Below, piece by piece: positions 1-64,000 of a stretch of 64,000 bases of DNA. Every line of letters starts with the position of its first letter. Position 1 is the stretch's first letter. A model generated the notes under the pieces. That model worked only from the letters and a program-made list of their open reading frames with translations. It searched no databases and was not told the DNA's origin. The DNA is taken from contig NZ_BJVJ01000020.1 of NCBI RefSeq assembly GCF_007989085.1, forward strand, positions 1 through 64,000, read 5' to 3'. The DNA comes from Pseudonocardia sulfidoxydans NBRC 16205. GTDB taxonomy: Bacteria; Actinomycetota; Actinomycetes; Mycobacteriales; Pseudonocardiaceae. Position numbers and translations under genes: made by a program.

Positions 1-1
1 C

Positions 2-94
2 AGTCTGCATCGGGACTACCAAAACCCGGAGGGGTTTGCCGGAATCTTGCAGCTCATAATGGACGCCAATATGCGAAAGCTGGCCCTCGGCTAA
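2..94 (+). CDS. C-terminal fragment of an unidentified protein
   Basis: An open frame enters from the left edge and ends at a TAA (92-94), giving 30 residues that finish in MRKLALG. The tail contains LHRDYQ and a short helix-like stretch (GILQLIMDA). I cannot assign a family from so little sequence. Codon choice is less GC-biased than in the core genes to the right, which fits the accessory nature of the first 3 kb. It could also be a chance open frame. Confidence 0.35.
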   Translation, partial: SLHRDYQNPEGFAGILQLIMDANMRKLALG

Positions 95-794
95 GTCCAT
101 ACTTCCCGTGGAAGATCGGCATCGATTAGCAAACATGCAAACGAGTTGACTGCCATCGTCAACCGACTTTGCAAAGTATGCTTGCAGCGCTGTCTGCCGG
201 TGAGCTCCGCGACTCAGATCGGATTGGAGGCCTCGCGTCAACGCCATCCGCTAAGCGTACTTCTGATCCCGCGTTACGATGATGCGAGGTGCCGCCTCTG
301 TCTCGAATGCCCACACCCCGTTCGGGGTGGCCTAGCCCGCGCCACCGATACGATGCGGCAGGTTGGTGAGTGTGATTCGGAAGGCTCCTGCGCGCAGGAG
401 GGCATGGCTGCGGCGATCGCCGGCGGACAGCTCTGAGTGACTAGCTGAGCGGCAATTGCGGCGGGAGTGTCGACGGGAGTGTCGACACGGTGCCGGACAC
501 CGGCTCACTCCTGCCGCGTGAGTCTGGGCACGGGGGGTGTGGTCACGTGGGTTGAGACATGTAAGCGAGCCGCTGGAAGTGCCTAGAGCCCAAGTGTTCG
601 CCCGCATCTTGATGCGCTGCGGCGTACCGGTCGGCGGATGCCGCACAGTTCAGGGCGCAGAGGTGCCCGTCGTGCAATCAGCGCCCGGCTAATCGGGGTC
701 ACCGCGGGTCACGACGCGCCGGCCGCTTTACATTAGAGCTCAACTCAGGGCGGACAGCGACTTCCACGCAGACTTCGAACTGGGGTCCCCGGCT
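95..794. other. 700-bp stretch without a recognisable gene
   Basis: No frame here combines a credible start, actinobacterial codon bias and a protein I recognise. Short open frames on both strands look like chance. A 12-bp unit, GGGAGTGTCGAC, is repeated in tandem at 463-486. Base composition is lower in GC than the core chromosome. It is probably degraded accessory DNA. Confidence 0.4.
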
Positions 795-1224
795 TCAGTT
801 CGTCAACGCCCATTCCCATCCCGCGGTAGTGGCCACCGCCCGATAGATCAGCGCCCCGTCCTGCTCGGGAACGTCTACGACGACCCGGAACTCGTACACG
901 CGGTTGGGCCCGAGATTCGACGGTGCTTCGTATGAGCAGCTAGCCGCTGCCGTGGTCGATGCCTTAACTGAGCGCCCGTCAGTGCCAACAAATTCCCAGC
1001 CTGCGCCGAAAGGAACGAAGGTTAGACGCTTTTCTGGATCGTCATGAGTTGTGGCGACGATCGGTAGCTCGACGAACTTTCCGTTCGTAGGCTGCGAAGC
1101 AAAGGAGTTACATTTCGCTGCCCGCGGTTCACTGACGACAAAATCAAGCGGCGAGTGATCGCCGACAACTCCATAACTGGCCGTCTCGCCGAACTTCTTT
1201 GGGACGTTCCCGAGGGCAGTGAGT
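795..1224 (-). pseudogene. 3' part of a membrane protein gene split by an IS
   Basis: On the minus strand a frame runs from the IS border to a TGA at 797-795. It encodes an extracytoplasmic domain with motifs VVGDHSPLDFVV, KFVELPIV and RVYEFRVVVDVPEQDG, reminiscent of small immunoglobulin-like DUF4352-type domains in secreted actinobacterial proteins; that family link is my inference. Removing the IS (1225-2166) and one copy of the AGT duplication joins this part in frame to the 5' part at 2167-2696 and restores a 318-codon protein. No start codon or ribosome binding site of its own is evident, so the fragment is probably silent. Confidence 0.75.
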
Positions 1225-1241
1225 GAGCCTTTGCCAACCTG
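1225..1241 (+). repeat. IS left terminal inverted repeat
   Basis: The 17-bp sequence GAGCCTTTGCCAACCTG matches exactly the reverse complement of 2150-2166. The flanking AGT lies at 1222-1224. Confidence 0.92.
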
Positions 1242-1242
1242 A

Positions 1243-2040
1243 TCATGTGCTGGCGATCATGAGTGTCTGAACTGCGGCGATGAGCGTGTCCGCCCGGTTG
1301 GGGCTGGAACGGATTTTGCGCAGCACTCGCCAGTTCTTCAGCTCGGCGTTGGCTCGCTCACCGGGTCCGCGGCGCCGGGCGTGGGCGGTGTTGACGTCCT
1401 TCTGGAACCGAGAGAGCTTGCGGTATCGGCCGGTGTCGGGGTCCTTGCGGCGGCGACGCTGTGGGACGGCAACTGTGGGCCCGGAGCCCTGGTAGGCGGT
1501 GTCGGCCGCCGCCGGGATGTCATGGGCGGCCAAGGCGTCGATGATCCCGTGATCGCGGGCCGCGCCCATGTCGTGGCGTGCGCCGGGCAGCGGTGGGGAG
1601 ATCCACACCAGCCTGCCGACCGGGTCGGCGATGACCTGCACGTTCAGGCCGTGGGCCTTGTGTTTTCCGGAGTAGAACGCGCGGTCGTACCCGGATGCCA
1701 TGCCGACTCTGTCGATGCGCAGCAGGGTGCCGTCGAGGATCACGAACGCCTTGCGCTTGGCGACCCCGATCGCCTGCTCAAGGGTGGGTGCCTTCGCGGC
1801 GAGCAGGTCGAGGGCCTCGCGGATGTAGCGGTACACGGTGGAGGTCCCGACGCCGAACCCACAGGCCAGTTCGGCGTAGGTGTCGTTCTTGCGCAGGTGC
1901 GCCACCACCAGCAGCGCTTGGCGGCCGGCGGGGAGCTTGCGCCAGCGGGTGCCGCGGTCGGCGCGGCGCCCGCGCAGCAGGTCGGCGAGGAGCTTGAGCG
2001 CGCGACTGGACACGGTCATCGCGGACGGGTAGGACAGCAC
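1243..2040 (-). CDS. IS5-family DDE transposase
   Basis: This 265-residue protein carries out cut-and-paste transposition of the surrounding IS. The N-terminal third has a helix-turn-helix (TYAELACGFGVGTSTVYRYI, about residues 54-73). The RNase H-like core shows D103 (FVILDGTLL), D180 (AADTAYQG) and E228 in GERANAELKNW, the DDE triad of the DDE_Tnp_4 type. A GTG start at 2040 is likely; an in-frame ATG lies 21 nt downstream. There is no frameshift or internal stop, so the enzyme looks functional. Its coding strand is the same as that of the gene it interrupts. Confidence 0.92.
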   Translation of the reverse strand: MLSYPSAMTVSSRALKLLADLLRGRRADRGTRWRKLPAGRQALLVVAHLRKNDTYAELACGFGVGTSTVYRYIREALDLLAAKAPTLEQAIGVAKRKAFVILDGTLLRIDRVGMASGYDRAFYSGKHKAHGLNVQVIADPVGRLVWISPPLPGARHDMGAARDHGIIDALAAHDIPAAADTAYQGSGPTVAVPQRRRRKDPDTGRYRKLSRFQKDVNTAHARRRGPGERANAELKNWRVLRKIRSSPNRADTLIAAVQTLMIAST

Positions 2041-2042
2041 GT

Positions 2043-2100
2043 TGAAGCTCCTGGTTTGGACGGTCTGGTCTCAGCAACCGCCCGTCTACCAGGAGCTTCA
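2043..2100 (-). promoter_or_regulatory. Fold-back hairpin in the transposase leader
   Basis: Two perfectly complementary 13-nt arms, TGAAGCTCCTGGT (2043-2055) and ACCAGGAGCTTCA (2088-2100), end 3 nt before the transposase start codon. On transcripts entering from outside the IS they would form a stem beside the start and could hide it. Similar leader structures protect other insertion sequences from outside transcription; the role here is inferred. Confidence 0.55.
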
Positions 2101-2149
2101 CCCATTCGAGGTCACGCCACGCCGCACCAACCCTGACCTGCCCGTCCAA

Positions 2150-2166
2150 CAGGTTGGCAAAGGCTC
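2150..2166 (-). repeat. IS right terminal inverted repeat
   Basis: The 17 bp are the exact inverted copy of 1225-1241 and are followed by the AGT duplication at 2167-2169. Confidence 0.92.
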
Positions 2167-2696
2167 AGTGTCTGGTCGGAGGTCGTGCTCGATCCAGCCG
2201 GACGTTCCGTGCCCGATGCAGCAGAGGGTACGTTCCGTGGCGCGGGCGAGGCGGATGTCGGCGCCGCAACGAAGAGGGCCCCGAGGGTCGCGAGCGCCGC
2301 GACGGCGCTTCCAAGAACAACCATGCTGGTCGAGCCAGAGCGAGGTGGGCCCGCAGTGAGGCCCTGCGCGCTGAGTCGCTGCACCTCCGCGCGCCAGTAT
2401 GCGGCTGAGGTCGGCATCCCCTCGATCTCAGCTTGCTTCGCGAACGCCTCCGCTTCGGCGACCTGTGCCTTGGTCTGAGCGACAGTCGCCATCGTCGAGG
2501 ACGTCCGCTTGATGGTCATTCGGTTGAGAAGCAACGCACCAACAGCAACCCAAAGGGTCACGGGCCACAGCACACCACCGACGGCTCCGACGGCGACGCC
2601 GATGCCGAGGCGTCCGTCATGCCGGACGTTGATCCAGACCAGGGCGATGACTGCCGCGGTGAGTACCCATCCACAGACCAGGGCGAACCAGAACAT
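2167..2696 (-). pseudogene. 5' part of the IS-interrupted membrane protein gene
   Basis: The ATG at 2696-2694 is preceded by GAGGAAG with good spacing. The encoded part starts with a transmembrane helix (FWFALVCGWVLTAAVIALVW) and a second (VGGVLWPVTLWVAVGALLL). A charged, coiled-coil-prone segment follows (AQTKAQVAEAEAFAKQAEIE), then a third hydrophobic helix (VVLGSAVAALATLGALFVAA) and a Ser/Thr/Pro linker, where the IS cuts it. The remainder is at 795-1224. The intact protein would be a three-helix membrane protein with an exported C-terminal domain. I do not recognise the family and cannot say what it did. Confidence 0.75.
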
Positions 2697-2936
2697 CAGC
2701 TTCCTCGCGTGCGTGCTAGCCCATCGGCGGTCCGACGGTGCTGATCTTCCTTCGCTCCCATATGACCGATTGTTACCGCCTACGCTCTGACTCAGTCTGT
2801 CCGCGATGCGGGGGCACATCTGGGGCACTTGAGGGCCGGAACAGACCAGCACCCGCTGACACGAGGCGGCAGCCGGTGGGCTGGTGATCGCGGGTCCCGA
2901 GACGGAGGCGCAGGCAGTGATCTTACCTGGTTCGCG
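2697..2936. other. Spacer between broken gene and tRNA remnant
   Basis: The stretch holds the presumed promoter region of the interrupted gene and about 130 bp adjoining the truncated tRNA. No start, motif or RNA structure can be supported. Confidence 0.4.
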
Positions 2937-2974
2937 TTAGGAGAGCGGTGCTCCATCCCCTGAGCTACGAGGGC
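2937..2974 (-). pseudogene. Truncated tRNA-Arg(CCT), 5' half only
   Basis: Read on the minus strand from 2974, the sequence begins GCCCTCGTAGCTCAGGGGA and continues through a D-arm and the 5' side of the anticodon arm to the loop CTCCTAA, giving anticodon CCT at tRNA positions 34-36. After position 38 the match stops: the 3' side of the anticodon stem does not pair, and no T-arm or acceptor 3' strand follows. The break in the anticodon loop is a known crossover point for tRNA-targeting integrases, so this is probably an island junction. Confidence 0.7.
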
Positions 2975-3065
2975 CTGCGGCGAACCTGCCCGGGATGCTC
3001 CGTGTTGCCGGAGGACGGTCAGTCGCCGGCAAAGCCGTCGAGGGCGTTCGCGCACCGCCACGATC

Positions 3066-4226
3066 TCACGGGGCCACACCCCGAGCTCGCAGCGTCAGCA
3101 GCGTGATCTCGGGCGGTGACCCGACGCGCACGGGCGGCCCCCAGAACCCGACGCCGCGGGTGACGTATAGCCAGGTGTTGCCGACGCGGGTGAGGCCGGC
3201 GAGGACGGGCTGGTCGAGGAGCGCGGTCTCGGTGAGCGGCCAGAGCTGGCCGCCGTGGGTGTGCCCGGAGATCTGGAGGTCGACGTCGGCGCGGGTGGCG
3301 TCGTCGACCATGACGGGCTGGTGGGTGAGCAGGACGACGGGCTCGTCGACGCCCCGACCGGCCAGCGCTGCCGCCAGGTCGAAGCCGTGGCCGGGGACGC
3401 CGGAGCGGGCGGCGGTGCGGTCGTCGCAGCCCGCGATGTGCAGGACGGCGTCGCCGCGTCGCAGGGTCACGTGTTCGTTGCGGAGGACGCGGACGCCGAG
3501 CGTCGGCAGGTGTTCGATCCACTGTTCCGCGCCGGAGTAGTACTCGTGGTTGCCGGTGACGAAGTAGGTGGGTGCGCGCAGGTCGCGCAGGGGTTCGGCG
3601 TAGGGGCCGAGGGTGTCGACGTCGCCGTCGACGAGGTCACCGACGACGGCGACGGCGTCGGGTGCGGCGTCGTTGATGGTGGCGACGAACCCGGCGAGGT
3701 CGGCGCGGTCGACGAGTGGTCCGAGGTGGATGTCGCTGATGGCGGCGATGGTCCAGCCGTCGAAGGCGGGGTCGAGACGGTCGAGCAGGACGTCGCGACG
3801 TTCGACGCGGATCCGTCGGGCGGCGATGGCGCCGTAGGTGACGGTTCCGGCGGCGGCGACGACGGCGGTGCCGGCGAGGACGCCCGACAGGAACCGGCGA
3901 CGTTCGGGGTCGGCGGTGCGGCCGACGGCGCGCAAACCGAGCCGCACGAGTTCGCCGACGAGCAGCAGCAGCGACGCGTACAGGGCGACGGCCAGCCACA
4001 GGTAGCCGGTGAGCGCGAGGGGGCGCGCGGTGTCGGGTGCAAGGATCCGCTGTGTGGTGAAGGCGGCGGCCGCGACGAGCCCGAGCAGGACGATCACGGC
4101 CGCGCCGATGCGGCGGGCCCGGCGCGTGACGACCACGTCGTGCACCGCGCGCTTGTAGAGGTAGAGGTGCGTCACGAGCAGGAGCACCAGCGACAGCACG
4201 GCGAACACGGGACGATCCTCGCCCAC
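3066..4226 (-). CDS. Membrane-anchored metallophosphoesterase
   Basis: The 386-residue protein has about four hydrophobic helices in its first 140 residues, then a calcineurin-like phosphoesterase domain. Dinuclear metal motifs are visible in order: AAISDIHLG, VVGDLVDGD, TGNHEYYSG, LLTHQP and ISGHTHGGQ. It belongs to the YkuE/YaeI-like group, where phosphodiesterase activity on envelope lipids has been described; the substrate here is unknown. The GTG at 4226 is the likely start. It is divergent from the dehydrogenase at 4274 across a 47-bp gap and is the first core gene after the tRNA remnant. Confidence 0.88.
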   Translation of the reverse strand: MGEDRPVFAVLSLVLLLVTHLYLYKRAVHDVVVTRRARRIGAAVIVLLGLVAAAAFTTQRILAPDTARPLALTGYLWLAVALYASLLLLVGELVRLGLRAVGRTADPERRRFLSGVLAGTAVVAAAGTVTYGAIAARRIRVERRDVLLDRLDPAFDGWTIAAISDIHLGPLVDRADLAGFVATINDAAPDAVAVVGDLVDGDVDTLGPYAEPLRDLRAPTYFVTGNHEYYSGAEQWIEHLPTLGVRVLRNEHVTLRRGDAVLHIAGCDDRTAARSGVPGHGFDLAAALAGRGVDEPVVLLTHQPVMVDDATRADVDLQISGHTHGGQLWPLTETALLDQPVLAGLTRVGNTWLYVTRGVGFWGPPVRVGSPPEITLLTLRARGVAP

Positions 4227-4260
4227 GGGGCGCGGTCCGGCGCGGGCGGCGTGCGCCGAA

Positions 4261-4266
4261 TAGCCT
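4261..4266 (+). promoter_or_regulatory. -10 box TAGCCT, leaderless start
   Basis: TAGCCT lies 7 nt before the ATG at 4274, so transcription should start at or next to the start codon. No Shine-Dalgarno sequence precedes the ATG. Confidence 0.6.
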
Positions 4267-4273
4267 CGGGCCC

Positions 4274-5152
4274 ATGACGACAGTGGCGTTGTTGGGCACC
4301 GGGATCATGGGTGCGGGTATGGGGCGCAACATCCTCGCCGCGGGGCTGGACCTGCGCGTCTGGAACCGGACCGCCGAGAAGGCGCGCCCGCTCGTCGACG
4401 CCGGGGCGACCGCGAGCGAGGAACCCGCCGACGCGGTCCGCGGTGCGGACGTGATCGTCACCATGCTCGGCGACGCCGGCGACGTGCGCGCCGTGATGGA
4501 ACGCGCCGCTCCCGGGCTCGTCGCAGGGCAGGTGTGGGCCCAGATGACGACGGTCGGTGTCGCTCCGCTGGCCGGTCTCGCGGGGTTGGCCCGCGAGCAC
4601 GGGCTCGTGTTCGTCGACGCCCCCGTCCTCGGTACGCGTGCCCCCGCCGAGAACGGGCAGCTGCAGGTCTTCGCGGCCGGCCCGGCCGAGGTGCGCGACC
4701 GCGTCGCCCCGGTGTTCGACGCGGTCGGCCGCGAGACGGTGTGGCTGGGCGACGACGGTGCCGGGGCCGCCGCGAGCCGGTTCAAGCTCGTCGCCAACAG
4801 CTGGGTGATGGCGGTGACCGCCGCGACGGGCGAGACGATGGCGCTCGCGAAGGGTCTGGGCGTCGACCCGGCGGTGTTCCTCGACGCGATCGAGGGCGGT
4901 CCGCTCGACCTTCCCTACCTGCGGGTGAAGGCGCAGGCGATCCTCGCCGGCGACTGGAGGCCCAGCTTCTCCGCGGCCAATGCGGCCAAGGACTCCGGGC
5001 TGATCGTCGACGCCGGGGCGGCGGCCGGGGTCCGCCTCGACGTCGCGGCCGCGGCCCGGGACCGGCTGCGCCGCGTCTCCGACGCCGGGCACGCCGACGA
5101 CGACATGGCCGCCGCCTACCTGGCGTCGTTCCTGCACGAACAAACGGAGTAG
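4274..5152 (+). CDS. NAD(P)-dependent beta-hydroxyacid dehydrogenase
   Basis: This 292-residue protein belongs to the 6-phosphogluconate/3-hydroxyisobutyrate dehydrogenase superfamily. The N-terminal Rossmann fold has the glycine motif LLGTGIMGAGMGRNI (residues 5-19). The substrate-loop region reads VDAPVLGTRAPAENGQL. The catalytic helix has FKLVANSWV, with the expected Lys. The C-terminal all-helical domain is present in full. Reductases of this group act on 3-hydroxyisobutyrate, tartronate semialdehyde or glyoxylate; I cannot choose among these. It is read in the same direction as mprA, 51 bp upstream, but mprA has its own control region. Confidence 0.85.
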   Translation: MTTVALLGTGIMGAGMGRNILAAGLDLRVWNRTAEKARPLVDAGATASEEPADAVRGADVIVTMLGDAGDVRAVMERAAPGLVAGQVWAQMTTVGVAPLAGLAGLAREHGLVFVDAPVLGTRAPAENGQLQVFAAGPAEVRDRVAPVFDAVGRETVWLGDDGAGAAASRFKLVANSWVMAVTAATGETMALAKGLGVDPAVFLDAIEGGPLDLPYLRVKAQAILAGDWRPSFSAANAAKDSGLIVDAGAAAGVRLDVAAAARDRLRRVSDAGHADDDMAAAYLASFLHEQTE

Positions 5153-5162
5153 TGCACAGCGA

Positions 5163-5197
5163 CCTCTCAGGCGCCTCTCAGTCGTCGGGGACAGACT
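5163..5197 (+). promoter_or_regulatory. MprA-box-like direct repeat and mprA promoter
   Basis: CCTCTCAG occurs at 5163-5170 and again at 5174-5181, an 8-bp direct repeat with 11-bp phasing, 19 bp in all. That matches the described architecture of the MprA box, two octamers within 19 bp. A weak -10 (CAGACT, 5192-5197) lies 6 nt before the mprA ATG. The repeat covers the -35 region, so activation by phosphorylated MprA (autoregulation) is the likely role. Confidence 0.65.
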
Positions 5198-5203
5198 GGG
5201 CAC

Positions 5204-5905
5204 ATGCGAATCCTCGTCGTGGACGACGACCGGGCCGTCCGCGAGTCACTGCGGCGCTCGCTCGCGTTCAACGGCTACACCGTCGAGCTGGCGGGTGACG
5301 GCCAGGCCGCGCTCGACGCGCTCCAGACCTCGCGCCCCGACGCGATGGTGCTCGACGTGATGATGCCCCGCCTCGACGGCCTCGAGGTGTGCCGACGGAT
5401 GCGCGCGGCCGGCGACGAACTGCCCATCCTCGTGCTCACCGCCCGCGACGCGGTGTCCGACCGGGTCGCCGGGCTCGACGCCGGCGCCGACGACTACCTG
5501 CCGAAGCCGTTCGCCCTGGAGGAGCTGCTGGCGCGGTTGCGCGCCCTGCTGCGCCGCCGCACCCCCGACGAGATCGCGGCCGCGGCCGCCGGGGCGAGCA
5601 AGCCGTTGGAGTTCGCCGACCTCTCCCTCGACCCCGACACCCGCGACGTCCGCCGCGGTGAGCGCGCGATCAGCCTGACGCGCACCGAGTTCTCGCTGCT
5701 GGAGCTGCTGCTCGCGCACCCGCGCCGGGTGCTCACCCGCGCGCAGATCCTCGAGCAGGTCTGGGGCTACGACTTCCCGACGACGGGCAACGCGCTCGAG
5801 GTCTACATCGGCTACCTGCGTCGCAAGACGGAGGCCGACGGCGAGCCGCGGCTCATCCACACGGTCCGTGGTGTCGGGTACGTCCTGCGGGACACGCCGC
5901 CGTGA
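5204..5905 (+). CDS. mprA: OmpR-family response regulator MprA
   Basis: The 233-residue protein has a receiver domain with acidic pocket D7-D9, phosphoacceptor D51 (MVLDVMMP), the conserved Thr (LTARD) and Lys (LPKPF). A winged-helix DNA-binding domain ends in [11 protein letters not shown]. Its place directly before a sensor kinase, an HtrA protease and MoaB2 is the M. tuberculosis mprA-mprB-pepD-moaB2 order, so the orthology is well supported. MprA responds to envelope stress there and controls its own operon and stress sigma factors. Its stop overlaps the mprB start (GTGA), so the two are translationally coupled. Confidence 0.93.
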
Positions 5906-7365
5906 GCCGCGCCGGGGCCACCGAGCGGGTCGCCCCGGCCACCAGGAATGCTGCGTCGATGCGCTCCCGGCTCCCGGCGCTCCGACACATCTCGCTGCGT
6001 GCGCGCATCGGGATTCTCGCCGCGCTCGTCGCGGCCGTGGCGGTCGTCCTGGTGTCGGTCGCGGCGTTCCTCATCGTGCGCGCCAACATCCTCGCCACTC
6101 TCGACGACAACCTCCTGCAGCGTGCCTCGGCGGCGGCGCAGAGCGAGCTGTCGGATCCGGCGTCGCTGGCCGGCATCCCGCCGGAGGTCCTGGGCGCCGC
6201 CGACATCCGCATCGCCTTGCTGCAGGCCGGTCCCGCCGGTCCGCCGCGCGCGCTGTCGGCGGAGGGTTCGGCGTCGGCACCGCCGTTGGGGGACGAGGAG
6301 GTCGAGGTCGCCCGCGGCGCCGAGGACTACTCGGTCCGCACCGCCGCGTCGGCGGCCGGCCCCTATCGTGTCGTCGCCGTGCAGGCAGGTCAGGGGCGCG
6401 CGCTCGTCATCGCGCAGCGGCTCGCGCCGACGCAGGAGGTCCTGACCAAGCTCGGCGTCGCCCTGCCGATCATCGGGGGGATCGGCGTCGCCGTGGCCGC
6501 GATCGCGGGTGTCGCCGTGGCGCGTGCGGGTCTGCGCCCGGTGCAGCGGCTCACCACCGCCACCGAACGCATCGCCGCGACGGGCCAGCTCGACCCCATC
6601 CGGGTCTCCGGGTCCGACGAGCTCGCCCGCCTCACCCACAGCTTCAACGAGATGCTCGGTGCCCTCGCGGCGTCGCAGGAGCAGCAACGCAGGCTCGTCG
6701 CCGACGCCGGGCACGAGCTGCGGACGCCCCTGACCTCGTTGCGCACCAACCTCGAACTGCTCGCCTCCGCCGACCTCCCGGGTGCCCCCACGTTGCCGGA
6801 GTCCGACCGCGCCGAGATCCTCGACGACGTCCGCGCCCAGGTGGGGGAGCTGTCGCAGCTGGTGGGCGACCTCGTCGAACTGGCCCGCGACGACCCGCCC
6901 CGCATGATGGCCGAGCCGGTGGAGCTCACCGACGTCGTCGACCGGGCGCTGGAACGGGCCCGTCGCCGCGCCGGGGACGTCGAGTTCGACGTGCGGATGG
7001 TGCCGTGGACGCTCGTCGGCGACTCGACGGCGCTGGAACGCGCGGTGCTCAACCTGCTGGACAACGCGGCGAAGTGGAGCCCGCCGGGCGGCCGGGTGCG
7101 CGTCGACGCGACGGTGCTCGACGACTGGACGATGGTGTTGGAGGTCGCCGACCAGGGCCCGGGCATCGCCGACGAGGACCTGCCGCACGTGTTCGACCGC
7201 TTCTACCGGGCCGACCAGGCCCGCACCATGCCCGGCTCGGGGCTGGGCCTGGCGATCGTGCGTCAGGTCGCGGGCCGCCACGGCGGCGCGGTGTGGGCGG
7301 AGCGCGCCCCCGAGGGCGGCGCGCTGCTGGTCCTGCGGCTCCCCGGAAGTCGCCCGTCCGAGTGA
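5902..7365 (+). CDS. mprB: Sensor histidine kinase MprB
   Basis: The 487-residue kinase has a transmembrane helix at about 36-60, an extracytoplasmic sensor region (about 61-182), a second helix (about 184-206), a HAMP linker and a HisKA domain with H271 in [15 protein letters not shown]. The ATPase domain shows N388 (NLLDNAAKW), DQGPGI and GSGLGLAI. It should autophosphorylate and pass phosphate to MprA. In mycobacteria MprB senses misfolded extracytoplasmic protein and DnaK binding. The GTG start overlaps the mprA stop. Confidence 0.93.
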
Positions 7366-7421
7366 ACCCCTGCGCTGCCGCGATCGAGGACGGCGACAGC
7401 GCGCACCGCGGGCGTTGCTCA

Positions 7422-7427
7422 TAGGCT
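7422..7427 (+). promoter_or_regulatory. -10 box for pepD
   Basis: TAGGCT in the 81-bp mprB-pepD gap would start a transcript about 10-25 nt before pepD. It gives the protease a promoter separate from mprAB. Confidence 0.5.
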
Positions 7428-7446
7428 GTGCCGAGGGGTTCGCGAC

Positions 7447-9285
<1,839 letters not shown>

Positions 9286-9350
9286 CCGGCACCCGACCCG
9301 GCCCGCGGACGTTGCGCGCCGCCGGATCCGGTGAGCGCGGAGCGGCCCAC

Positions 9351-9356
9351 TACGGT
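9351..9356 (+). promoter_or_regulatory. -10 box TACGGT, leaderless start of moaB2
   Basis: TACGGT is separated by exactly 6 nt from the ATG at 9363, placing the transcript start on the start codon. Confidence 0.65.
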
Positions 9357-9362
9357 GACTGT

Positions 9363-9863
9363 ATGGAGATGGCGCCACCCCAGATCGGCCGTGCTCTCGT
9401 CGTGATCGTCGACGACCGGGCGAGCCACGGCGAACGGGAGGACGCTACCGGCCCGCTCGTCACCGAGCTGCTCGAAGAGGCGAACTTCGTCGTCGACGCG
9501 GTCGTGATCGTGCCCGGCGAGTCCGTCGCCATCCGCAACGCGCTCAACACCGCGGTGATCGGCGGTGTCGATCTCGTCGTGACGGTCGGCGGCACGGGTG
9601 TCTCGCCGCGCGACGTCACCGCCGACGCCACCGCCGGTGTGCTCGACCGTCCGATCCCGGGCATCGCCGAGGCCCTGCGCGCCTCGGGTCTGGCCGCCGG
9701 GGCCGTCGACGCGGGGCTGTCCCGCGGGCTGGTCGGCGTCTCGGGCAGCACGCTGGTCGTGAACCTGGCGTCGTCACGGGCGGCGGTGCGCGACGGCATG
9801 GCCACGCTGACCCCGCTCGTCACGCACGTGATCGCGCAGCTGTCGGACCTCGACCCCGACTAG
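9363..9863 (+). CDS. moaB2: MogA/MoaB-family protein MoaB2
   Basis: The 166-residue protein has the molybdopterin adenylyltransferase fold: VTVGGTGVSPRDVTADA, then GIAEALRASG and SGSTLVVNLAS. The family adenylylates molybdopterin in molybdenum cofactor synthesis. The position after pepD copies the mycobacterial order. I chose ATG 9363 over an upstream in-frame ATG at 9282 because a -10 box sits 6 nt before it, and the longer version would overlap the pepD stop with a basic, unconserved extension. Confidence 0.88.
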   Translation: MEMAPPQIGRALVVIVDDRASHGEREDATGPLVTELLEEANFVVDAVVIVPGESVAIRNALNTAVIGGVDLVVTVGGTGVSPRDVTADATAGVLDRPIPGIAEALRASGLAAGAVDAGLSRGLVGVSGSTLVVNLASSRAAVRDGMATLTPLVTHVIAQLSDLDPD

Positions 9864-9884
9864 CCGACCCGGCCGCGACGGCCG

Positions 9885-9949
9885 CCGCCGAGTTCGACTT
9901 CAGACTGGTTCGATCATGGTCGGGACCAGTCGGGTGTCGAACTCGGCGG
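9885..9949. terminator. 65-bp palindrome (family PR-2, copy 1)
   Basis: Outer arms CCGCCGAGTTCGAC and GTCGAACTCGGCGG pair perfectly, and inner arms pair through ACTGGT/ACCAGT around a GATCAT centre. It lies between the convergent ends of moaB2 (9863) and the gene ending at 9958, as expected of a two-way terminator. Other copies are at 26309-26373 and 27341-27405. Confidence 0.75.
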
Positions 9950-9957
9950 GGTGGTCC

Positions 9958-10470
9958 TCAGGCGCCCGGGCCCTTGTCGGGATCGGTGGGCGCCGCCGTC
10001 GGAGTCGTGGGCGTCGTCGGCGCTGGTCCGGGGGCCCCGGCGGTGCCGGGCGCGGTCGGTGCTGACGTCGGTGTGCTCGTCGGCGGCGTCGTGGTGGCGA
10101 CCGTCGGGGCATCGGCGGCGGCTGCGTCCTTCGCGGCCTCGCCGCCGGTCCCGCCGCGGCGGGCGGCCGCGGCGGTCCGGTCGATCACGTCGCCGACGAC
10201 GCTGCCCACCGTGTCGAGCTGGTCGTGGAACCGCCCGCCCGTGGCCTTGTCGACCTTCTGTTTCGCCTGGTCGAGCACCGGGCCGGCTTTCCTGCTCGCC
10301 TGGTCGAGGTAGGGCGAGGCCTTCTCCCGGGCCTGCTCCAGGTACGGCCCGGCCTTGCGCTTGGCGTTCTCGACGTGCGGCGCCGCTTTCTCGGCGGCCC
10401 CCTTCGCGTACGGCGTGGCCCGCTCGATGACGTCCTCGACGATCTCGACGGCCTTGTCCAGCAGTCCCAT
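9958..10470 (-). CDS. MT0933-like antitoxin-family protein with 11-residue repeats
   Basis: ATG 10470 follows GGGGGA with proper spacing. The 170-residue protein starts MGLLDKAVEIVEDV like Rv0909/MT0933-type antitoxins, and carries their second motif (KVDKATGGRFHDQLDTV, about 72-88). Between these lie five consecutive 11-residue units (17-71) of the pattern KAxPYLxQAxx with Pro at position 4, predicted to be amphipathic helix. The last 70 residues are Thr/Pro/Ala-rich and disordered. No SRPBCC-type or other toxin gene is adjacent, so antitoxin function is doubtful; a membrane- or desiccation-related helix protein is as likely. Confidence 0.65.
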   Translation of the reverse strand: MGLLDKAVEIVEDVIERATPYAKGAAEKAAPHVENAKRKAGPYLEQAREKASPYLDQASRKAGPVLDQAKQKVDKATGGRFHDQLDTVGSVVGDVIDRTAAAARRGGTGGEAAKDAAAADAPTVATTTPPTSTPTSAPTAPGTAGAPGPAPTTPTTPTAAPTDPDKGPGA

Positions 10471-10578
10471 GTGGTCCCCCGATCCCTGGCCGGGCGCGAC
10501 CGGGCCCGGTTCGTCCATGGTGGCACCGTCGAGGGTGTTCCCGCAGGGCACGGCGCCGTCAGGCAGCCGGGTGGCACC

Positions 10579-10755
10579 ATGGACGGCATGGCGGAGCTGT
10601 CCGAGCAGATGCGGCGTCGGATCGAGGAGATCTTCGGCGACACGCTGCCCGTGACCACGAGTGACGAGCGCGGCGACGACGAGCCGCGCTCCGGCGACCC
10701 GTCGGGCGACGAGTGGCTGCGCGCCAACCGCCCCCCGCACCACGACCGGGACTGA
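10579..10755 (+). CDS. Small conserved hypothetical protein
   Basis: A 58-residue acidic, charged protein (MDGMAELSEQMRRRIEEIFG then DERGDDEP and ending WLRANRPPHHDRD). The ATG at 10588 would give 55 residues and is also possible. It has strong GC3 codon bias and sits alone between two minus-strand genes. It resembles short proteins I associate with this neighbourhood in Pseudonocardiaceae, but I know no function. No transmembrane or metal motif is visible. Confidence 0.55.
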   Translation: MDGMAELSEQMRRRIEEIFGDTLPVTTSDERGDDEPRSGDPSGDEWLRANRPPHHDRD

Positions 10756-10765
10756 GAGTCCTCCG

Positions 10766-11194
10766 TTACTTGTCGCTCGACGGCGAGTGCTTGCCGTCGG
10801 ACGCTCCGGCCTGGGCGGCCAGCAGGTCGCGGATCTCGGCGAGCAGCTGGACGTCGGTGGGATCGGCCGGGCCCGGCTCCTCGCCGCGCTTGCGGCGCTC
10901 CTTGAGGGCCTTGAGCGGCAGCACGATGATGAAGTAGACGACCGCGGCGACGATCAGGAAGTTGATCGCCGCGGTGATGACGGCGGCGAAGTCGATGTAG
11001 GTGCTGGGCTTGTCCGCGATGATGTAGACGCCGAGCCCGGTCGAGGTCGGCGGGGTGATCGCGTTGAGCAGCGGCCCGATGATCTTGTCGGTGAACGACG
11101 TGACGATCGCGCCGAACGCGGCACCGATGACGACGGCGACCGCGAGGTCGACGACGTTGCCGCGCAGAATGAAGTCCTTGAACCCCTTGAACAC
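10766..11194 (-). CDS. mscL: Large-conductance mechanosensitive channel MscL
   Basis: The 142-residue protein starts MFKGFKDFILRGNVVDLAVA, the MscL N-terminal helix and TM1. It has a second helix (INFLIVAAVVYFIIVLPL) and a charged C-terminal bundle segment. MscL forms a pentameric pore that opens under membrane tension during osmotic downshock. I prefer GTG 11194, which follows GGGGG at good distance. A GTG at 11215 would add seven residues but has no ribosome binding site and overlaps the SAF gene. The mscL position after moaB2 is conserved with M. tuberculosis. Confidence 0.93.
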   Translation of the reverse strand: MFKGFKDFILRGNVVDLAVAVVIGAAFGAIVTSFTDKIIGPLLNAITPPTSTGLGVYIIADKPSTYIDFAAVITAAINFLIVAAVVYFIIVLPLKALKERRKRGEEPGPADPTDVQLLAEIRDLLAAQAGASDGKHSPSSDK

Positions 11195-11211
11195 TGTGTT
11201 CCCCCGTTCGA

Positions 11212-11886
11212 TCACCTGGTTTGCTGTCGGAGGGTAACGGCGACCTGCTGGGTCAGCCCGGCGGCGGCGAGGCGTGTGGCCTGTGTCGGGGGCAACGCGA
11301 CCAGCACGATCCGGCCACGTGACCCGGCCGTGGCACCGCCCGGATCGCCGGGCAGTACCGCGGTGACGACGGCTCCTTCGGCGAGGACGATGGCCTCGTC
11401 GGCGCCCGCCCCGGGGGTGACGACGTCGACGACGTTGCCCGCGACGAGCAGGCCCGCGACCCCCGGATCGGCCAGCCGGACGGGGACGGCGACGGCGTCG
11501 GGCAGCCCGGTCGCGGCTGCGGCGAGGGCGGGCCCGGCGAGCCGGAGATCGGTCACGGGTTCACCCGACCGGGCGGGCCCGGCGAGGACGCGCCCGGTGG
11601 CGTCGGCGCTGTCGCGCAGCACACCCGCGGGGGCCAGTGCTTGCGGCCAGGGCCGGACGGTGACGTCGGCGGGGCCGAGGACGACCCCGGCCGGGAGGTC
11701 GCGGGCGGCGACGAGGACGGGGTCACCCGCGGCGGCGGCGGGCCGGAACGCCAGCACCGCCGCCGTGACGACGAGTGCGCCCGCCAGGACTCGGCGCGCG
11801 AGGACGCCGCGGCGCCAGCGTGTGGCGGGCAGCCGGGCGAGCAGGGCGTCCCAGGGGCGGGACGGTGTTGCGGAGGGGGTGGGCAT
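11212..11886 (-). CDS. SAF-domain protein (CpaB/RcpC-like)
   Basis: The 224-residue protein has a cytoplasmic start, one transmembrane helix (about 31-52, VLAGALVVTAAVLAFRPAAA) and an extracytoplasmic SAF domain (LVAARDLPAGVVLGPADVTVRPWP). A second beta domain follows (GNVVDVVTP). SAF proteins such as CpaB act in pilus assembly, but no Flp pilus genes lie nearby, so that role is not supported. It ends 18 nt before the mscL start on the same strand and probably shares its transcript. The single-gene form beside mscL and the zinc-ribbon gene is common in actinobacteria; its job is unknown. Confidence 0.8.
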   Translation of the reverse strand: MPTPSATPSRPWDALLARLPATRWRRGVLARRVLAGALVVTAAVLAFRPAAAAGDPVLVAARDLPAGVVLGPADVTVRPWPQALAPAGVLRDSADATGRVLAGPARSGEPVTDLRLAGPALAAAATGLPDAVAVPVRLADPGVAGLLVAGNVVDVVTPGAGADEAIVLAEGAVVTAVLPGDPGGATAGSRGRIVLVALPPTQATRLAAAGLTQQVAVTLRQQTR

Positions 11887-11993
11887 GCGGGCCTCCCGTC
11901 GAAACCATGATCGGTTCCGACGCTAGGCGCGCCTACTGTCCCGCGGGGCCCTCACCTGCGGACCTGTGGATGGTTCCGCAGGATGTGGACAAC

Positions 11994-12377
11994 TCAGGCG
12001 GCCGGCGTGGCCCCGGACGATCCGCTCGACTTCGACGGGCCGGAGGTCTTGACCAGCTCACCGTGCTTGGGCGGCTTGCCCGACACCGTCTGCGGGGTGG
12101 ACGAGCCGGAGTCCGACGACGAGCCCGACGACGACTCCGAGGAGGCCGACGACGTCGACGAGTCGGCCTTCGACTCCGACGACGCGGCGACGCCGTTGCT
12201 GCCGCGGCTGTCGGTGCGGTAGAAGCCGCTGCCCTTGAATACGATCCCGACCGACGAGAACACCTTGCGGAGCGGGCCGCTGCACTCGGGGCACACGGTC
12301 AGCGAGTCGTCGGAGAAGGACTGCACTGCCTCGAACCGGTGGTCGCAGGCGGTGCAGGCGTACTGGTAGGTCGGCAA
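11994..12377 (-). CDS. FmdB-family zinc-ribbon protein
   Basis: The 127-residue protein begins MPTYQYACTACDHRFE and carries Cys pairs C8-C11 and C29-C32 (CPEC), the FmdB zinc ribbon, in the first 40 residues. The C-terminal 70 residues are almost only Ser, Gly, Glu, Asp and Lys. The start is a TTG (12377), fixed by a strong GGAGGA 5 nt upstream and by the invariant family N-terminus. The M. tuberculosis counterpart is Rv0991c, implicated as a redox-responsive chaperone partner. Codon usage in the tail is normal, so it is not an artefact. Confidence 0.85.
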   Translation of the reverse strand: MPTYQYACTACDHRFEAVQSFSDDSLTVCPECSGPLRKVFSSVGIVFKGSGFYRTDSRGSNGVAASSESKADSSTSSASSESSSGSSSDSGSSTPQTVSGKPPKHGELVKTSGPSKSSGSSGATPAA

Positions 12378-12433
12378 GGGATCCTCCGGAGCTGGCACTC
12401 CCATACAGGGACTGCCAAGTTTAACCCGCGGGA

Positions 12434-13039
12434 TCAACCGGCTGTTCCGAGCGTCGTCACACCGGAGCCCGGGCGCAGCACGCCCGCGACGCGCATGTCG
12501 TGCGGGTCCGCGGGAACGGCGTCGAGCAGCTCGTCGTCGTCGACCACCGCGATGACCAGTGCATCCGCGCGCGCGAGGGGCAACGTCCGGTCGTAGTAGC
12601 CGCCGCCACGGCCCAGCCGGTTCCCGGCACGGTCGACGGCGAGCGCCGGGACGAGCACGAGGTCCGCCGCTGTGATACCTGCCACACCGAGCCGTGGACC
12701 GGTGGGTTCGCGCAGGCCGAGAGGCCCGTCGGCCAACGAGTCGGGCCCCTCGTAGGCGGCCCAGTCGAGGCTGCCCGGTTCGTCGGGGACCACCGGCAAC
12801 AGCACGACATGTCCGGCTGCGCGCAGCGCGTCGAGCATCGCGACGGAGCCCGGTTCGCTCCCCACCGGCAGGTAGGCGCACACGACGAGCCCGGCACCCC
12901 GTGACGCCGCCAGCGCCACCACGCCGTCGGCCAGGGCGGCGGCCCGGACGGCCCGCCGGCCGGCGTCGACGGCCCTGCGCGCGTCGAGCAGCCCGCGTCG
13001 CAGCGGGATCTTGGGATCGACGTCTCCGTGTGCCGTCAC
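12434..13039 (-). CDS. 5-formyltetrahydrofolate cyclo-ligase
   Basis: The 201-residue enzyme converts 5-formyl-THF to 5,10-methenyl-THF with ATP. Visible family motifs are KIPLRRGLLDARRA at the N-terminus, AYLPVGSEPG, and the ATP/folate loop GRGGGYYDRTL. Length is normal. GTG 13039 is supported by a TAACGT box 6 nt upstream (leaderless). It is divergent from galU across 36 bp and corresponds to Rv0992c in M. tuberculosis. Confidence 0.9.
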   Translation of the reverse strand: MTAHGDVDPKIPLRRGLLDARRAVDAGRRAVRAAALADGVVALAASRGAGLVVCAYLPVGSEPGSVAMLDALRAAGHVVLLPVVPDEPGSLDWAAYEGPDSLADGPLGLREPTGPRLGVAGITAADLVLVPALAVDRAGNRLGRGGGYYDRTLPLARADALVIAVVDDDELLDAVPADPHDMRVAGVLRPGSGVTTLGTAG

Positions 13040-13045
13040 GCGGGC

Positions 13046-13051
13046 ACGTTA
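13046..13051 (-). promoter_or_regulatory. -10 box TAACGT, leaderless start of 5-FCL gene
   Basis: On the minus strand TAACGT is followed after exactly 6 nt by GTG 13039. Confidence 0.6.
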
Positions 13052-13061
13052 CCGGCGCCGA

Positions 13062-13067
13062 TAGGCT
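13062..13067 (+). promoter_or_regulatory. -10 box TAGGCT of galU
   Basis: TAGGCT lies 8 nt before ATG 13076, giving a leaderless or nearly leaderless galU mRNA. It is back to back with the promoter at 13046-13051. Confidence 0.6.
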
Positions 13068-13075
13068 CGCCGACC

Positions 13076-13972
13076 ATGAGCGAGTCCCGTGCGTTCCGCT
13101 CCGCCGTCGTGCCCGCCGCCGGTCTCGGCACCCGCTTCCTACCGACGACGAAGACGGTCCCCAAGGAGCTGCTGCCCGTCGTCGACACCCCGGGCATCGA
13201 GCTCGTGGCCGAGGAGGCCGCCCGTGCGGGCGCCCAGCGGCTGCTCGTCGTCACCTCACCGGGCAAGGACGCGATCGCCGCGCACTTCGCCCCGCAACCC
13301 GATCTGGAGAAGACGCTCGAGGAGCGCGGCAAGGACGCGTTGGTCGCCAAGGTCCGCCGGGCGGCCGAGCTGATCGAGGTGCAGACCGTCACCCAGCACC
13401 AGCCCAAGGGTCTCGGGCACGCGGTCGGCTGCGTGGCCGACGTCCTCGGCGACGACGAGGGTGCCGTCGCCGTCCTGCTGCCCGACGACATCGTCCTGCC
13501 CGATCCGACCGGCGACGTGCTCGACCGGATGGCCGCGGTCCGCGCCGAACACGGCGGAACCGTGTTGTGCGCCTTCGACATCCCCGGCCCCGAGATCTCC
13601 GCCTACGGCGTGTTCGACGTCGCCGACACGGCGGACGCCGACGTCAAACGGGTGCACGGGATGGTCGAGAAGCCCCCGGCCGACCAGGCGCCGTCGACCT
13701 ACGCGGCCGCCGGGCGCTACCTGCTCGACCGCGCGATCTTCGACGCGCTGGACCGCATCACCCCCGGCGCAGGCGGCGAGCTGCAGCTCACCGACGCCGT
13801 CGCGCTGCTGATCGAAGAGGGTCACCCCGTGCACGTGGTCGTGCACCGCGGCGGCCGCCACGACCTGGGCAACCCGGGCGGCTACGCGAAGGCGTTCGTC
13901 GACTTCGCGCTCCAGCACCCCGACTACGGCGACGACCTGCGCAGCTGGCTGGCCGCGCGGCTGGAGGGTTAG
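13076..13972 (+). CDS. galU: UTP-glucose-1-phosphate uridylyltransferase
   Basis: The 298-residue enzyme makes UDP-glucose for glycan and trehalose-related synthesis. The N-terminal nucleotide-binding motif PAAGLGTRFLPTTKTVPKE (about residues 12-30) and later DDIVLPD and HDLGNPGGY are typical of GalU. I placed the start at ATG 13076 rather than an upstream in-frame ATG at 13028, because the shorter form begins as the family does and has a -10 box 8 nt upstream. The glp gene follows after 6 nt, so the two form an operon. Confidence 0.93.
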   Translation: MSESRAFRSAVVPAAGLGTRFLPTTKTVPKELLPVVDTPGIELVAEEAARAGAQRLLVVTSPGKDAIAAHFAPQPDLEKTLEERGKDALVAKVRRAAELIEVQTVTQHQPKGLGHAVGCVADVLGDDEGAVAVLLPDDIVLPDPTGDVLDRMAAVRAEHGGTVLCAFDIPGPEISAYGVFDVADTADADVKRVHGMVEKPPADQAPSTYAAAGRYLLDRAIFDALDRITPGAGGELQLTDAVALLIEEGHPVHVVVHRGGRHDLGNPGGYAKAFVDFALQHPDYGDDLRSWLAARLEG

Positions 13973-13978
13973 GCGACG

Positions 13979-15205
13979 GTGCGGTCGGTCGACGAACAGC
14001 TCGAACGGGTCCTCGCGGCGGCGGTGGGTCCGGCACCGGTCCGCGTCGCGATCGCCGACGCCCACGGGCTGCGCTCCGCGGAGTCGGTCAGCGTGTCGCG
14101 CCCGCTGCCGGGCTTCGACCAGGCGGCGATCGACGGCTACGCGGTCCGCAGCGTCGACCTCGTCGGCGCGTCGGAGGCCGCGCCCGTGTCGCTTCCCGTC
14201 GTGGGGGAGATCCCCGCCGGGTCGCGGCAGCCGCTGCGGCTGCAGCCCGGACAGGCGGTCCGGGTCGTCGCGGGCGCGCCGCTGCCCACGCTGGCCGACG
14301 CCGTCCTGCCCTCGGACCACACCGACTCCGGCTCGGCCCGCATCGCGGTGCACCGCGCCGTCCCGTCGGCGGTGTTCGTGCGCCGCATCGGTGAGGACGT
14401 CCAGCCCGGCGACGTCGCCGTGAACCGCGACGAGATCATCGGCACCGCGCAGGTCGCGATGCTCGCCGCCGCGGGCCGCGGCCAGGTGCTGGTGCACCCC
14501 AGGCCGCGGGTGTCGGTGCTCGCGGTCGGCGACGAACTGGTCGACGTCTCGCGCGGCGCCGGGGCCGGGCAGGTGCCCGACGTCTGCACCCACGCGATCG
14601 CCGCCGCCGCCCGCGAGGCCGGTGCGGCCGTGTCCCGGCTGCGGCTCGTCCGTGCCGACGTCCGCGAGGTCCGCTCCGCGCTCGAGGACATGTTGCCGTT
14701 CAGCGAGATCCTCGTGGTGTGCGGCGCGGTCGCCGGACGGCCCGGCGCGGAACTGCGGTCCGCCTTCGACGGCATCGGCGAGATCGACGACACCCGCGTC
14801 GCCATGCACCCGGGCTCGTCGCAGGGCTTCGGCGTCGTCGGCCGCGACGCGGTGCCGACGTTCCTGTTCCCCTCGCACCCGGCCACCGCGCTGCTGCTGT
14901 TCGAGGTGCTCGCCCGGCCGCTGGTCAGGCTCGGGCTCGGCCTGGAGGACCCGCACCGCCGGGTCCTGCAGGCGCGCCTCACGTCGCCGGTCGTGTCCCG
15001 CAAGGGCCGGCGCGGCTACGTGCGGGGCCGGCTGCTGCGCGAGCAGGGCAGCGGCGACTACCTGCTGCAGCCCCTCGGCACCTCCGGCACGCACCTGCTG
15101 ACGTCGCTCGCCGAGGCCAACGGGCTGCTCATCGTCCCCGACGACGTCGAGGACCTGACCGTCGACGAGCAGGTGTCGGTCGCGTTCCTGTCCAACAGGC
15201 GCTGA
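13979..15205 (+). CDS. glp: Degenerate MoeA/gephyrin-like protein (Glp)
   Basis: The 408-residue protein has the full MoeA fold length and arrangement, but its catalytic motifs are altered. SAMDGYA has become AAIDGYA (49-55), TGDEL is AVGDEL, TGGVSxG is CGAVAGRPG (248-256), KPGKP is HPGSS (277-281), and LPGNP is FPSHP (297-301). Molybdate insertion is therefore unlikely. In Corynebacterium a gephyrin-like Glp binds the FtsZ tail and the membrane receptor GlpR; the glpR gene lies two genes downstream here. I infer a cell-division role. GTG start with GGAGGG upstream, 6 nt after galU. Confidence 0.8.
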   Translation: MRSVDEQLERVLAAAVGPAPVRVAIADAHGLRSAESVSVSRPLPGFDQAAIDGYAVRSVDLVGASEAAPVSLPVVGEIPAGSRQPLRLQPGQAVRVVAGAPLPTLADAVLPSDHTDSGSARIAVHRAVPSAVFVRRIGEDVQPGDVAVNRDEIIGTAQVAMLAAAGRGQVLVHPRPRVSVLAVGDELVDVSRGAGAGQVPDVCTHAIAAAAREAGAAVSRLRLVRADVREVRSALEDMLPFSEILVVCGAVAGRPGAELRSAFDGIGEIDDTRVAMHPGSSQGFGVVGRDAVPTFLFPSHPATALLLFEVLARPLVRLGLGLEDPHRRVLQARLTSPVVSRKGRRGYVRGRLLREQGSGDYLLQPLGTSGTHLLTSLAEANGLLIVPDDVEDLTVDEQVSVAFLSNRR

Positions 15206-15214
15206 CCGGCAGCG

Positions 15215-15889
15215 ATGTCACACGCGGTCCCCGAGCGACTCGGCCGCCATCCCGGCTGGCCCGCGCGGACGGGCGGGCTGCGCACCGCGGCAGGTGTCGT
15301 CGCGCTGCGCCCGGTTCGCCTGCGTGACGCCACCACCTGGTCGGCGATCAGGATTCGCGACGAGGCACACCTCGCGCCCTGGGAACCCAGCGCACCCGGC
15401 AGCTGGGCGCAGCGCCACTCCGCCGCGGAGTGGCCGGCCCGCTGGATGCTGCTGCGCTCGGCCGCCCGTCGCGGGGCCGCGCTCCCGTTCGCGATCACCG
15501 TCGACGACCGGCTCGCCGGCCAGGTCATGATCGGCAACGTCGTGCGCGAGCCGCTGCTGTCGGCCTACGTCGGCTACTGGTGCGACGCCGCCGTCACCGG
15601 CAAGGGGGTGACGACGGCCGCCGTCGCCCTCGCGCTCGACCACTGCTTCGACGCCGTCGGGCTGCACCGGGTCGAGGCGACCGTCCGCCCGGAGAACGTC
15701 GCCAGCCTGCGGGTGCTCGCCAAGCTCGGGTTCCGGCACGAAGGTCTGTTCCGTCGCTACCTCGACGTCGACGGCGACTGGCGCGACCACCTCTGCTTCG
15801 CCCTCACCGTCGAAGACGTCCCCGCAGGCGGGGTGGCCGCCGCGCTCGTCCGACACGGGCTCGCCCACACCGTCGACCACGAGGCGTAG
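15215..15889 (+). CDS. rimJ: RimJ-like GNAT N-acetyltransferase
   Basis: The 224-residue protein has a GNAT domain: VALRPVRLRDATTWSAIR, the YVGYWCDAAVTGKGVTTAAV acetyl-CoA loop, and HRVEATVRPENVASLRVLAKLGF. That is the ribosomal-protein alanine acetyltransferase (RimJ/RimL) pattern. The true substrate is unproven. The ATG at 15215 lies 9 bp after glp and has no clear Shine-Dalgarno sequence, so it is probably translated by read-on from glp. The galU-moeA-rimJ-glpR order is the same as Rv0993-Rv0996. Confidence 0.85.
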   Translation: MSHAVPERLGRHPGWPARTGGLRTAAGVVALRPVRLRDATTWSAIRIRDEAHLAPWEPSAPGSWAQRHSAAEWPARWMLLRSAARRGAALPFAITVDDRLAGQVMIGNVVREPLLSAYVGYWCDAAVTGKGVTTAAVALALDHCFDAVGLHRVEATVRPENVASLRVLAKLGFRHEGLFRRYLDVDGDWRDHLCFALTVEDVPAGGVAAALVRHGLAHTVDHEA

Positions 15890-16009
15890 CCGGTCGTCCA
15901 CATAATGTGACCCTCCCGGTTCACACTCGTCACACCCGCATCCGAGGAAACGTTCCTCGATCTGGGTGGCAACGGCGCGTCGCTTCCGGGATCCCACGAT
16001 CGCGCTGGC

Positions 16010-16015
16010 TACCGT
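16010..16015 (+). promoter_or_regulatory. -10 box upstream of glpR
   Basis: TACCGT lies 72 bp before the glpR start and gives a leader of about 65 nt that ends in a good Shine-Dalgarno sequence (GAGAGGAG). Confidence 0.4.
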
Positions 16016-16087
16016 TGTCGTGGGCGCGATCTTGCTCGGGGGAGCAGGACCACGCTCGACTGCGCCGATCGGGGGAGAGGAGCGGCC

Positions 16088-17176
16088 GTGCCGAGCTCGA
16101 TGATCTTCGTGAGCCTGGTGGCGATCTGGCTGCTGATCCTCGTACCGACGGTCGCGCGACGCCGGCAGGAGGTGGCGCGGCCCTCAGCGGCCGCCCTGTC
16201 CGGCCGGGTGCTCGCGCGACCGGGCCGCGAGCGCCTTGACCAGGAGGTGGCACTGATGGACCGGACCGACGAATGCGTCACGACCACGGTCGACGGGGTC
16301 GACGCGGCCGACGGGGTCGACGCGGCCGACGGGGACGCCGACGGCGCCCCGCAGCCCCGGACGTCCGAGGACCCTGCCGAACTGCGGGTCGACGACGACC
16401 CCAGCCGCCTCGACGGCTGGGACGACACCGACGAGCAGAGCTGGGAGCGTCCGCCCGCGCGGTTTCGCCCCGGCCGTGGCGGGTTCGACCCCGAGGCCGC
16501 CGCCCTCAACGCCCGCGCCCGCTACGCCGCCCGCCAGCGCATCGTGCTCGGCCTGCTCGGCGCCATCGTCGTCTCCGCGCTCCTCGCGCTCTTCCTGTCC
16601 TCCGGCATCTGGTGGCTCACCGGACTCGTCGGCGCCTCCCTCGCGGGCTACCTCGTCTACCTGCGCCGCCAGGTCCGCATGGAGGACGCCATCCGCGCCC
16701 GGCGGGCCGCCCGCGCCGCAGGCACCCGCCGCCCGCCCGCCGCCGACGACCCCGCGCTCGACGAGTGGGCCGCCCGGGGTCGCGCCGCCGGACGACCCGA
16801 CGACGATCGCGATGCCGACCTGGACGACACCGGCGCCGACCTCGGGACCGACGACGGCTGGGTCGACGCCGCCGCCTCCTCGGGGGAGGAGCCCGACGAG
16901 CCCGACGCCGGCCTCGACGACGACGGCGACCCCACCCGCGTCAAGGGCGTCGGCGAACCACTCGGCATCCTCCCCGCCAAGCGCCGCACCGTCCGCCCCG
17001 ACGGCGACACCGACGAGGACACCGAACCGGAGACCGCGCTGCCCCGCATCGCCCCCACCCCGCCGCCCCCGCTGCCGGCCGGGACCAGCCTGGTCGAGGT
17101 CGACGAGGAAGAGCTGGAACTCGGGGAACTCGACAGCCGCGAGCGGCCGGGGTACCGCCGTGCGGCCGGTCAGTAG
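16088..17176 (+). CDS. glpR: Divisome receptor GlpR/SepX
   Basis: The 362-residue membrane protein has an N-terminal helix (4-23, SMIFVSLVAIWLLILVPTVA), a basic segment, an acidic linker and a closely spaced helical pair (about 151-192) followed by a long acidic tail. This is the layout of corynebacterial GlpR and streptomycete SepX, which place Glp and FtsZ at division sites. The linker holds a small internal duplication, VDGVDAADGVDAADGDADG (69-87 approximately). GTG start after GAGAGGAG. It is a natural partner of the degenerate MoeA two genes upstream. Confidence 0.85.
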   Translation: MPSSMIFVSLVAIWLLILVPTVARRRQEVARPSAAALSGRVLARPGRERLDQEVALMDRTDECVTTTVDGVDAADGVDAADGDADGAPQPRTSEDPAELRVDDDPSRLDGWDDTDEQSWERPPARFRPGRGGFDPEAAALNARARYAARQRIVLGLLGAIVVSALLALFLSSGIWWLTGLVGASLAGYLVYLRRQVRMEDAIRARRAARAAGTRRPPAADDPALDEWAARGRAAGRPDDDRDADLDDTGADLGTDDGWVDAAASSGEEPDEPDAGLDDDGDPTRVKGVGEPLGILPAKRRTVRPDGDTDEDTEPETALPRIAPTPPPPLPAGTSLVEVDEEELELGELDSRERPGYRRAAGQ

Positions 17177-17218
17177 GCCCCTGCTAGGGTTTTGACGTCC
17201 CGCCGGAGACGGCGGTAC

Positions 17219-17291
17219 GGGGCTGTAGCGCAGTTGGTAGCGCGTCTCGTTCGCATCGAGAAGGTCAGGGGTTCGATTCCCCTCAGCTCCA
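17219..17291 (+). tRNA. tRNA-Ala(CGC)
   Basis: The 73 nt fold as a cloverleaf. Acceptor GGGGCTG pairs with CAGCTCC (one G-U), with discriminator A. Anticodon stem TCTCG/CGAGA encloses loop TTCGCAT with anticodon CGC, which reads GCG. The T-arm is CAGGGGTTCGATTCCCCT. CCA is not encoded. Confidence 0.95.
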
Positions 17292-17354
17292 CTCCACTTT
17301 CCTGGCTCGTGTTCGCGGCCCTCTGCCGCTTCCCTCTCGCGTTCCGTCGAACTT

Positions 17355-17390
17355 CTGGGGGCGCAGCCCCCAGGCCCCGCCCGGCGGGGC
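17355..17390 (+). terminator. Tandem GC-rich hairpins after tRNA-Ala
   Basis: CTGGGGG/CCCCCAG (355-373) with a 5-nt loop is followed at once by GCCCCG/CGGGGC (374-390). They lie 64 bp downstream of the tRNA and have no U-tract. Confidence 0.6.
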
Positions 17391-17430
17391 GTCGCCCCCG
17401 GGACCCCCTCGCCTTCGGCATCGAGTCCCT

Positions 17431-17470
17431 GTGAGTGGCGATAGTCGCTATAGCGACTATCGCCACTCAC
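17431..17470. terminator. 40-bp palindrome (family PR-1, copy 1)
   Basis: A perfect palindrome, arm GTGAGTGGCGATAGTCGC plus central TATA. Read on the minus strand, its first bases supply the last Leu codon (TTG) and the TGA stop of the MFS gene at 17467. Confidence 0.8.
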
Positions 17471-19035
17471 AAGGATGCGGAGGTCTCCTCGGTGACCCGG
17501 CCGCCGGGGTGGAGCAGGGCCGCGGCGAGGGAGATCGCCAGGGCGACGGCCATGCCGATCAGCACCGCCCGGGTGGCGACGGCGAAGTCCGCGGCCACGG
17601 CCGCCTCGATCTGGGTGCGCAGCCGCTCGGGGACGTTCGCGAGCGCCGAGGAGTCGCCCCCGCCCGACGACGCCAGCGACGCCGCCTCCGACGGCGGCAC
17701 CCCGAACGCGGCGAGGCTCGTCTGCATGCGGGAGGCGAACACGTTGCCCAGCACCGTGCCGAGGACGGCGAGGCCGAGCGCGGAGCCGTAGTTGCGGACG
17801 GTCTGGGTGATGCCGGTGACCTCGCCGTAGGAGGCGTCGATGGCCCGGTTGGTGGCGTCGGTGCTGGCCGGGCCGAGCAGCAGCCCGATCCCGGCGCCCG
17901 CGAGCACGATGCACCACCACTGCGCACCGAGGCTGAGGTCGGTGATCTTCCACGCCCAGCAGAGGAACCCGACCATCGCCACCACACAGCCGACGACAAC
18001 CGACGGTTTCGCGCCCCGCCTGTCGAGGATCCGCCCGCCGATCTGCGCGGCCGGGGCGAAGCCCGCGAAGAACACCAGCAGGTAGAGGCCCGCGCTGCTC
18101 GCGCCGTAGCCCAGCGACACCTGCGAGTAGATGCTCGCGAAGAAGAACACCGGGACGAACGCGATCATGGAGAAGAACAGCACGAGGTTGTCGGACAGGA
18201 ACGCCCGCCCCCGGAAGATCCCGATCGTGATCAGCGGCACCTCGGTGCGCTGCTCCAACCACACGAACACGCCCAGCGCGATCAGTCCGCCGACGATGCA
18301 CAGCCACGTCAGCGGGCTGTCCCAGCCCCAGTTGCGGGCCTGCTCGAACCCCAGCACCGACAGCGCCATGCCGACGGCGATCACCAGTGCGCCGCGCCAG
18401 TCGATCCGCTCCCGCCGCACGGACGGGGCGATGCCGGCGGCGATCGTCAGGACCAGGGCGACGACCGCGACGGGCACGTTGATCCAGAAGATCGCCCGCC
18501 ACGTCCACTGTGTGAGGTAGCCACCCGCGATCGGTCCGATGGCGGTGAGCCCGCCGCTGACGCCGAAGAAGATCGCCAGCGCCTTGCCGCGCTCGCTCAC
18601 CGGGAACGACGACACCACGACGGCGAGCGCCGCCGGGATCATCAGCGCCGCCGAAAGGCCCTGCAGCGCGCGGAAGACGATGATCCACGCCTCGGCGAGC
18701 GGGCCGCTCGGGGTGAGCCCGCACAGCGTCGACGTCACCGCGAACCCGACGATGCCGACGACGACGATGCGGCGGGAGCCGAGGACGTCGGCGAGCCGCC
18801 CGCCGAGGGCGAACCCCGCGGCCAGGGCCAGCAGGTAGCTGTTGACCACCCACGTGACGCCGCTGCTGGTGAGGCCCAGCTCGGACTGGATGTTCGGGGC
18901 GGCGATCGCGACGATCGTCTGGTCGATGAACGTCATCGCGACGGCGAACATCATCGCCGTGAGCGCGAGCCACTTCGACCGGGCCGCGAGCTTCCCCGAG
19001 CCCACCGACCCGCCTGCGACCGACTGCTCCGCCAT
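17467..19035 (-). CDS. DHA2-family (14-helix) MFS multidrug exporter
   Basis: The 522-residue membrane protein has the drug:proton antiporter-2 pattern. TM1 holds DQTIVAIAAPNIQ. Motif A-like GGRLADVLGSRR lies between helices 2 and 3, and the helix 5 motif C-like stretch GGLTAIGPIAGGYL is present. About 14 hydrophobic helices can be counted. Substrates are unknown. ATG 19035 is preceded by GGAGAG. The stop codon is part of palindrome PR-1 copy 1. It appears to be a single-gene unit; the nearest upstream gene, trpS, ends in a hairpin. Confidence 0.88.
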   Translation of the reverse strand: MAEQSVAGGSVGSGKLAARSKWLALTAMMFAVAMTFIDQTIVAIAAPNIQSELGLTSSGVTWVVNSYLLALAAGFALGGRLADVLGSRRIVVVGIVGFAVTSTLCGLTPSGPLAEAWIIVFRALQGLSAALMIPAALAVVVSSFPVSERGKALAIFFGVSGGLTAIGPIAGGYLTQWTWRAIFWINVPVAVVALVLTIAAGIAPSVRRERIDWRGALVIAVGMALSVLGFEQARNWGWDSPLTWLCIVGGLIALGVFVWLEQRTEVPLITIGIFRGRAFLSDNLVLFFSMIAFVPVFFFASIYSQVSLGYGASSAGLYLLVFFAGFAPAAQIGGRILDRRGAKPSVVVGCVVAMVGFLCWAWKITDLSLGAQWWCIVLAGAGIGLLLGPASTDATNRAIDASYGEVTGITQTVRNYGSALGLAVLGTVLGNVFASRMQTSLAAFGVPPSEAASLASSGGGDSSALANVPERLRTQIEAAVAADFAVATRAVLIGMAVALAISLAAALLHPGGRVTEETSASL

Positions 19036-19109
19036 GCCGCTCTCCGATCGTCACCGATGACGCGAGGTGTGTCACCGGAGATGTCGCTCGGACGAGCCAG
19101 GACGTGACG

Positions 19110-19167
19110 CCGCGCGCAACCTCACGGTCGTCCGGAATCGCCTGGACAGCAGTGAGGTTGCGCGCGG
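19110..19167 (-). terminator. 58-bp hairpin (family PR-3, copy 1) after trpS
   Basis: Arms CCGCGCGCAACCTCAC and GTGAGGTTGCGCGCGG are a perfect 16-bp stem; the 26-nt loop contains a further GTCC/GGAC pair. It starts 5 bp downstream of the trpS stop. Related copies lie at 37253-37304 and 37316-37365. Confidence 0.7.
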
Positions 19168-19172
19168 TGGGC

Positions 19173-20195
19173 CTACTGGATGCCGGTGGCCTCGCGGACC
19201 CGGCCCAGCACCTCGCGGGCGCGGACGCGGGCCTTGTCGGCGCCCGCGGCGAGCAGATCGGTGAGCTCGCTGCCGGGGAGCATCAGCTCGTCGTAGCGGG
19301 CGCGCAGCGGGCCGAGCTTCTCGTCGAGCACCTCGAAAAGGGTGTTCTTCAGCTCGCCCCAGCCGACGCCGCCGGCCTCGAGGCGTTTGCGGACGTCGGT
19401 GGTGACGTCGGGGGTGGCGAACTGCTCCAGGATCTGGAACACCGACGAGCTGTCCGGGTCCTTCGGGTCCTCGACGGGGGTGGAGTCGGTCGGGATGCGG
19501 CGCACCAGCTTCTTGAGCTTCGCGCTCTCCAGGAACAGCGGGATGGTGTTGTCGTAGCTCTTGCTCATCTTGCGGCCGTCGGTGCCCGGCAGGGTCTTGC
19601 CGGTGTCGGCCTCGGGGACGACCAGCGCGGGGATCTTGAGGACGGGCTTGCCGCCACCGAAGAGGTGGTTGAACGAGCCGGCGATGTCGGCGGCGTACTC
19701 GACGTGCTGCGACTGGTCCTTGCCGACGGGCACGACGTCGGAGTCCATCAGCAGGATGTCGGCGGCCATGAGCACCGGGTAGTTGTAGGTGCCCATGTTG
19801 ACGCCGGCGTCGAGGTCTTCCTTGCCGGACTCGGCGTTGCGGTCGCGCGCCGCCTTGTAGGCGTGGGCCCGGTTCATCATGCCCTTGGCGGTGACGCAGG
19901 ACAGGATCCAGGTCAGCTCGAACGTCTCGGGCACGTCGGACTGCAGGTACATCGTGATGCGCTCGGGGTCGAGCCCGGCGGCGAGCCAGGTGGCCGCGAC
20001 CGACCGCGAATAGTGGCGCAGCAGCTCGGGATCGCGCACCGTGGTCAGCGCGTGGTAGTCGGCGATGAAGTACATGGCCTCGTACTGCTCGGCCAGCTCC
20101 AGCGCGGGCTTGATGGCGCCGATGTAGTTGCCGATGTGCGGCTCGCCGGTCGGCTTGATGCCGGTGAGGGAGACCTTGCGGCCGGACGTGGTCAT
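19173..20195 (-). CDS. trpS: Tryptophanyl-tRNA synthetase
   Basis: The 340-residue class I synthetase charges tRNA-Trp. KPTGEPHIGNYIGA contains the HIGH-type signature HIGN (20-23), and KMSKS is exact at 209-213. The D-rich QSDVPE and GKDQSQHVE segments match TrpRS. The start ATG 20195 lies 6 nt after a TAGGAT box, so the mRNA is probably leaderless and cannot carry a trp-type T-box leader. A strong hairpin follows the stop. Confidence 0.96.
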   Translation of the reverse strand: MTTSGRKVSLTGIKPTGEPHIGNYIGAIKPALELAEQYEAMYFIADYHALTTVRDPELLRHYSRSVAATWLAAGLDPERITMYLQSDVPETFELTWILSCVTAKGMMNRAHAYKAARDRNAESGKEDLDAGVNMGTYNYPVLMAADILLMDSDVVPVGKDQSQHVEYAADIAGSFNHLFGGGKPVLKIPALVVPEADTGKTLPGTDGRKMSKSYDNTIPLFLESAKLKKLVRRIPTDSTPVEDPKDPDSSSVFQILEQFATPDVTTDVRKRLEAGGVGWGELKNTLFEVLDEKLGPLRARYDELMLPGSELTDLLAAGADKARVRAREVLGRVREATGIQ

Positions 20196-20201
20196 CGGGC
20201 A

Positions 20202-20207
20202 ATCCTA
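20202..20207 (-). promoter_or_regulatory. -10 box TAGGAT, leaderless start of trpS
   Basis: On the minus strand TAGGAT is separated by exactly 6 nt from ATG 20195. Confidence 0.65.
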
Positions 20208-20237
20208 GGGGAACGGAGCGGGCGCGGAGCGTCGCGG

Positions 20238-20243
20238 TACGCT
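20238..20243 (+). promoter_or_regulatory. -10 box of aspS
   Basis: TACGCT would give a leader of about 77 nt before ATG 20328. The trpS and aspS -10 boxes are divergent and 30 bp apart. Confidence 0.45.
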
Positions 20244-20327
20244 GCGGGAACCCTGGTCAGAGGGGTCGTGGGCCGTCGGACGGCCCGGCCCGGGCCGGAA
20301 CCCCCGAGTCGACGACATGGACGGACG

Positions 20328-22100
20328 ATGCATCGATACCGGTCTCACACCTGCGGCGAGCTGCGCGCGACGGACGTCGACACCGACGTCCGGCTGTCGG
20401 GCTGGCTGCACAACCGGCGGGACCTGGGTGGTGTCGTCTTCGTCGACCTGCGCGACAACTCCGGGGTCGTGCAGCTCGTCGTCCGGTCGGACTCCCCGGC
20501 CTACGAGGCGCTGGGCAGCCTGCCGCGGGAGACGGTGCTGCGCGCCGACGGCCGCGTCCTGCGCCGCGACGCCGAGAACGCCAACCCCGAGCTGCCGACG
20601 GGCGAGATCGAGGTCCAGGTCGGCGACATCGAGGTGCTCGGCACCTGCGACCCGTTGCCGTTCAGCGTGTTCCCCGAGGAGAAGGTCAACGAGGAGACGC
20701 GGCTGACCTACCGCTTCCTCGACCTGCGCCGCGCCCGGATGCATCGCAACATCCAGCTGCGCTCGGCGGTCGTCGCGAGCATCCGCCGCAAGATGACCGA
20801 GCGGGGCTTCCTCGACCTGCAGACGCCGATCCTGTCGGCCACCAGCCCCGAGGGCGCGCGCGACTTCCTGGTCCCGTCGCGCATCCACGCCGGCAAGTTC
20901 TACGCGCTGCCGCAGGCGCCGCAGCAGTTCAAGCAGCTGCTCATGGTGTCGGGCTTCGACCGCTACTTCCAGATCGCGCCCTGCTTCCGCGACGAGGACA
21001 GCCGCGCCGACCGCTCGCCCGGCGAGTTCTACCAGCTCGACATGGAGATGAGCTTCGCCGAGCAGGAGGACGTCTTCGGGGTCATCGAGGGCGTGATGAC
21101 GGAGCTGTTCACCGAGTTCGCACCCGAGCGGGAGACGACGTCACCGTTCCCGCGCATCGCCTACCGCGACGCGCTGGCCCGCTACGGCACCGACAAGCCC
21201 GACCTGCGCGCCACCCTCGAGCTGGTCGACGTGTCGCACCTGTTCGCCGACAGCGACTTCCGCGCCTTCGCCGGCAAGCACGTCCGCGCCCTGCCGGTGC
21301 CGGGCTGCGGCGGGCGGCCCCGCTCGTTCTTCGACCAGATGGGCGCGTTCGCCGTCGAGAAGGGGGCGCAGGGCCTGGCCTGGGTGCGCATCGCCGACGA
21401 CGGCACGCTCACCGGCCCCATCGCCAAGTTCCTCACCGAGGACGTCACCACGCGCCTGATCGCCGACGTCAAGGGCGAGCCGGGCACCGCGATCTTCTTC
21501 GGCGCGGGTGAGGAGTCCGAGGTCGGCAAGATCATGGCCGAGGTCCGGGTCGAGGCCGCGAAGCGTGCCGACCTGTTCGAGGAGGGCCCGTTCCGGTTCT
21601 GCTGGATCGTCGACTTCCCGATGTACGAGCTCGACGACGACGGCAAGGTCGAGTTCAGCCACAACCCGTTCTCGATGCCGCAGGGCGGCATGGAGGCGTT
21701 GCGCACCAAGGACCCGCTCGACATCCTCGCCTGGCAGTACGACATCGTCTGCAACGGCGTCGAGCTGTCGTCCGGCGCGGTGCGTAACCACAGCCCCGAG
21801 GTCATGTACGAGGCGTTCCGCATCGCCGGGTATCCCAAGGAGCGTGTCGACGAGGAGTTCGGCGGCATGGTCCGCGCCTTCCACTACGGCGCCCCGCCGC
21901 ACGCCGGGATCGCCCCGGGGGTCGACCGCATCGTCATGCTGCTGGCCGACGAGCCCAACATCCGCGAGACCATCGCGTTCCCGCTCAACGGCAACGCGCA
22001 GGACCTGCTCATGGGCGCACCGTCGGAGGTCGACGAGGCGCGGCTCAAGGAGCTGCACCTGAGCGTCCGCACGCCTCCGGCGAAGGCCCCGAAGCCCTGA
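20328..22100 (+). CDS. aspS: Aspartyl-tRNA synthetase
   Basis: The 590-residue class II synthetase has an N-terminal OB fold (VRLSGWLHNRRDLGGVVFVDLRD), motif 2 around FRDEDSRADRSPGEFYQLD, a GAD insertion domain (FDQMGAFAVEKGAQGLAWV) and motif 3 GIAPGVDRIVMLL. This is the bacterial type; in organisms lacking AsnRS it also charges tRNA-Asn, which cannot be decided here. ATG 20328 begins MHRYRSHTCGELR, as in the family; an ATG 11 nt earlier is out of frame. A hairpin follows the stop. Confidence 0.96.
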   Translation: MHRYRSHTCGELRATDVDTDVRLSGWLHNRRDLGGVVFVDLRDNSGVVQLVVRSDSPAYEALGSLPRETVLRADGRVLRRDAENANPELPTGEIEVQVGDIEVLGTCDPLPFSVFPEEKVNEETRLTYRFLDLRRARMHRNIQLRSAVVASIRRKMTERGFLDLQTPILSATSPEGARDFLVPSRIHAGKFYALPQAPQQFKQLLMVSGFDRYFQIAPCFRDEDSRADRSPGEFYQLDMEMSFAEQEDVFGVIEGVMTELFTEFAPERETTSPFPRIAYRDALARYGTDKPDLRATLELVDVSHLFADSDFRAFAGKHVRALPVPGCGGRPRSFFDQMGAFAVEKGAQGLAWVRIADDGTLTGPIAKFLTEDVTTRLIADVKGEPGTAIFFGAGEESEVGKIMAEVRVEAAKRADLFEEGPFRFCWIVDFPMYELDDDGKVEFSHNPFSMPQGGMEALRTKDPLDILAWQYDIVCNGVELSSGAVRNHSPEVMYEAFRIAGYPKERVDEEFGGMVRAFHYGAPPHAGIAPGVDRIVMLLADEPNIRETIAFPLNGNAQDLLMGAPSEVDEARLKELHLSVRTPPAKAPKP

Positions 22101-22110
22101 TCACCGGGCC

Positions 22111-22135
22111 GGACCCGTTGCGTCGCAGCGGGTCC
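22111..22135 (+). terminator. Hairpin after aspS
   Basis: GGACCCG and CGGGTCC form a 7-bp stem, with TGCG/CGCA pairing further in. It begins 10 bp after the aspS stop, with no U-run, as is usual in high-GC genomes. Confidence 0.6.
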
Positions 22136-22189
22136 GACCGGGTGTAGGTTCGCCCGGCGGCGCCCCGGGGCGTCGCCTGCACGTGGGGG

Positions 22190-22771
22190 GTGTTCGAGGT
22201 CCGACGGCGCTCGGTGGTCTGCGCGGTCTGTGCGTTGGTGACGGCGTTGCTCGCCGCGTTCACCGCGGTCAACCCGTTCCACCTGGCGTGGGGCGGCCCG
22301 GCGACGGCAGTTCTCGTCGGTGTGACGATCGCGCTCATCACGGTGGCCGCGGCCGTCGTCCCGCGCCGGCGCGCCAACCGCATCTTCACCGCCCTGATCG
22401 GCGTCGTGCTGCTCGCGGCGTGGTGCGCGGTCTCCATCGTCGGACTGCGGTTCTCCGGACCGCAGCGCGACCTCACCGTCGTCGAGGGCGGCGGCTACCG
22501 GCTCGTCGTCGTCGAGGGGCACGCGTTCGTCGACGTCGTGTACTCGGTCCACCTGCGCCGCGGCTCCGGTCCGCTCACCCAGGACTCGCTGGTCTGGCAG
22601 GGCCTCGCCGAGGGCGCCCCGCCCGCGCAGGTCCGCTTCGCCGGCGACCCCGCCACCGACCGTGCCGTCGAAGTCGTCGCCGGGCCCGGCTGTGGCTACC
22701 GGTCGACGTTCGATTCCCTTACCCTCGGCGTCGATCCGGTACACAGACCGTTGCGACTCGACGGCTGCTGA
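22190..22771 (+). CDS. Membrane protein of unknown function
   Basis: The 193-residue protein has three hydrophobic helices in the first 90 residues (AVCALVTALLAAFTAV, ATAVLVGVTIALITVAAAVV, IGVVLLAAWCAVSIVGL). A beta-rich exported domain of about 100 residues follows, with two Cys near its end (GPGCGYRS and the terminal C). GTG start after a G-run. I do not recognise the family. It lies alone between aspS and the Lrp gene, with its own GC3-biased frame, so it is a real gene. Confidence 0.65.
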   Translation: MFEVRRRSVVCAVCALVTALLAAFTAVNPFHLAWGGPATAVLVGVTIALITVAAAVVPRRRANRIFTALIGVVLLAAWCAVSIVGLRFSGPQRDLTVVEGGGYRLVVVEGHAFVDVVYSVHLRRGSGPLTQDSLVWQGLAEGAPPAQVRFAGDPATDRAVEVVAGPGCGYRSTFDSLTLGVDPVHRPLRLDGC

Positions 22772-22879
22772 CCCGACAGGTCTACCCCTGTCGGGTGATA
22801 CCGGCCGACCGTACCGACGATGCGCGATCGGGCAGGATGATCGCGAACGCGGGCACGACAAGAACGGCGGGGTGCGCAC

Positions 22880-23845
22880 GTGGGGGGCACCCTGGCGGGG
22901 CTGGACCGCCGCATCGTCGGTGCACTGCAGGTCGACGGCCGCGCCTCCTGGCCGCGGATCGCCGCCGCACTCGGTGAACCCGACGGCGTCGTCGAACGCC
23001 ACGGCACCGAACTCCTCGCCCGCGGCGCCGTCCGCGTGACCGGCGCCCCGGCCCCCTCCGCCGGCGCGATCGTCGCCCTGCGCTGCGAGCCCGGCAAGGA
23101 ACGCATCGGTGCCCTCGCCCTGGCCAACCGCCGCGACACCCGCAACGCCCACGTCCTCGCCGGCCCCTACGGCTGCCTCGCCGAGATCGACTGCGACCCC
23201 GCCCGGCTCGCCGCCTTCACCCTCGACGAGCTCCCGCTGCTGCCCGCCCTCGCCGGGTCCGGTGTCTGGACGGTGCTGCGCTACGTCCGCACCTCCGCGC
23301 ACTGGCGGCCCGGCCTGCTCACCGACGCCGAACACGACGCGCTCGTCGACGTCGAACCCCCGCCCGAGTACGCGCCCTTCGGCGAGGCCAAGGACGTCAA
23401 CCGGCCCGACGCGCTGCTGCTCGCCGCCCTGGCCCACGACGGCCGCCGCGACGTCGACGAGCTCGCCGGCGTCACCGGCCTGTCCGCCTCCGCGGTGCGC
23501 CGCCGCGTCGAACGGCTACGTCGCGAAGGGGGCCTGCGGCTGCGCGTCGTCGTCGACCCGGCACTGCTCGGGTTCGCCGTCCGCGCCGTCGTCTCCGTGC
23601 GCTGCGCCCCACGCGACACCGCCGCCGTCGCCACCGCGCTCACCCGCGAACCCGCCGTGCGCCACGCCGCCTGCGTCACCGGCGACCGGCAGCTTGTCGC
23701 CGAGGTCGCCGTCGCCACCGTCGACGCCCTCCACGACCTCCTCACGTCGGCCGCGTGGCTCGACCGGGTCGTCGAGGCCGAGGCGTCGCCGGTCGTCAGC
23801 ACCCTCAAACGCGACGGGCTGTTCACGCTCCCGTCGGAGGACTGA
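22880..23845 (+). CDS. Tandem Lrp/AsnC-family regulator
   Basis: The 321-residue protein is two Lrp-like units joined. The first starts LDRRIVGALQVDGRASWPRI (helix-turn-helix, residues 8-60) and is followed by an AsnC-type ligand domain (about 64-140). The second helix-turn-helix is LLLAALAHDGRRDVDELAG... (about 176-225), followed by a second ligand domain. Ordinary Lrp proteins are about 150 residues. Such fused forms occur in actinobacteria; the effector is unknown. GTG start at 22880. Its 3' end faces pmt at a distance of only 3 bp. Confidence 0.85.
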   Translation: MGGTLAGLDRRIVGALQVDGRASWPRIAAALGEPDGVVERHGTELLARGAVRVTGAPAPSAGAIVALRCEPGKERIGALALANRRDTRNAHVLAGPYGCLAEIDCDPARLAAFTLDELPLLPALAGSGVWTVLRYVRTSAHWRPGLLTDAEHDALVDVEPPPEYAPFGEAKDVNRPDALLLAALAHDGRRDVDELAGVTGLSASAVRRRVERLRREGGLRLRVVVDPALLGFAVRAVVSVRCAPRDTAAVATALTREPAVRHAACVTGDRQLVAEVAVATVDALHDLLTSAAWLDRVVEAEASPVVSTLKRDGLFTLPSED

Positions 23846-23848
23846 CAC

Positions 23849-25426
23849 TCACCGCCAGGACGGCAGCCACAGCTCCGCCTGCCACTGCGCCTGCGTGATC
23901 GGCACCCCGTTGAGGATCGGCCACAACCACGCGAAGTTCGCGACGACCAGCCCCACCCACAACGCCACCACCAGCAGACCCGTCTGCCTGCGCTCCGGAT
24001 GCGCCCGCGCCCGCCCCAGGAGCTCGCCCATCACCAGCACCGTCGCGATCACCAGGAACGGCACCACCGGCGCCATGTAGAAGAAGTACATCTGCCGGTT
24101 CAGGTTCAGGAACCACGGCAGGAAGCCCGCCCCGTAGCCCACCAGCACGGCCGCGTAACGCCAGTCGAACCGCGTCACCGTGCGCCACAACGCCCAGCCC
24201 AGCACCAGCGGCGCCGGCCACCACAGCGCGGGCGTACCGACCAGCATCACCGCCGACACACAGTCGGCCCCGCCGCAGGTACCGACGTCATCGCCGCCCG
24301 CGTAGTAGTACAGCATCGGGCGCAGCCCCATCGGCCACGTCCACGGCTTCGACTCCCACGGGTGCGGGCTGCCCGCAGGCGTGTCCAGGCCCTCGTGGAA
24401 CGCCAGCACGTGGCCGCTGTAGTACCAGAGCGAGCGCAACGCGTCCGGCACGAACGAGAACGGCCCGCCCGACCCCACCATGATCCCCACGGCGTGCCGG
24501 TCCACCGACGTCTCGCTGCCGAACCACGCCCACCACGCCGACAGGTACGCCAGCACCGGCACCACGGCCAGCGCCCACACCCCCGGCAGCAGGTCCCGCC
24601 GGATCGTGCCCACCCACGGGCGGCGCACCCCCGCCGCCCGCCGCGCCGTCACGTCCCAGAGCACCGTCAGCACCGCGAACGCGACGACCCAGTAGATGCC
24701 CGACCACTTCACCGCACAGCCCAGGCCCAGCAACACCCCGGTACCGAAACGCCACCAGCGGAACCCCAGCCGCGGCCCGTACAGCGTGTCGTCGACCCGG
24801 CCCTCCGCCATCACGACGGCCATCCGCTCCCGGACGTCGTCACGGTCACGCACCATCGTCGTGAACGCGGCCAGCACGAACAGCGCCGCGAAGATGTCGA
24901 GCATCCCGATCCGCGACTGCACGTGCGACAACCCGTCGCAGATCAGCAACAGCCCCGCGACCGCGCCCAGCATCGTCGACCGCGTCAACCGCCGCGTCAC
25001 GCGGACGACCAGGACGATGCACAACGTCCCCGCCGCCGCCGCCGCCACCCGCCAGCCGATCGCGTCGTAGCCGAACAACCACTCGCCCAACGCGATCAGC
25101 TGCTTGCCCAGCGGCGGGTGCACCACCAGCTCGTAGCCGGGGTTGTCCTCGACACCACCGTTGCGCAGCATCTGCCACGCCTGCGGGACGTAGTGCTTCT
25201 CGTCGAAGACGGGGGTGCCCTGGTCGGTGGGGAACCGCAGACCCGCGAACCGCAGCACCCCGCCCAGCAGGCCCACCGCGATCGTCAGGACCCAGCCGCG
25301 GAGCCTGTCGTCGAGACCGCCGAGACCCAGCATGCGCCGCGGATCCGTCCGTTCCGGCGGACGCAGCGGCGGCGGCGTGCCGACGACCTCCGCGACGGGC
25401 GCCACCACTTCACCGCGAACCCCCAC
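23849..25426 (-). CDS. pmt: Protein O-mannosyltransferase Pmt
   Basis: The 525-residue GT39 enzyme transfers mannose from polyprenyl-phosphate-mannose to Ser/Thr of exported proteins. The first luminal loop holds the catalytic acidic pair (PVFDEKHYVPQAW, with FDEKHY). About ten hydrophobic helices follow, with ICDGLSHVQSRIGMLDIFAA and VVHPPLGKQLIALGEW as family hallmarks. It is the counterpart of Rv1002c. I chose GTG 25426 because it has a TACGAT box 8 nt upstream and leaves 24 bp to the divergent rsmI; GTGs at 25408 and 25405 are alternatives. Confidence 0.9.
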   Translation of the reverse strand: MGVRGEVVAPVAEVVGTPPPLRPPERTDPRRMLGLGGLDDRLRGWVLTIAVGLLGGVLRFAGLRFPTDQGTPVFDEKHYVPQAWQMLRNGGVEDNPGYELVVHPPLGKQLIALGEWLFGYDAIGWRVAAAAAGTLCIVLVVRVTRRLTRSTMLGAVAGLLLICDGLSHVQSRIGMLDIFAALFVLAAFTTMVRDRDDVRERMAVVMAEGRVDDTLYGPRLGFRWWRFGTGVLLGLGCAVKWSGIYWVVAFAVLTVLWDVTARRAAGVRRPWVGTIRRDLLPGVWALAVVPVLAYLSAWWAWFGSETSVDRHAVGIMVGSGGPFSFVPDALRSLWYYSGHVLAFHEGLDTPAGSPHPWESKPWTWPMGLRPMLYYYAGGDDVGTCGGADCVSAVMLVGTPALWWPAPLVLGWALWRTVTRFDWRYAAVLVGYGAGFLPWFLNLNRQMYFFYMAPVVPFLVIATVLVMGELLGRARAHPERRQTGLLVVALWVGLVVANFAWLWPILNGVPITQAQWQAELWLPSWR

Positions 25427-25434
25427 GCGGGCCG

Positions 25435-25440
25435 ATCGTA
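25435..25440 (-). promoter_or_regulatory. -10 box TACGAT of pmt
   Basis: TACGAT on the minus strand lies 8 nt before GTG 25426 and overlaps by 2 bp the -10 box of rsmI on the other strand. Confidence 0.5.
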
Positions 25441-25444
25441 GGCT
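25439..25444 (+). promoter_or_regulatory. -10 box TAGGCT, leaderless start of rsmI
   Basis: TAGGCT is separated by exactly 6 nt from ATG 25451. Confidence 0.65.
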
Positions 25445-25450
25445 CCCGAC

Positions 25451-26302
25451 ATGAGCACCGACTCCCCGGCGGGCCGACTCGTCCTCGCCGCGACCCCGCT
25501 GGGCGACGCCCGCGACGCCTCGGTGCGACTGCGCGACGCCCTCGCCGAGGCCGACGTCATCGCCGCCGAGGACACCCGCAGGCTCCGCTCCCTGGTCGCC
25601 GCACTCGGCGTCACCGTGACCGGGAAGGTCGTCAGCCACTACGACTCCGTCGAAGCAGCACGCCTGCCCGGGCTGCTCGACGCCGTCCGCGGCGGGTCGA
25701 TCGTCCTCGTCGTCACCGACGCCGGGATGCCCGCCGTCTCCGACCCAGGATTCCGGCTCGTCGCCGCCGCCGCGGCCGAGGACCTGCCCATCACCTGCCT
25801 GCCCGGCCCCTCCGCCGTGACGACCGCGCTCGTGCTCTCCGGGCTGCCGTGCGAACGGTTCTGCTTCGAGGGTTTCGCCCCCCGCCGCTCCGGCGAGCGG
25901 AAACGGTGGCTCGCCGAGCTCGTCGCCGAACGCCGCGCCGTCGTCTTCTTCGAGTCGCCCCACCGGCTCGCCGACACCCTCCGCGACGCCGTCGACGTCC
26001 TCGGCCCCGACCGCGATGCGGCCGTCTGCCGGGAGCTGACCAAACGCTACGAGGAGGTCGTGCGCGGCACCCTCGCCGAGCTGGCGGAGTGGGCGACGGG
26101 CGAGGTCCGCGGCGAGATCACCGTCGTCCTCGCGGGCTCCGACCCGGCGCAGGCCCCGTCGATCGACAGCCTGCTGCCGGAGGTGGAGTCCCGGGTGGAG
26201 GCCGGCGAACGTCTGAAGGACGCGGTCGCCGCGGTAGCAACAGCAACGGGCACCTCGAAACGCGACCTCTACAACGCCGCCCTGGCCGCCCGCAACGCGT
26301 GA
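25451..26302 (+). CDS. rsmI: 16S rRNA (cytidine1402-2'-O)-methyltransferase
   Basis: The 283-residue SAM-dependent enzyme methylates C1402 in the decoding centre. The tetrapyrrole-methylase fold is clear: LVLAATPLGDARD at the N-terminus, EDTRRLRSL, VVTDAGMPAVSDPG and LPGPSAVTTALVLSG. A C-terminal helical extension ends KRDLYNAALA. It is divergent from pmt, as Rv1003 is from Rv1002c. The stop is 6 bp before palindrome PR-2 copy 2. Confidence 0.94.
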   Translation: MSTDSPAGRLVLAATPLGDARDASVRLRDALAEADVIAAEDTRRLRSLVAALGVTVTGKVVSHYDSVEAARLPGLLDAVRGGSIVLVVTDAGMPAVSDPGFRLVAAAAAEDLPITCLPGPSAVTTALVLSGLPCERFCFEGFAPRRSGERKRWLAELVAERRAVVFFESPHRLADTLRDAVDVLGPDRDAAVCRELTKRYEEVVRGTLAELAEWATGEVRGEITVVLAGSDPAQAPSIDSLLPEVESRVEAGERLKDAVAAVATATGTSKRDLYNAALAARNA

Positions 26303-26308
26303 CCCCCA

Positions 26309-26373
26309 CCGCCGAGTTCGACGTGAGACTGGATCCGACCATGATCAAACCAGTCAGGCGTCGAACTCGGCGG
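26309..26373. terminator. 65-bp palindrome (family PR-2, copy 2)
   Basis: Arms CCGCCGAGTTCGAC / GTCGAACTCGGCGG with inner GACTGG/CCAGTC. It separates rsmI from the convergent DUF559 gene and encodes that protein's last residues (AEFDA) and its stop. Confidence 0.75.
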
Positions 26374-27265
26374 GGTCGTGGAGGCGCAGGCCGGCGCGCC
26401 GCAGGATGCTGCGACGTTCCGCCAGCACCTCACGGACCACAGCGACCGTGCGCGGCCGCGTCCGGACGAGGTCGTCGCGCGTGAACCGCAGTGTCTGCCA
26501 TCCGAGACGACCCGCTCGTGCATCCCGCACCCGGTCGTCGGCCGACAGCACGCTGAAGTGGTGCTCACGGCCGTCGTACTCGATCGCGAGCCGGGCGTCG
26601 GGGTAGGCGAGATCGAACCGGGCGACGACGACGCCGTCCTCGTCGCGCAACACGTACTGCACCTGCGGCATCGGTAGCCCGCTGCGGACCAACAGCACCC
26701 GCAGCCGCGACTCCATCGGTGACTCGGCCCGCCCGTCGGCCAGCTCGACCACCCGGTCGAGCTGCCGGCAACCCCGCGCGCCCGGCTGTTCCTCGCGACG
26801 TTTCAGCAGCTCCACGGGGTCGATGCCGTGTGCTCGGGTCAACGCGTCGAGAGCCACGACCGCGTTCTCGACGCCTCGTCGGCGCCCGAGGTCCCAGGCC
26901 GTCCGCAGCGGCGACGTGACCCGGCAGCCTTCGACCTCGTACACATCGTCACCGGTCGCCGAGCCGCGCCGGACCGCGAGGCCGGCGTGGCGGCGGAGGT
27001 CATGGTCGACGAGGACCTCGGCCGGCGCGTCCAACGGCGCCCCTTCCGCCCCGAGGAGCCTCACCGCTGACCAGCCCGCCAGCAGGCCGCCCCGACACCC
27101 GACGAGCAGGTATGCCGCGCGGGAGCGGACGTCGAGGTCGAGCGGGAGGCCTGCCGGGACGTACACGTCCGGGAACACCCGAACGAACCGCGGGCCGAGA
27201 AGGTGGTTCTTGCTCAGCAGCCCGGCGTGGACGGCGTCGCTGCCGCGGAAGGGTTGATCGATCAT
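26354..27265 (-). CDS. DUF559/AbiEi-like nuclease-fold protein
   Basis: The 303-residue protein has an N-terminal winged-helix/AbiEi-like part (VRVFPDVYVPAG, LLAGWSAVRLLGAEG) and a C-terminal DUF559 domain of the Vsr/PD-(D/E)xK type: E in ESPMESRLRVLL, the core RFDLAYPDARLAIEYDGREHH, and GWQTLRFTRDDL. The family is common in actinobacteria and its function is not established; no AbiEii toxin gene is adjacent. ATG 27265 is chosen over an upstream in-frame ATG that adds an unconserved basic tail. The gene is bracketed by two copies of palindrome PR-2, and the distal one forms its C-terminus. Confidence 0.8.
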   Translation of the reverse strand: MIDQPFRGSDAVHAGLLSKNHLLGPRFVRVFPDVYVPAGLPLDLDVRSRAAYLLVGCRGGLLAGWSAVRLLGAEGAPLDAPAEVLVDHDLRRHAGLAVRRGSATGDDVYEVEGCRVTSPLRTAWDLGRRRGVENAVVALDALTRAHGIDPVELLKRREEQPGARGCRQLDRVVELADGRAESPMESRLRVLLVRSGLPMPQVQYVLRDEDGVVVARFDLAYPDARLAIEYDGREHHFSVLSADDRVRDARAGRLGWQTLRFTRDDLVRTRPRTVAVVREVLAERRSILRRAGLRLHDPAEFDA

Positions 27266-27340
27266 GGCGCGATCGTTGCGACCTTGTCGTGCCCGCGAGG
27301 CGGATTGCGCGTCACCGTTCGCACTCCGCTGCACAGCTCC

Positions 27341-27405
27341 TCGCCGAGTTCGACACGAGCCTGGTCCGATCATGATCGAAACAAGTCTCGTGTCGAACTC
27401 GGCGG
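27341..27405. terminator. 65-bp palindrome (family PR-2, copy 3)
   Basis: Arms (T)CGCCGAGTTCGAC / GTCGAACTCGGCGG, inner arms ACGAG/CTCGT, centre GATCATGATC. It lies 34 bp downstream of the antiporter gene stop and upstream of the DUF559 gene, on the same transcript direction. Confidence 0.75.
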
Positions 27406-27439
27406 GAGGCTGTCCCGCAAGGGCTCCGCCGGCGGTGGG

Positions 27440-28618
27440 TCAGGTGGCGGGGGCGGCGGGGGTGCGGACGAGTTTGCGGGCGACCGGTTCCACGTAGCGG
27501 GCGACGATCGGGCCGAGGACGGCCATGATCAGCACGTAGGCGGTCGCGAGGGCGGCGAGGTCCGCGGGGACGGCGGTGTAGCTGACGGCGAGGCCGGCGA
27601 TGACGATCGAGAACTCCCCGCGTGCGACGAGGGCGGCACCGGCGCGGGCACGGCCCAGCTTCCCGATGCCCTGGCGCCGCGCGGCCCACCAGCCCGTCCC
27701 GACCTTGGTCAGGGTCGTCACCACGGCGAGACCGACCGCGAACGCGAGCACCGGGGGGATGGAACGGGGATCGGTGTTGAGCCCGAACACGACGAAGAAC
27801 ACGGCGGCGAACAGGTCGCGCAGGGGCTCGAGCAGCTTGGTGGCGTTCTCGGCGGTGGAGCCGGAGATCGCGATGCCCAGCAGGAAGGCGCCGACCGCGG
27901 CGGAGACCTGCATCGCGGACGCGAACCCGGCGACGAGCAGGGCGGCGCCGAGCACCTTGAGCAGGAAGACCTCGCGGTCGGGGCTGTCGACGAGGGCGGA
28001 GACGAAGCGTCCGAACCGCAGCGCGATGACGAGCACGACGGTGATCACGGCGAGCGAGATCCCGACGGCGCTCAGCCCGCCGTAGAAGCTCACTCCGGCG
28101 AGGAACGCGGTGAGCGTCGGCAGGTAGAGGGCCATGACGAGGTCCTCGAACACCAGGATGGAGAGGACGACGGGGGTCTCGCGGTTACCGAGGCGCCCGA
28201 GGTCGCCGAGGACCTTGGCGACGATCCCCGACGAGCTGATGTAGGTCACGCCGGCCATGACGGTGGCGCCGACAGGTCCCCAGCCGAGGATCAGCGCGAC
28301 GGCGGCGCCGGGGGCGGCGTTGAGGATGATGTCGAGCAGGCCGGCGGTCCAGGACCGGCGCAGCCCGGTGAGGAGCTCGGAGGCGGAGTACTCCAGCCCG
28401 AGCAGCAGGAGCAGCAGGACGACGCCGACCTCGCTGGCGAGCGCGGTGAAGTCACCGATGTCGCCGAGGGGAACGAGGCCGCCGGAGCCGAAGGCCAGGC
28501 CGCCGAGCAGGTAGAGCGGGATCGGGGAGAGGCCGATGCGGTTCGCGAGACGGCCCAGCAGGCCCAACCCGAAGAAGATCGCACCGAGCTCGAGTAGTTC
28601 GAGTGCGGTGTGGTTCAT
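27440..28618 (-). CDS. CPA2-family cation:proton antiporter
   Basis: The 392-residue membrane protein has about 12 helices and the CPA2 (KefB-like) pattern: LLLLLLGLEYSASEL, VTYISSSGIVAKVLGD and a central acidic region VLSILVFEDLVMAL. It has no cytoplasmic TrkA-N domain; the regulatory domain is encoded by the separate upstream gene, whose stop overlaps this start (ATGA). That is the KhtU-KhtT arrangement of Bacillus, a K+/H+ efflux system. Ion preference is inferred. Confidence 0.88.
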   Translation of the reverse strand: MNHTALELLELGAIFFGLGLLGRLANRIGLSPIPLYLLGGLAFGSGGLVPLGDIGDFTALASEVGVVLLLLLLGLEYSASELLTGLRRSWTAGLLDIILNAAPGAAVALILGWGPVGATVMAGVTYISSSGIVAKVLGDLGRLGNRETPVVLSILVFEDLVMALYLPTLTAFLAGVSFYGGLSAVGISLAVITVVLVIALRFGRFVSALVDSPDREVFLLKVLGAALLVAGFASAMQVSAAVGAFLLGIAISGSTAENATKLLEPLRDLFAAVFFVVFGLNTDPRSIPPVLAFAVGLAVVTTLTKVGTGWWAARRQGIGKLGRARAGAALVARGEFSIVIAGLAVSYTAVPADLAALATAYVLIMAVLGPIVARYVEPVARKLVRTPAAPAT

Positions 28619-29100
28619 CAGCCCCGCTTGAGGATCTTGACGGCGTTCTCCAGTCCTTCGGAGGTTCCGACGGTCACGAGCAGGTCGCCCGCGGTGAGGG
28701 TGAAGTCGGGCGTGGGGGAGGCGTGGATCTGGCCGGCGCGCATGACGGCGACGACGGAGACGCCGGTGCGGGTGCGCAGGGCGGTGTCGCCGAGGGTGCG
28801 GCCGTCGAAGGGACAGCCGGCGTTGATCGGGAGCTGCCGGGTGTGGATGCCGGGCATGTCGCGGTGTTCCTCGGTGAGCTGCGCGACGAGCTGCGGGGCG
28901 CCGAGGAGGTTGGCGAGTGCGCTGGCCTCCTCCACCGTGAGCGGCAGGGAGGCGAGGGCGGCGTCGGGGTCGTCGGACTTGGAGACGATCAGTTCGATCT
29001 TGCCGTCCCGGTGGGTGACGACGCCGATGCGTCTACCGGCCCGGATGGCGAAGTCCTTGCGGACACCGATTCCCGGCAGGGGGGTCACCTCGACGTTCAC
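28618..29100 (-). CDS. KhtT-like TrkA-C antiporter regulatory subunit
   Basis: The 160-residue soluble protein has an N-terminal domain (VEVTPLPGIGVRKDF) and a C-terminal TrkA-C (RCK_C) domain (GCPFDGRTLGDTALRTRTGVSVVAVMR). KhtT binds c-di-AMP and nucleotides to gate KhtU; ligand binding here is inferred. GTG 29100 is preceded after exactly 6 nt by TACGGT, so the operon mRNA is leaderless. It overlaps the antiporter gene by 3 bp. Confidence 0.85.
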   Translation of the reverse strand: MNVEVTPLPGIGVRKDFAIRAGRRIGVVTHRDGKIELIVSKSDDPDAALASLPLTVEEASALANLLGAPQLVAQLTEEHRDMPGIHTRQLPINAGCPFDGRTLGDTALRTRTGVSVVAVMRAGQIHASPTPDFTLTAGDLLVTVGTSEGLENAVKILKRG

Positions 29101-29106
29101 GCTGAC

Positions 29107-29112
29107 ACCGTA
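29107..29112 (-). promoter_or_regulatory. -10 box TACGGT, leaderless start of the antiporter operon
   Basis: Minus-strand TACGGT is followed by GTCAGC and then GTG 29100. Confidence 0.65.
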
Positions 29113-29153
29113 TGTCGGGGCCCCCGCGGTCGCGACGGGTAGTCCCCTCGATG

Positions 29154-30809
29154 TCAGGTGCAGGGCGGGCGGACCGCGCGGGTGGGGGCGGTGAAGGTGC
29201 GGCCACCGGCCGACCACGTCCCGGTGACCTCGATCGAGGCGATGTGGTCGGGGTCGGCCGTCCACGGGTCGGCGCCGAGGGCGACCAGATCGGCGGGCGC
29301 TCCGACCCGCAGGATCCCGGCGTCGGACCGCAGGACGGCGGCGGCGTCGCGGGTCCAGGCGGCGACGGCCTCCTCGACGGTCAGCGCCTCGTCGGCGTGC
29401 ACGACCTGCCCGCTGCGTGTCCGCCGGGTGACCGCTGCACCGATCCCGACCAGCGGCGACATGGTGCCCGCCGGGTAGTCGGTGCTGAGCGCGACGTGGA
29501 CACCGGCCGCACGCAGGGTCCGCAGCGGAACGAGTCGCAACGGGTCGGGCAACGGGAGCACGGTCAGTTCGTCGCCGAGGTCGTGCAGGAACGACGGCTG
29601 TGCGACGACCTGCAGTCCGGCGTCTCCGATCCGGCGGGCGAGCGCGGCGTCGCACACCATCGCGTGCTCGACGCGCAGTACCTCGTCGACGCCGCGCGTC
29701 GCGTCGAGCAGATCGGCGACGGCGCCGTTGCCGACGGCGTGCACGGCGGGGGAGAGGCCGGCGGCGACCGACGCGTGGACTGCGCGGCGCAGCCCGTCGG
29801 CGTCGAGGACGCGGGTCCCGTTGTGCCACCGGCCGTCCGCGCGCCGCGCCGGGGTGCCGCCGCGGCGGGCGAGTGCCAGGGCGCGGCGGCCGTGCCGGGC
29901 GACCGCTGCGGGGAGCGACGCCGTCGACCGCCACAGCTGGCGACGATCGAGGCACAGGTCGCAGCGTTCCCCGCCGTCGGCGAGGATCTTGAACCCGCCC
30001 AGCGGCGCCCGCGGGTGCCCGTCGGCGGCCAGGGCCGGGACGGCGGGGTCGCCGATCTCGGCGGTGCCGACGTGCCAGCGGTGAGCGACGACCGCCAGGT
30101 CGGGTGCCGCCGTGGCGTACCGGGTTGCGCCCGCGGGCGGGACGGCCATGTCGCCGATGCGGGTCACGCCGTGGCGGGCGAGCTCATGGGAGTGCTCGAC
30201 GGCGCGCCGCACCCAGCCGTCCGGGTCGTCGGTGGCGCGCCGGGTCGCCGACTCCGCCGCGAACGAGGCCTGCTCGACGAGCACACCCGTCGGCCTCCCG
30301 CGCCGGTCCCGCTCGATGACGCCGCCCGGGGGGTCGGGGGTGCCGGCGCCGATGCCCAGCGCCGCGAGGCCCGCGGAGTTGACCGTGGACTCGTGGTAGC
30401 TGATCGACATCACGTGCAGGGGCCGGTCGGGGCACACGGCGTCGAGCTCCGCGGCGGTCGGGAGGCGGCCCTCGGTGAGCTGGAGCGGGCGCACGCCGTG
30501 CAGCCGCAGCCAACCGGACCCGGTGCCGCGCAACGCCGAGATGCGGTCGAGGAGGGCGCCGAGATCGCGCAGCGCGACGTCGAGGGCGCGGGTGTGCACG
30601 TCGGAGGCGACGAGGTAGAGGTGGTGGTGCGGGTCGACGAACCCGGGCAGCAGCGTGTCGCCACCGATGTCGTGGACCGGTCCGCCGACCGCGGCGCTCA
30701 CCGCCGCGAGGGTGCCGACGGCCGCGATCACCCCGTCACGCACCCCGACGGCCTCGGCGCGGGGCGCCGCCGGATCCATGGTGCGGATGGTGCCGCCGGT
30801 GACGATCAC
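29154..30809 (-). CDS. YtcJ-like metal-dependent amidohydrolase
   Basis: The 551-residue enzyme belongs to the amidohydrolase_3 group. It starts MIVTGGTIRTMDP and has the metal motif GFVDPHHHLYL (about residues 53-63). Later landmarks are HGVTRIGDMAVP, the KILADGG Lys loop, HAVGNGAV, RVEHAMV and STDYPAG. Substrates of this group include N-acyl amino acids and cyclic amides; none can be assigned. The GTG start overlaps the TetR stop (GTGA), so the two are co-translated and the regulator probably controls it. Confidence 0.87.
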   Translation of the reverse strand: MIVTGGTIRTMDPAAPRAEAVGVRDGVIAAVGTLAAVSAAVGGPVHDIGGDTLLPGFVDPHHHLYLVASDVHTRALDVALRDLGALLDRISALRGTGSGWLRLHGVRPLQLTEGRLPTAAELDAVCPDRPLHVMSISYHESTVNSAGLAALGIGAGTPDPPGGVIERDRRGRPTGVLVEQASFAAESATRRATDDPDGWVRRAVEHSHELARHGVTRIGDMAVPPAGATRYATAAPDLAVVAHRWHVGTAEIGDPAVPALAADGHPRAPLGGFKILADGGERCDLCLDRRQLWRSTASLPAAVARHGRRALALARRGGTPARRADGRWHNGTRVLDADGLRRAVHASVAAGLSPAVHAVGNGAVADLLDATRGVDEVLRVEHAMVCDAALARRIGDAGLQVVAQPSFLHDLGDELTVLPLPDPLRLVPLRTLRAAGVHVALSTDYPAGTMSPLVGIGAAVTRRTRSGQVVHADEALTVEEAVAAWTRDAAAVLRSDAGILRVGAPADLVALGADPWTADPDHIASIEVTGTWSAGGRTFTAPTRAVRPPCT

Positions 30810-31381
30810 GGTTCCTCCAGTTGTCGGACGAGGCCGTCGACCCAGGCGGCGACGAACCGCTCGCGGTCGACACCACCCGGTGGGCGGCCGTAGGCGAGCT
30901 CGCTGACCACGACGTAGCAGAGCGACGAGAGCGCGACGGACGCGACCGCGGCGGCGTCGAGTCCGGGGCGGTCGCCCGCGAGGTGCGCGAGCCAGGCCGC
31001 GACCTCGTCGAACCCGGGCTGGAACAGGCGGTCGTAGGTGTCGTCGAGGTCGATCGGCAGGTCGCCGCCGCGCAGCAGCAGGCGGTAGAGGTCGCGGTCG
31101 GCGTCGAAGGTCGCGAGCGCGCCGTGGGCGGCGGCGGTGACGGCGGTGCGCAGGTCGCCTTCCGAGAGTGCCGGGTCCGTCTGGGCGGCGCGCCGCGTCG
31201 TGAGGGTCCGTTCGAGGGCGAGGTCGAGCAGTTCGCGCTTGGACCGGACGTGCCGGTAGAGGCCGCCCGCGCCGGGGGTGAAGCCGGCCGCTTCCTCGAT
31301 CGCGACGATCGTCGTCGCCGCGTAGCCGCGCTCGGCGAAGAGCCGGAGGGCGGCGTCGACGATCTCGTCCCGGCGGGTCAT
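30806..31381 (-). CDS. TetR-family transcriptional regulator
   Basis: The 191-residue protein has the TetR helix-turn-helix at its N-terminus (RRDEIVDAALRLFAERGYAATTI ... TPGAGGLYRHVRSKREL, residues 3-50). The ligand domain is helical and diverse. ATG 31381 begins the conserved domain; an upstream in-frame GTG lies inside the operator. A palindrome AGTAA-ACAC-TTACT 7 bp upstream of the start suggests autorepression. It is coupled to the amidohydrolase. Confidence 0.88.
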   Translation of the reverse strand: MTRRDEIVDAALRLFAERGYAATTIVAIEEAAGFTPGAGGLYRHVRSKRELLDLALERTLTTRRAAQTDPALSEGDLRTAVTAAAHGALATFDADRDLYRLLLRGGDLPIDLDDTYDRLFQPGFDEVAAWLAHLAGDRPGLDAAAVASVALSSLCYVVVSELAYGRPPGGVDRERFVAAWVDGLVRQLEEP

Positions 31382-31387
31382 GGCGCA

Positions 31388-31401
31388 AGTAAACACTTAC
31401 T
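31388..31401. promoter_or_regulatory. Putative TetR operator
   Basis: AGTAA ACAC TTACT is a perfect inverted repeat 7 bp upstream of the tetR start. It is one of few A/T-rich stretches in the area and lies between divergent tetR and metG. Confidence 0.55.
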
Positions 31402-31436
31402 GACGACGGCCCCGCAACCTCCGTCGTGACGGGGAA

Positions 31437-31442
31437 TACGCT
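31437..31442 (+). promoter_or_regulatory. -10 box TACGCT, leaderless start of metG
   Basis: TACGCT is separated by exactly 6 nt from ATG 31449. Confidence 0.65.
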
Positions 31443-31448
31443 GGCCAC

Positions 31449-33242
31449 ATGAGCTCCCGCGTGCTGACCGCCGTTGCGTGGCCCTATGCCAACGGCCCGC
31501 GGCACATCGGCCACGTCTCCGGTTTCGGTGTGCCCTCCGACGTCTTCTCCCGCTACCGGCGGATGGTCGGCGACCAGGTGCTCATGGTGTCCGGCACCGA
31601 CGAGCACGGGACCCCGATCCAGGTGCAGGCCGACGCCGAGGGGCTCACCCCGCGTCAGCTCGCCGACAAGTACAACGAGGTCATCACCCGGGACCTGCAG
31701 GGCCTCGGGCTGTCGTACGACCTCTTCACGCGGACGACGACGTCGAACCACTACGAGGTCGTGCAGAACCTGTTCCTGGCGCTGCACAAGAACGGCTACG
31801 TCGTGTCGAAGACGGCGATGGGCGCGATCAGCCCGTCGACGGGCCGCACGCTGCCCGACCGCTACGTCGAGGGCACCTGCCCCATCTGCGGCTACGACGG
31901 CGCCCGCGGCGACCAGTGCGACAACTGCGGCAACCAGCTCGACCCGGCCGACCTGATCAACCCGCGGTCGAAGATCAACGGCGAGGTCCCGCAGTTCGTC
32001 GAGACCGAGCATTTCTTCCTCGACCTGCCGGCGTTCGCCGAGTCGCTGGGCTCGTGGCTGTCGACCCGCACCGACTGGCGGCCCAACGTCCTCAAGTTCT
32101 CGGCCAACCTCGTCGAGGACCTCAAGCCGCGCGCGATCACCCGCGACCTCGACTGGGGCGTCCCGATCCCGCTCGACGGCTGGCGCGACCTGCCGATGAA
32201 GCGCCTCTACGTCTGGTTCGACGCCGTCATCGGCTACCTGTCGGCGTCGGTCGAGTGGGCCCGGCGCGGGCCCGACGCGGACGCCTGGAAGCAGTGGTGG
32301 ACCGACCCCTCGGCCGAGGGCTACTACTTCATGGGCAAGGACAACATCGTCTTCCACTCCGTGATCTGGCCGGCGCTGCTGCTGGGCCAGAACGGTGCGG
32401 GCGACCGCGGTGGCGAGCCCGGCGCGTTCGGGACGTTGAACCTGCCGAGCGAGATCGTGTCGTCGGAGTACCTGACGATGTCCGGCTCCAAGTTCTCGAC
32501 GAGCCGCGGCCGGGTGATCTACGTCGGCGACTTCCTGCGCGAGTTCGGCCCCGACGCGCTGCGCTACTTCATCGCCGTCGCGGGCCCGGAGAACCAGGAC
32601 ACCGACTTCACCTGGGACGAGTTCGTCCGCCGCACCAACTTCGAGCTGGCCAACGAGTGGGGCAACCTCGTCAACCGCTCGATCTCGATGGCCCACAAGA
32701 ACGTCGGCGCCATCCCGAAGCCGCTGGCCCCGGAGGCGGCCGACGCCGAGCTGCTCGCCGTCTCCCGGGCCGGGTTCGACACCGTCGGCGGGCTGCTCGC
32801 GCGCAACCGGTTCAAGCAGGCCGCGGGGGAGGCGATGCGCGTCGTCACCGCGGCGAACCGGTACCTGTCCGACCAGGAGCCGTGGAAGCGCAAGGACGAC
32901 CCGGAGCGCCGGGACACGATCCTGCACACCGCGCTGCAGGTCGTGCAGGACGCCAACACGCTGCTGACGCCGTTCCTGCCCCACGCCGCGCAGCAGGTCC
33001 ACGAGGCCCTCGGCGGCACCGGGGTGTGGGCGGCGCAGCCGGAGATCCGCGACGTCGACGACCTGGGCGACGGCCCGGCCTACAAGGTCCTGACCGGCGA
33101 CTACGAGACGCAGTCCGCGCGCTGGGAGTCGACGCCGATCGAGGCCGGCCGGCCGCTGGCCAAGCCGACGCCGATCTTCGCGAAGCTCGACCCGGGGCTG
33201 GGCGAGGACGGGCCGTCGTGGGCCCCGATCGAGCGCCTGTGA
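31449..33242 (+). CDS. metG: Methionyl-tRNA synthetase
   Basis: The 597-residue class I enzyme has HIGH at 19-22 ([12 protein letters not shown]), a zinc knuckle with C144, C147, C157 and C160, [15 protein letters not shown] and the KMSKS equivalent KFSTS (348-352), as in many actinobacterial MetRS. It lacks the C-terminal dimerisation domain seen in E. coli. A -10 box 6 nt before the ATG leaves no leader for a riboswitch. The last codon CTG and the TGA stop belong to palindrome PR-1 copy 2. Confidence 0.96.
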
Positions 33243-33278
33243 GTGCCAATAGTCGCTATGGCGACTATTGCCACTCAC
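33239..33278. terminator. 40-bp palindrome (family PR-1, copy 2)
   Basis: Arms GTGAGTGCCAATAGTCGC / GCGACTATTGCCACTCAC. Relative to the other copies two stem positions differ: one change (AAT/ATT) is compensated on both arms. It starts at the last base of the metG Leu codon and includes its TGA. Confidence 0.8.
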
Positions 33279-33285
33279 GAGCCGC

Positions 33286-34170
33286 GTGAGCGGCCCGTAC
33301 GGACGGCGGCCCCGGCCCGAGCCGCCGGAGCCGTTGCCGGCGCCGACCGTCGACGCCCACACCCATCTCGACGCGTGCGGCTGCGTCACGGCGTCAGACG
33401 TCGCTGCGGCCCTTGATCGGGCAGCGGCCGTCGGGGTCACGCGGGTCGTCACGATCGCCGACGACCTCGACGCCGCACGCTGGGCCGTCGCCGCTGCGAA
33501 CTCGGACTCCCGGGTGGCGGCGGCGGTCGCGTTGCACCCGACGCGCACGGCCGCCGTCTCCGAGGACGACTTCGCCGAGATCGAGCGCCTCGCCGCCGAC
33601 CCGCGCGTCGTCGCCGTGGGGGAGACGGGCCTCGACTTCTACTGGGACCACTCGCCGCCCGACGCGCAGGAGACCTGGTTCCGACGCCACGTCGACCTGG
33701 CCAAACGACTCGGCAAGCCGTTGATGATCCACGACCGCGACGCGCACGCCGACGTCCTGCGCGTCCTGCGTTCGGAAGGGGCGCCCGAGACCGTGGTGTT
33801 CCACTGCTTCTCCGGCGACGCCGCGATGGCGCGCGAGTGCACCGACGCGGGATACGTGCTGTCGTTCGCCGGGCCGGTGACGTTCAAGAACTCGCACGAC
33901 CTCCGTGAGGCCGCCGCGCTCGTGCCCGAGGACCAGCTCCTCGTCGAGACCGACGCCCCGTTCCTGACCCCGCACCCGCATCGCGGTCGCGCGAACGAGC
34001 CGTACTGCCTGCCGTGGACGGTGCGTGGGTTGGCCGCCGTTCGAGGTGTGTCCGACGAGCGGCTCGCGAGCGTCGCCGGGCGAAACGCCGAACGGGTCTT
34101 CCGGCTCGCCGAACTGCCGCCGATCGTGCCGGACCTCGCTCTCGGCGCGGACGGCCGTCGCTCGGCGTAG
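33286..34170 (+). CDS. tatD: TatD-family metal-dependent deoxyribonuclease
   Basis: The 294-residue TIM-barrel hydrolase shows TVDAHTHLD near the start (metal His pair), VVAVGETGLDFYWD (metal Glu), MIHDRDAH, VFHCFSGD and LVETDAPFLTP. It degrades DNA from 3' ends in other bacteria. GTG 33286 lies just beyond palindrome PR-1 copy 2, which occupies almost all of the metG-tatD gap. The order metG-tatD-rpfB-ksgA is conserved with Rv1007c-Rv1010, although metG orientation differs. Confidence 0.93.
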   Translation: MSGPYGRRPRPEPPEPLPAPTVDAHTHLDACGCVTASDVAAALDRAAAVGVTRVVTIADDLDAARWAVAAANSDSRVAAAVALHPTRTAAVSEDDFAEIERLAADPRVVAVGETGLDFYWDHSPPDAQETWFRRHVDLAKRLGKPLMIHDRDAHADVLRVLRSEGAPETVVFHCFSGDAAMARECTDAGYVLSFAGPVTFKNSHDLREAAALVPEDQLLVETDAPFLTPHPHRGRANEPYCLPWTVRGLAAVRGVSDERLASVAGRNAERVFRLAELPPIVPDLALGADGRRSA

Positions 34171-34230
34171 CCGGGAGGCCGTTCGGCGCTCACAGCGTGT
34201 CGTGGCAGGAAGTGGATCACCTGTGCCCGT

Positions 34231-34236
34231 TACGGT
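34231..34236 (+). promoter_or_regulatory. -10 box of the rpfB operon
   Basis: TACGGT lies about 135 bp before the probable rpfB start and gives a long structured leader. Confidence 0.45.
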
Positions 34237-34252
34237 TCCGTGATCGCCGGGA

Positions 34253-36357
<2,105 letters not shown>

Positions 36358-36391
36358 GTCCCGGCCGATCCTTCCCGGGCATGATCTGCGG

Positions 36392-37249
36392 GTGAACGAC
36401 GCGAGGCTGCTGGGCCCTGCCGAGGTCCGCGGCCTCGCCGAGGACCTCGGGATCCGGCCGACGAAAAGGCTCGGCCAGAACTTCGTGCACGACCCGAACA
36501 CTGTGCGGCGCATCGTGAAGTCGGCGGAGCTGACCCCGGACGACGTGGTCGTCGAGGTCGGCCCCGGGCTCGGGTCACTCACGCTCGCGCTGCTGCCCGC
36601 GGTGGCGGCGGTGCACGCCGTGGAGATCGATCCGGTTCTGGCGCAGCGGCTTCCTGCGACGGTCGCGCAGTTCGCGCCCGCGCTGGCCGACCGGCTGAGC
36701 GTCACACCCGCCGACGCCATGCGCGTCCACGCCGCCGACCTGCCCGGCCCGCAGCCGACGGCCATCGTCGCGAACCTGCCCTACAACGTCGGCGTCCCGG
36801 TGCTGCTGCACCTGCTCGCCGAGCTGCCGGGAATCCGTCGCGGGCTGGTCATGGTGCAGGCCGAGGTGGCCGACCGGCTCGCCGCCAAGCCCGGGTCCAA
36901 GACCTACGGGGTGCCCAGCGCGAAGCTGGCGTGGTTCGCCGACGCCCGCCGCGCCGGCCCCGTGCCGCGCGCGGTGTTCTGGCCGGTGCCCAACGTCGAC
37001 TCCGGGCTGCTGTCGTTCACGTGCCGCCCGGCGCCGGCGTCCGCTGTTGCGCGAGCCGAGGTCTTCACGGTGATCGACGCCGCGTTCGCGCAGCGGCGCA
37101 AGGCGTTGCGGTCGGCGTTGGCGGGCTGGGCGGGCTCGCCCGCGGCGGCGGAGGAGGCGTTGCGAGCCGCGGGGATCGACCCGCTGACCCGGGCCGAGCG
37201 CCTGGGGGTCGCCGACTTCGCCCGCGTCGCCGCCGCCCGCCCCACCTGA
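36392..37249 (+). CDS. ksgA: 16S rRNA dimethyladenosine transferase
   Basis: The 285-residue enzyme dimethylates A1518 and A1519 of 16S rRNA late in 30S assembly. It shows [13 protein letters not shown], the SAM motif [17 protein letters not shown] and the catalytic loop [10 protein letters not shown] 36392 gives the family N-terminus. It follows rpfB by 34 bp, as Rv1010 follows rpfB, and likely shares its transcript. Two PR-3 hairpins follow the stop. Confidence 0.95.
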
Positions 37250-37252
37250 CTT

Positions 37253-37304
37253 CGCGCAACCTCACGGTCGTGTTCGCGCCAGCGGACAGCCGGCACGTTG
37301 CGCG
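37253..37304. repeat. Imperfect hairpin (family PR-3, copy 2)
   Basis: CGCGCAAC ... GTTGCGCG arms with mismatches further in, 3 bp after the ksgA stop. It shares the CCTCACGGTCG segment with copies 1 and 3 and is the probable ksgA terminator. Confidence 0.6.
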
Positions 37305-37315
37305 CCATCGGTCGG

Positions 37316-37365
37316 GCGCAACCTCACGGTCGGAGTTTCGGCGCCGGACGACAGTCAGGTTGCGC
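37316..37365. repeat. Hairpin (family PR-3, copy 3)
   Basis: GCGCAACCT/AGGTTGCGC arms around CACGGTCG and GGCGCC. It lies in tandem with copy 2. Confidence 0.6.
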
Positions 37366-37545
37366 GCCGGGGTGGGGTCGACGCAGGCCGGAGCCTGTCG
37401 ATTCCTGGAGTGCTCAATCGTCGTCACCGTAGGCGGGCCCTCGAGCGTGTCCGGTTGGTCCGCAATGCCCGTGAGCTGCGGAGAACCGTCCGTGAACTGT
37501 CGGTGTCGTGTGCCACCGTCGGGTGACGCGGAACGGGATCCGACC
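37366..37545. other. Spacer before the PadR promoter
   Basis: About 180 bp between the PR-3 hairpins and the padR promoter hold no gene I can support. Confidence 0.4.
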
Positions 37546-37563
37546 TATATTCCACACGGAATA
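37546..37563. promoter_or_regulatory. PadR operator overlapping the padR -10 box
   Basis: TATTCC-ACAC-GGAATA (37548-37563) is a perfect inverted repeat. It overlaps TATATT (37546-37551), a near-consensus -10 box 47 bp before ATG 37598. A repressor bound here would block the promoter of the padR-efflux operon. Confidence 0.6.
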
Positions 37564-37597
37564 GTTCGGCTGGAACGATCGGAACGGAGTGGGAGCG

Positions 37598-38164
37598 ATG
37601 ACGATGACGCCGCTCGGCACCTCCGTGCTCGCCCTGCTGTGCGAGAAGCCGATGCACCCCTACGAGATGTACCGGCTGATGCTCGACCGTCACGAGGACC
37701 GGATCGTCAAGGTCCGGCCCGGATCGCTGTACCACACGGTGGCCCGGCTGGCCGACGCGTCGCTGGTCGAGGCCGTCGGCACCGACCGTGAGGGCGGGCG
37801 CCCCGAGCGCACCACCTACCGGGTCACCGCCGCCGGCCGCGAGGCGCTGCGGTCGTGGATTGCCGAGAACCTCGGCGCCCCCGTCAACGAGTATCCGCGC
37901 TTCCCCGTGGCGCTCGGCGAGGCCCACAACCTGCCGCGCGCCGAGGCGATCGCGCTGCTGCGGACGCGGATCGACGCGCTGCAGACCGACGTCGACACGG
38001 CGGCGCCCCTGATCGCGGCGGCGACGAGCCGCACGCACGAGGCGCACCTGCTGGATTCCCTGTACCTCATCGAGATGGCGCGAGCCGAGATCGGCTGGTT
38101 GACCCGGCTGGTGGAGCGGCTCGAGACGAAGGAGCTGACGTGGCCGTCGGAGGATCGGCTGTGA
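37598..38164 (+). CDS. PadR-family transcriptional repressor
   Basis: The 188-residue protein has the PadR winged helix: LGTSVLALLCEKPMHPYEMYRLM and VRPGSLYHTVARLADASLVEAVGT, then RTTYRVTAAGREALRSW. The C-terminal coiled coil (about 110-180) is the dimerisation domain. ATG 37598 is preferred over GTG 37589 because GGAGTGGGAG precedes it. The stop overlaps the start of the MFS exporter (GTGA), so it most likely represses its own pump operon and is relieved by the pump substrate. Confidence 0.9.
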   Translation: MTMTPLGTSVLALLCEKPMHPYEMYRLMLDRHEDRIVKVRPGSLYHTVARLADASLVEAVGTDREGGRPERTTYRVTAAGREALRSWIAENLGAPVNEYPRFPVALGEAHNLPRAEAIALLRTRIDALQTDVDTAAPLIAAATSRTHEAHLLDSLYLIEMARAEIGWLTRLVERLETKELTWPSEDRL

Positions 38165-39678
38165 CCGCGGGGAAGCCGCTCCCCGCAAGCCCGTGGCCGG
38201 CCCTGTGGGCGATGGTCATCGGGTTCTTCATGATCCTGGTGGACTCGACGATCGTGTCCGTCGCGACGCCGGCGATCATGTCCGACCTGGGCGCCGACGT
38301 GGACGCGGTCGTCTGGGTCACGAGCGCGTACCTGCTGGCCTACGCGGTACCGCTGTTGATCACGGGCCGCCTCGGTGACCGGTTCGGACCGGGCCGGGTC
38401 TACCTGGTCGGCCTCACGATCTTCACGCTGGCGTCGCTGTGGTGCGGGCTCACGGGCTCGATCGGCATGCTGGTCGCGGCCCGGGTGGTGCAGGGCATCG
38501 GCGCCTCGCTGATGACGCCGCAGACGATGGCGGTCATCACCCGGACGTTCCAGGCCGAGACCCGGGGCCGGGCGATGAGCCTGTGGGGTGCGGTCGCCGG
38601 CGTCGCGACGCTGGTGGGCCCGATCCTGGGCGGTGTCCTGGTCGACGGCCTGGGCTGGGAGTGGATCTTCTTCATCAACGTGCCCGTCGGCGTCATCGCG
38701 TTCGTGTTCGCGGTGCGGCTGGTCCCTGCGCTGGAGACGCACGTCCACAAGTTCGACATCGTCGGCGTCGTGCTCAGCGCGATCGGCATGTTCCTGCTGG
38801 TCTTCGGGCTGCAGGAGGGCCAGGCCTACGACTGGGGCACGATCGCGGGTCCCGTCTCGGTGTGGTCGCTGATCATCGCGGGCGTCGTCGTCATGGGGGT
38901 GTTCCTGTGGTGGCAGGCGCGCACCAGGAGCGAGCCGCTGGTGACGCTCGCGCTGTTCCGCGACCGCAACTTCAGCCTGGCCAACGTCGCGATCACGACG
39001 GTCGGTTTCGCGATCACCGCGATGGCGTTCCCGCTGATGTTCTACGCGCAGGGCGTGATGGGTCTGTCGCCGACGCGGTCGGCGCTGCTGCTGGTGCCGA
39101 TGGCCGTGATCTCCGGGGTGCTCGCCCTGTGGGTGGGCCGCAAGACCGACCAGGTGCACCCGCGCTGGCTCGCGGGCTTCGGGATGGTGTGCTTCGCCGC
39201 GTCGCTGTTCTGGGCGGGTGCGATCCTGCGGCCGGGGCTGCCGGTGTGGGAGCTGCTGCTGCCGATCGCCCTGCTCGGCGTCGCCAACGGGTTCATCTGG
39301 GCGCCGATCGCCACGACGGCGACCCGCAACCTCCCGATGTCGAACGCGGGCAGCGGCGCGGGCATCTACAACACGACGCGGCAGGTCGGCGCGGTGCTCG
39401 GCTCCGCGGCGATCGCGACGTTGATGGCCTCCCGCATCGCGGCCAACCTGCCCGCTGCCGCCGGTGGCGCAGGTGGGGGCAGCGCCGAGGCGGGTGTCGC
39501 GGCGCTGCCGCCCGCGTTGCACGAGGGCTTCGCCACCGCGATGGGGCAGTCGCTGTACCTGCCGGCGGCGGTGCTGCTGATCGGGTTGGTCGCGGTCGCG
39601 TCGTTCGCGATGCCGCGGCACCTGGCGGCGCGGCGGGCCGCGGCGGCCGAGCCCGACCCGGCGCCGGCGCCCGCCTGA
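38161..39678 (+). CDS. DHA2-family MFS drug exporter under PadR control
   Basis: The 505-residue protein has about 14 helices: MVIGFFMILVDSTIVSVATP (TM1), ITGRLGDRFGPGRVYL (motif A) and ATLVGPILGGVLVDGLGWEW (motif C). It is an EmrB/QacA type exporter. The GTG start overlaps the padR stop, an arrangement typical of inducible multidrug efflux. It is only distantly similar to the exporter at 17467. Confidence 0.9.
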   Translation: MTAGKPLPASPWPALWAMVIGFFMILVDSTIVSVATPAIMSDLGADVDAVVWVTSAYLLAYAVPLLITGRLGDRFGPGRVYLVGLTIFTLASLWCGLTGSIGMLVAARVVQGIGASLMTPQTMAVITRTFQAETRGRAMSLWGAVAGVATLVGPILGGVLVDGLGWEWIFFINVPVGVIAFVFAVRLVPALETHVHKFDIVGVVLSAIGMFLLVFGLQEGQAYDWGTIAGPVSVWSLIIAGVVVMGVFLWWQARTRSEPLVTLALFRDRNFSLANVAITTVGFAITAMAFPLMFYAQGVMGLSPTRSALLLVPMAVISGVLALWVGRKTDQVHPRWLAGFGMVCFAASLFWAGAILRPGLPVWELLLPIALLGVANGFIWAPIATTATRNLPMSNAGSGAGIYNTTRQVGAVLGSAAIATLMASRIAANLPAAAGGAGGGSAEAGVAALPPALHEGFATAMGQSLYLPAAVLLIGLVAVASFAMPRHLAARRAAAAEPDPAPAPA

Positions 39679-39770
39679 ACCCCGGTGGGGCGCGCCGGTC
39701 CGCGCGTGTCGCACGCGAGCCCGGCGCGTGCCGCACCCGGCGTCCACGGACGGTCGCGCGCTCGGGCACG

Positions 39771-39776
39771 TAGTGT
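39771..39776 (+). promoter_or_regulatory. -10 box TAGTGT, leaderless start of ispE
   Basis: TAGTGT is separated by exactly 6 nt from GTG 39783, so here the first transcribed base is the G of a GTG start. Confidence 0.65.
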
Positions 39777-39782
39777 TGTCAG

Positions 39783-40754
39783 GTGCTCGCCGCCGTCCCC
39801 GTCCCGGTCACCGTGCGTGTCCCCGGGAAGATCAACCTGCATCTCGCCGTCGGCGACGTGCGCGACGACGGCTACCACGAGCTGGTCACCGTGTTCCACG
39901 CCGTGAGCCTGTTCGACGAGGTCACGGTCGCGACGTCGGATGTCCCGGGCGTCGAGGTCACCGGTGACACCGCGGCCGAGGTCCCCACCGACGCCACCAA
40001 CCTCGCGTGGAAGGCCGTCGAGCTGCTGGGCCGGCATGCGGACCACGACACCGACGTGAAGGTCGTGCTGCGCAAGGGCATCCCTGTCGCGGGCGGTATG
40101 GCGGGCGGCAGCGCCGACGCCGCCGGCACCCTCGTCGCACTCGCCGGGCTGTGGAAGCTGGACCTCACCCGCGAGGAGCTGGCCGTCATGGCCGCCGAGC
40201 TGGGCAGCGACGTCACGTTCGCGCTGCACGGCGGGACGGCCGTCGGCACCGGGCGGGGGGAGCGCATCGTGCCGGTCCTGTCGCGGCACCCGCAGCACTG
40301 GGTGATCGCGCTCGCACGGCAGGGCCTGTCCACGCCGACGGTGTTCGCCGAGCTGGACCGGCTGCGCGCCGCGTCGGAGACCGAGTCCCCGGTCCGCGCC
40401 GTCGAGCCCGTCCTGGAAGCGCTCGCCGGGGGCGACCCCCGCCAGCTCGCGTTGTCGCTGGGCAACGACCTGCAGGCCGCCGCCGTGAGCCTCGCCCCCG
40501 ATCTGCGCCGCACCTTGCGCGCCGGCGTCTCCGCGGGCGCGCTGGCGGGGCTGGTGTCCGGGTCGGGGCCCACCTGCGCGTTCCTGTGCGACAGCGCCGA
40601 CTCCGCGGTGGAGGTCGCCGCCGAGCTGGCCGGTGCGGGGGTGTGCCGGACCGTCCGTGTCGCCCACGGGCCCGTCCCCGGGGCCCGGATCGTCGACGAG
40701 AACGAGCCGCCGTCGGGCCCCCCGACCGGCTCCTGGCCGAAAGTGCGTGCCTGA
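39783..40754 (+). CDS. ispE: 4-diphosphocytidyl-2-C-methyl-D-erythritol kinase
   Basis: The 323-residue GHMP kinase of the MEP isoprenoid pathway has [12 protein letters not shown] at its N-terminus, the ATP loop [16 protein letters not shown] and the C-terminal [13 protein letters not shown]. Its stop overlaps the ABC-F start (TGATG), so both are on one message. In M. tuberculosis ispE (Rv1011) follows ksgA directly; here a PadR-pump pair is inserted between them. Confidence 0.94.
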
Positions 40755-42547
40755 TGCCCCCGGTTCGGCAGAACCTGGTCAACCTCGAGTCCGTCACCGC
40801 CCACGTCCCCGGCGACGCCTCGCGCGTCCTGCTGAACTCCGTGTCGCTGGGCGTGGAGCGCGGCGAGCGGATCGGCGTCGTCGGCCTCAACGGCGGCGGC
40901 AAGACCACGCTGCTCGACATCCTCGCCGGGCGCCGGCAGCCGCAGTCGGGGCGGATCAGCCGCGTCGGCGGGCTCAAGCTGTCCCACCTGGCGCAGGGCG
41001 ATCCGCTGCCCGCGGGCGCGAGGATTCGCGACGTCGTGCTCGCCGACTACGGCGCCGAGCACGAGTGGGCGTCCGACCCGCGGGTGCGCGACGTCCTCAC
41101 CGGGCTCGGCGTCACCGACCTCGACCGCACCGTCGACGGGCTGTCCGGCGGCGAGAAGCGCCGCGTCGGGCTCGCGGCCACGCTCATCGGCGAGCCCGAC
41201 CTCGTCGTCCTCGACGAGCCGACCAACCATCTCGACGTCGAGGGCGTCGGCTGGCTGGCCCGGCACCTCATCGGGCGGCGCTGCGGCGTCGTCGTCGTGA
41301 CGCACGACCGCTGGTTCCTCGACGCCGTGTGCACCCGGACGTGGGAGGTCGCGAACGGCAACGTCGAGAGCTACCTCGGCGGCTACGCGGACTGGGTCTA
41401 CGCCCGCGCCGAACGCACCCGGCAGGCCGACGCGGCCGAGGCCCGGCGGCAGAACATGGCGCGCAAGGAACTGGCGTGGCTGCGCCGTGGCGCCCCGGCG
41501 CGGACGTCGAAGCCGCGGTTCCGCATCGAGGCCGCCGAGGCCCTGATCGCCGACGTGCCGCCGCCGCGTAACTCCGTCGAACTGCTCGGCTTCGCGACGA
41601 ACCGCCTGGGCCGCACCGTCCTCGAGCTGGAGGACGCCACCGTGCGGATCGGCGACCGCACGCTGCTCGACGACGTCACCTGGCGGCTCGGGCCGGGCGA
41701 TCGGATCGGGATCGTCGGCGTCAACGGCTCCGGCAAGACGACGCTGCTGCGCTCCCTCACCGGTGAACGCCCGCTCGACGGCGGCAAGCGGGTCCAGGGC
41801 ACCACCGTCCAGCTGGCGGAGCTCACCCAGGAGATCGTCGACCTGCCCCGCGAGATGCGGGTGCTCGAGGCGACGGAGGACGTCGCCAAGTTCGTGCGGC
41901 TCGGGAAGCTGGAGCTGTCGGCGTCGTCGGTGCTGGAACGGCTCGGTTTCCCCGCCGCGCGGCAGTGGACGCCCGTCGGGCAGCTGTCCGGTGGTGAGCG
42001 GCGCCGGTTGCAGCTGACGCGGCTGCTCATGGCCGAGCCCAACGTCCTGCTGCTCGACGAACCCACCAACGACCTCGACGTCGACACCCTGTCCAACCTC
42101 GAGGACCTGCTCGACGGCTGGCCGGGCACGCTGATCGTCGTCAGTCACGACCGCTACCTGGTGGAGCGGGTGTGCGACACCGTCGTCGCCCTGTTCGGCG
42201 ACGGCCGCATCACGCACCTGCCCGGCGGGATCGAGGAGTACCTGCAGCGTCGGGCTGCGTCGGGCGACGCCGTCGCCGCGATCGCGATGACCGGCTCCGG
42301 TGCGGCGAAGGCCGCTCCGGCGGTGTCCGCCGCCGACCAGCGCGCCGCCCGCAAGGAGGCCTCGCGGCTGGAGCGGAAGATGGAGTCGTTGTCGGCCAAG
42401 GAGTCCCAGCTCCACGACGCCCTCGCGGCCGCGGCCACCGACCCCGCGAAACTGATGGAGCTCGGCGCGCAGCTCAAGGCCGTCACCGCGGAACGTGAGG
42501 CCGTCGAGCTGGAGTGGCTGGCCGCCGCGGAGCTCGCCGAGTCGTAG
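40754..42547 (+). CDS. ABC-F family ATPase
   Basis: The 597-residue protein has two nucleotide-binding domains and no membrane helices. Walker A motifs are GLNGGGKTT and GVNGSGKTT; signatures are LSGGEKRRV and LSGGERRRL; Walker B motifs are VVLDEPTNHLD and LLDEPTNDLD. A linker rich in charged residues joins the halves, and the C-terminal 70 residues form a coiled coil (RKEASRLERKMESLSAKESQ), as in Uup-type proteins. ABC-F proteins act on ribosomes or protect them from antibiotics. It overlaps ispE by 1 bp. Confidence 0.92.
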   Translation: MPPVRQNLVNLESVTAHVPGDASRVLLNSVSLGVERGERIGVVGLNGGGKTTLLDILAGRRQPQSGRISRVGGLKLSHLAQGDPLPAGARIRDVVLADYGAEHEWASDPRVRDVLTGLGVTDLDRTVDGLSGGEKRRVGLAATLIGEPDLVVLDEPTNHLDVEGVGWLARHLIGRRCGVVVVTHDRWFLDAVCTRTWEVANGNVESYLGGYADWVYARAERTRQADAAEARRQNMARKELAWLRRGAPARTSKPRFRIEAAEALIADVPPPRNSVELLGFATNRLGRTVLELEDATVRIGDRTLLDDVTWRLGPGDRIGIVGVNGSGKTTLLRSLTGERPLDGGKRVQGTTVQLAELTQEIVDLPREMRVLEATEDVAKFVRLGKLELSASSVLERLGFPAARQWTPVGQLSGGERRRLQLTRLLMAEPNVLLLDEPTNDLDVDTLSNLEDLLDGWPGTLIVVSHDRYLVERVCDTVVALFGDGRITHLPGGIEEYLQRRAASGDAVAAIAMTGSGAAKAAPAVSAADQRAARKEASRLERKMESLSAKESQLHDALAAAATDPAKLMELGAQLKAVTAEREAVELEWLAAAELAES

Positions 42548-42551
42548 CCCT

Positions 42552-42591
42552 GTGAGTGGCGATAGTCGCTATAGCGACTATCGCCGCTCAC
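42552..42591. terminator. 40-bp palindrome (family PR-1, copy 3)
   Basis: GTGAGTGGCGATAGTCGC arm, one mismatch in the second arm (CGCCGCTCAC). It begins 4 bp after the ABC-F TAG stop. Pairing extends to CTGTGAG/CTCACAG (42550-42593). Confidence 0.8.
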
Positions 42592-42604
42592 AGGCTGGTG
42601 TGGT

Positions 42605-42680
42605 GTCACCGTGACGTCAGCGGTCGGCTGAAGTGGTGTCAGCGTCGTGTCAGCGCGGCGTCAGCGGTGGGGATCAGAGT
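42605..42680 (+). promoter_or_regulatory. 11-bp phased direct repeats and promoter of drrAB-like operon
   Basis: GTCAGCG occurs at 42616, 42638, 42649 and 42660, and GTCACCG at 42605. All lie on one 11-bp register, with the 42627 slot degenerate. Repeats on the same helical face suit OmpR/PhoB-type regulators. A weak -10, CAGAGT (42675-42680), lies 7 nt before ATG 42688. Confidence 0.6.
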
Positions 42681-42687
42681 CCTCCCC

Positions 42688-43665
42688 ATGGACACCGTCA
42701 TTCACGTCGAGGGGCTCGAGAAGTCCTTCGGCACTACGAAGGCCCTCGCCGGGGTCGACCTGACCGCCCGGCGCGGCACGGTGCTGGGCCTGCTCGGCCC
42801 CAACGGTTCGGGCAAGACCACGACCGTCCGCGTCCTCGCCACCCTGCTGCGCCCCGACGCCGGCCGGGCCACGATCCTCGGGCACGACGTCGTCGCCGAA
42901 CCCGCGGCCGTCCGCGCCCGCATCGGCCTCACCGGCCAGTACGCGGCCGTCGACGAGGCCCTCTCCGGCACCGACAACCTGATGCTCATCGCCCGGCTGC
43001 TCGACATGCCGCGCCGCGCCGCCCGCGTGCGGGCCGCGGAGCTCATCGAGCGCTTCGGGCTGGCCGACGCCGCCACGCGCCGCGTCCGCACCTACTCCGG
43101 CGGCATGCGCCGCCGGCTCGACCTGGCGGCCAGCCTCATCGGCCGCCCCGACGTCCTGTTCCTCGACGAACCCACCACCGGGCTCGACCCGCGGCACCGC
43201 AACGAGGTGCTCGACCAGGTCCGCGCCCTCGCCGCCGACGGCGTCACCGTGCTGCTCACGACGCAGTACCTGGAGGAGGCCGACCAGCTCGCCGACGACC
43301 TCGTCGTCATCGACACCGGTCGGGTCATCGCGAGCGGCACCCCGGCGTCGCTCAAGGCCGACGTCGGCGGGCAGCGGTTGCACGTGCGCCCGTTGCACCG
43401 CACCGACATCCCGGCGGTCTCGACGATCCTCGCCGGGCTCACCGACGAGGCCCCGGTCGTCGACGCGTCCGGTGAGCTGACCGTCGCCGCGCACGAACCG
43501 GGCCTGCTGCATGTCGCGGGCGGCCGGTTCGACGAGGCCGGGCTCGCCATCGCCGAGCTCGGGCTGCGCTTGCCGAGCCTCGACGACGTCTTCATGACCC
43601 TGACCGGCCGCACGGCGGAGGACGCCGAGAAGCAGGCCACGACCGACGAGGAGGTGGCGGCATGA
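42688..43665 (+). CDS. DrrA-like ABC exporter ATPase
   Basis: The 325-residue ATPase has Walker A GPNGSGKTT, signature YSGGMRRRLDLA and Walker B VLFLDEPTTGLD, plus the long C-terminal domain of daunorubicin-resistance (DrrA) type ATPases. ATG 42688 is placed 7 nt after the -10 box. It overlaps the permease gene (ATGA). Substrate is unknown; drug or lipid export is likely. Confidence 0.92.
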   Translation: MDTVIHVEGLEKSFGTTKALAGVDLTARRGTVLGLLGPNGSGKTTTVRVLATLLRPDAGRATILGHDVVAEPAAVRARIGLTGQYAAVDEALSGTDNLMLIARLLDMPRRAARVRAAELIERFGLADAATRRVRTYSGGMRRRLDLAASLIGRPDVLFLDEPTTGLDPRHRNEVLDQVRALAADGVTVLLTTQYLEEADQLADDLVVIDTGRVIASGTPASLKADVGGQRLHVRPLHRTDIPAVSTILAGLTDEAPVVDASGELTVAAHEPGLLHVAGGRFDEAGLAIAELGLRLPSLDDVFMTLTGRTAEDAEKQATTDEEVAA

Positions 43666-44498
43666 CCACCACTGCTGTCGCACCCGGAACGACGCCCCGC
43701 CCGCCCATGCCGATACCCGACATCGAACGCAGCAGACACGGGCCGTCCACGATCCGCCACGGCCTCACGCTCGCGTGGCGTGGCGTCGTCAAGACGATCC
43801 ACTCGCCCGAAGCCCTGATCGACGTGACGCTGCAGCCGGTCATCTTCCTGCTGCTGTTCGTCTACGTCTTCGGCGGCGCGATCGCCGGCAACACCACCGA
43901 GTACCTGCAGTTCGCGCTGCCCGGCGTGCTGGTGCAGACCGTGGTGTTCGCGTCCGCGGGCACCGGCGTCGGGCTCGCGGAGGACCTGCACACCGGCATC
44001 TTCGACCGGTTCCGCAGCCTCCCGATCTCCCGGTCGGCACCGCTCGTCGGCGCGATCATGGCCGACCTGGTGCGCTACCTGACCTCCGGCGTGATCATGC
44101 TGGTTCTCGGCACGATCCTCGGCTTCCGGATGCACACCAACCCGCTCAACGTGATCGCGGCGATGGGCCTGGTCATGGTGTTCGCCTTCGCCCTGTGCTG
44201 GGTGTTCACCGCGCTCGCGATGCTCGTCCGCCAGCCCCGCTCCGTGCAGGGCATCGGCGCGATGATCATGCTGCCGCTGACCTTCGGCAGCAACGTGTTC
44301 GTCCCGTCGGACTCGATGCCCGGCTGGCTGCAGGCGTTCGTGAACGTCAACCCGGTCTCGAAGGTCGCCGACGCCGTCCGCGGCCTGCTCACCGGCGGTC
44401 CCGTCGCGGCCGCGGCCACGACGGCGCTGATCGCCGCCGCCGTCGTCGTCGCCGTGTTCGCGCCGATCGCGGTGACGCTCTACCGCAAGCGCGCCTGA
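43662..44498 (+). CDS. DrrB-like ABC-2 permease
   Basis: The 278-residue ABC-2 membrane protein has six hydrophobic helices. The family signature lies in SVQGIGAMIMLPLTFGSNVFVPSDSMPGWLQ, and FVNVNPVSKVADAVR follows it. It pairs with the upstream ATPase; the start overlaps its stop. Its 3' end overlaps the convergent SARP-type gene by 19 bp. Confidence 0.92.
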   Translation: MTTTAVAPGTTPRPPMPIPDIERSRHGPSTIRHGLTLAWRGVVKTIHSPEALIDVTLQPVIFLLLFVYVFGGAIAGNTTEYLQFALPGVLVQTVVFASAGTGVGLAEDLHTGIFDRFRSLPISRSAPLVGAIMADLVRYLTSGVIMLVLGTILGFRMHTNPLNVIAAMGLVMVFAFALCWVFTALAMLVRQPRSVQGIGAMIMLPLTFGSNVFVPSDSMPGWLQAFVNVNPVSKVADAVRGLLTGGPVAAAATTALIAAAVVVAVFAPIAVTLYRKRA

Positions 44499-47400
44499 TC
44501 CGTCCTCGACGACACGGTCCGCACGAGGTCCCGGACGGCTGCGAGGCCGTCGGGACGGGGGAGGCCCCGGCCCCGCCGCAGCGCATCGTCCGCCGCGGCG
44601 GGGCCGAGGGCGTCCCGCACCCCGTCGACGACCGCGACGACGTCGGGGTTGCCGTGGTCGAGCGTGCCGCGCTGGGCCAGCGCGACCCCGAGCATCAGCC
44701 CCGCGGCGTCGGCGTCGCCACGGGTCAGTGCGAACTGCGCGCCGTACTCGACGACGAGCGCCGCGACCGGGCCGTCGTGGCTCGCGATCGCCTCGTCGAG
44801 GGCGCGATCGAGGGAGGCCGCGGCCGCGTCGACGTCCCCGGCCGCGACCTCGACCCGGTACCGCACGATCTCGACGAGGGCCCGCCGCTGCTCGCGGGCC
44901 AGCCCGTGCCCGGCGTCGCGTTCGGCCGCCGCGAGGTGCCGGCGCGCCGCGGTGAGGTTGCCCGCCACGCGTTCGATGTCGGCGAGCGCCGCCCGCGCCA
45001 TCGTCTGCACGCCGAAGGGGCCCGACGCGATGTCGGCGGCGCTCTCGGCGAGCTCCCGGGCCCGGACGGGATCGCCGCGCCGCAGGCACAGCCCGGCCTG
45101 CTGCAGCATGAACTGCGGCAGGTCGTCGTCGTTGCCCAGCTCGGTGGCCAGTGCGAGGGCCTCGTCGTAGGCCGCGGCGGCGGCGTCGAGGTTGCCGGCC
45201 AGGTCCTCCAGCTCGCCCAGCGTCCCGATCGTCATGCCCAGCCCGAAGCGGTCCCCGGTCGTCGTGAACAGCTCGTGCGCGGTCCGGACGAGGCGTCGCT
45301 GCAGCTCGATGTCGCCGTCGTTCTCCGCGAGCTGCGCCCGCACCTGGGTGGCGAACGCGCGAACCCACGGATCGTCCGACGTCACGGACACCTCCTCGAG
45401 CAACGTCGGGTCACCGGTGAACGCCCGGCCCAGCGGCGCGACGAGCTGCAGCGCGGGATGGCGCGGTTCGGGTGTGGCCGCGGCGGCGGTGACGGCCTCG
45501 TCGAGGCGGGCGACGGCCGCGTCGACGTCACCGCGCGCGACGAAGGTCAGCAGCAGGTAGGCCAGTGTGCGGGCGGCGACGGCCGGTAGATCCGGAGGGG
45601 GCAGCGCCACGGCCTCCGCGACCCAGGTGATCGACTCCTCGTAGCGGCCGCGGATGAACCACGACCATCCCATGGCGGCGACGATCCGGTGCGCGGTCGC
45701 GCCGTCGCCGCGGTTCACGGCCCTGCGCAGCGCCACGGCGATGTTGTCGTTCTCGGCGCGCAGCGGCACGAGCCAGCGCAGCTGGTCGGCGCCGCGCAGG
45801 TGCGGTTCGGACGTCTCGGCCAGGTCGACGACCCAGGCGGCGTGCGCGGCGACGACCGCGTCGGCCTCGCCGGCCTCGGCGAGCCGCTCGGCGGCGTAGT
45901 CGCGGATCGTCTCCAGGAGCCGGTACCGCGTCGGGTCCGGGCCACCGGACGGCACCGCCACGACCAGTGACTTGTCGACGAGTGCTGCCAGCAGGTCGAA
46001 CGCGTCGGCCGGGTCGGGGCCGCCCGCGCCGGCGCAGACCCGTTCGACGGTCGCCGCCGTCGCGCCGCCCGCGAAGACCCCCATGCGGCGCAACAGGATC
46101 CGCTCGGGCTCGACCAGCAGGTCCCAGCTCCAGTCGACGACGGCGCGCAACGTCTGGTGCCGCGGCAACGCGGTGCGGGCGCCGGAGGTGAGTAGCCGGA
46201 AGCGGTCGTCGAGACGCGCGGCGATCTCGGTGAGCGACAACGTCCGCAGCCGGGCCGCGGCGAGCTCCAGGGGCAGCGGCTGACCGTCGAGGCGCGCGCA
46301 GATCTCGGCGACGACGGGTTGGGTCGTCGTGTCCACGACGAACCCGGGGGCGACGGCGGCGGCGCGGTCGGCGAACAGTCGGACCGCGGCGGCGGTGTCG
46401 AGCGGCTCGACGGGGTGCAGCACCTCACCGGGCACGGCCAGCGGCTCACGGCTGGTCGCCAGGACCCGCAGCCGCGGCGCCGCCTCGAGCATCCGCTGGG
46501 TGAGCACCGCGACGTCGTCGACGAGGTGTTCGCAGTTGTCCAGCACCAGCACGACGTCGCGGTCCCCGAGTGCGGTCAACAGCCGGCCGGTGAGGTCGGG
46601 CGGACCGTCGTCAGGGTTGCGCATCATCAGCTCCGGCTCGCCGACGGCCGCCAGCACCGTGCCGGGGAGCTGCTCGGCACCGGTGAGCGGCGCGAGCTCG
46701 GCGACCGGCGCCTCGGCGCGGCCGTCGACGATCTCCCTGGCCAGCCGGGTCTTCCCCGCTCCGCCCGGACCGAGCAGCGTCACGAGCCGGGCGGTGCTCA
46801 GCAGGCTGCGCACCCGGCCGACGTCGGCGTCGCGACCCACGAAGCTGGTGAGTGCGACGGACCTGTGCACCGGCTCCTTGCGGGCAGGGGCCGGCGCGGG
46901 CGTCCCGCGCAGCACGTCGAGCCGGGCTCTCGCCAGCTCCGGGCCGGGGTCGACGCCCAGCTCGCCCGCCAGCCGCTCCCGCGTCCGGTCGAGCACGGCG
47001 AGCGCGTCGGCCTGCCGGCCCGTCGCGTGCAGCCCGCGGGCCAGCACTACCGCGGCGCTCTCCCGCAACGGCTGCGCCGCAAGGAGATCGCTGACCGCAT
47101 CGAGACCTGCACCGGGGTCGCCCGCGACAAGGCCCAGTGCGGCGCGCGTCTCGACGGCCACCGCCCGCTGCTCCTCCAGCCGTGCCGCGACGGCGTCGGC
47201 GAACGGGAGCCGGCGCACGTCGGCCAGCGCCGGTCCGCGCCAGAGCCCGAGCGCCTCCTCCAACGCCGACGCCGCGACCGCCGCGTCGGTGCCCGCCCTC
47301 GCGGTCGCGACGAGGTGGCCGAACCGCCCGGCGTCGACGGCATCGGGGGCGAGGTCGAGCAGGTAGCCGCCCTGGACGGTCACCACCAGCCGCGCGCCGA

Positions 47401-47641
47401 GCGCCCGCCGCAGCCGCGACACCAGCGACTGCAACGCGTTGGCCACCGCGTCCGGCGGCTCCTCGCCCCACAGGTCGTCGACCAGCGCCTCGGTGGTGAC
47501 GGGGCGACCGGCGTCGAGCGCGAGGCGGGCCAGCAGCCCGCGCAGCCGCAGGCCGGGTGGCGCGGCGTCGGTGTCGGCGGGCGCGACGGTGCCGTTGGCC
47601 GACGGCCACGCCGCCACGCTCCCCAGCACCCCGATCCGCAC
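44480..47641 (-). CDS. SARP/AfsR-type regulator with ATPase and TPR domains
   Basis: The 1053-residue protein has an OmpR-like winged helix (1-95, RLRGLLARLALDAGRPV and DALQSL-type wing), a bacterial transcriptional activation domain (about 100-245), an NB-ARC ATPase (about 265-520, Walker A LLGPGGAGKTR, Walker B VLVLDNCEHL) and a long TPR-like helical tail. Such proteins activate secondary-metabolite or stress genes by signal-dependent assembly. It converges with and overlaps the drrAB-like operon by 19 bp, so strong transcription of either could interfere with the other. Confidence 0.9.
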   Translation of the reverse strand: MRIGVLGSVAAWPSANGTVAPADTDAAPPGLRLRGLLARLALDAGRPVTTEALVDDLWGEEPPDAVANALQSLVSRLRRALGARLVVTVQGGYLLDLAPDAVDAGRFGHLVATARAGTDAAVAASALEEALGLWRGPALADVRRLPFADAVAARLEEQRAVAVETRAALGLVAGDPGAGLDAVSDLLAAQPLRESAAVVLARGLHATGRQADALAVLDRTRERLAGELGVDPGPELARARLDVLRGTPAPAPARKEPVHRSVALTSFVGRDADVGRVRSLLSTARLVTLLGPGGAGKTRLAREIVDGRAEAPVAELAPLTGAEQLPGTVLAAVGEPELMMRNPDDGPPDLTGRLLTALGDRDVVLVLDNCEHLVDDVAVLTQRMLEAAPRLRVLATSREPLAVPGEVLHPVEPLDTAAAVRLFADRAAAVAPGFVVDTTTQPVVAEICARLDGQPLPLELAAARLRTLSLTEIAARLDDRFRLLTSGARTALPRHQTLRAVVDWSWDLLVEPERILLRRMGVFAGGATAATVERVCAGAGGPDPADAFDLLAALVDKSLVVAVPSGGPDPTRYRLLETIRDYAAERLAEAGEADAVVAAHAAWVVDLAETSEPHLRGADQLRWLVPLRAENDNIAVALRRAVNRGDGATAHRIVAAMGWSWFIRGRYEESITWVAEAVALPPPDLPAVAARTLAYLLLTFVARGDVDAAVARLDEAVTAAAATPEPRHPALQLVAPLGRAFTGDPTLLEEVSVTSDDPWVRAFATQVRAQLAENDGDIELQRRLVRTAHELFTTTGDRFGLGMTIGTLGELEDLAGNLDAAAAAYDEALALATELGNDDDLPQFMLQQAGLCLRRGDPVRARELAESAADIASGPFGVQTMARAALADIERVAGNLTAARRHLAAAERDAGHGLAREQRRALVEIVRYRVEVAAGDVDAAAASLDRALDEAIASHDGPVAALVVEYGAQFALTRGDADAAGLMLGVALAQRGTLDHGNPDVVAVVDGVRDALGPAAADDALRRGRGLPRPDGLAAVRDLVRTVSSRTDQARLR

Positions 47642-47733
47642 GCCGTCAGTCTGCCGTGCGCGATCGCGTGGCTGCAGCGAATACCCCGGTGACCGGGCGG
47701 TTCAGGCCCTCGTGGGCGATTCCGACGTCCCTG

Positions 47734-47773
47734 GTGAGTGGCGATAGTCGCTATAGCGACTATCGCCACTCAC
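47734..47773. terminator. 40-bp palindrome (family PR-1, copy 4)
   Basis: A perfect palindrome with arm GTGAGTGGCGATAGTCGC. On the minus strand it supplies the last bases of the final CTG codon and the TGA (47772-47770) of the M20 peptidase gene. It stands 92 bp upstream of the SARP gene start. Confidence 0.8.
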
Positions 47774-49116
47774 AGGCTGTTCAGGAAGTAGGCCTCGGCC
47801 AGGACGCCGCGGCCGAACATGGCGAGGTCGAGGCTCTCGTCGATGCCGTGCCAGCGGCTGGCCGGGTCGCCGACGCCCGTCACCAGCACCGCGGCGCCCG
47901 GGAACGTCCGGGCGAACTCCGCGATGAACGGGATCGAGCCGCCGATGCCCATCTCGACGACGGAGTTGCCGTACGCGCGCGAGTACGCGGAGCGGGCGGC
48001 GTCGTAGGCGGAGCCGGTGCTCTGCAGCGCGAACGGCTCCGCGACACCGCTGCCCGGCTCCACGGAGACGTGCGCGCCCCACGGCACGTGCGCGCGCAGG
48101 TGCTCCGCGAGGGCCCGCTGCGCGGCGAGCGCGTCCTCACCCGGGGCGAGCCGCATGCTCACCATCGCCCGCGCACGCGGCAACAGGACGTTCGACGCGT
48201 CCGCGACCCGGGGCGCGTCGATGCCCAGGACGGCGATCGCGGGCTTCAGGTTCGTCCGGTCCGGGATGGTCCCCGACCCCAGTAGCTCGACGCCGTCGAG
48301 CAGCCCGGCGGTCGAACGGAACGTCTCCTCGTCCATGTCGGGGGCCTCGGACTCGGTGCGCACCAGCCCGGGGACGGCGACCTCGCCCTTGTCGTCGTGC
48401 AGCGAGGCCAGGGCCTTGCAGAGCGCGGTGAGGGCGTCGCCGACCGGGCCGCCGAAGACGCCGGAGTGCACCGGCTGCTCCAGCATCGACACCTCGACGA
48501 CGACGTCCACCAGCCCGCGCAGCGTCGTCGTCAGGGCGGGGACGTCGGTCGCGGGGTTCGCGGCGTCGGCGATGACGATCACGTCGGCGGCGAGCAGGTC
48601 GCGGTGCTCGGCCAGCAGCGCCGTCAACGTCGGCGAGCCCGACTCCTCCTCGCCCTCCACGAACAGCGTGACGCCGACGGGCGGCGTCCCGTCGAACGCG
48701 CGCAGCGCCGCCAGGTGGGTCATGACGCCGGCCTTGTCGTCGGCGGCGCCGCGCCCGTACAGGCGGCCGTCGCGCTCGGTCGGCTCGAAGGGCGGGCTCG
48801 TCCAGTGCTCGTCGCCACCGGTGGGCTGCACGTCGTGGTGGGCGTAGAGCAGGACGGTCGGCGTCCCGGCCGGGCCGGGGAAGCGGGCGACGACGGCCGG
48901 TGCGCCACCCTCGGCCTGCAGGATCTGGACGTCGGCCGCACCGGCGTCGCGCGCCAGCGAGGCGACGGCGTCGGCGCTGCGACGGGTGTCGTCGGCACGC
49001 GTGGGATCAGCCCAGATGCTGGGAATCCGCACGAGGCGTTCGAGGTCGGCGCGCGCCGGAGCGAGCTGCGCGTCGACGGCGGCGGCGAGGGCGTCGTTCG
49101 AGAGCGGGTCGGCCAC
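47770..49116 (-). CDS. M20-family dipeptidase/peptidase
   Basis: The 448-residue zinc hydrolase has metal motifs VLLYAHHDVQP, GRGAADDKAG, FVEGEEESGSP and a C-terminal GIGGSIPFI. A dimerisation (lid) domain is inserted in the middle (about 190-330). Substrates are probably small peptides. GTG 49116 is 8 nt after a TAGCAT box; upstream in-frame codons read into the divergent neighbour. Its stop codon is provided by PR-1 copy 4. Confidence 0.9.
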   Translation of the reverse strand: MADPLSNDALAAAVDAQLAPARADLERLVRIPSIWADPTRADDTRRSADAVASLARDAGAADVQILQAEGGAPAVVARFPGPAGTPTVLLYAHHDVQPTGGDEHWTSPPFEPTERDGRLYGRGAADDKAGVMTHLAALRAFDGTPPVGVTLFVEGEEESGSPTLTALLAEHRDLLAADVIVIADAANPATDVPALTTTLRGLVDVVVEVSMLEQPVHSGVFGGPVGDALTALCKALASLHDDKGEVAVPGLVRTESEAPDMDEETFRSTAGLLDGVELLGSGTIPDRTNLKPAIAVLGIDAPRVADASNVLLPRARAMVSMRLAPGEDALAAQRALAEHLRAHVPWGAHVSVEPGSGVAEPFALQSTGSAYDAARSAYSRAYGNSVVEMGIGGSIPFIAEFARTFPGAAVLVTGVGDPASRWHGIDESLDLAMFGRGVLAEAYFLNSL

Positions 49117-49124
49117 GGAGCCGG

Positions 49125-49130
49125 ATGCTA
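49125..49130 (-). promoter_or_regulatory. -10 box TAGCAT of the M20 peptidase gene
   Basis: Minus-strand TAGCAT lies 8 nt before GTG 49116. Confidence 0.5.
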
Positions 49131-49141
49131 CGCGCAGGTCG

Positions 49142-49147
49142 TAGTCT
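49142..49147 (+). promoter_or_regulatory. -10 box TAGTCT of the acyl-AMP ligase gene
   Basis: TAGTCT lies 7 nt before ATG 49155. The two divergent boxes are 11 bp apart. Confidence 0.55.
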
Positions 49148-49154
49148 CGGCGGC

Positions 49155-50810
49155 ATGTCGCGGTTCCTCCAGATGCTGACGGACAGCGCGGCCCGGTCCG
49201 CCAAGGCAATGATCACCGGGGAGCCGAAGGAGCCCGTCCGCACACCGTGGCGTGACGTGCACGAGAAGGCGCGCAGGCTGGCCGGGGCGCTGGTCGCCGA
49301 ACCCGTCCTCGAACGGGGCGTCGCCGTCGCGGTGCTCGCCGCCGAACCGGCCCAGATCGCCCCCGCCGCCCAGGCCGTGTGGCTCGCAGGCGGCAGCGTC
49401 ACGATGCTGCACCAGCCCACCGCCCGCACCGACCTGGCCGTCTGGGCCGAGGACACCGTCACGGTGCTCGGCATGATCGGCGCGAAGCTCGTCCTGCTCG
49501 GGGCGCCGTTCGACGCGCTCGCCCCGGTGCTGGCCGAGCGCGGCATCGCGTACCGGCTCCTGTCGGAGCTCTCCGACGGCGGGGAGCCGATCACCGTCGA
49601 CGTGGCCGTCGCCGACGAGGACGACACCGCGCTGCTGCAGCTCACCAGCGGCTCGACCGCCGAGCCGAAGGCCGTGCGGATCACCCACCGCAACCTGTTC
49701 GCCAACATCACCGGCATGGTCACCGCGGCCCAGCTCGACGCCGAGCGCGACGTGATGGTGTCGTGGCTGCCGCTGTTCCACGACATGGGCATGGTCGGGT
49801 TCATGACCGTCCCCATGGTCACCGGGCTGGAACTGGTGACGGTCACGCCCGTCGACTTCCTGTCCCGGCCGCTGCTGTGGGCCGAGCTGATCTCGAAGTA
49901 CCGCGGCACCGTCACCGCCGCCCCCAACTTCGCCTACGCGGTGCTGGCCCGCCAGCTCGCCCGCGCCGAGGAGGGCTCACTCGACCTGTCGTCGATGCGG
50001 TTCGCCCTCAACGGGGCCGAGCCCATCGACCCCGACGCCGTCATCGCCCTCACCGACGCCGGGGCGCGCTTCGGCCTCGGCGCCGACTCCGTCGTGTGCG
50101 CCTACGGCATGGCCGAGACCGCGCTCGGGGTGTCGTTCGCGCCGTGCGACACCGGTATGGTCATCGACCACGTCGACGCCGAATGGCTCGAGGAGAAGCG
50201 CCACGCCCGGCCCGCGCTCTACGGGCCCACCCGCCGCTTCCCCCGCCTCGGGCCGCCGCTGCCCGGTATCGAGGTGCGCGTCGTGGGCGACGACGGGACG
50301 GTCCTGCCGGAGCGGGGCGTCGGCATCCTGCAGCTGCGCGGCGAGTCCGTGACGCCCGGGTACCTGACCGTCGACGGGCCGCGCCCCGCCCAGGACGCCG
50401 ACGGCTGGCTCGACACCGGCGACGAGGGCTACCTCGCCGGGGTGGAGGTCGTTGTCTGCGGGCGGCGCAAGGACGTCATCATCATGGGCGGGCGCAACAT
50501 CTACCCGACCGACATCGAACGCGCCGCCGCGCTGGCCGCCGACGTGCGGGCGGGCAACGTCGTCGCCGTTCGGCTCGAGGCCGGTGCCGGCCGCCACCGC
50601 GAGTCGTTCCTGGTGGCCGTCGAGTCGCGCAAGGCAGGCGACCCGGCCGCGGAGGACGTCATCCGCAAGGACGTCACGTCGAAGGTCGCCGCGGCCTGCG
50701 GGGTACGTCCGGCCGATGTCGTCGTCCTCGCGCCGGGGACGTTGCCCAAGACGCCGTCGGGCAAACTGCGCCGCTCCGCGACGGGCGACCTGATCGCGGC
50801 GCGGGCCTGA
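49155..50810 (+). CDS. Acyl-adenylate-forming enzyme (Pks16-like)
   Basis: The 551-residue ANL enzyme has the phosphate loop LQLTSGSTAEPKAV (about 160-173), SWLPLFHDMGMVGF, CAYGMAETALG, GWLDTGDEGYL, GRRKDVIIMGGRNIYP and the catalytic Lys segment PKTPSGKLRRS. FHDMGMVG and GAEPI are characteristic of fatty-acyl AMP ligases. Its place before pth matches Rv1013 (annotated pks16, really an acyl ligase). It activates a fatty acid; the acceptor is not identifiable. Confidence 0.88.
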   Translation: MSRFLQMLTDSAARSAKAMITGEPKEPVRTPWRDVHEKARRLAGALVAEPVLERGVAVAVLAAEPAQIAPAAQAVWLAGGSVTMLHQPTARTDLAVWAEDTVTVLGMIGAKLVLLGAPFDALAPVLAERGIAYRLLSELSDGGEPITVDVAVADEDDTALLQLTSGSTAEPKAVRITHRNLFANITGMVTAAQLDAERDVMVSWLPLFHDMGMVGFMTVPMVTGLELVTVTPVDFLSRPLLWAELISKYRGTVTAAPNFAYAVLARQLARAEEGSLDLSSMRFALNGAEPIDPDAVIALTDAGARFGLGADSVVCAYGMAETALGVSFAPCDTGMVIDHVDAEWLEEKRHARPALYGPTRRFPRLGPPLPGIEVRVVGDDGTVLPERGVGILQLRGESVTPGYLTVDGPRPAQDADGWLDTGDEGYLAGVEVVVCGRRKDVIIMGGRNIYPTDIERAAALAADVRAGNVVAVRLEAGAGRHRESFLVAVESRKAGDPAAEDVIRKDVTSKVAAACGVRPADVVVLAPGTLPKTPSGKLRRSATGDLIAARA

Positions 50811-50846
50811 CCCCCGGGAACGTATTCCTGCAGAAGGACGGGACGC

Positions 50847-51428
50847 TCAGCCCGACAGCGCGTGGAACCTGTTCTGCGTCGGCTCCAGGCCGTCGGCCAG
50901 CAGGGCCTCCGCCGCGTCGGCAGCCAGGTCGACCGCGAACTCCAGCTCCTTGTTCTCGACGGACGAGAACCGCTTGAGCACGAAGTCCGCCGGGTCCTGG
51001 CGGCCGGGCGGGCGCCCGATGCCGAAGCGGACCCGCAGGTAGTCGCGGGTGCCGATCGACTGGCTGATCGAACGCAGCCCGTTGTGCCCGCCCTCGCCGC
51101 CACCCTGCTTGAGCCGGATGACCCCGAAGCCGAGATCCAGATCGTCGTGCACGACGACCAGCTCCGTCGCGGGGACGGAGAAGTAGCGCAGCAGCCCGGC
51201 GACCGGCCCGCCCGAGACGTTCATGTACGTCCGGGGCTTCGCGAGCACGACCTTGCGGCCGGCGAGCCGACCCTCCAGCACGTCGGCGTTGCTCTTGTGC
51301 TTCGAGAACCGGCCGCCGCCGGCCCGCGCCGCCAACAGCTCGACGACGCGGAAACCGACGTTGTGCCGGGTCTCGGCGTACTCGGGGCCGGGGTTGCCGA
51401 GCCCGACCACCATGGCGGGGCCCGGCAC
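50847..51428 (-). CDS. pth: Peptidyl-tRNA hydrolase
   Basis: The 193-residue enzyme rescues stalled peptidyl-t[23 protein letters not shown] contains the catalytic His, and [25 protein letters not shown] and [15 protein letters not shown] are intact. GTG 51428 is 5 bp after the rplY stop; ATG 51413 would remove five residues. The rplY-pth pair is a conserved operon. It converges with the acyl ligase gene with 36 bp between stops. Confidence 0.95.
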
Positions 51429-51433
51429 GGCCG

Positions 51434-52087
51434 TCAGCCCTCGGAGGACTCGGAGCCGGCCTCGGCGGCCGGGGCCTCCGCCTCGGGGGCGTCCTCGACC
51501 ACGCCGGCACCCTCGGTGTCGACCTCGGACTCGAGGTCGGCCTCGGTGGGCGCCGCGACGACGTTGACGACGAGGGCCTCGGGGTCGGTGCGCAGCTCGA
51601 CACCCTCGGGAAGCGTGAGGCCACCGGCGAGGAACTGGGTGCCGATCGCGGCCTCCTCGACCGAGACCTCGATCGACTCGGGGATGCTGAGGACGTCGGC
51701 CTCGACCTCGATGGTGTTGAGCTCCTGGGTGACCAGGCTACCCGGCTGCGCGTCGCCGGTGACGACGACCTGCACCTCGACGACGACCTTCTCGCCACGC
51801 TTGATGACGAGCAGGTCGACGTGCTCGATGTACGGGCGGATGGGGTGGACCACGACGGTCTTGGTCAGGGCGAGCTGCGGGCTGCCGCTGATGTTGAGCT
51901 CGAGCACGGCGTTGCGGCCCTGGTCGCGCACGACGCGGGCGAACTCCAGCGACGGCAGCGCGAGGTGCTGCGGGTCGGTGCCGTGCCCGTAGAGGACAGC
52001 GGGGATCTTGCCGGCGCGGCGGGTGCGACGGGCGGCGCCCTTGCCGAACTCGGTGCGGGTCTCGGCGTCGATGCGGGCCTGGGCCAC
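51434..52087 (-). CDS. rplY: Ribosomal protein bL25 (CTC form)
   Basis: The 217-residue protein has the N-terminal 5S rRNA-binding domain ([24 protein letters not shown]) and the C-terminal beta domain of the CTC type (about 95-185). A Glu/Ala-rich tail follows ([15 protein letters not shown]). GTG start after GAGGAG. It heads the rplY-pth operon. The CTC form is the stress-related long version, normal in actinobacteria. Confidence 0.94.
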
Positions 52088-52293
52088 GGGACTACTCCTC
52101 GATACGAACGCGGTGTGTGTGAGCGCGCGGCGAGGAGGGGCGTGGAACCGGTCGGACCGGTCCAGCGTCGATCACGGCGGGCTCACTGACCGCCCGCCCT
52201 CGCCGCGGAACTGTCGACGAGAGTACGCCGGGTCCGTACGGCCCCGGCCCCGGGGTCGGGCCTGCTGACCGGCAGCGCGCCGCAGCGACCCCT

Positions 52294-52333
52294 GTGAGTG
52301 GCGATAGTCGCTATAGCGACCATCGCCACTCAC
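52294..52333. terminator. 40-bp palindrome (family PR-1, copy 5)
   Basis: Same arm GTGAGTGGCGATAGTCGC with one mismatch (GACC in place of GACT). It lies 19 bp downstream of the stop of the gene at 52353 and about 200 bp upstream of rplY. Pairing extends to CTGTGAG/CTCACAG. Confidence 0.8.
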
Positions 52334-52352
52334 AGGGCTCGTCACGAGCCCG

Positions 52353-52778
52353 TCACGGACGACGCAGACGCGCCGCCAGCAGCGTCGCGCCCAACAGGAC
52401 CAGCGTCCCCAGTCCCTCGACGACCAGCGTCGTCGGCACCAGCTCGGCCGAGATCTGCTCGCGCACGCCCAGGAACCCGCCCGGCAACGTCAGCGACAAC
52501 ACCAGCGCCAGCAACGTCCCCGCGGTGAACAACAGGCTCAGCAGGCTCGTGAGCGTCAACAGCCGGTCCGGGACCGCGACCATCGCGACGGCCAGCACGA
52601 GCGCACCGATCGCGTTGATCACGAACAGCGTTCCGACCAGCCCGTCGAAACCGCTGAACAACACCAGGTAGAGGTGGATCCCGCCCATGACCAGCAGCAG
52701 GATCGCCGACACCCACCGCCAGGCGGCCAGCGACCGCGTACTGCGGCCCGTCGTGACGTCCCCGGTCCGCGATGACAT
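52353..52778 (-). CDS. Small four-helix membrane protein (DUF4383-like)
   Basis: The 141-residue protein has four hydrophobic helices: VSAILLLVMGGIHLYLVLF, GTLFVINAIGALVLAVAMVA, LLSLLFTAGTLLALVLSL and LVVEGLGTLVLLGATLLAAR. A short basic tail follows. ATG 52778 is fixed by GGGAGG just upstream. It resembles DUF4383-type integral membrane proteins of actinobacteria; no function is known. It stands in the place where M. tuberculosis has lpqT. Confidence 0.7.
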   Translation of the reverse strand: MSSRTGDVTTGRSTRSLAAWRWVSAILLLVMGGIHLYLVLFSGFDGLVGTLFVINAIGALVLAVAMVAVPDRLLTLTSLLSLLFTAGTLLALVLSLTLPGGFLGVREQISAELVPTTLVVEGLGTLVLLGATLLAARLRRP

Positions 52779-52916
52779 GTCGACCTCCCGGCCCCACCGG
52801 GCACCGGCCGCTCCGATACCCCTCACCGTCAGACGGATCCTGGACCGAACCGGTTCAGCACAGAACCCGACTGATCGGGCGATCCGAACAGCCGGGTCCT
52901 TTCGGGTGGTGCCGCG

Positions 52917-53897
52917 TCAGGCGTTACCGTCGAACAGGCTCGTCACCGACCCGTCCTCGAACACCTGATGGATGGCCTCCGCCAGCAGCGGCGCGATCGA
53001 CAGCACCGTCATCCCCGGAAAGCGCTTGTCCTCCGAGATCGGCAGCGTGTCGGTGAAGATCACCTCGGTGGCACCGCACGTCGACAACCGCTCGACCGCC
53101 GGCCCCGACAGCACACCGTGCGTGGCCGCGATGACGACCTCCCGCGCACCCTCGCGCAGCAGCACCTCAGCCGTCTTCGCGACCGTCCCGCCGGTGTCGA
53201 TCATGTCGTCGATCACCACACAGGTGAGACCGTCGACATCACCGACCACCCGGTTCGCGACCGCCTCGTTCGGCTTGCGCGGATCACGCGTCTTGTGGAT
53301 GAACGCCAACGGCGTGCCCCCCAGCGTCTCCGCCCACCGCTCCGCCAGGCGCACACGGCCCGAGTCCGGGGAGACGACGGCCAGGTCGCGGTCGGCGTAC
53401 TTCTGCTTGATGTGCTCGGCCAGCACCGGCAACGCGAACAGGTGATCGACCGGGCCGTCGAAGAAGCCCTGGATCTGGGCGGTGTGCAGGTCGACCGTCA
53501 TGATCCGGTCGGCACCCGCGACGAGGAACATGTCCGCGATCAGACGGGCCGAGATCGGCTCACGGCCGCGGTGCTTCTTGTCCTGGCGGGCATAGCCCCA
53601 GAACGGCATGACCACGGTGATCCGCTTCGCCGACGCACGCTTGAGCGCGTCGACCATGATCAGCTGCTCCATCACGGCATCGTTGATCGGCGCCGAGTGC
53701 GACTGCAGCACGAACGCGTCGCACCCACGAACCGACTCCTCGAACCGGACGAAGATCTCGCCGTTCGCGAACGTGTAGGCCGACTGCGGGGTGATCGTGA
53801 CGTCGAGCTCCTTGGCCACCTGGTCGGCCAACTCCGGATGCGCCCGCCCGGAGAAGAGCATCAGGTTCTTCTTCGGGGTCGCGAAGATCGCGCTCAC
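52917..53897 (-). CDS. prs: Ribose-phosphate pyrophosphokinase
   Basis: The 326-residue enzyme makes PRPP for nucleotides, His, Trp and the arabinan precursor pathway. Type I features are [32 protein letters not shown], the flexible loop [26 protein letters not shown] and the PRPP loop [12 protein letters not shown]. The GTG start overlaps the glmU stop (GTGA), a conserved glmU-prs operon. A Shine-Dalgarno GGAGG lies inside the 3' end of glmU. Confidence 0.96.
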
Positions 53898-55450
53898 CGT
53901 CGTGTGCCTCCTCGGCCGGGTCGGCCGGCATCGTCCGTGGCGGGTGCGGCGGTGGCCGCTCCGTCGAGCTGGGATGCGGCCGCCTCGGCACGCTCGGCGG
54001 CCTCGGCCGCGGGCGTCCCGGGGCGTTTGCGCCGGACCCACCCGTCGATGGTGCGCTGTGACCCGGCCGACACCGCCAGCGCCCCCGGCGGCACGTCGTC
54101 ACGCAGGACCGTGCCGGCGCCCGTGTACGCACCGTCCCCGACCTGCACCGGGGCGATGAACATCGTGTCGGACCCGGTACGGACGTGCGAGCCCACGACC
54201 GTGCGCCGCTTCGTCACACCGTCGTAGTTCACGAACACCGACGACGCGCCGATGTTGCTCATCTCACCGATCGTCGCGTCGCCCACATAGGTCAGGTGCG
54301 GCACCTTGCTGCCCGCACCGATGTCGGCGTTCTTCACCTCGACGAACGTGCCGATCTTGCCGCGCTCGCCCAGGTGCGCGCCCGGCCGCAGGAACGCGAA
54401 CGGCCCCACCGACGCACCCGCACCGATCACCGCGCCGCTCCCGTGCGTGCGCACCACGCTCGCGCCCGCGCCGATCTCCACGTCGGTCAACGTCGTGTCC
54501 GGCCCGACCTGCGCGCCACCCGCCACCGACGTCGTCCCGTGCAGCTGCGTGCCCGGATGCACCGTCACGTCGGCCTCGAAACGGACCTGCACGTCGATCC
54601 ACGTCGTCGCCGGGTCGACCACCGTCACCCCGTCGAGCATCCAGCGGCGCACCACCCGGCGGTTCAGCTCCGCGCGGGCCTCCGCCAGCTGCGCCCGGTC
54701 GTTGACCCCCCGGGCCTGCCACACGTCGGTCGACACCAGCGCCGACACCCCCGCGCCGTCCGCCGCCGCGATCGCCAACAGGTCCGTCAGATACAGCTCG
54801 CCCTGCGCGTTGTCCGTGGTCAGCCGGCCGATCGCCGCCAACAGGAACGCCGCGTCGAACGCGTACACACCCGAGTTGACCTCGGTGATCGCCCGCTGCT
54901 CCGGCGTCGCGTCACGCTGCTCCACGATCCCCGTCACCGCGCCCGACGCGTCGCGCACGATGCGCCCGTACCCCGTCGGGTCCTCCAGGACCGTGGTGAG
55001 AACGGTGACCGCCACGTCCTTGGAAACGTGCGCCGCCTGCAGAGCCGACAAGGTCGCCGTGTCGAGCAACGGCACGTCGCCGTAGGTGACCAGCACCGTG
55101 CCGACCAGCCCACCCGGCAGGCCCGCGAGCCCCGACCGGACCGCGTCACCCGTGCCGTTCTGCTGCTCCTGCACCGCCGTCGACACCGGACGTGCCAGCT
55201 CGTCGGCCATCCCCGCGACGGCCTCGGCGACCCGCTCCCGCGCATGCCCGACGACCACCACCAGATGCTCGGGCTCCAACGCCGCCACCGCATGCACCGC
55301 GTGACCCAGCAGGCTCCGCCCACCGATCTCGTGCAGGACCTTCGGCGTCGCCGACCGCATCCTCGTGCCCTCGCCCGCGGCGAGGACGACGGCCGCAGCG
55401 GGCCGTGCGAACGATGCGGGCGGGGCGTCCCCGGCGGGACGATCGGGCAT
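53894..55450 (-). CDS. glmU: Bifunctional GlcNAc-1-P uridylyltransferase / GlcN-1-P acetyltransferase
   Basis: The 518-residue enzyme makes UDP-GlcNAc for peptidoglycan. The N-terminal uridylyltransferase has [31 protein letters not shown] and TYGDVPLL. The C-terminal left-handed beta helix (about 265-460) has the acetyltransferase segment [20 protein letters not shown] and [10 protein letters not shown]. The last 60 residues are Ala-rich and disordered. ATG 55450 follows GAGGAG. Confidence 0.96.
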
Positions 55451-55703
55451 GAGCCGTACTCCTCGGTCGTCGCTCTCGGCTGTCGCGCGGCCAGGCCGTT
55501 CGTGCAGGACCGGCGCCCGGACGGCCGAATCCTACGGGGTGGTGACCACCGGCCCCCGGCGCGCACCGACTCGCCGCAGGACTCCCCGCCCATCCCCGAC
55601 GACCGGTTCGTAACCCCCGCCCCGGACCGTCGTTGGATCACTCGGTCGGGTGAGACGGTCCGCGGGCCCGTCGGCCCGCGAACGGCGAGGCAGGAGTACG
55701 GGC

Positions 55704-56207
55704 GTGGGCAGGCACAGAGCGTCGTCGGCTGCAGGCATCCTCGGCAGGAAAGCGCGAGCCGTCGCCGCCGCAGGCCTCACCGGCCTCGGAACCCTCGCCG
55801 GAGCCGGCGTCGCCCACGCCGAACCCCTGCGACCCGTCGAAGCCCCCCTCGCCGACGGCACCCCCTGCACCATCGCCGCCCGTGCCTGCGTCTCCATCGA
55901 CGGCAAAAAGGCCTGGCTGATCGACGACGGCGCCGTCGTCCACGGGCCCGTCACCATCAGCACCGGCGGACCCGGCAAGGAGACCCCGCGCGGCGCCTTC
56001 GGCGTCGAATGGAAGAACCGCGACCACCGCAGCGCCGAGTTCGACAACGCGCCCATGCCCTACGCGGTCTTCTTCGCCCCCGGCGGCATCGCCTTCCACG
56101 AGGGCAACACCGAGACCTCCTCCGCCGGCTGCGTCCGCCTCCCCCGCGCCGAGGCCGCGCACTTCTACGAGTACCTGCAGGTCGGCGACCGCGTCGAGAT
56201 CGTCTGA
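55704..56207 (+). CDS. Secreted L,D-transpeptidase (YkuD family)
   Basis: The 167-residue protein has a twin-basic start and a signal peptide (about 10-44, AVAAAGLTGLGTLAGAGVAHA, predicted cleavage after AHA). The rest is a YkuD domain with H132 (GIAFHEGN) and C143 in SSAGCVRLP. It would make 3-3 peptidoglycan cross-links or attach proteins to the wall. It lacks the extra Ig domains of mycobacterial Ldt enzymes and is short. GTG 55704 follows GCAGGAG; longer in-frame starts add a basic unconserved tail. Confidence 0.88.
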   Translation: MGRHRASSAAGILGRKARAVAAAGLTGLGTLAGAGVAHAEPLRPVEAPLADGTPCTIAARACVSIDGKKAWLIDDGAVVHGPVTISTGGPGKETPRGAFGVEWKNRDHRSAEFDNAPMPYAVFFAPGGIAFHEGNTETSSAGCVRLPRAEAAHFYEYLQVGDRVEIV

Positions 56208-56357
56208 CGTTCGGCCGCCGCCCCCTGCACGCGGTCCGGTCGGCGCGGCCTCGTGATCTGCGCCTCGCTCGGTGGCGGGCCGCGCAGGCTGAGTCGCGCC
56301 GGCTGAGCCGAACGGCGGCGCATCCGGCTGCTGCCCTGCTGTTCGTGATGGCTGTTC

Positions 56358-56421
56358 GTGATCGCTGTTCGTGGTCCTCCAGCGACGCGGGCGACGCTCA
56401 TGCACCACAAATGGCGATCAC
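56358..56421. repeat. 64-bp palindrome (family PR-4, copy A)
   Basis: Outer GTGATC/GATCAC, core AGCG ... CGCT; shares TCGCTGTTCGTGG with copy D. Confidence 0.65.
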
Positions 56422-56556
56422 GGGGTTGGGGGTGCTCCGCGTGAGCGGGGCGAGCTGCGTCGGATCCGTGCCGTGCCGACCCCGGCCGGGGTGTGCCAGG
56501 CCTGGGCATGCCCGGGTGTGCCGGGTTGTGTTACGCCGGGCCGGCCGCGTTGGACC

Positions 56557-56574
56557 GGGCCGGGCTGGGCTGGG
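56557..56574 (+). other. Predicted G-quadruplex motif
   Basis: Four GGG runs with 2-nt loops, GGGCCGGGCTGGGCTGGG. Similar tracts occur at 56746-56769 and 56917-56949. Confidence 0.5.
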
Positions 56575-56601
56575 CTGAGGGGCGTCGGGGTGCGTCACGT
56601 C

Positions 56602-57044
56602 GGGTCGTCGGGGCGAGCCGCGTCGGATCGAGCCGCGGTGTGCAGGGCCGTGCCGAGCCGCGCTGTGCCGGGCTGGGCCGGGGTGCGTCTCGCCGGGTCG
56701 TTGGGCGAGCCGCGTGGGATCGAGCCGCCTTGTGCCGGGCCGGCCGGGCTGGGCTGGGGTGGGCCGGGGTGCGCCACGCGGTGGGCCGTTGGGCCGAGCG
56801 CGTTGGACCGAGCGGCGCTGTACCGGGCTGGGCCGGGGTGCGTCACGCCGGGTCGTCGGGGCGAGATGTGTCGGCTCGAGCCGCGGTGAGCAGGGCCGCG
56901 CTGTGCCGGGCCGGCCGGGCTGGGCTGGGGTGCGCCGGGTGGGCCGGGGTGCGCCACGCGGTGGGTCGTCGGGGCGAGCGCATTGGACCCAGCCGCGCTG
57001 TGCCGGGCTGGGCCGGGTGCGTCACGCCGGGTCGTCGGGGCGAG
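56602..57044 (+). repeat. Degenerate G-rich tandem array
   Basis: The marker GGGTCGTCGGGGCGAG or a near copy recurs at 56602, 56695, 56783, 56850, 56963 and 57029 (intervals 93, 88, 67, 113 and 66 bp). Between markers, GTGCCGGGCTGGGCCGGGG-like and GGATCGAGCCGC-like segments alternate. Irregular spacing suggests repeated slippage or unequal exchange. Confidence 0.65.
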
Positions 57045-57188
57045 CAGCGTCGGATCGAGCTGCCTTGTGCCGGGCCGGCCGGGCCTGGGACATGGGCGTC
57101 AGTGGTGTCGGCGCGTCCCGGCGTCGATGATCTTGCGGGCTCAGGTGGCCGGCGACCTCGGCCGTCGGCCCCTGACAGCTCCACCCAC

Positions 57189-57252
57189 ATGATCACTGTT
57201 CCCGGCGCATGAGCGACGAGGATGACGCTCATCCACCAGAAGCGACGATCAT
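57189..57252. repeat. 64-bp palindrome (family PR-4, copy B)
   Basis: Outer ATGATC/GATCAT and perfect inner ATGAGCG/CGCTCAT. Confidence 0.65.
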
Positions 57253-57269
57253 GGGCAGTGGGCCGCGCG

Positions 57270-57333
57270 GTGATCGCCATTTCTGGCTCATGAACGACAC
57301 CTGCGTCGCCCATGACTCCGAAACGATGATCAT
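57270..57333. repeat. 64-bp palindrome (family PR-4, copy C)
   Basis: Outer GTGATC/GATCAT, inner CATGAACGAC ... GTCGCCCATG. It lies 17 bp after copy B. Confidence 0.6.
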
Positions 57334-57568
57334 GCCGAGCGGGCCCGGGTCGCGGACTGCCGCGTTGCCGGGGTGCCGCGCTGCTGGGTCGCGGAGCTGC
57401 CGGGGGCGGGGCTGTGGATCCCGGCCGGGTCACGCCTCGCAGCCGCCGGGCTGCCGGGTCGTCTGGCAGCCGGGGCGTCGGCTGCTGCGCTGCCGTCACT
57501 GGGTGCGCGCCGCGGTGGCGCGGTGCATCGGCGCGGATGTGGGCAGCGGCCGAACCAGCGGGGGGTGG

Positions 57569-57632
57569 ATCATCGCTGTTTGCGGGTACTGAGCGACGCA
57601 TGGGGCGCTCACGCACCAGGGACGATGATCGT
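57569..57632. repeat. 64-bp palindrome (family PR-4, copy D)
   Basis: Outer ATCATC ... GATGAT pairing and inner AGCG/CGCT. It ends 49 bp before the 3' end of tRNA-Gln. Confidence 0.6.
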
Positions 57633-57681
57633 CGTCGGGACTACCGGGGGACCGGTGGCGGCACGTTGCGTCGGGGTGCTG

Positions 57682-57752
57682 CTCCGCCGCCAGGATTCGA
57701 ACCTGAACCATCGGAACCAAAATCCGAGGTGCTGCCATTACACCACGGCGGA
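57682..57752 (-). tRNA. tRNA-Gln(TTG)
   Basis: The 71 nt fold as a cloverleaf. Acceptor TCCGCCG pairs with CGGCGGA, discriminator G. Anticodon stem TCGGA/TCCGA encloses loop TTTTGGT with anticodon TTG (reads CAA). The T-arm is CAGGTTCGAATCCTG. CCA is not encoded. Confidence 0.95.
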
Positions 57753-57937
57753 CAGACCTCCATCCTGGCACGACGCCCACAGCGGCCCCGCCCGGGCGGG
57801 CATGGGGTCGCCGCGGTGCGTTGTTCGTGTCTGGTTCACGGACTTCGCGCCGGTTCGGCGTTCGGGGGGCGCGCCGCATTCGTTATTCTCGGGCGGCAAC
57901 GGTCGTCGCCGACCGATCCCGACCCGAGAGGTGACGC

Positions 57938-58924
57938 ATGACCGCAGAGGCCGCCGACGCGCGCGCGACGGGCGCTCCCCCCAGTGTTCCGGAGGCCGAG
58001 GCGAGGCCCCGGCCGGGCGTCGCGAAGCCGATCCTCGGCGAGACCCGCAGCGGCTGGCAGCAGATGCTGGTGTGGCTGTTCGTGGTGGGGCCGATGTTGG
58101 CGTTGCTGGCCACGGTCCCGGTGGTGTGGGGCTGGGGTCTGGGCTGGCACGACGTGGTGATCGGGGCGGTGTTCTACACCGTCGGGATCCTGGGTGTGAC
58201 GGTCGGCTATCACCGGCATTTCACGCACAGCTCGTTCAAGGCCAAGCGGTGGCTGCGGGTGGTGCTGGCGATCGGTGGCGGCCTGGCGGTGCAGGGGTCG
58301 GTGTTTGCGTGGGTGGCGGATCATCGTCGTCATCACGCGTTCTCCGACAAGGAGGGTGACCCGCACTCGCCGTGGCGCTTCGGTACGTCGCTGGCGGGTG
58401 TGGCGCGTGGGTTCTTCTGGGCGCACACGGGTTGGCTGTTCGACCGTAGGAAGACGAACTACCAGCGGTTCATCCCGGATCTGCTGGCGGACCGGGCGAT
58501 CCGCACCGTGAGCAAGCTGTTCGGGGTGTGGGTGTTGGTGAGTCTGGCGCTGCCGGCGTTGATCGGCGGTCTGGTGACGTGGTCGTGGGCGGGCGCGTTG
58601 ACGGGCTTCTTCTGGGGCGGTCTGGTGCGGATGGGGGTGTCGCACCATGTGACGTGGTCGATCAACTCGATCTGTCACATGTTCGGGGAGCGGCCGTTCA
58701 GGTCGCGGGACAAGTCGCGGAACTTCTGGCCGTTGGCGATCTTGTCGATGGGCGAGTCGTGGCACAACCTGCACCACGCCGACCCGACGTGTGCGCGGCA
58801 CGGTGTGTTGCGGGGGCAGATCGACATCTCGGCGCGGGTGATCTGGTTCTTCGAGAAGTTCGGGTGGGCGACGGATGTGCGCTGGCCGACGCCGCGTCGG
58901 CTGGAGAAGCTCAAGACGAGCTGA
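57938..58924 (+). CDS. Membrane fatty acyl-CoA desaturase
   Basis: The 328-residue di-iron membrane enzyme has the three histidine boxes HRHFTH (92-97), HRRHH (129-133) and HNLHH (276-280), with hydrophobic helices between them. This is the stearoyl-CoA delta-9 type (DesA3-like), which makes oleate for membrane lipids. Electron donors are not encoded nearby. ATG 57938 follows GAGAGGTGA. A hairpin follows the stop. Confidence 0.93.
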   Translation: MTAEAADARATGAPPSVPEAEARPRPGVAKPILGETRSGWQQMLVWLFVVGPMLALLATVPVVWGWGLGWHDVVIGAVFYTVGILGVTVGYHRHFTHSSFKAKRWLRVVLAIGGGLAVQGSVFAWVADHRRHHAFSDKEGDPHSPWRFGTSLAGVARGFFWAHTGWLFDRRKTNYQRFIPDLLADRAIRTVSKLFGVWVLVSLALPALIGGLVTWSWAGALTGFFWGGLVRMGVSHHVTWSINSICHMFGERPFRSRDKSRNFWPLAILSMGESWHNLHHADPTCARHGVLRGQIDISARVIWFFEKFGWATDVRWPTPRRLEKLKTS

Positions 58925-58934
58925 GTCGTCACTC

Positions 58935-58960
58935 GTCCGGGTGGGCCAACTGACCCGGAC
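58935..58960 (+). terminator. Hairpin after the desaturase gene
   Basis: GTCCGGGT/ACCCGGAC, an 8-bp perfect stem with a 10-nt loop, 10 bp after the stop. Confidence 0.6.
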
Positions 58961-59134
58961 GCGACGCGCCGTCGTCACGTCCGGTGTGCGGGTGTGGCGG
59001 GGTCGTCCGTGGAACACTGATCGGGCGCTGGTCCTCCCGTCCCGTTCGTTCGAGGTGGCCCGAGGCGTGCGCGCCGTCCCGCGCCCCCGGGTCGGCGTGT
59101 GTCGCCCGGTCGGTCACCGGAGAGGTGGCCCCTG

Positions 59135-59806
59135 ATGCTGAGCCTGCTCCCGGAGCGTCTGGACCGGATGTTGTTGCTCGGCGTCCACTGCAACGAGATC
59201 GCGATCGGGGCGGGTGGGGCGCTGCTGGAGCTGTGCCGGGCGCATCCGGGTGTGCAGGTGAGCGCCCTGGTGCTGACGGGTGGCGGGTCGTTGCGCGAGG
59301 AGGAGGAGCGCGCGGCGTTGGCGGCGTTCTGTCCGGGCGCGAAGCTCGAGGTCACGGTGTTGGATCTGCCTGATGGCCGGTTGACGACGCGGTGGGAGCG
59401 GGCGAAGCAGGCCGTCGAGGACATGGGCGCGCACGGTGACCCGGATCTGATCTTCGCGCCGTCGCCGTTGGACACGGATCCGGATCTGCGGACGTTGGCC
59501 GACATCGTGCCGACGGTGTTCCGGGACCATCTGACGTTCTGTTACGAGATCGTGAAGTGGGAGAACGACCTGACGGTGCCGTCGGTGTACCTGCCGTTGG
59601 CGGAGCCGGTGCTGCGGGAGAAGGTCGCGAAGCTGCACGAGCACTACGGGTCGCAGCGGGACCGGGCGTGGTTCGACGGGGAGACGTTCGGGGGGCTGGC
59701 CCGCATCCGGGGTGTGCAGTGCCGGGCGCGGTACGCGGAGGCGTTCCACGTGCCGCGGATCGTGCTGGCGGTGGCGCCGTTGACCGGCGGAGATCCCGTC
59801 CTGTAA
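59135..59806 (+). CDS. PIG-L-like protein with altered metal site
   Basis: The 223-residue protein has the full PIG-L/LmbE fold: LLLGVHCNEIAIGAGGALLELC, VSALVLTGGGSLREEEERAAL, VLDLPDGRL, HEHYGSQRDR and RYAEAFHV. The zinc motif expected as H-x-D-D reads H18-C-N20-E21, and the second metal region reads PLDTDPDLR (111-119), where active relatives have histidines. Deacetylation is therefore doubtful. ATG 59135 follows GGAGAGG. Partner unknown. Confidence 0.82.
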   Translation: MLSLLPERLDRMLLLGVHCNEIAIGAGGALLELCRAHPGVQVSALVLTGGGSLREEEERAALAAFCPGAKLEVTVLDLPDGRLTTRWERAKQAVEDMGAHGDPDLIFAPSPLDTDPDLRTLADIVPTVFRDHLTFCYEIVKWENDLTVPSVYLPLAEPVLREKVAKLHEHYGSQRDRAWFDGETFGGLARIRGVQCRARYAEAFHVPRIVLAVAPLTGGDPVL

Positions 59807-59854
59807 GTGACCGGGCCGGTGACCTGGGGGCCGAAACCGGGGAGTATCGGGCGC

Positions 59855-60124
59855 ATGTGCCGCAACATCCGGACCTTGCACAACTTCGAACCGCCCGCGA
59901 CCGACGACGAGGTGCACGGCGCCGCGCTGCAGTACGTGCGCAAGATCAGTGGCGCGGCGAAGCCGTCGAAGGCCAACGAGGAGGCGTTCGCGGAGGCCGT
60001 CGCGGCGGTGGAGCACGCCACCCGGCAGCTGCTGGACGCGCTGGTGACGACGGCGCCGCCGCGTGATCGTGAGGTGGAGGCGGTCAAGGCCCGCGCCCGC
60101 GCGGCCGCCCGTTACGGGAGCTGA
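59855..60124 (+). CDS. DUF2277 protein
   Basis: The 89-residue soluble protein begins MCRNIRTLHNFEPPATDDEV, the strongly conserved DUF2277 start, and is all-helical to its basic end (KARARAAARYGS). The conserved Cys at position 2 and Asn at 4 are present. No function is known. ATG 59855 is preceded by GGGGAG; the upstream in-frame start at 59807 lacks similarity. It sits between the PIG-L-like gene and the tricorn protease. Confidence 0.8.
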   Translation: MCRNIRTLHNFEPPATDDEVHGAALQYVRKISGAAKPSKANEEAFAEAVAAVEHATRQLLDALVTTAPPRDREVEAVKARARAAARYGS

Positions 60125-60133
60125 TGCGCTGAC

Positions 60134-60139
60134 TACCGT
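60134..60139 (+). promoter_or_regulatory. -10 box TACCGT, leaderless start of the tricorn gene
   Basis: TACCGT is separated by exactly 6 nt from GTG 60146. Confidence 0.6.
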
Positions 60140-60145
60140 CTGCGT

Positions 60146-63100
60146 GTGCCTCGCAGCTACCTCCGGTTTCCCCATCTGCACGGTGACACGCTGGTCTTCA
60201 CGGCCGAGGACGACGTGTGGACGGCGCCGCTGGCGGGGGGCCGGGCGTACCGGTTGACCGCGGACGACGTGCCGGTGTCGCGGCCGCGGTTGTCGCCGGA
60301 CGGTCGGCTGGTGGCGTGGACGTCGGCGCGTGAGGGCGCGCCGGAGGTGTTCGTGACCGATCTCGACGGTGGCGGGGTGCGTCGGCTGACGTTCCTGGGC
60401 GGCGCCCGCACGGTGGGTTGGCGCGGCTCGGGCGACACGGCTGAGGTGGTCGCGGTGAGCGCGTCGGGGCAGGCGTCGGCGCGCCGGACGTGGGCGTACG
60501 CGATCCCGGCGGCGGGTGGGGCGCCGCGTCGGCTGGGCTTCGGGCCGGTGTCGGATGTGGCGACGTCGGCGGACGGTCCGGCGGTGTTGCTGGGGACGAC
60601 GATGTCGCGCGAGACGGCCTGGTGGAAGCGCTATCGGGGTGGCACGGCGGGGAAGCTGTGGTGGGACCGGGAGGGTTCGGGGGAGTTCCGCAGGCTGGCC
60701 GCGGAGCTGGACGGGCAGATCGACTCGCCGACGCTGGTGGGTGATCGGATCGCGTTCCTGTCCGACCACGAGGGCTGGGGCAACGTGTACTCGCTGCCGC
60801 TGGACGGCGACGTGGGCGGGTTGCGCCGGCACAGTGACCACGGCGCGGACGGCTCGCCGGCGTTCTACGCGCGGCACGCGGCGACGGACGGGTCGCGGAT
60901 CGTGTTCGAGTCGGCGGGGGAGCTGTTCCTGCTCGAGGACCTGGCGTCGGACTCGCAGCCGCGCCGGATCGACGTCGCGCTCGCGGGGCCGCGTACCGAC
61001 CGGGAGCCGTTCCGGGTGCATGCCTCGAACTGGCTCGGCCGGGTCGCTCCGGACCGGACGGGCCGGGCGAGCATCGCGCAGGTGCGGGGCACGGTGCACC
61101 GGCTGACCCACCGCGACGGTCCGGCGCGGACGTTGTTGGCGGAGCCGGGGGTGCGGGCGCGGCTGGCGCAGCCGTTGGGTGAGGACCGTGCGGTGTGGGT
61201 CGACGACGCCGAGGGTGAGGACGCCGTCGTCGTGGCGCCGCTGGACCCGCGGGCCGAGGGCGTCGCGGCGCTCGTCCGGTACGGGGTGGGTGAGGTCGGG
61301 CGGGTGCTGGAGCTGGAGGCGGCGCCGGACGCGTCGACGGTCGCGATCGCCACCCATGACGGTCGGCTGTTGGTCATGGACACGGCGACGGGGGCGTTGC
61401 GGGAGCTGGCCCGGGGTGCGGACGGCGAGGTGTCGGGGGTGTCGTACTCGCCCGACAGCGCGTGGCTGACGTTCGCGGACCCGGTGGAGACGGGGCTGTC
61501 GCGGATCATGATCGCCCGGCTGGCGGACGACACGCTGGTGGAGGTGACGCCGCCGCGGTTCGTCGACCGGCATCCGGTGTTCACGACCGACGGGAAGTAC
61601 CTGGCGTTCCTGTCGCTGCGCACGTTCGACCCGATCTACGACGAGCACTCGTTCGATCTGACGTTCCCGGCGTCGTGGCGGCCGTTCCTGGTGCCGTTGG
61701 CGGCGCGGACGCCGTCGCCGTTCGGGGCGACGCCGGACGGTCGCCCGACGACGAGTGCGGACGAGGGGCCGGAGGACCTGCCGGCGACGGACAGCGAGGG
61801 TGCCGAGGACGCCGAGCCGGCGGCGGAGGACGCGGCCGGGAAGACCGAGGAGAAGGGCACCGACGAGGACGCGGTCGTCGTCGACGTCGAGGGTCTGGCC
61901 GCGCGCGTGGTGCCGATCCCGGTCGCGGAGGGTCGCCTGGGTGGGCTGGGTGCGGCGAAGGACTGCCTGTTGTGGTTCCGCCGGCCGATCTCGGGTGTGC
62001 TGGGCGAGGGCCGCGAGCTGACCGGCGACCGTGGGCCGCGTCCGGTGCTGGAGCGCTACGACCTGGTGCGTCGCAAGCTCGACGTGATCGCCGATCCCGC
62101 CACGTCCTACGAGGTGAGCGGTGACGGGAACCGGCTGGTGGTGCGCGACGGGTCGACGGTGCGGGTGCTGCGCTCGGACCGGTCGGGGTCGTCGGCGCCG
62201 TCGGAGAACGACGCCGACGAGTTCGACATCGACCTGTCGCGGATCACGGTGACGGTCGACCCGGCCGCGGAGTGGCGGCAGATGTTCGACGAGGCGGGCC
62301 GGTTGATGCGCGACCATTTCTGGGTCGAGGACATGGCCGACGTCGACTGGGCCGCCGAGCTGGCCCGGTACCGGCCGCTGGTGGACGCGGTCGGCAGCAA
62401 GGACGACCTGGTCGACCTGCTGTGGGAGCTGCAGGGCGAGCTGGGGTCGTCGCACGCGTACGTGATCGGTGGCGGCGGCGCGGGTGACTGGTCGGGTCGT
62501 CCGGGGCTGCTCGGTGCGGACCTCGAACGCGCCGACGACGGCTGGCGCGTCGCCCGGGTGCTGCCGCCGGAGACGTCGGCGACCCGGGCGCGCAGCCCGC
62601 TGGCCGACCCGGGTGTCGACGTGCGTGAGGGCGACGTGCTGCTGGAGGTCGCGGGGCGGCGGGTCGACCCGGAGCTGGGGCCGGCGCCGCTGCTGGTGGG
62701 GACCGCGGACCAGCTGGTCGAGCTCACGGTGCGCACGAGCGACGGCGAGGTGCGCCGGGTCGTCGTCAGGCCGTTGGAGGACGATCTGCCGCTGCGCTAC
62801 CAGGACTGGGTGGCGACGAAGCGCGCGTTCGTCGCGGAGGCGTCGGGTGGGCGGCTGGGCTACCTGCACGTGCCGGACATGGTGGCCAGCGGCTGGGCGC
62901 AGCTGCACCGCGACCTGGGCCGGGAGACCAGCCGCGACGGCCTGGTGGTCGACGTGCGGGGCAACTCGGGTGGGCACACGTCGCAGCTGGTGATCGAGAA
63001 GCTCGCCCGCAAGGTGATCGGCTGGGACGTGGTGCGCCACCGCCAGCCGCAGACCTATCCCGGCGATGCGCCCCGCGGCCCGCTGGTGGCGCTGGCCGAC

Positions 63101-63475
63101 GAGCACTCCGGTTCCGACGGCGACATCGTCACGGCGGCGTTCAAGCGGCTGCGGCTGGGCCCGGTGGTGGGCACCCGGACGTGGGGCGGGGTGATCGGGA
63201 TCGACAGCCGTTACGGCCTCGTCGACCGGACCCGGGTGACGCAGCCGCGGTACTCGTTCTGGTTCGACGACGTGGCGTGGGACGTGGAGAACCACGGGGT
63301 GGAGCCGGATGTCGAGGTCGTGATCACGCCGCAGGACTGGGCTGCGGGCCGCGACCCGCAGCTGGAGACGGCGGTGCGGCTGGGCCTGGAGGCGCTGGAG
63401 CGGACGCCGGCGGTCCGCCCTCCGGACCCGGGGACGCGCCCGTCGCGCCGCCGCCCGGACCTGCCGCCCCGCTGA
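60146..63475 (+). CDS. Tricorn-type S41 protease
   Basis: The 1109-residue protein has N-terminal beta-propeller blades (YLRFPHLHGDTLVFTAEDDV, LSPDGRLVAWTS), an acidic low-complexity insert (about 540-575), a helical linker (MFDEAGRLMRDHFWVEDMAD), a PDZ domain (DVREGDVLLEVAGRRV) and a C-terminal S41 core. S946 (NSGGHTS) should be the nucleophile; LGSSHAYV holds the candidate His, and DEHSGSDGD and WGGVIGID are intact. Tricorn trims peptides from the proteasome in the cytoplasm; no signal peptide is seen. Length is typical. Confidence 0.92.
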   Translation: MPRSYLRFPHLHGDTLVFTAEDDVWTAPLAGGRAYRLTADDVPVSRPRLSPDGRLVAWTSAREGAPEVFVTDLDGGGVRRLTFLGGARTVGWRGSGDTAEVVAVSASGQASARRTWAYAIPAAGGAPRRLGFGPVSDVATSADGPAVLLGTTMSRETAWWKRYRGGTAGKLWWDREGSGEFRRLAAELDGQIDSPTLVGDRIAFLSDHEGWGNVYSLPLDGDVGGLRRHSDHGADGSPAFYARHAATDGSRIVFESAGELFLLEDLASDSQPRRIDVALAGPRTDREPFRVHASNWLGRVAPDRTGRASIAQVRGTVHRLTHRDGPARTLLAEPGVRARLAQPLGEDRAVWVDDAEGEDAVVVAPLDPRAEGVAALVRYGVGEVGRVLELEAAPDASTVAIATHDGRLLVMDTATGALRELARGADGEVSGVSYSPDSAWLTFADPVETGLSRIMIARLADDTLVEVTPPRFVDRHPVFTTDGKYLAFLSLRTFDPIYDEHSFDLTFPASWRPFLVPLAARTPSPFGATPDGRPTTSADEGPEDLPATDSEGAEDAEPAAEDAAGKTEEKGTDEDAVVVDVEGLAARVVPIPVAEGRLGGLGAAKDCLLWFRRPISGVLGEGRELTGDRGPRPVLERYDLVRRKLDVIADPATSYEVSGDGNRLVVRDGSTVRVLRSDRSGSSAPSENDADEFDIDLSRITVTVDPAAEWRQMFDEAGRLMRDHFWVEDMADVDWAAELARYRPLVDAVGSKDDLVDLLWELQGELGSSHAYVIGGGGAGDWSGRPGLLGADLERADDGWRVARVLPPETSATRARSPLADPGVDVREGDVLLEVAGRRVDPELGPAPLLVGTADQLVELTVRTSDGEVRRVVVRPLEDDLPLRYQDWVATKRAFVAEASGGRLGYLHVPDMVASGWAQLHRDLGRETSRDGLVVDVRGNSGGHTSQLVIEKLARKVIGWDVVRHRQPQTYPGDAPRGPLVALADEHSGSDGDIVTAAFKRLRLGPVVGTRTWGGVIGIDSRYGLVDRTRVTQPRYSFWFDDVAWDVENHGVEPDVEVVITPQDWAAGRDPQLETAVRLGLEALERTPAVRPPDPGTRPSRRRPDLPPR

Positions 63476-63482
63476 GCGTCGC

Positions 63483-63986
63483 TCACGTGCTCGGCCCTGC
63501 GCCCGTCGTCCAGCCCATCGACCACACGGCCCGGGCGAATCCGTCGTCGGCGGCGTCGGCGAGGGCGGCCAGGGCGGGGACGAGCGCGGCCCGGTCGGAC
63601 GGGGCCATCCGTGACAGCAGCCGGTCGATGGTGGTGCGGCGGGTGCCCATGACCTCGTCGACGAGCGCCTCGCCCTTCGGGGTGACCTGCAGGACGAGCT
63701 GGCGGCGGTCGGCGGGGTCGTCGGTGCGGTCCAGGAGACCGGCCACGACGAGCCGGTCGCACGCGCGGCTGGCGTTGGAGGGGTGCACGCCGAGCCCTTC
63801 GGCGACCGCGGCAAGGCGCAGCGGCCCGCGGCTGGCGACCATCACCAGCACCCGCAGCTGCGGCAGGGTCAGCCGGTCCTCGACGACCGCGAACGACTGC
63901 GCCGATACGCCGACGAGGACCCGGGCGGCCCGCATGACGGACTCGATCTCGGTCTCGGTCGGGCCGGCCTGTTGTGCGTCGCTCAC
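63483..63986 (-). CDS. MarR-family transcriptional regulator
   Basis: The 167-residue protein has the MarR winged helix: LPQLRVLVMVASRGPLRLAAVAEGLGVHPSNASRACDRLVVAGLLDR, with the wing DPADRRQLVLQVTPKG. Dimerisation helices flank it. GTG 63986 starts 15 bp from the right edge, so its operator and partner gene may lie outside the window. It converges with the tricorn gene, 7 bp between stops. Confidence 0.9.
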   Translation of the reverse strand: MSDAQQAGPTETEIESVMRAARVLVGVSAQSFAVVEDRLTLPQLRVLVMVASRGPLRLAAVAEGLGVHPSNASRACDRLVVAGLLDRTDDPADRRQLVLQVTPKGEALVDEVMGTRRTTIDRLLSRMAPSDRAALVPALAALADAADDGFARAVWSMGWTTGAGPST

Positions 63987-64000
63987 GAGGGCATCGTCGC

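Follow-up and report, generated by a model that had tools for sequence, protein, structure and literature searches.

At five places in the window, the whole 64,000-nucleotide stretch of Pseudonocardia sulfidoxydans NBRC 16205 DNA analyzed here, a 40-bp palindrome lies at or near a gene end, which raises the question of what these palindromes are, at which level they act and what keeps their copies alike. An earlier note on this DNA took them for a dispersed, terminator-like element, perhaps REP-like and moved by a transposase, whose spread had replaced the original ends of three genes. The best explanation that we can offer, and to which we give an even chance on the strength of sequence comparisons, is that they would all be instances of a single hairpin repeat, dispersed over gene 3' ends, that acts as RNA and is homogenized within the genome.

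Five palindromes and their genome-wide family

All five reported palindromes are present. Copy 1 (17431-17470; 20/20 pairs) holds the TGA of an MFS exporter gene (PF07690; 17467-19035, minus strand; C-terminus SASL). Copy 2 (33239-33278; 18/20 pairs) holds the TGA of metG, encoding methionyl-tRNA synthetase (PF09334; 31449-33242, plus strand; C-terminus PIERL), and is followed by a codirectional gene for a TatD-like DNase (33286-34170, plus strand). Copy 3 (42552-42591; 19/20 pairs, the sole mismatch being a G.U when read in the direction of the upstream gene) begins 4 nt past the stop codon of an ABC ATPase with two ABC_tran domains (ABC-F-like; 40754-42547, plus strand). Copy 4 (47734-47773; 20/20 pairs) holds the TGA of an M20 peptidase gene (PF01546; 47770-49116, minus strand), while copy 5 (52294-52333; 19/20 pairs, the sole mismatch being a G.U when read in the direction of the minus-strand gene) lies 19 nt from the end of a 157-codon open reading frame without a Pfam match (52353-52826, minus strand). 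The earlier note had each copy directly following a gene; copies 1 to 4 overlap a stop codon or lie within 4 nt of one. The palindrome edge had also been credited with the terminal Leu codon and TGA of the MFS, metG and M20 genes; the TGA is indeed formed by palindrome bases 2-4, but only the last base of the Leu codon (TTG or CTG) falls within the 40 bp, its first two bases coming from the adjoining flank, CTT or CCT.

In copy 2, the compensatory change described earlier (AAT/ATT) is seen as an A.T pair replacing G.C at position 10, together with a mismatched C.C at position 8 and a single mismatch in the loop. Predicted folding energies of the five copies range from -33 to -53 kcal/mol (z from -6 to -12), and the window contains 10 arm matches with at most three mismatches (0 in 100 shuffles). 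An Rfam scan of the window reached the gathering score for two tRNAs only, and membership of an Rfam family was rejected for the palindromes, which matched none.

Across the genome, which is close to that of P. dioxanivorans, the same tolerance of at most three mismatches returned 317 arm matches in forward and 311 in reverse orientation, against 1 and 0 for the control, which bears out the dispersed nature of the element; from these arm counts, rather than from paired copies, we infer about 315 copies in 6.58 Mb. The copies are 40 bp long and have common ends, GTGAGYG…CRCTCAC, around a core that is variable yet self-complementary. The layout is that of an 18-bp stem with a 4-nt loop: mismatches cluster in the four central bases, as in a hairpin loop (22/108 loop pairs against 10/972 stem pairs in P. 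sulfidoxydans copies). Among distinct sequences with at least 14/20 pairs, 98.4% of the stem cells in P. sulfidoxydans are paired, compared with 90.3% (sd 0.7) in shuffles, and 35 cells carry double changes, compared with 9.2 (maximum 16 of 500 shuffles). Two other genomes, designated by our handles G169 and G269, gave 31 double-change cells each (shuffle means 10.5 and 11.9, maximum 17 in both); covariation did not exceed shuffles in G274 (7, maximum 7) or G058 (23, maximum 23), and only 85% of stem cells are paired in the latter. The form under selection is very probably the folded single strand.

A scan of 781 kb of the P. sulfidoxydans genome that was blind to the ends found 82 palindromes with 18-bp arms, of which 50 had GTGAG near an edge. 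Single or separated arms of the genome's own type were absent from the 845 kb sampled of the 6.58-Mb genome; six unpaired-arm matches in G169 resemble shortened or decayed palindromes. Several palindrome subfamilies occur per genome, including an asymmetric one in G054 that lies mostly away from gene ends. The asymmetric centre GTTCTAAC showed no clear preference for either orientation (9:4 in G058, with one other besides, and 6:6 in G054). The fixed length was absent from the first reading, as were species-typical cores, concerted evolution and the wide distribution.

Gene ends and probable RNA-level action

The 845 kb sampled contain 54 intergenic copies, of which 49 are no more than 60 nt from the 3' end of a gene, in agreement with the proposed gene-end association; for 40 of the 54, the distance to a stop codon is at most 7 nt (random 5.4%, p = 4e-39). 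Convergent gene pairs host 25 of the 54 (random 21%, p = 3e-5). The palindrome includes the TGA of the gene at 21 gene ends, and the stop offsets -4, -14 and read-through occur in the ratio 21:4:2 (p = 3e-6 against thirds). Random placement inside genes, which the earlier note had named as an argument against its own reading, was not seen in the part read, where 3 of 57 copies fall within called genes; these intragenic copies do not enter the counts of placement, stop distance, G.U mismatches and covariation. Genes were called with a codon-usage script rather than a standard gene finder, so that starts are rough and the analysis rests on stops. At a gene density of about 751 per 845 kb, no more than a small fraction of gene ends can bear a copy, so that the palindrome is not a general terminator.

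Two features have a direction relative to the gene. The flank 5'-CCT..GA/AA-3' is in the gene's sense in 32 of 67 copies at single gene ends, reversed in 12 and in neither form in 23 (p = 0.004). Single-arm mismatches on the sense strand are G.U rather than A.C by 47:27 (p = 0.027), or 51:30 with G054 included (p = 0.026). This excess is weak and significant in no single genome: the ratios are 5:2 in P. sulfidoxydans, 12:8 in G169, 6:1 in G269, 12:7 in G058, 4:3 in G054 and 10:5 in the named loci, with opposite or nil values in G274 (2:3), G181 (0:1) and G270 (0:0). With better-paired copies only, the ratio is 38:22 (p = 0.052), and sets restricted in this way give p of 0.05-0.13. The named loci comprise 22 copies, a few of the weakest of which may be chance matches (control scans gave 5); four come from genomes already counted, and dropping these leaves the G.U and A.C counts unchanged. 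Because the flanks are oriented and G.U is in slight excess, action at the RNA level is favored, and we regard it as likely that the palindromes would act in this form.

The window copies share with canonical intrinsic terminators a G+C-rich hairpin 3' of the stop codon. The terminator-like character put forward in the earlier note did not survive in its canonical form: no U-rich tract follows the stem, 43 of the 67 copies with a single sense having GACC, AGGG or GAGG as their 3' flank, and no terminator-like site was detected in 33000-52500, on which ground a canonical U-tract terminator was rejected. Intrinsic terminators of high-GC bacteria, including the U-less, I-shaped kind, resemble the palindromes as strong post-stop hairpins enriched in convergent pairs, but the latter differ in having a sequence and length common to hundreds of copies, in overlapping stop codons and in evolving in concert. 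The available part of a Streptomyces clavuligerus study reports that a U-rich tract is missing from 353 of the 535 transcript ends classed as highly structured (PMC8269248), and compensatory changes like those seen here are described for Bacillus cereus terminators in the available text of another (PMC5381666).

The predicted transcript hairpin may set or protect the mRNA 3' end, a role that would be somewhat better than evenly favored over a different RNA role. It could serve as a U-less terminator, factor-assisted or I-shaped, or block 3'-to-5' exonucleases following Rho-dependent termination; in a convergent pair, one hairpin could serve both genes. As a hairpin over the stop codon would lie under the terminating ribosome, 3'-end protection fits better than termination.

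Shared sites and different cores in relatives

The architecture recurs across Pseudonocardiaceae and, within the order Mycobacteriales, in a few further genera. The pair of heptamers 26 bp apart is far above control across Pseudonocardiaceae and was found in 9/318 genomes of the order's other families and in 0/180 genomes outside the order. These searches demanded GTGAGTG ends, so that end conservation is partly by construction; other ends occur, such as GTGCGCG in G270. Copy number varies from 0 to 457 among genomes of Pseudonocardiaceae and from 0 to 179 within the genus Pseudonocardia, in a survey that belongs to the part of the searches in which length was left free. A strict pattern gave 75 copies in P. 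dioxanivorans CB1190. Our literature search, covering papers outside subscription, found none on this palindrome family.

Among relatives whose DNA is about 90% identical, a palindrome is kept at just over half of the comparable sites (11-12/19; 11/19 in G269), with other cores, under a search restricted to 40-bp copies between flanks that are 78% or more identical; inspection by eye shows altered palindromes at some sites scored as absent (in G169, one of 42 bp at C3:62728 and one of 49 bp at C3:151059; in G269, one at 17431). Presence or absence differs between close relatives. Stems of orthologous copies in P. sulfidoxydans and G269 differ at 6.82 of 36 positions, compared with 6.94 when sites are shuffled and 2.98 between copies within P. 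sulfidoxydans. That these orthologues are no more alike than random pairs indicates that the copies either evolve in concert or are replaced at fixed sites. Some site memory is retained relative to G169 (4.42 versus 5.39, P = 0.001). Among the listed copies, cores are typical of the genome and not of the site, and at C4:13655 the G169 counterpart is an unrelated palindrome. A strong hairpin (cut-off score 11, set by us) occupies the gap 3' of metG at 15 of the 30 genus loci read, P. sulfidoxydans included, among 62 genomes with a match, and none was found at the other 15; nine hairpins belong to this size class, two of them (L107 and L108) being identical, and six are of other kinds. Together with C4:13655, the metG gap looks as if a hairpin slot were maintained across relatives.

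Ends of the host genes have changed as well. The M20 peptidase ends in YFLNSL in P. sulfidoxydans; in G169 and G274 it ends in YFLQTLAE, and CCC/CCCT and then a palindrome come after the gene. MetG ends in IERL in P. sulfidoxydans, IERP in G169, IEKSL in G269, where the palindrome is missing, and IEK in G274. The MFS gene is arranged in G269 as in P. sulfidoxydans, and in G274 has a different end and no palindrome. From the M20 and metG ends it follows that the edge of a palindrome already present shifted into the gene in these lineages; the original ends were truly remodeled, as the earlier note proposed, but not simply by first insertion.

Mobility, competing readings and significance

REP-like the palindromes are in habit, being dispersed and at gene 3' ends, but the RAYT-type transposase supposed to move them was not found. 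Y1_Tnp (PF01797) has no match in the P. sulfidoxydans genome, and RAYT/IS200-type mobilization was therefore rejected. The domain occurs in 50 of 249 genomes, a draw that did not include G269 and G274; G058, G065, G176, G054 and G169 are not among the 50, the richest palindrome genomes of the draw have none, and G181 (128 copies) has two such genes. Like REPs and REPINs, the palindromes are short, extragenic, near gene 3' ends, present in hundreds and grouped in genome-specific sequence families. REPs are inverted doublets with a 5' tetranucleotide foot (GTAG/GGAG), whereas the palindromes are flanked by CCT..GA without such a foot; unlike a REPIN, each is a single near-perfect 40-bp palindrome, not two inverted REPs, and is pinned to the stop codon. 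Conserved outer parts around a diverse interior are common to both, according to the available text on REPINs (PMC8049555).

That the palindromes are nonetheless non-autonomous mobile elements, MITE- or REP-like, is a reading that we hold to be unlikely. A putative enzyme would read the GTGAGTG ends and copy 40 bp into gene ends or onto existing copies; the hairpin would serve transposition, and gene ends would be tolerated or targeted insertion places. This would suit the common ends and length around a free core, which with arms of 18-20 nt amount to the terminal inverted repeats of a MITE, as well as the genome-typical cores and subfamilies, the wide range of copy numbers, the presence/absence differences and one nearly clean gap, at C3:167868 (GGTC/AGGG in P. 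sulfidoxydans, GGTC/GGG in G169). However, the difference at the remaining gaps is larger than the element, no target duplication was recognized, and the lack of Y1_Tnp and, in the 845 kb sampled, of single arms, the many sites common to relatives, and a pinning to stops tighter than mere tolerance predicts all speak against it. The own-type 40-mer was also unmatched, at E up to 1, in 72,556 plasmid and 50,697 phage records, a search insensitive to other cores. The 845 kb sampled held no separated arms such as a parent element with the same ends would carry, and on this ground the terminal repeats of a long IS were rejected. DNA uptake sequences form terminators in Neisseria and Haemophilus and occur in many single copies, inside genes too, whereas the arms here are paired at fixed spacing; with no single arms in the 845 kb and nearly equal forward and reverse counts, this candidate was likewise rejected. 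The available part of one report describes uptake sequences as a short common sequence arranged as inverted pairs in terminator hairpins (PMC2267715).

A chromosomal protein binding the two heptamers 26 bp apart, with convergent ends as harmless places and cores tracking changes in the protein, would explain the recurrence of the heptamer pair at this spacing and the enrichment of convergent sites. We consider it improbable, as a duplex site needs neither core pairing with double changes nor tolerance in the loop, the flanks are oriented with the gene, and the loop-expanded 42- and 49-bp copies retain the arms and alter the spacing. Replication template switching, by which mutations would be copied to the other arm so that functionless palindromes persist invisible to selection, can maintain hairpins according to the available text of PMC8794818. 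Paired changes outnumber single-side changes relative to G269 (30 and 15), but not relative to G169 (18 and 19). Such switching accounts for pairing within a copy, not for the same core in many unlinked copies or for stop-codon pinning; the homogeneity between copies speaks against it as sole cause, and we hold it to be very improbable.

Returning to the homogenized RNA hairpin, a copying or gene-conversion-like process would replace the copies already present by the version current in the genome, so that sites stay while sequences turn over; copying or conversion between sites is, in our estimation, a somewhat better account than parallel selection. More speculatively, the palindromes might belong to a clade-wide RNA 3'-end system of hundreds of 40-nt hairpins on stop codons, its ends and length common to Pseudonocardiaceae and some other genera of the order, and its cores rewritten genome-wide at fixed sites by a putative non-RAYT machinery, giving each species its hairpin 'dialect'. 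The family would be a natural example of very short, unlinked DNA elements that evolve in concert in bacteria without the known REP transposase, and raises the question of what homogenizes 40-bp copies at fixed sites, this length being far below that usually thought sufficient for homologous gene conversion. It also illustrates how repeats reshape protein C-termini through a donated stop codon, and offers hundreds of natural hairpin variants with which transcript 3'-end formation in high-GC actinomycetes may be studied.

Size, anatomy and flanks of the palindrome family

The five palindromes of 40 bp described in the earlier note lie in the window exactly as reported, starting at 17431, 33239, 42552, 47734 and 52294, and a set like their ten arms arose by chance in 0 of 100 shuffles. 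Across the source genome (6,576,285 bases in 209 contigs), arm sequences with at most three mismatches were matched 317 times in forward and 311 times in reverse orientation, against 1 and 0 for a reversed control; these near-equal counts imply some 315 palindromes, with few arms standing alone. The strict pattern GTGAGTG-N18..32-CACTCAC gave 179 matches (control, 3), all 40 bp long among the matches listed, which represent roughly a quarter to a third of the total. A scan for palindromes with 18-bp arms, blind to their ends, found 82 in 781 kb of this genome, with GTGAG near an edge in 50. The anatomy was studied over 845 kb (contigs C1 to C3, C4:1-120000 and the window) with lengths of 34-46 allowed, and each of the 54 copies recovered measured 40 bp.

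In these 54 copies, position 6 is T or C and both sides change jointly at positions 6, 9, 10 and 13; position 10 is paired as G-C in 37 and as A-T in 17, with no mismatch. Mismatches affect 10 of 972 stem pairs; within the central four bases they affect 22 of 108, as in a hairpin loop. Stem cells are paired in 98.4% of cases versus 90.3% (sd 0.7) with shuffled partners, and double changes occur in 35 cells where 9.2 are expected. This count exceeds all 500 shuffles here as in the relatives G169 and G269, and does not exceed them in G274 (5 sequences) and G058. Predicted folds of the five window copies range from -33 to -53 kcal/mol. In the source genome, most copies have CCT next to one arm and GA, AA or AGG next to the other. 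Four genomes supplied 67 copies beside a single gene end; the two flanks are unlike in 44 of these, with the 5'-CCT..GA/AA-3' orientation following gene sense in 32 and reversed in 12 (p = 0.004).

Other repeats accompany this family. Inverted repeats of another dispersed family, about 65 bp long (CGCCGAGTTCGAC .. GTCGAACTCGGCG), occupy window positions 9886-9950, 26310-26374 and 27342-27406, with 75-83% likeness to the first copy and gene ends close by as well, and an imperfect G+C-rich array with a spacing of about 180-250 bp lies between genes at 56481-57090.

Placement at gene ends and remodelling of coding sequences

Only 3 of 57 copies fall inside called genes. A stop codon lies within 60 nt of 49 of the 54 intergenic copies and within 7 nt of 40, where random placement in gaps gives 23% and 5.4%, respectively; 25 of the 54 occupy convergent gaps. 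The TGA within the palindrome edge is the stop of 21 gene ends, four others stop at offset -14 and two genes read through, a distribution far from equal use of the three frames (p = 3e-6).

The earlier note held that the repeat had replaced the original gene ends, and comparison of C-termini with relatives bears this out for metG and the M20 peptidase, the mode being local remodelling and not necessarily first insertion. The peptidase ends in YFLNSL* in the source genome and in YFLQTLAE* in G169 and G274, where the stop is followed by CCC or CCCT and then the palindrome. The palindrome is therefore old at this site, and the end in the source lineage is about 14 nt shorter, with its stop inside the palindrome. 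The metG product ends in IERL* in the source genome and in IERP* in G169, where the palindrome has the same position. In G274 it ends in IEK* and the palindrome follows 11 nt later; in G269 it ends in IEKSL* and the palindrome is missing. The MFS exporter gene also ends in the palindrome in G269; in G274 it ends elsewhere and lacks the palindrome. The sequence CCCTGCTC, possibly a deletion scar, occurs at three palindrome-less sites, namely after the MFS gene of G274 and at the G269 orthologues of C3:36216 and C3:134721.

Turnover at shared sites and distribution

Mappable sites of the source genome carry a 40-bp palindrome at 12 of 19 in G169, 11 of 19 in G269 and 5 of 9 in G274, with flank identities of 88.6-90.6%. 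The prevailing core, among the matches listed, is genome-typical: GCGATAGTCGC in the source genome, GCGATGGTCGC in G169 and several others in G269. Across the 36 stem positions, orthologous copies of the source genome and G269 show 6.82 differences versus 6.94 after site shuffling (P = 0.49), and copies within the source genome show 2.98. Site memory is likewise lacking between the source genome and G274 (5.00 vs 4.74 shuffled) and between G169 and G269 (7.83 vs 7.85), and some is retained with G169 (4.42 vs 5.39; P = 0.001). In the comparison with G269, 30 pair positions changed in both arms and 15 in one arm only; with G169 the numbers are 18 and 19. The pattern, drawn from few sites, is a signature of copies evolving in concert, or else of the same sites being replaced repeatedly. 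Within-copy correction by template switching (PMC8794818) fails on its own to account for it. The copies may be kept alike by conversion, by targeted copying, or by a co-evolving factor that selects them in parallel.

Among 30 loci of the genus read in the metG 3' gap (62 genomes matched), 15 have a strong hairpin and 15 none; nine of these hairpins are of the palindrome size class with different cores and six are of other kinds. An unrelated palindrome also stands in G169 at the orthologue of C4:13655. These cases suggest, weakly, that what is kept is a hairpin at the gene end and not the exact palindrome sequence. That G169 palindrome is of a type, GAACGGCAC..GCAAC..GTTGC..GTGCCGTTC, also seen in the source genome near C3:72405 and C4:59839. 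Where others carry the 40-bp palindrome in the metG gap, G237, G261 and G262 (L098, L099, L111) have hairpins of greater length (51-61 bp), perhaps further dispersed families; these share pieces such as CCACAACG or GTGGCT.

A loose pattern matched at least once in 143 of 249 Pseudonocardiaceae genomes, many of them just once, as also happens in the control, and at least ten times in 55, two of which (G028 and G057) reach comparable counts in the control; the highest count was 457 (G058), and counts within the genus ran from 0 to 179. Over the order, the exact 40-bp pattern occurred in 36 of 397 genomes. This family accounts for 27 (of 79 genomes) and other families for 9 (of 318): six in one further family, f8 (73, 26, 23, 5, 4 and 4 copies), and three elsewhere with one copy each. 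Outside this family the cores are quite different. The f8 genomes G434, G544 and G586 (23, 26 and 73 copies) retain the 40-bp frame but differ in its centre, which in G434 reads for instance GAATGTACAGC..GCTATACATTC. Among 197 genomes drawn from the class, 180 of them outside the order, only the source genome matched.

G058 and G054 have many copies with the centre GTTCTAAC/GTTAGAAC, which gives 182 oriented matches in G054. G054 has a second, asymmetric subfamily resembling GTGAGTGATAAGTGTCGTTCTAACGCTCCTTATCACTCAC with flanks GTC..GACC (L303, L304, L308, L310, L313, L317, L319, L320 and L326-L328), mostly away from gene ends: no gene 3' end lies within 60 nt of 7 of 11 asymmetric versus 2 of 19 symmetric copies.

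Affinities and possible role at transcript ends

The palindromes matched no Rfam family, and our literature search found no published description of them. The earlier proposal of a REP-like element moved by a transposase holds for habit, which resembles that of REP/REPIN elements; the architecture differs, and the REP-associated transposase that defines them (RAYT, Y1_Tnp domain) was absent from the source genome and the richest genomes of the draw. We file the family among dispersed extragenic palindromes.

A hairpin acting in RNA should tolerate G.U rather than A.C as single-arm mismatches on the gene strand, whereas at the DNA level both are equal by symmetry. G.U to A.C counts were 5:2 in the source genome, 12:8 in G169, 6:1 in G269, 12:7 in G058 and 10:5 at the named loci, with the contrary direction in G274 (2:3) and G181 (0:1). 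Pooled, they give 47:27 (p = 0.027), 51:30 with G054, and 38:22 for better-paired copies only (p = 0.052), a weak tendency towards G.U.

The palindrome is best read as an RNA hairpin that would set or protect the transcript 3' end. Canonical terminators carry a U-tract; none follows these palindromes. In the likewise very GC-rich Streptomyces clavuligerus, PMC8269248 counts 535 highly structured transcript ends, 353 of them lacking a U-rich tract, for which its authors considered I-shaped terminators or ends of Rho-dependent transcripts. The overlap between stop codon and palindrome is easier to reconcile with protection of a 3' UTR kept as short as possible than with termination while a ribosome trails behind.
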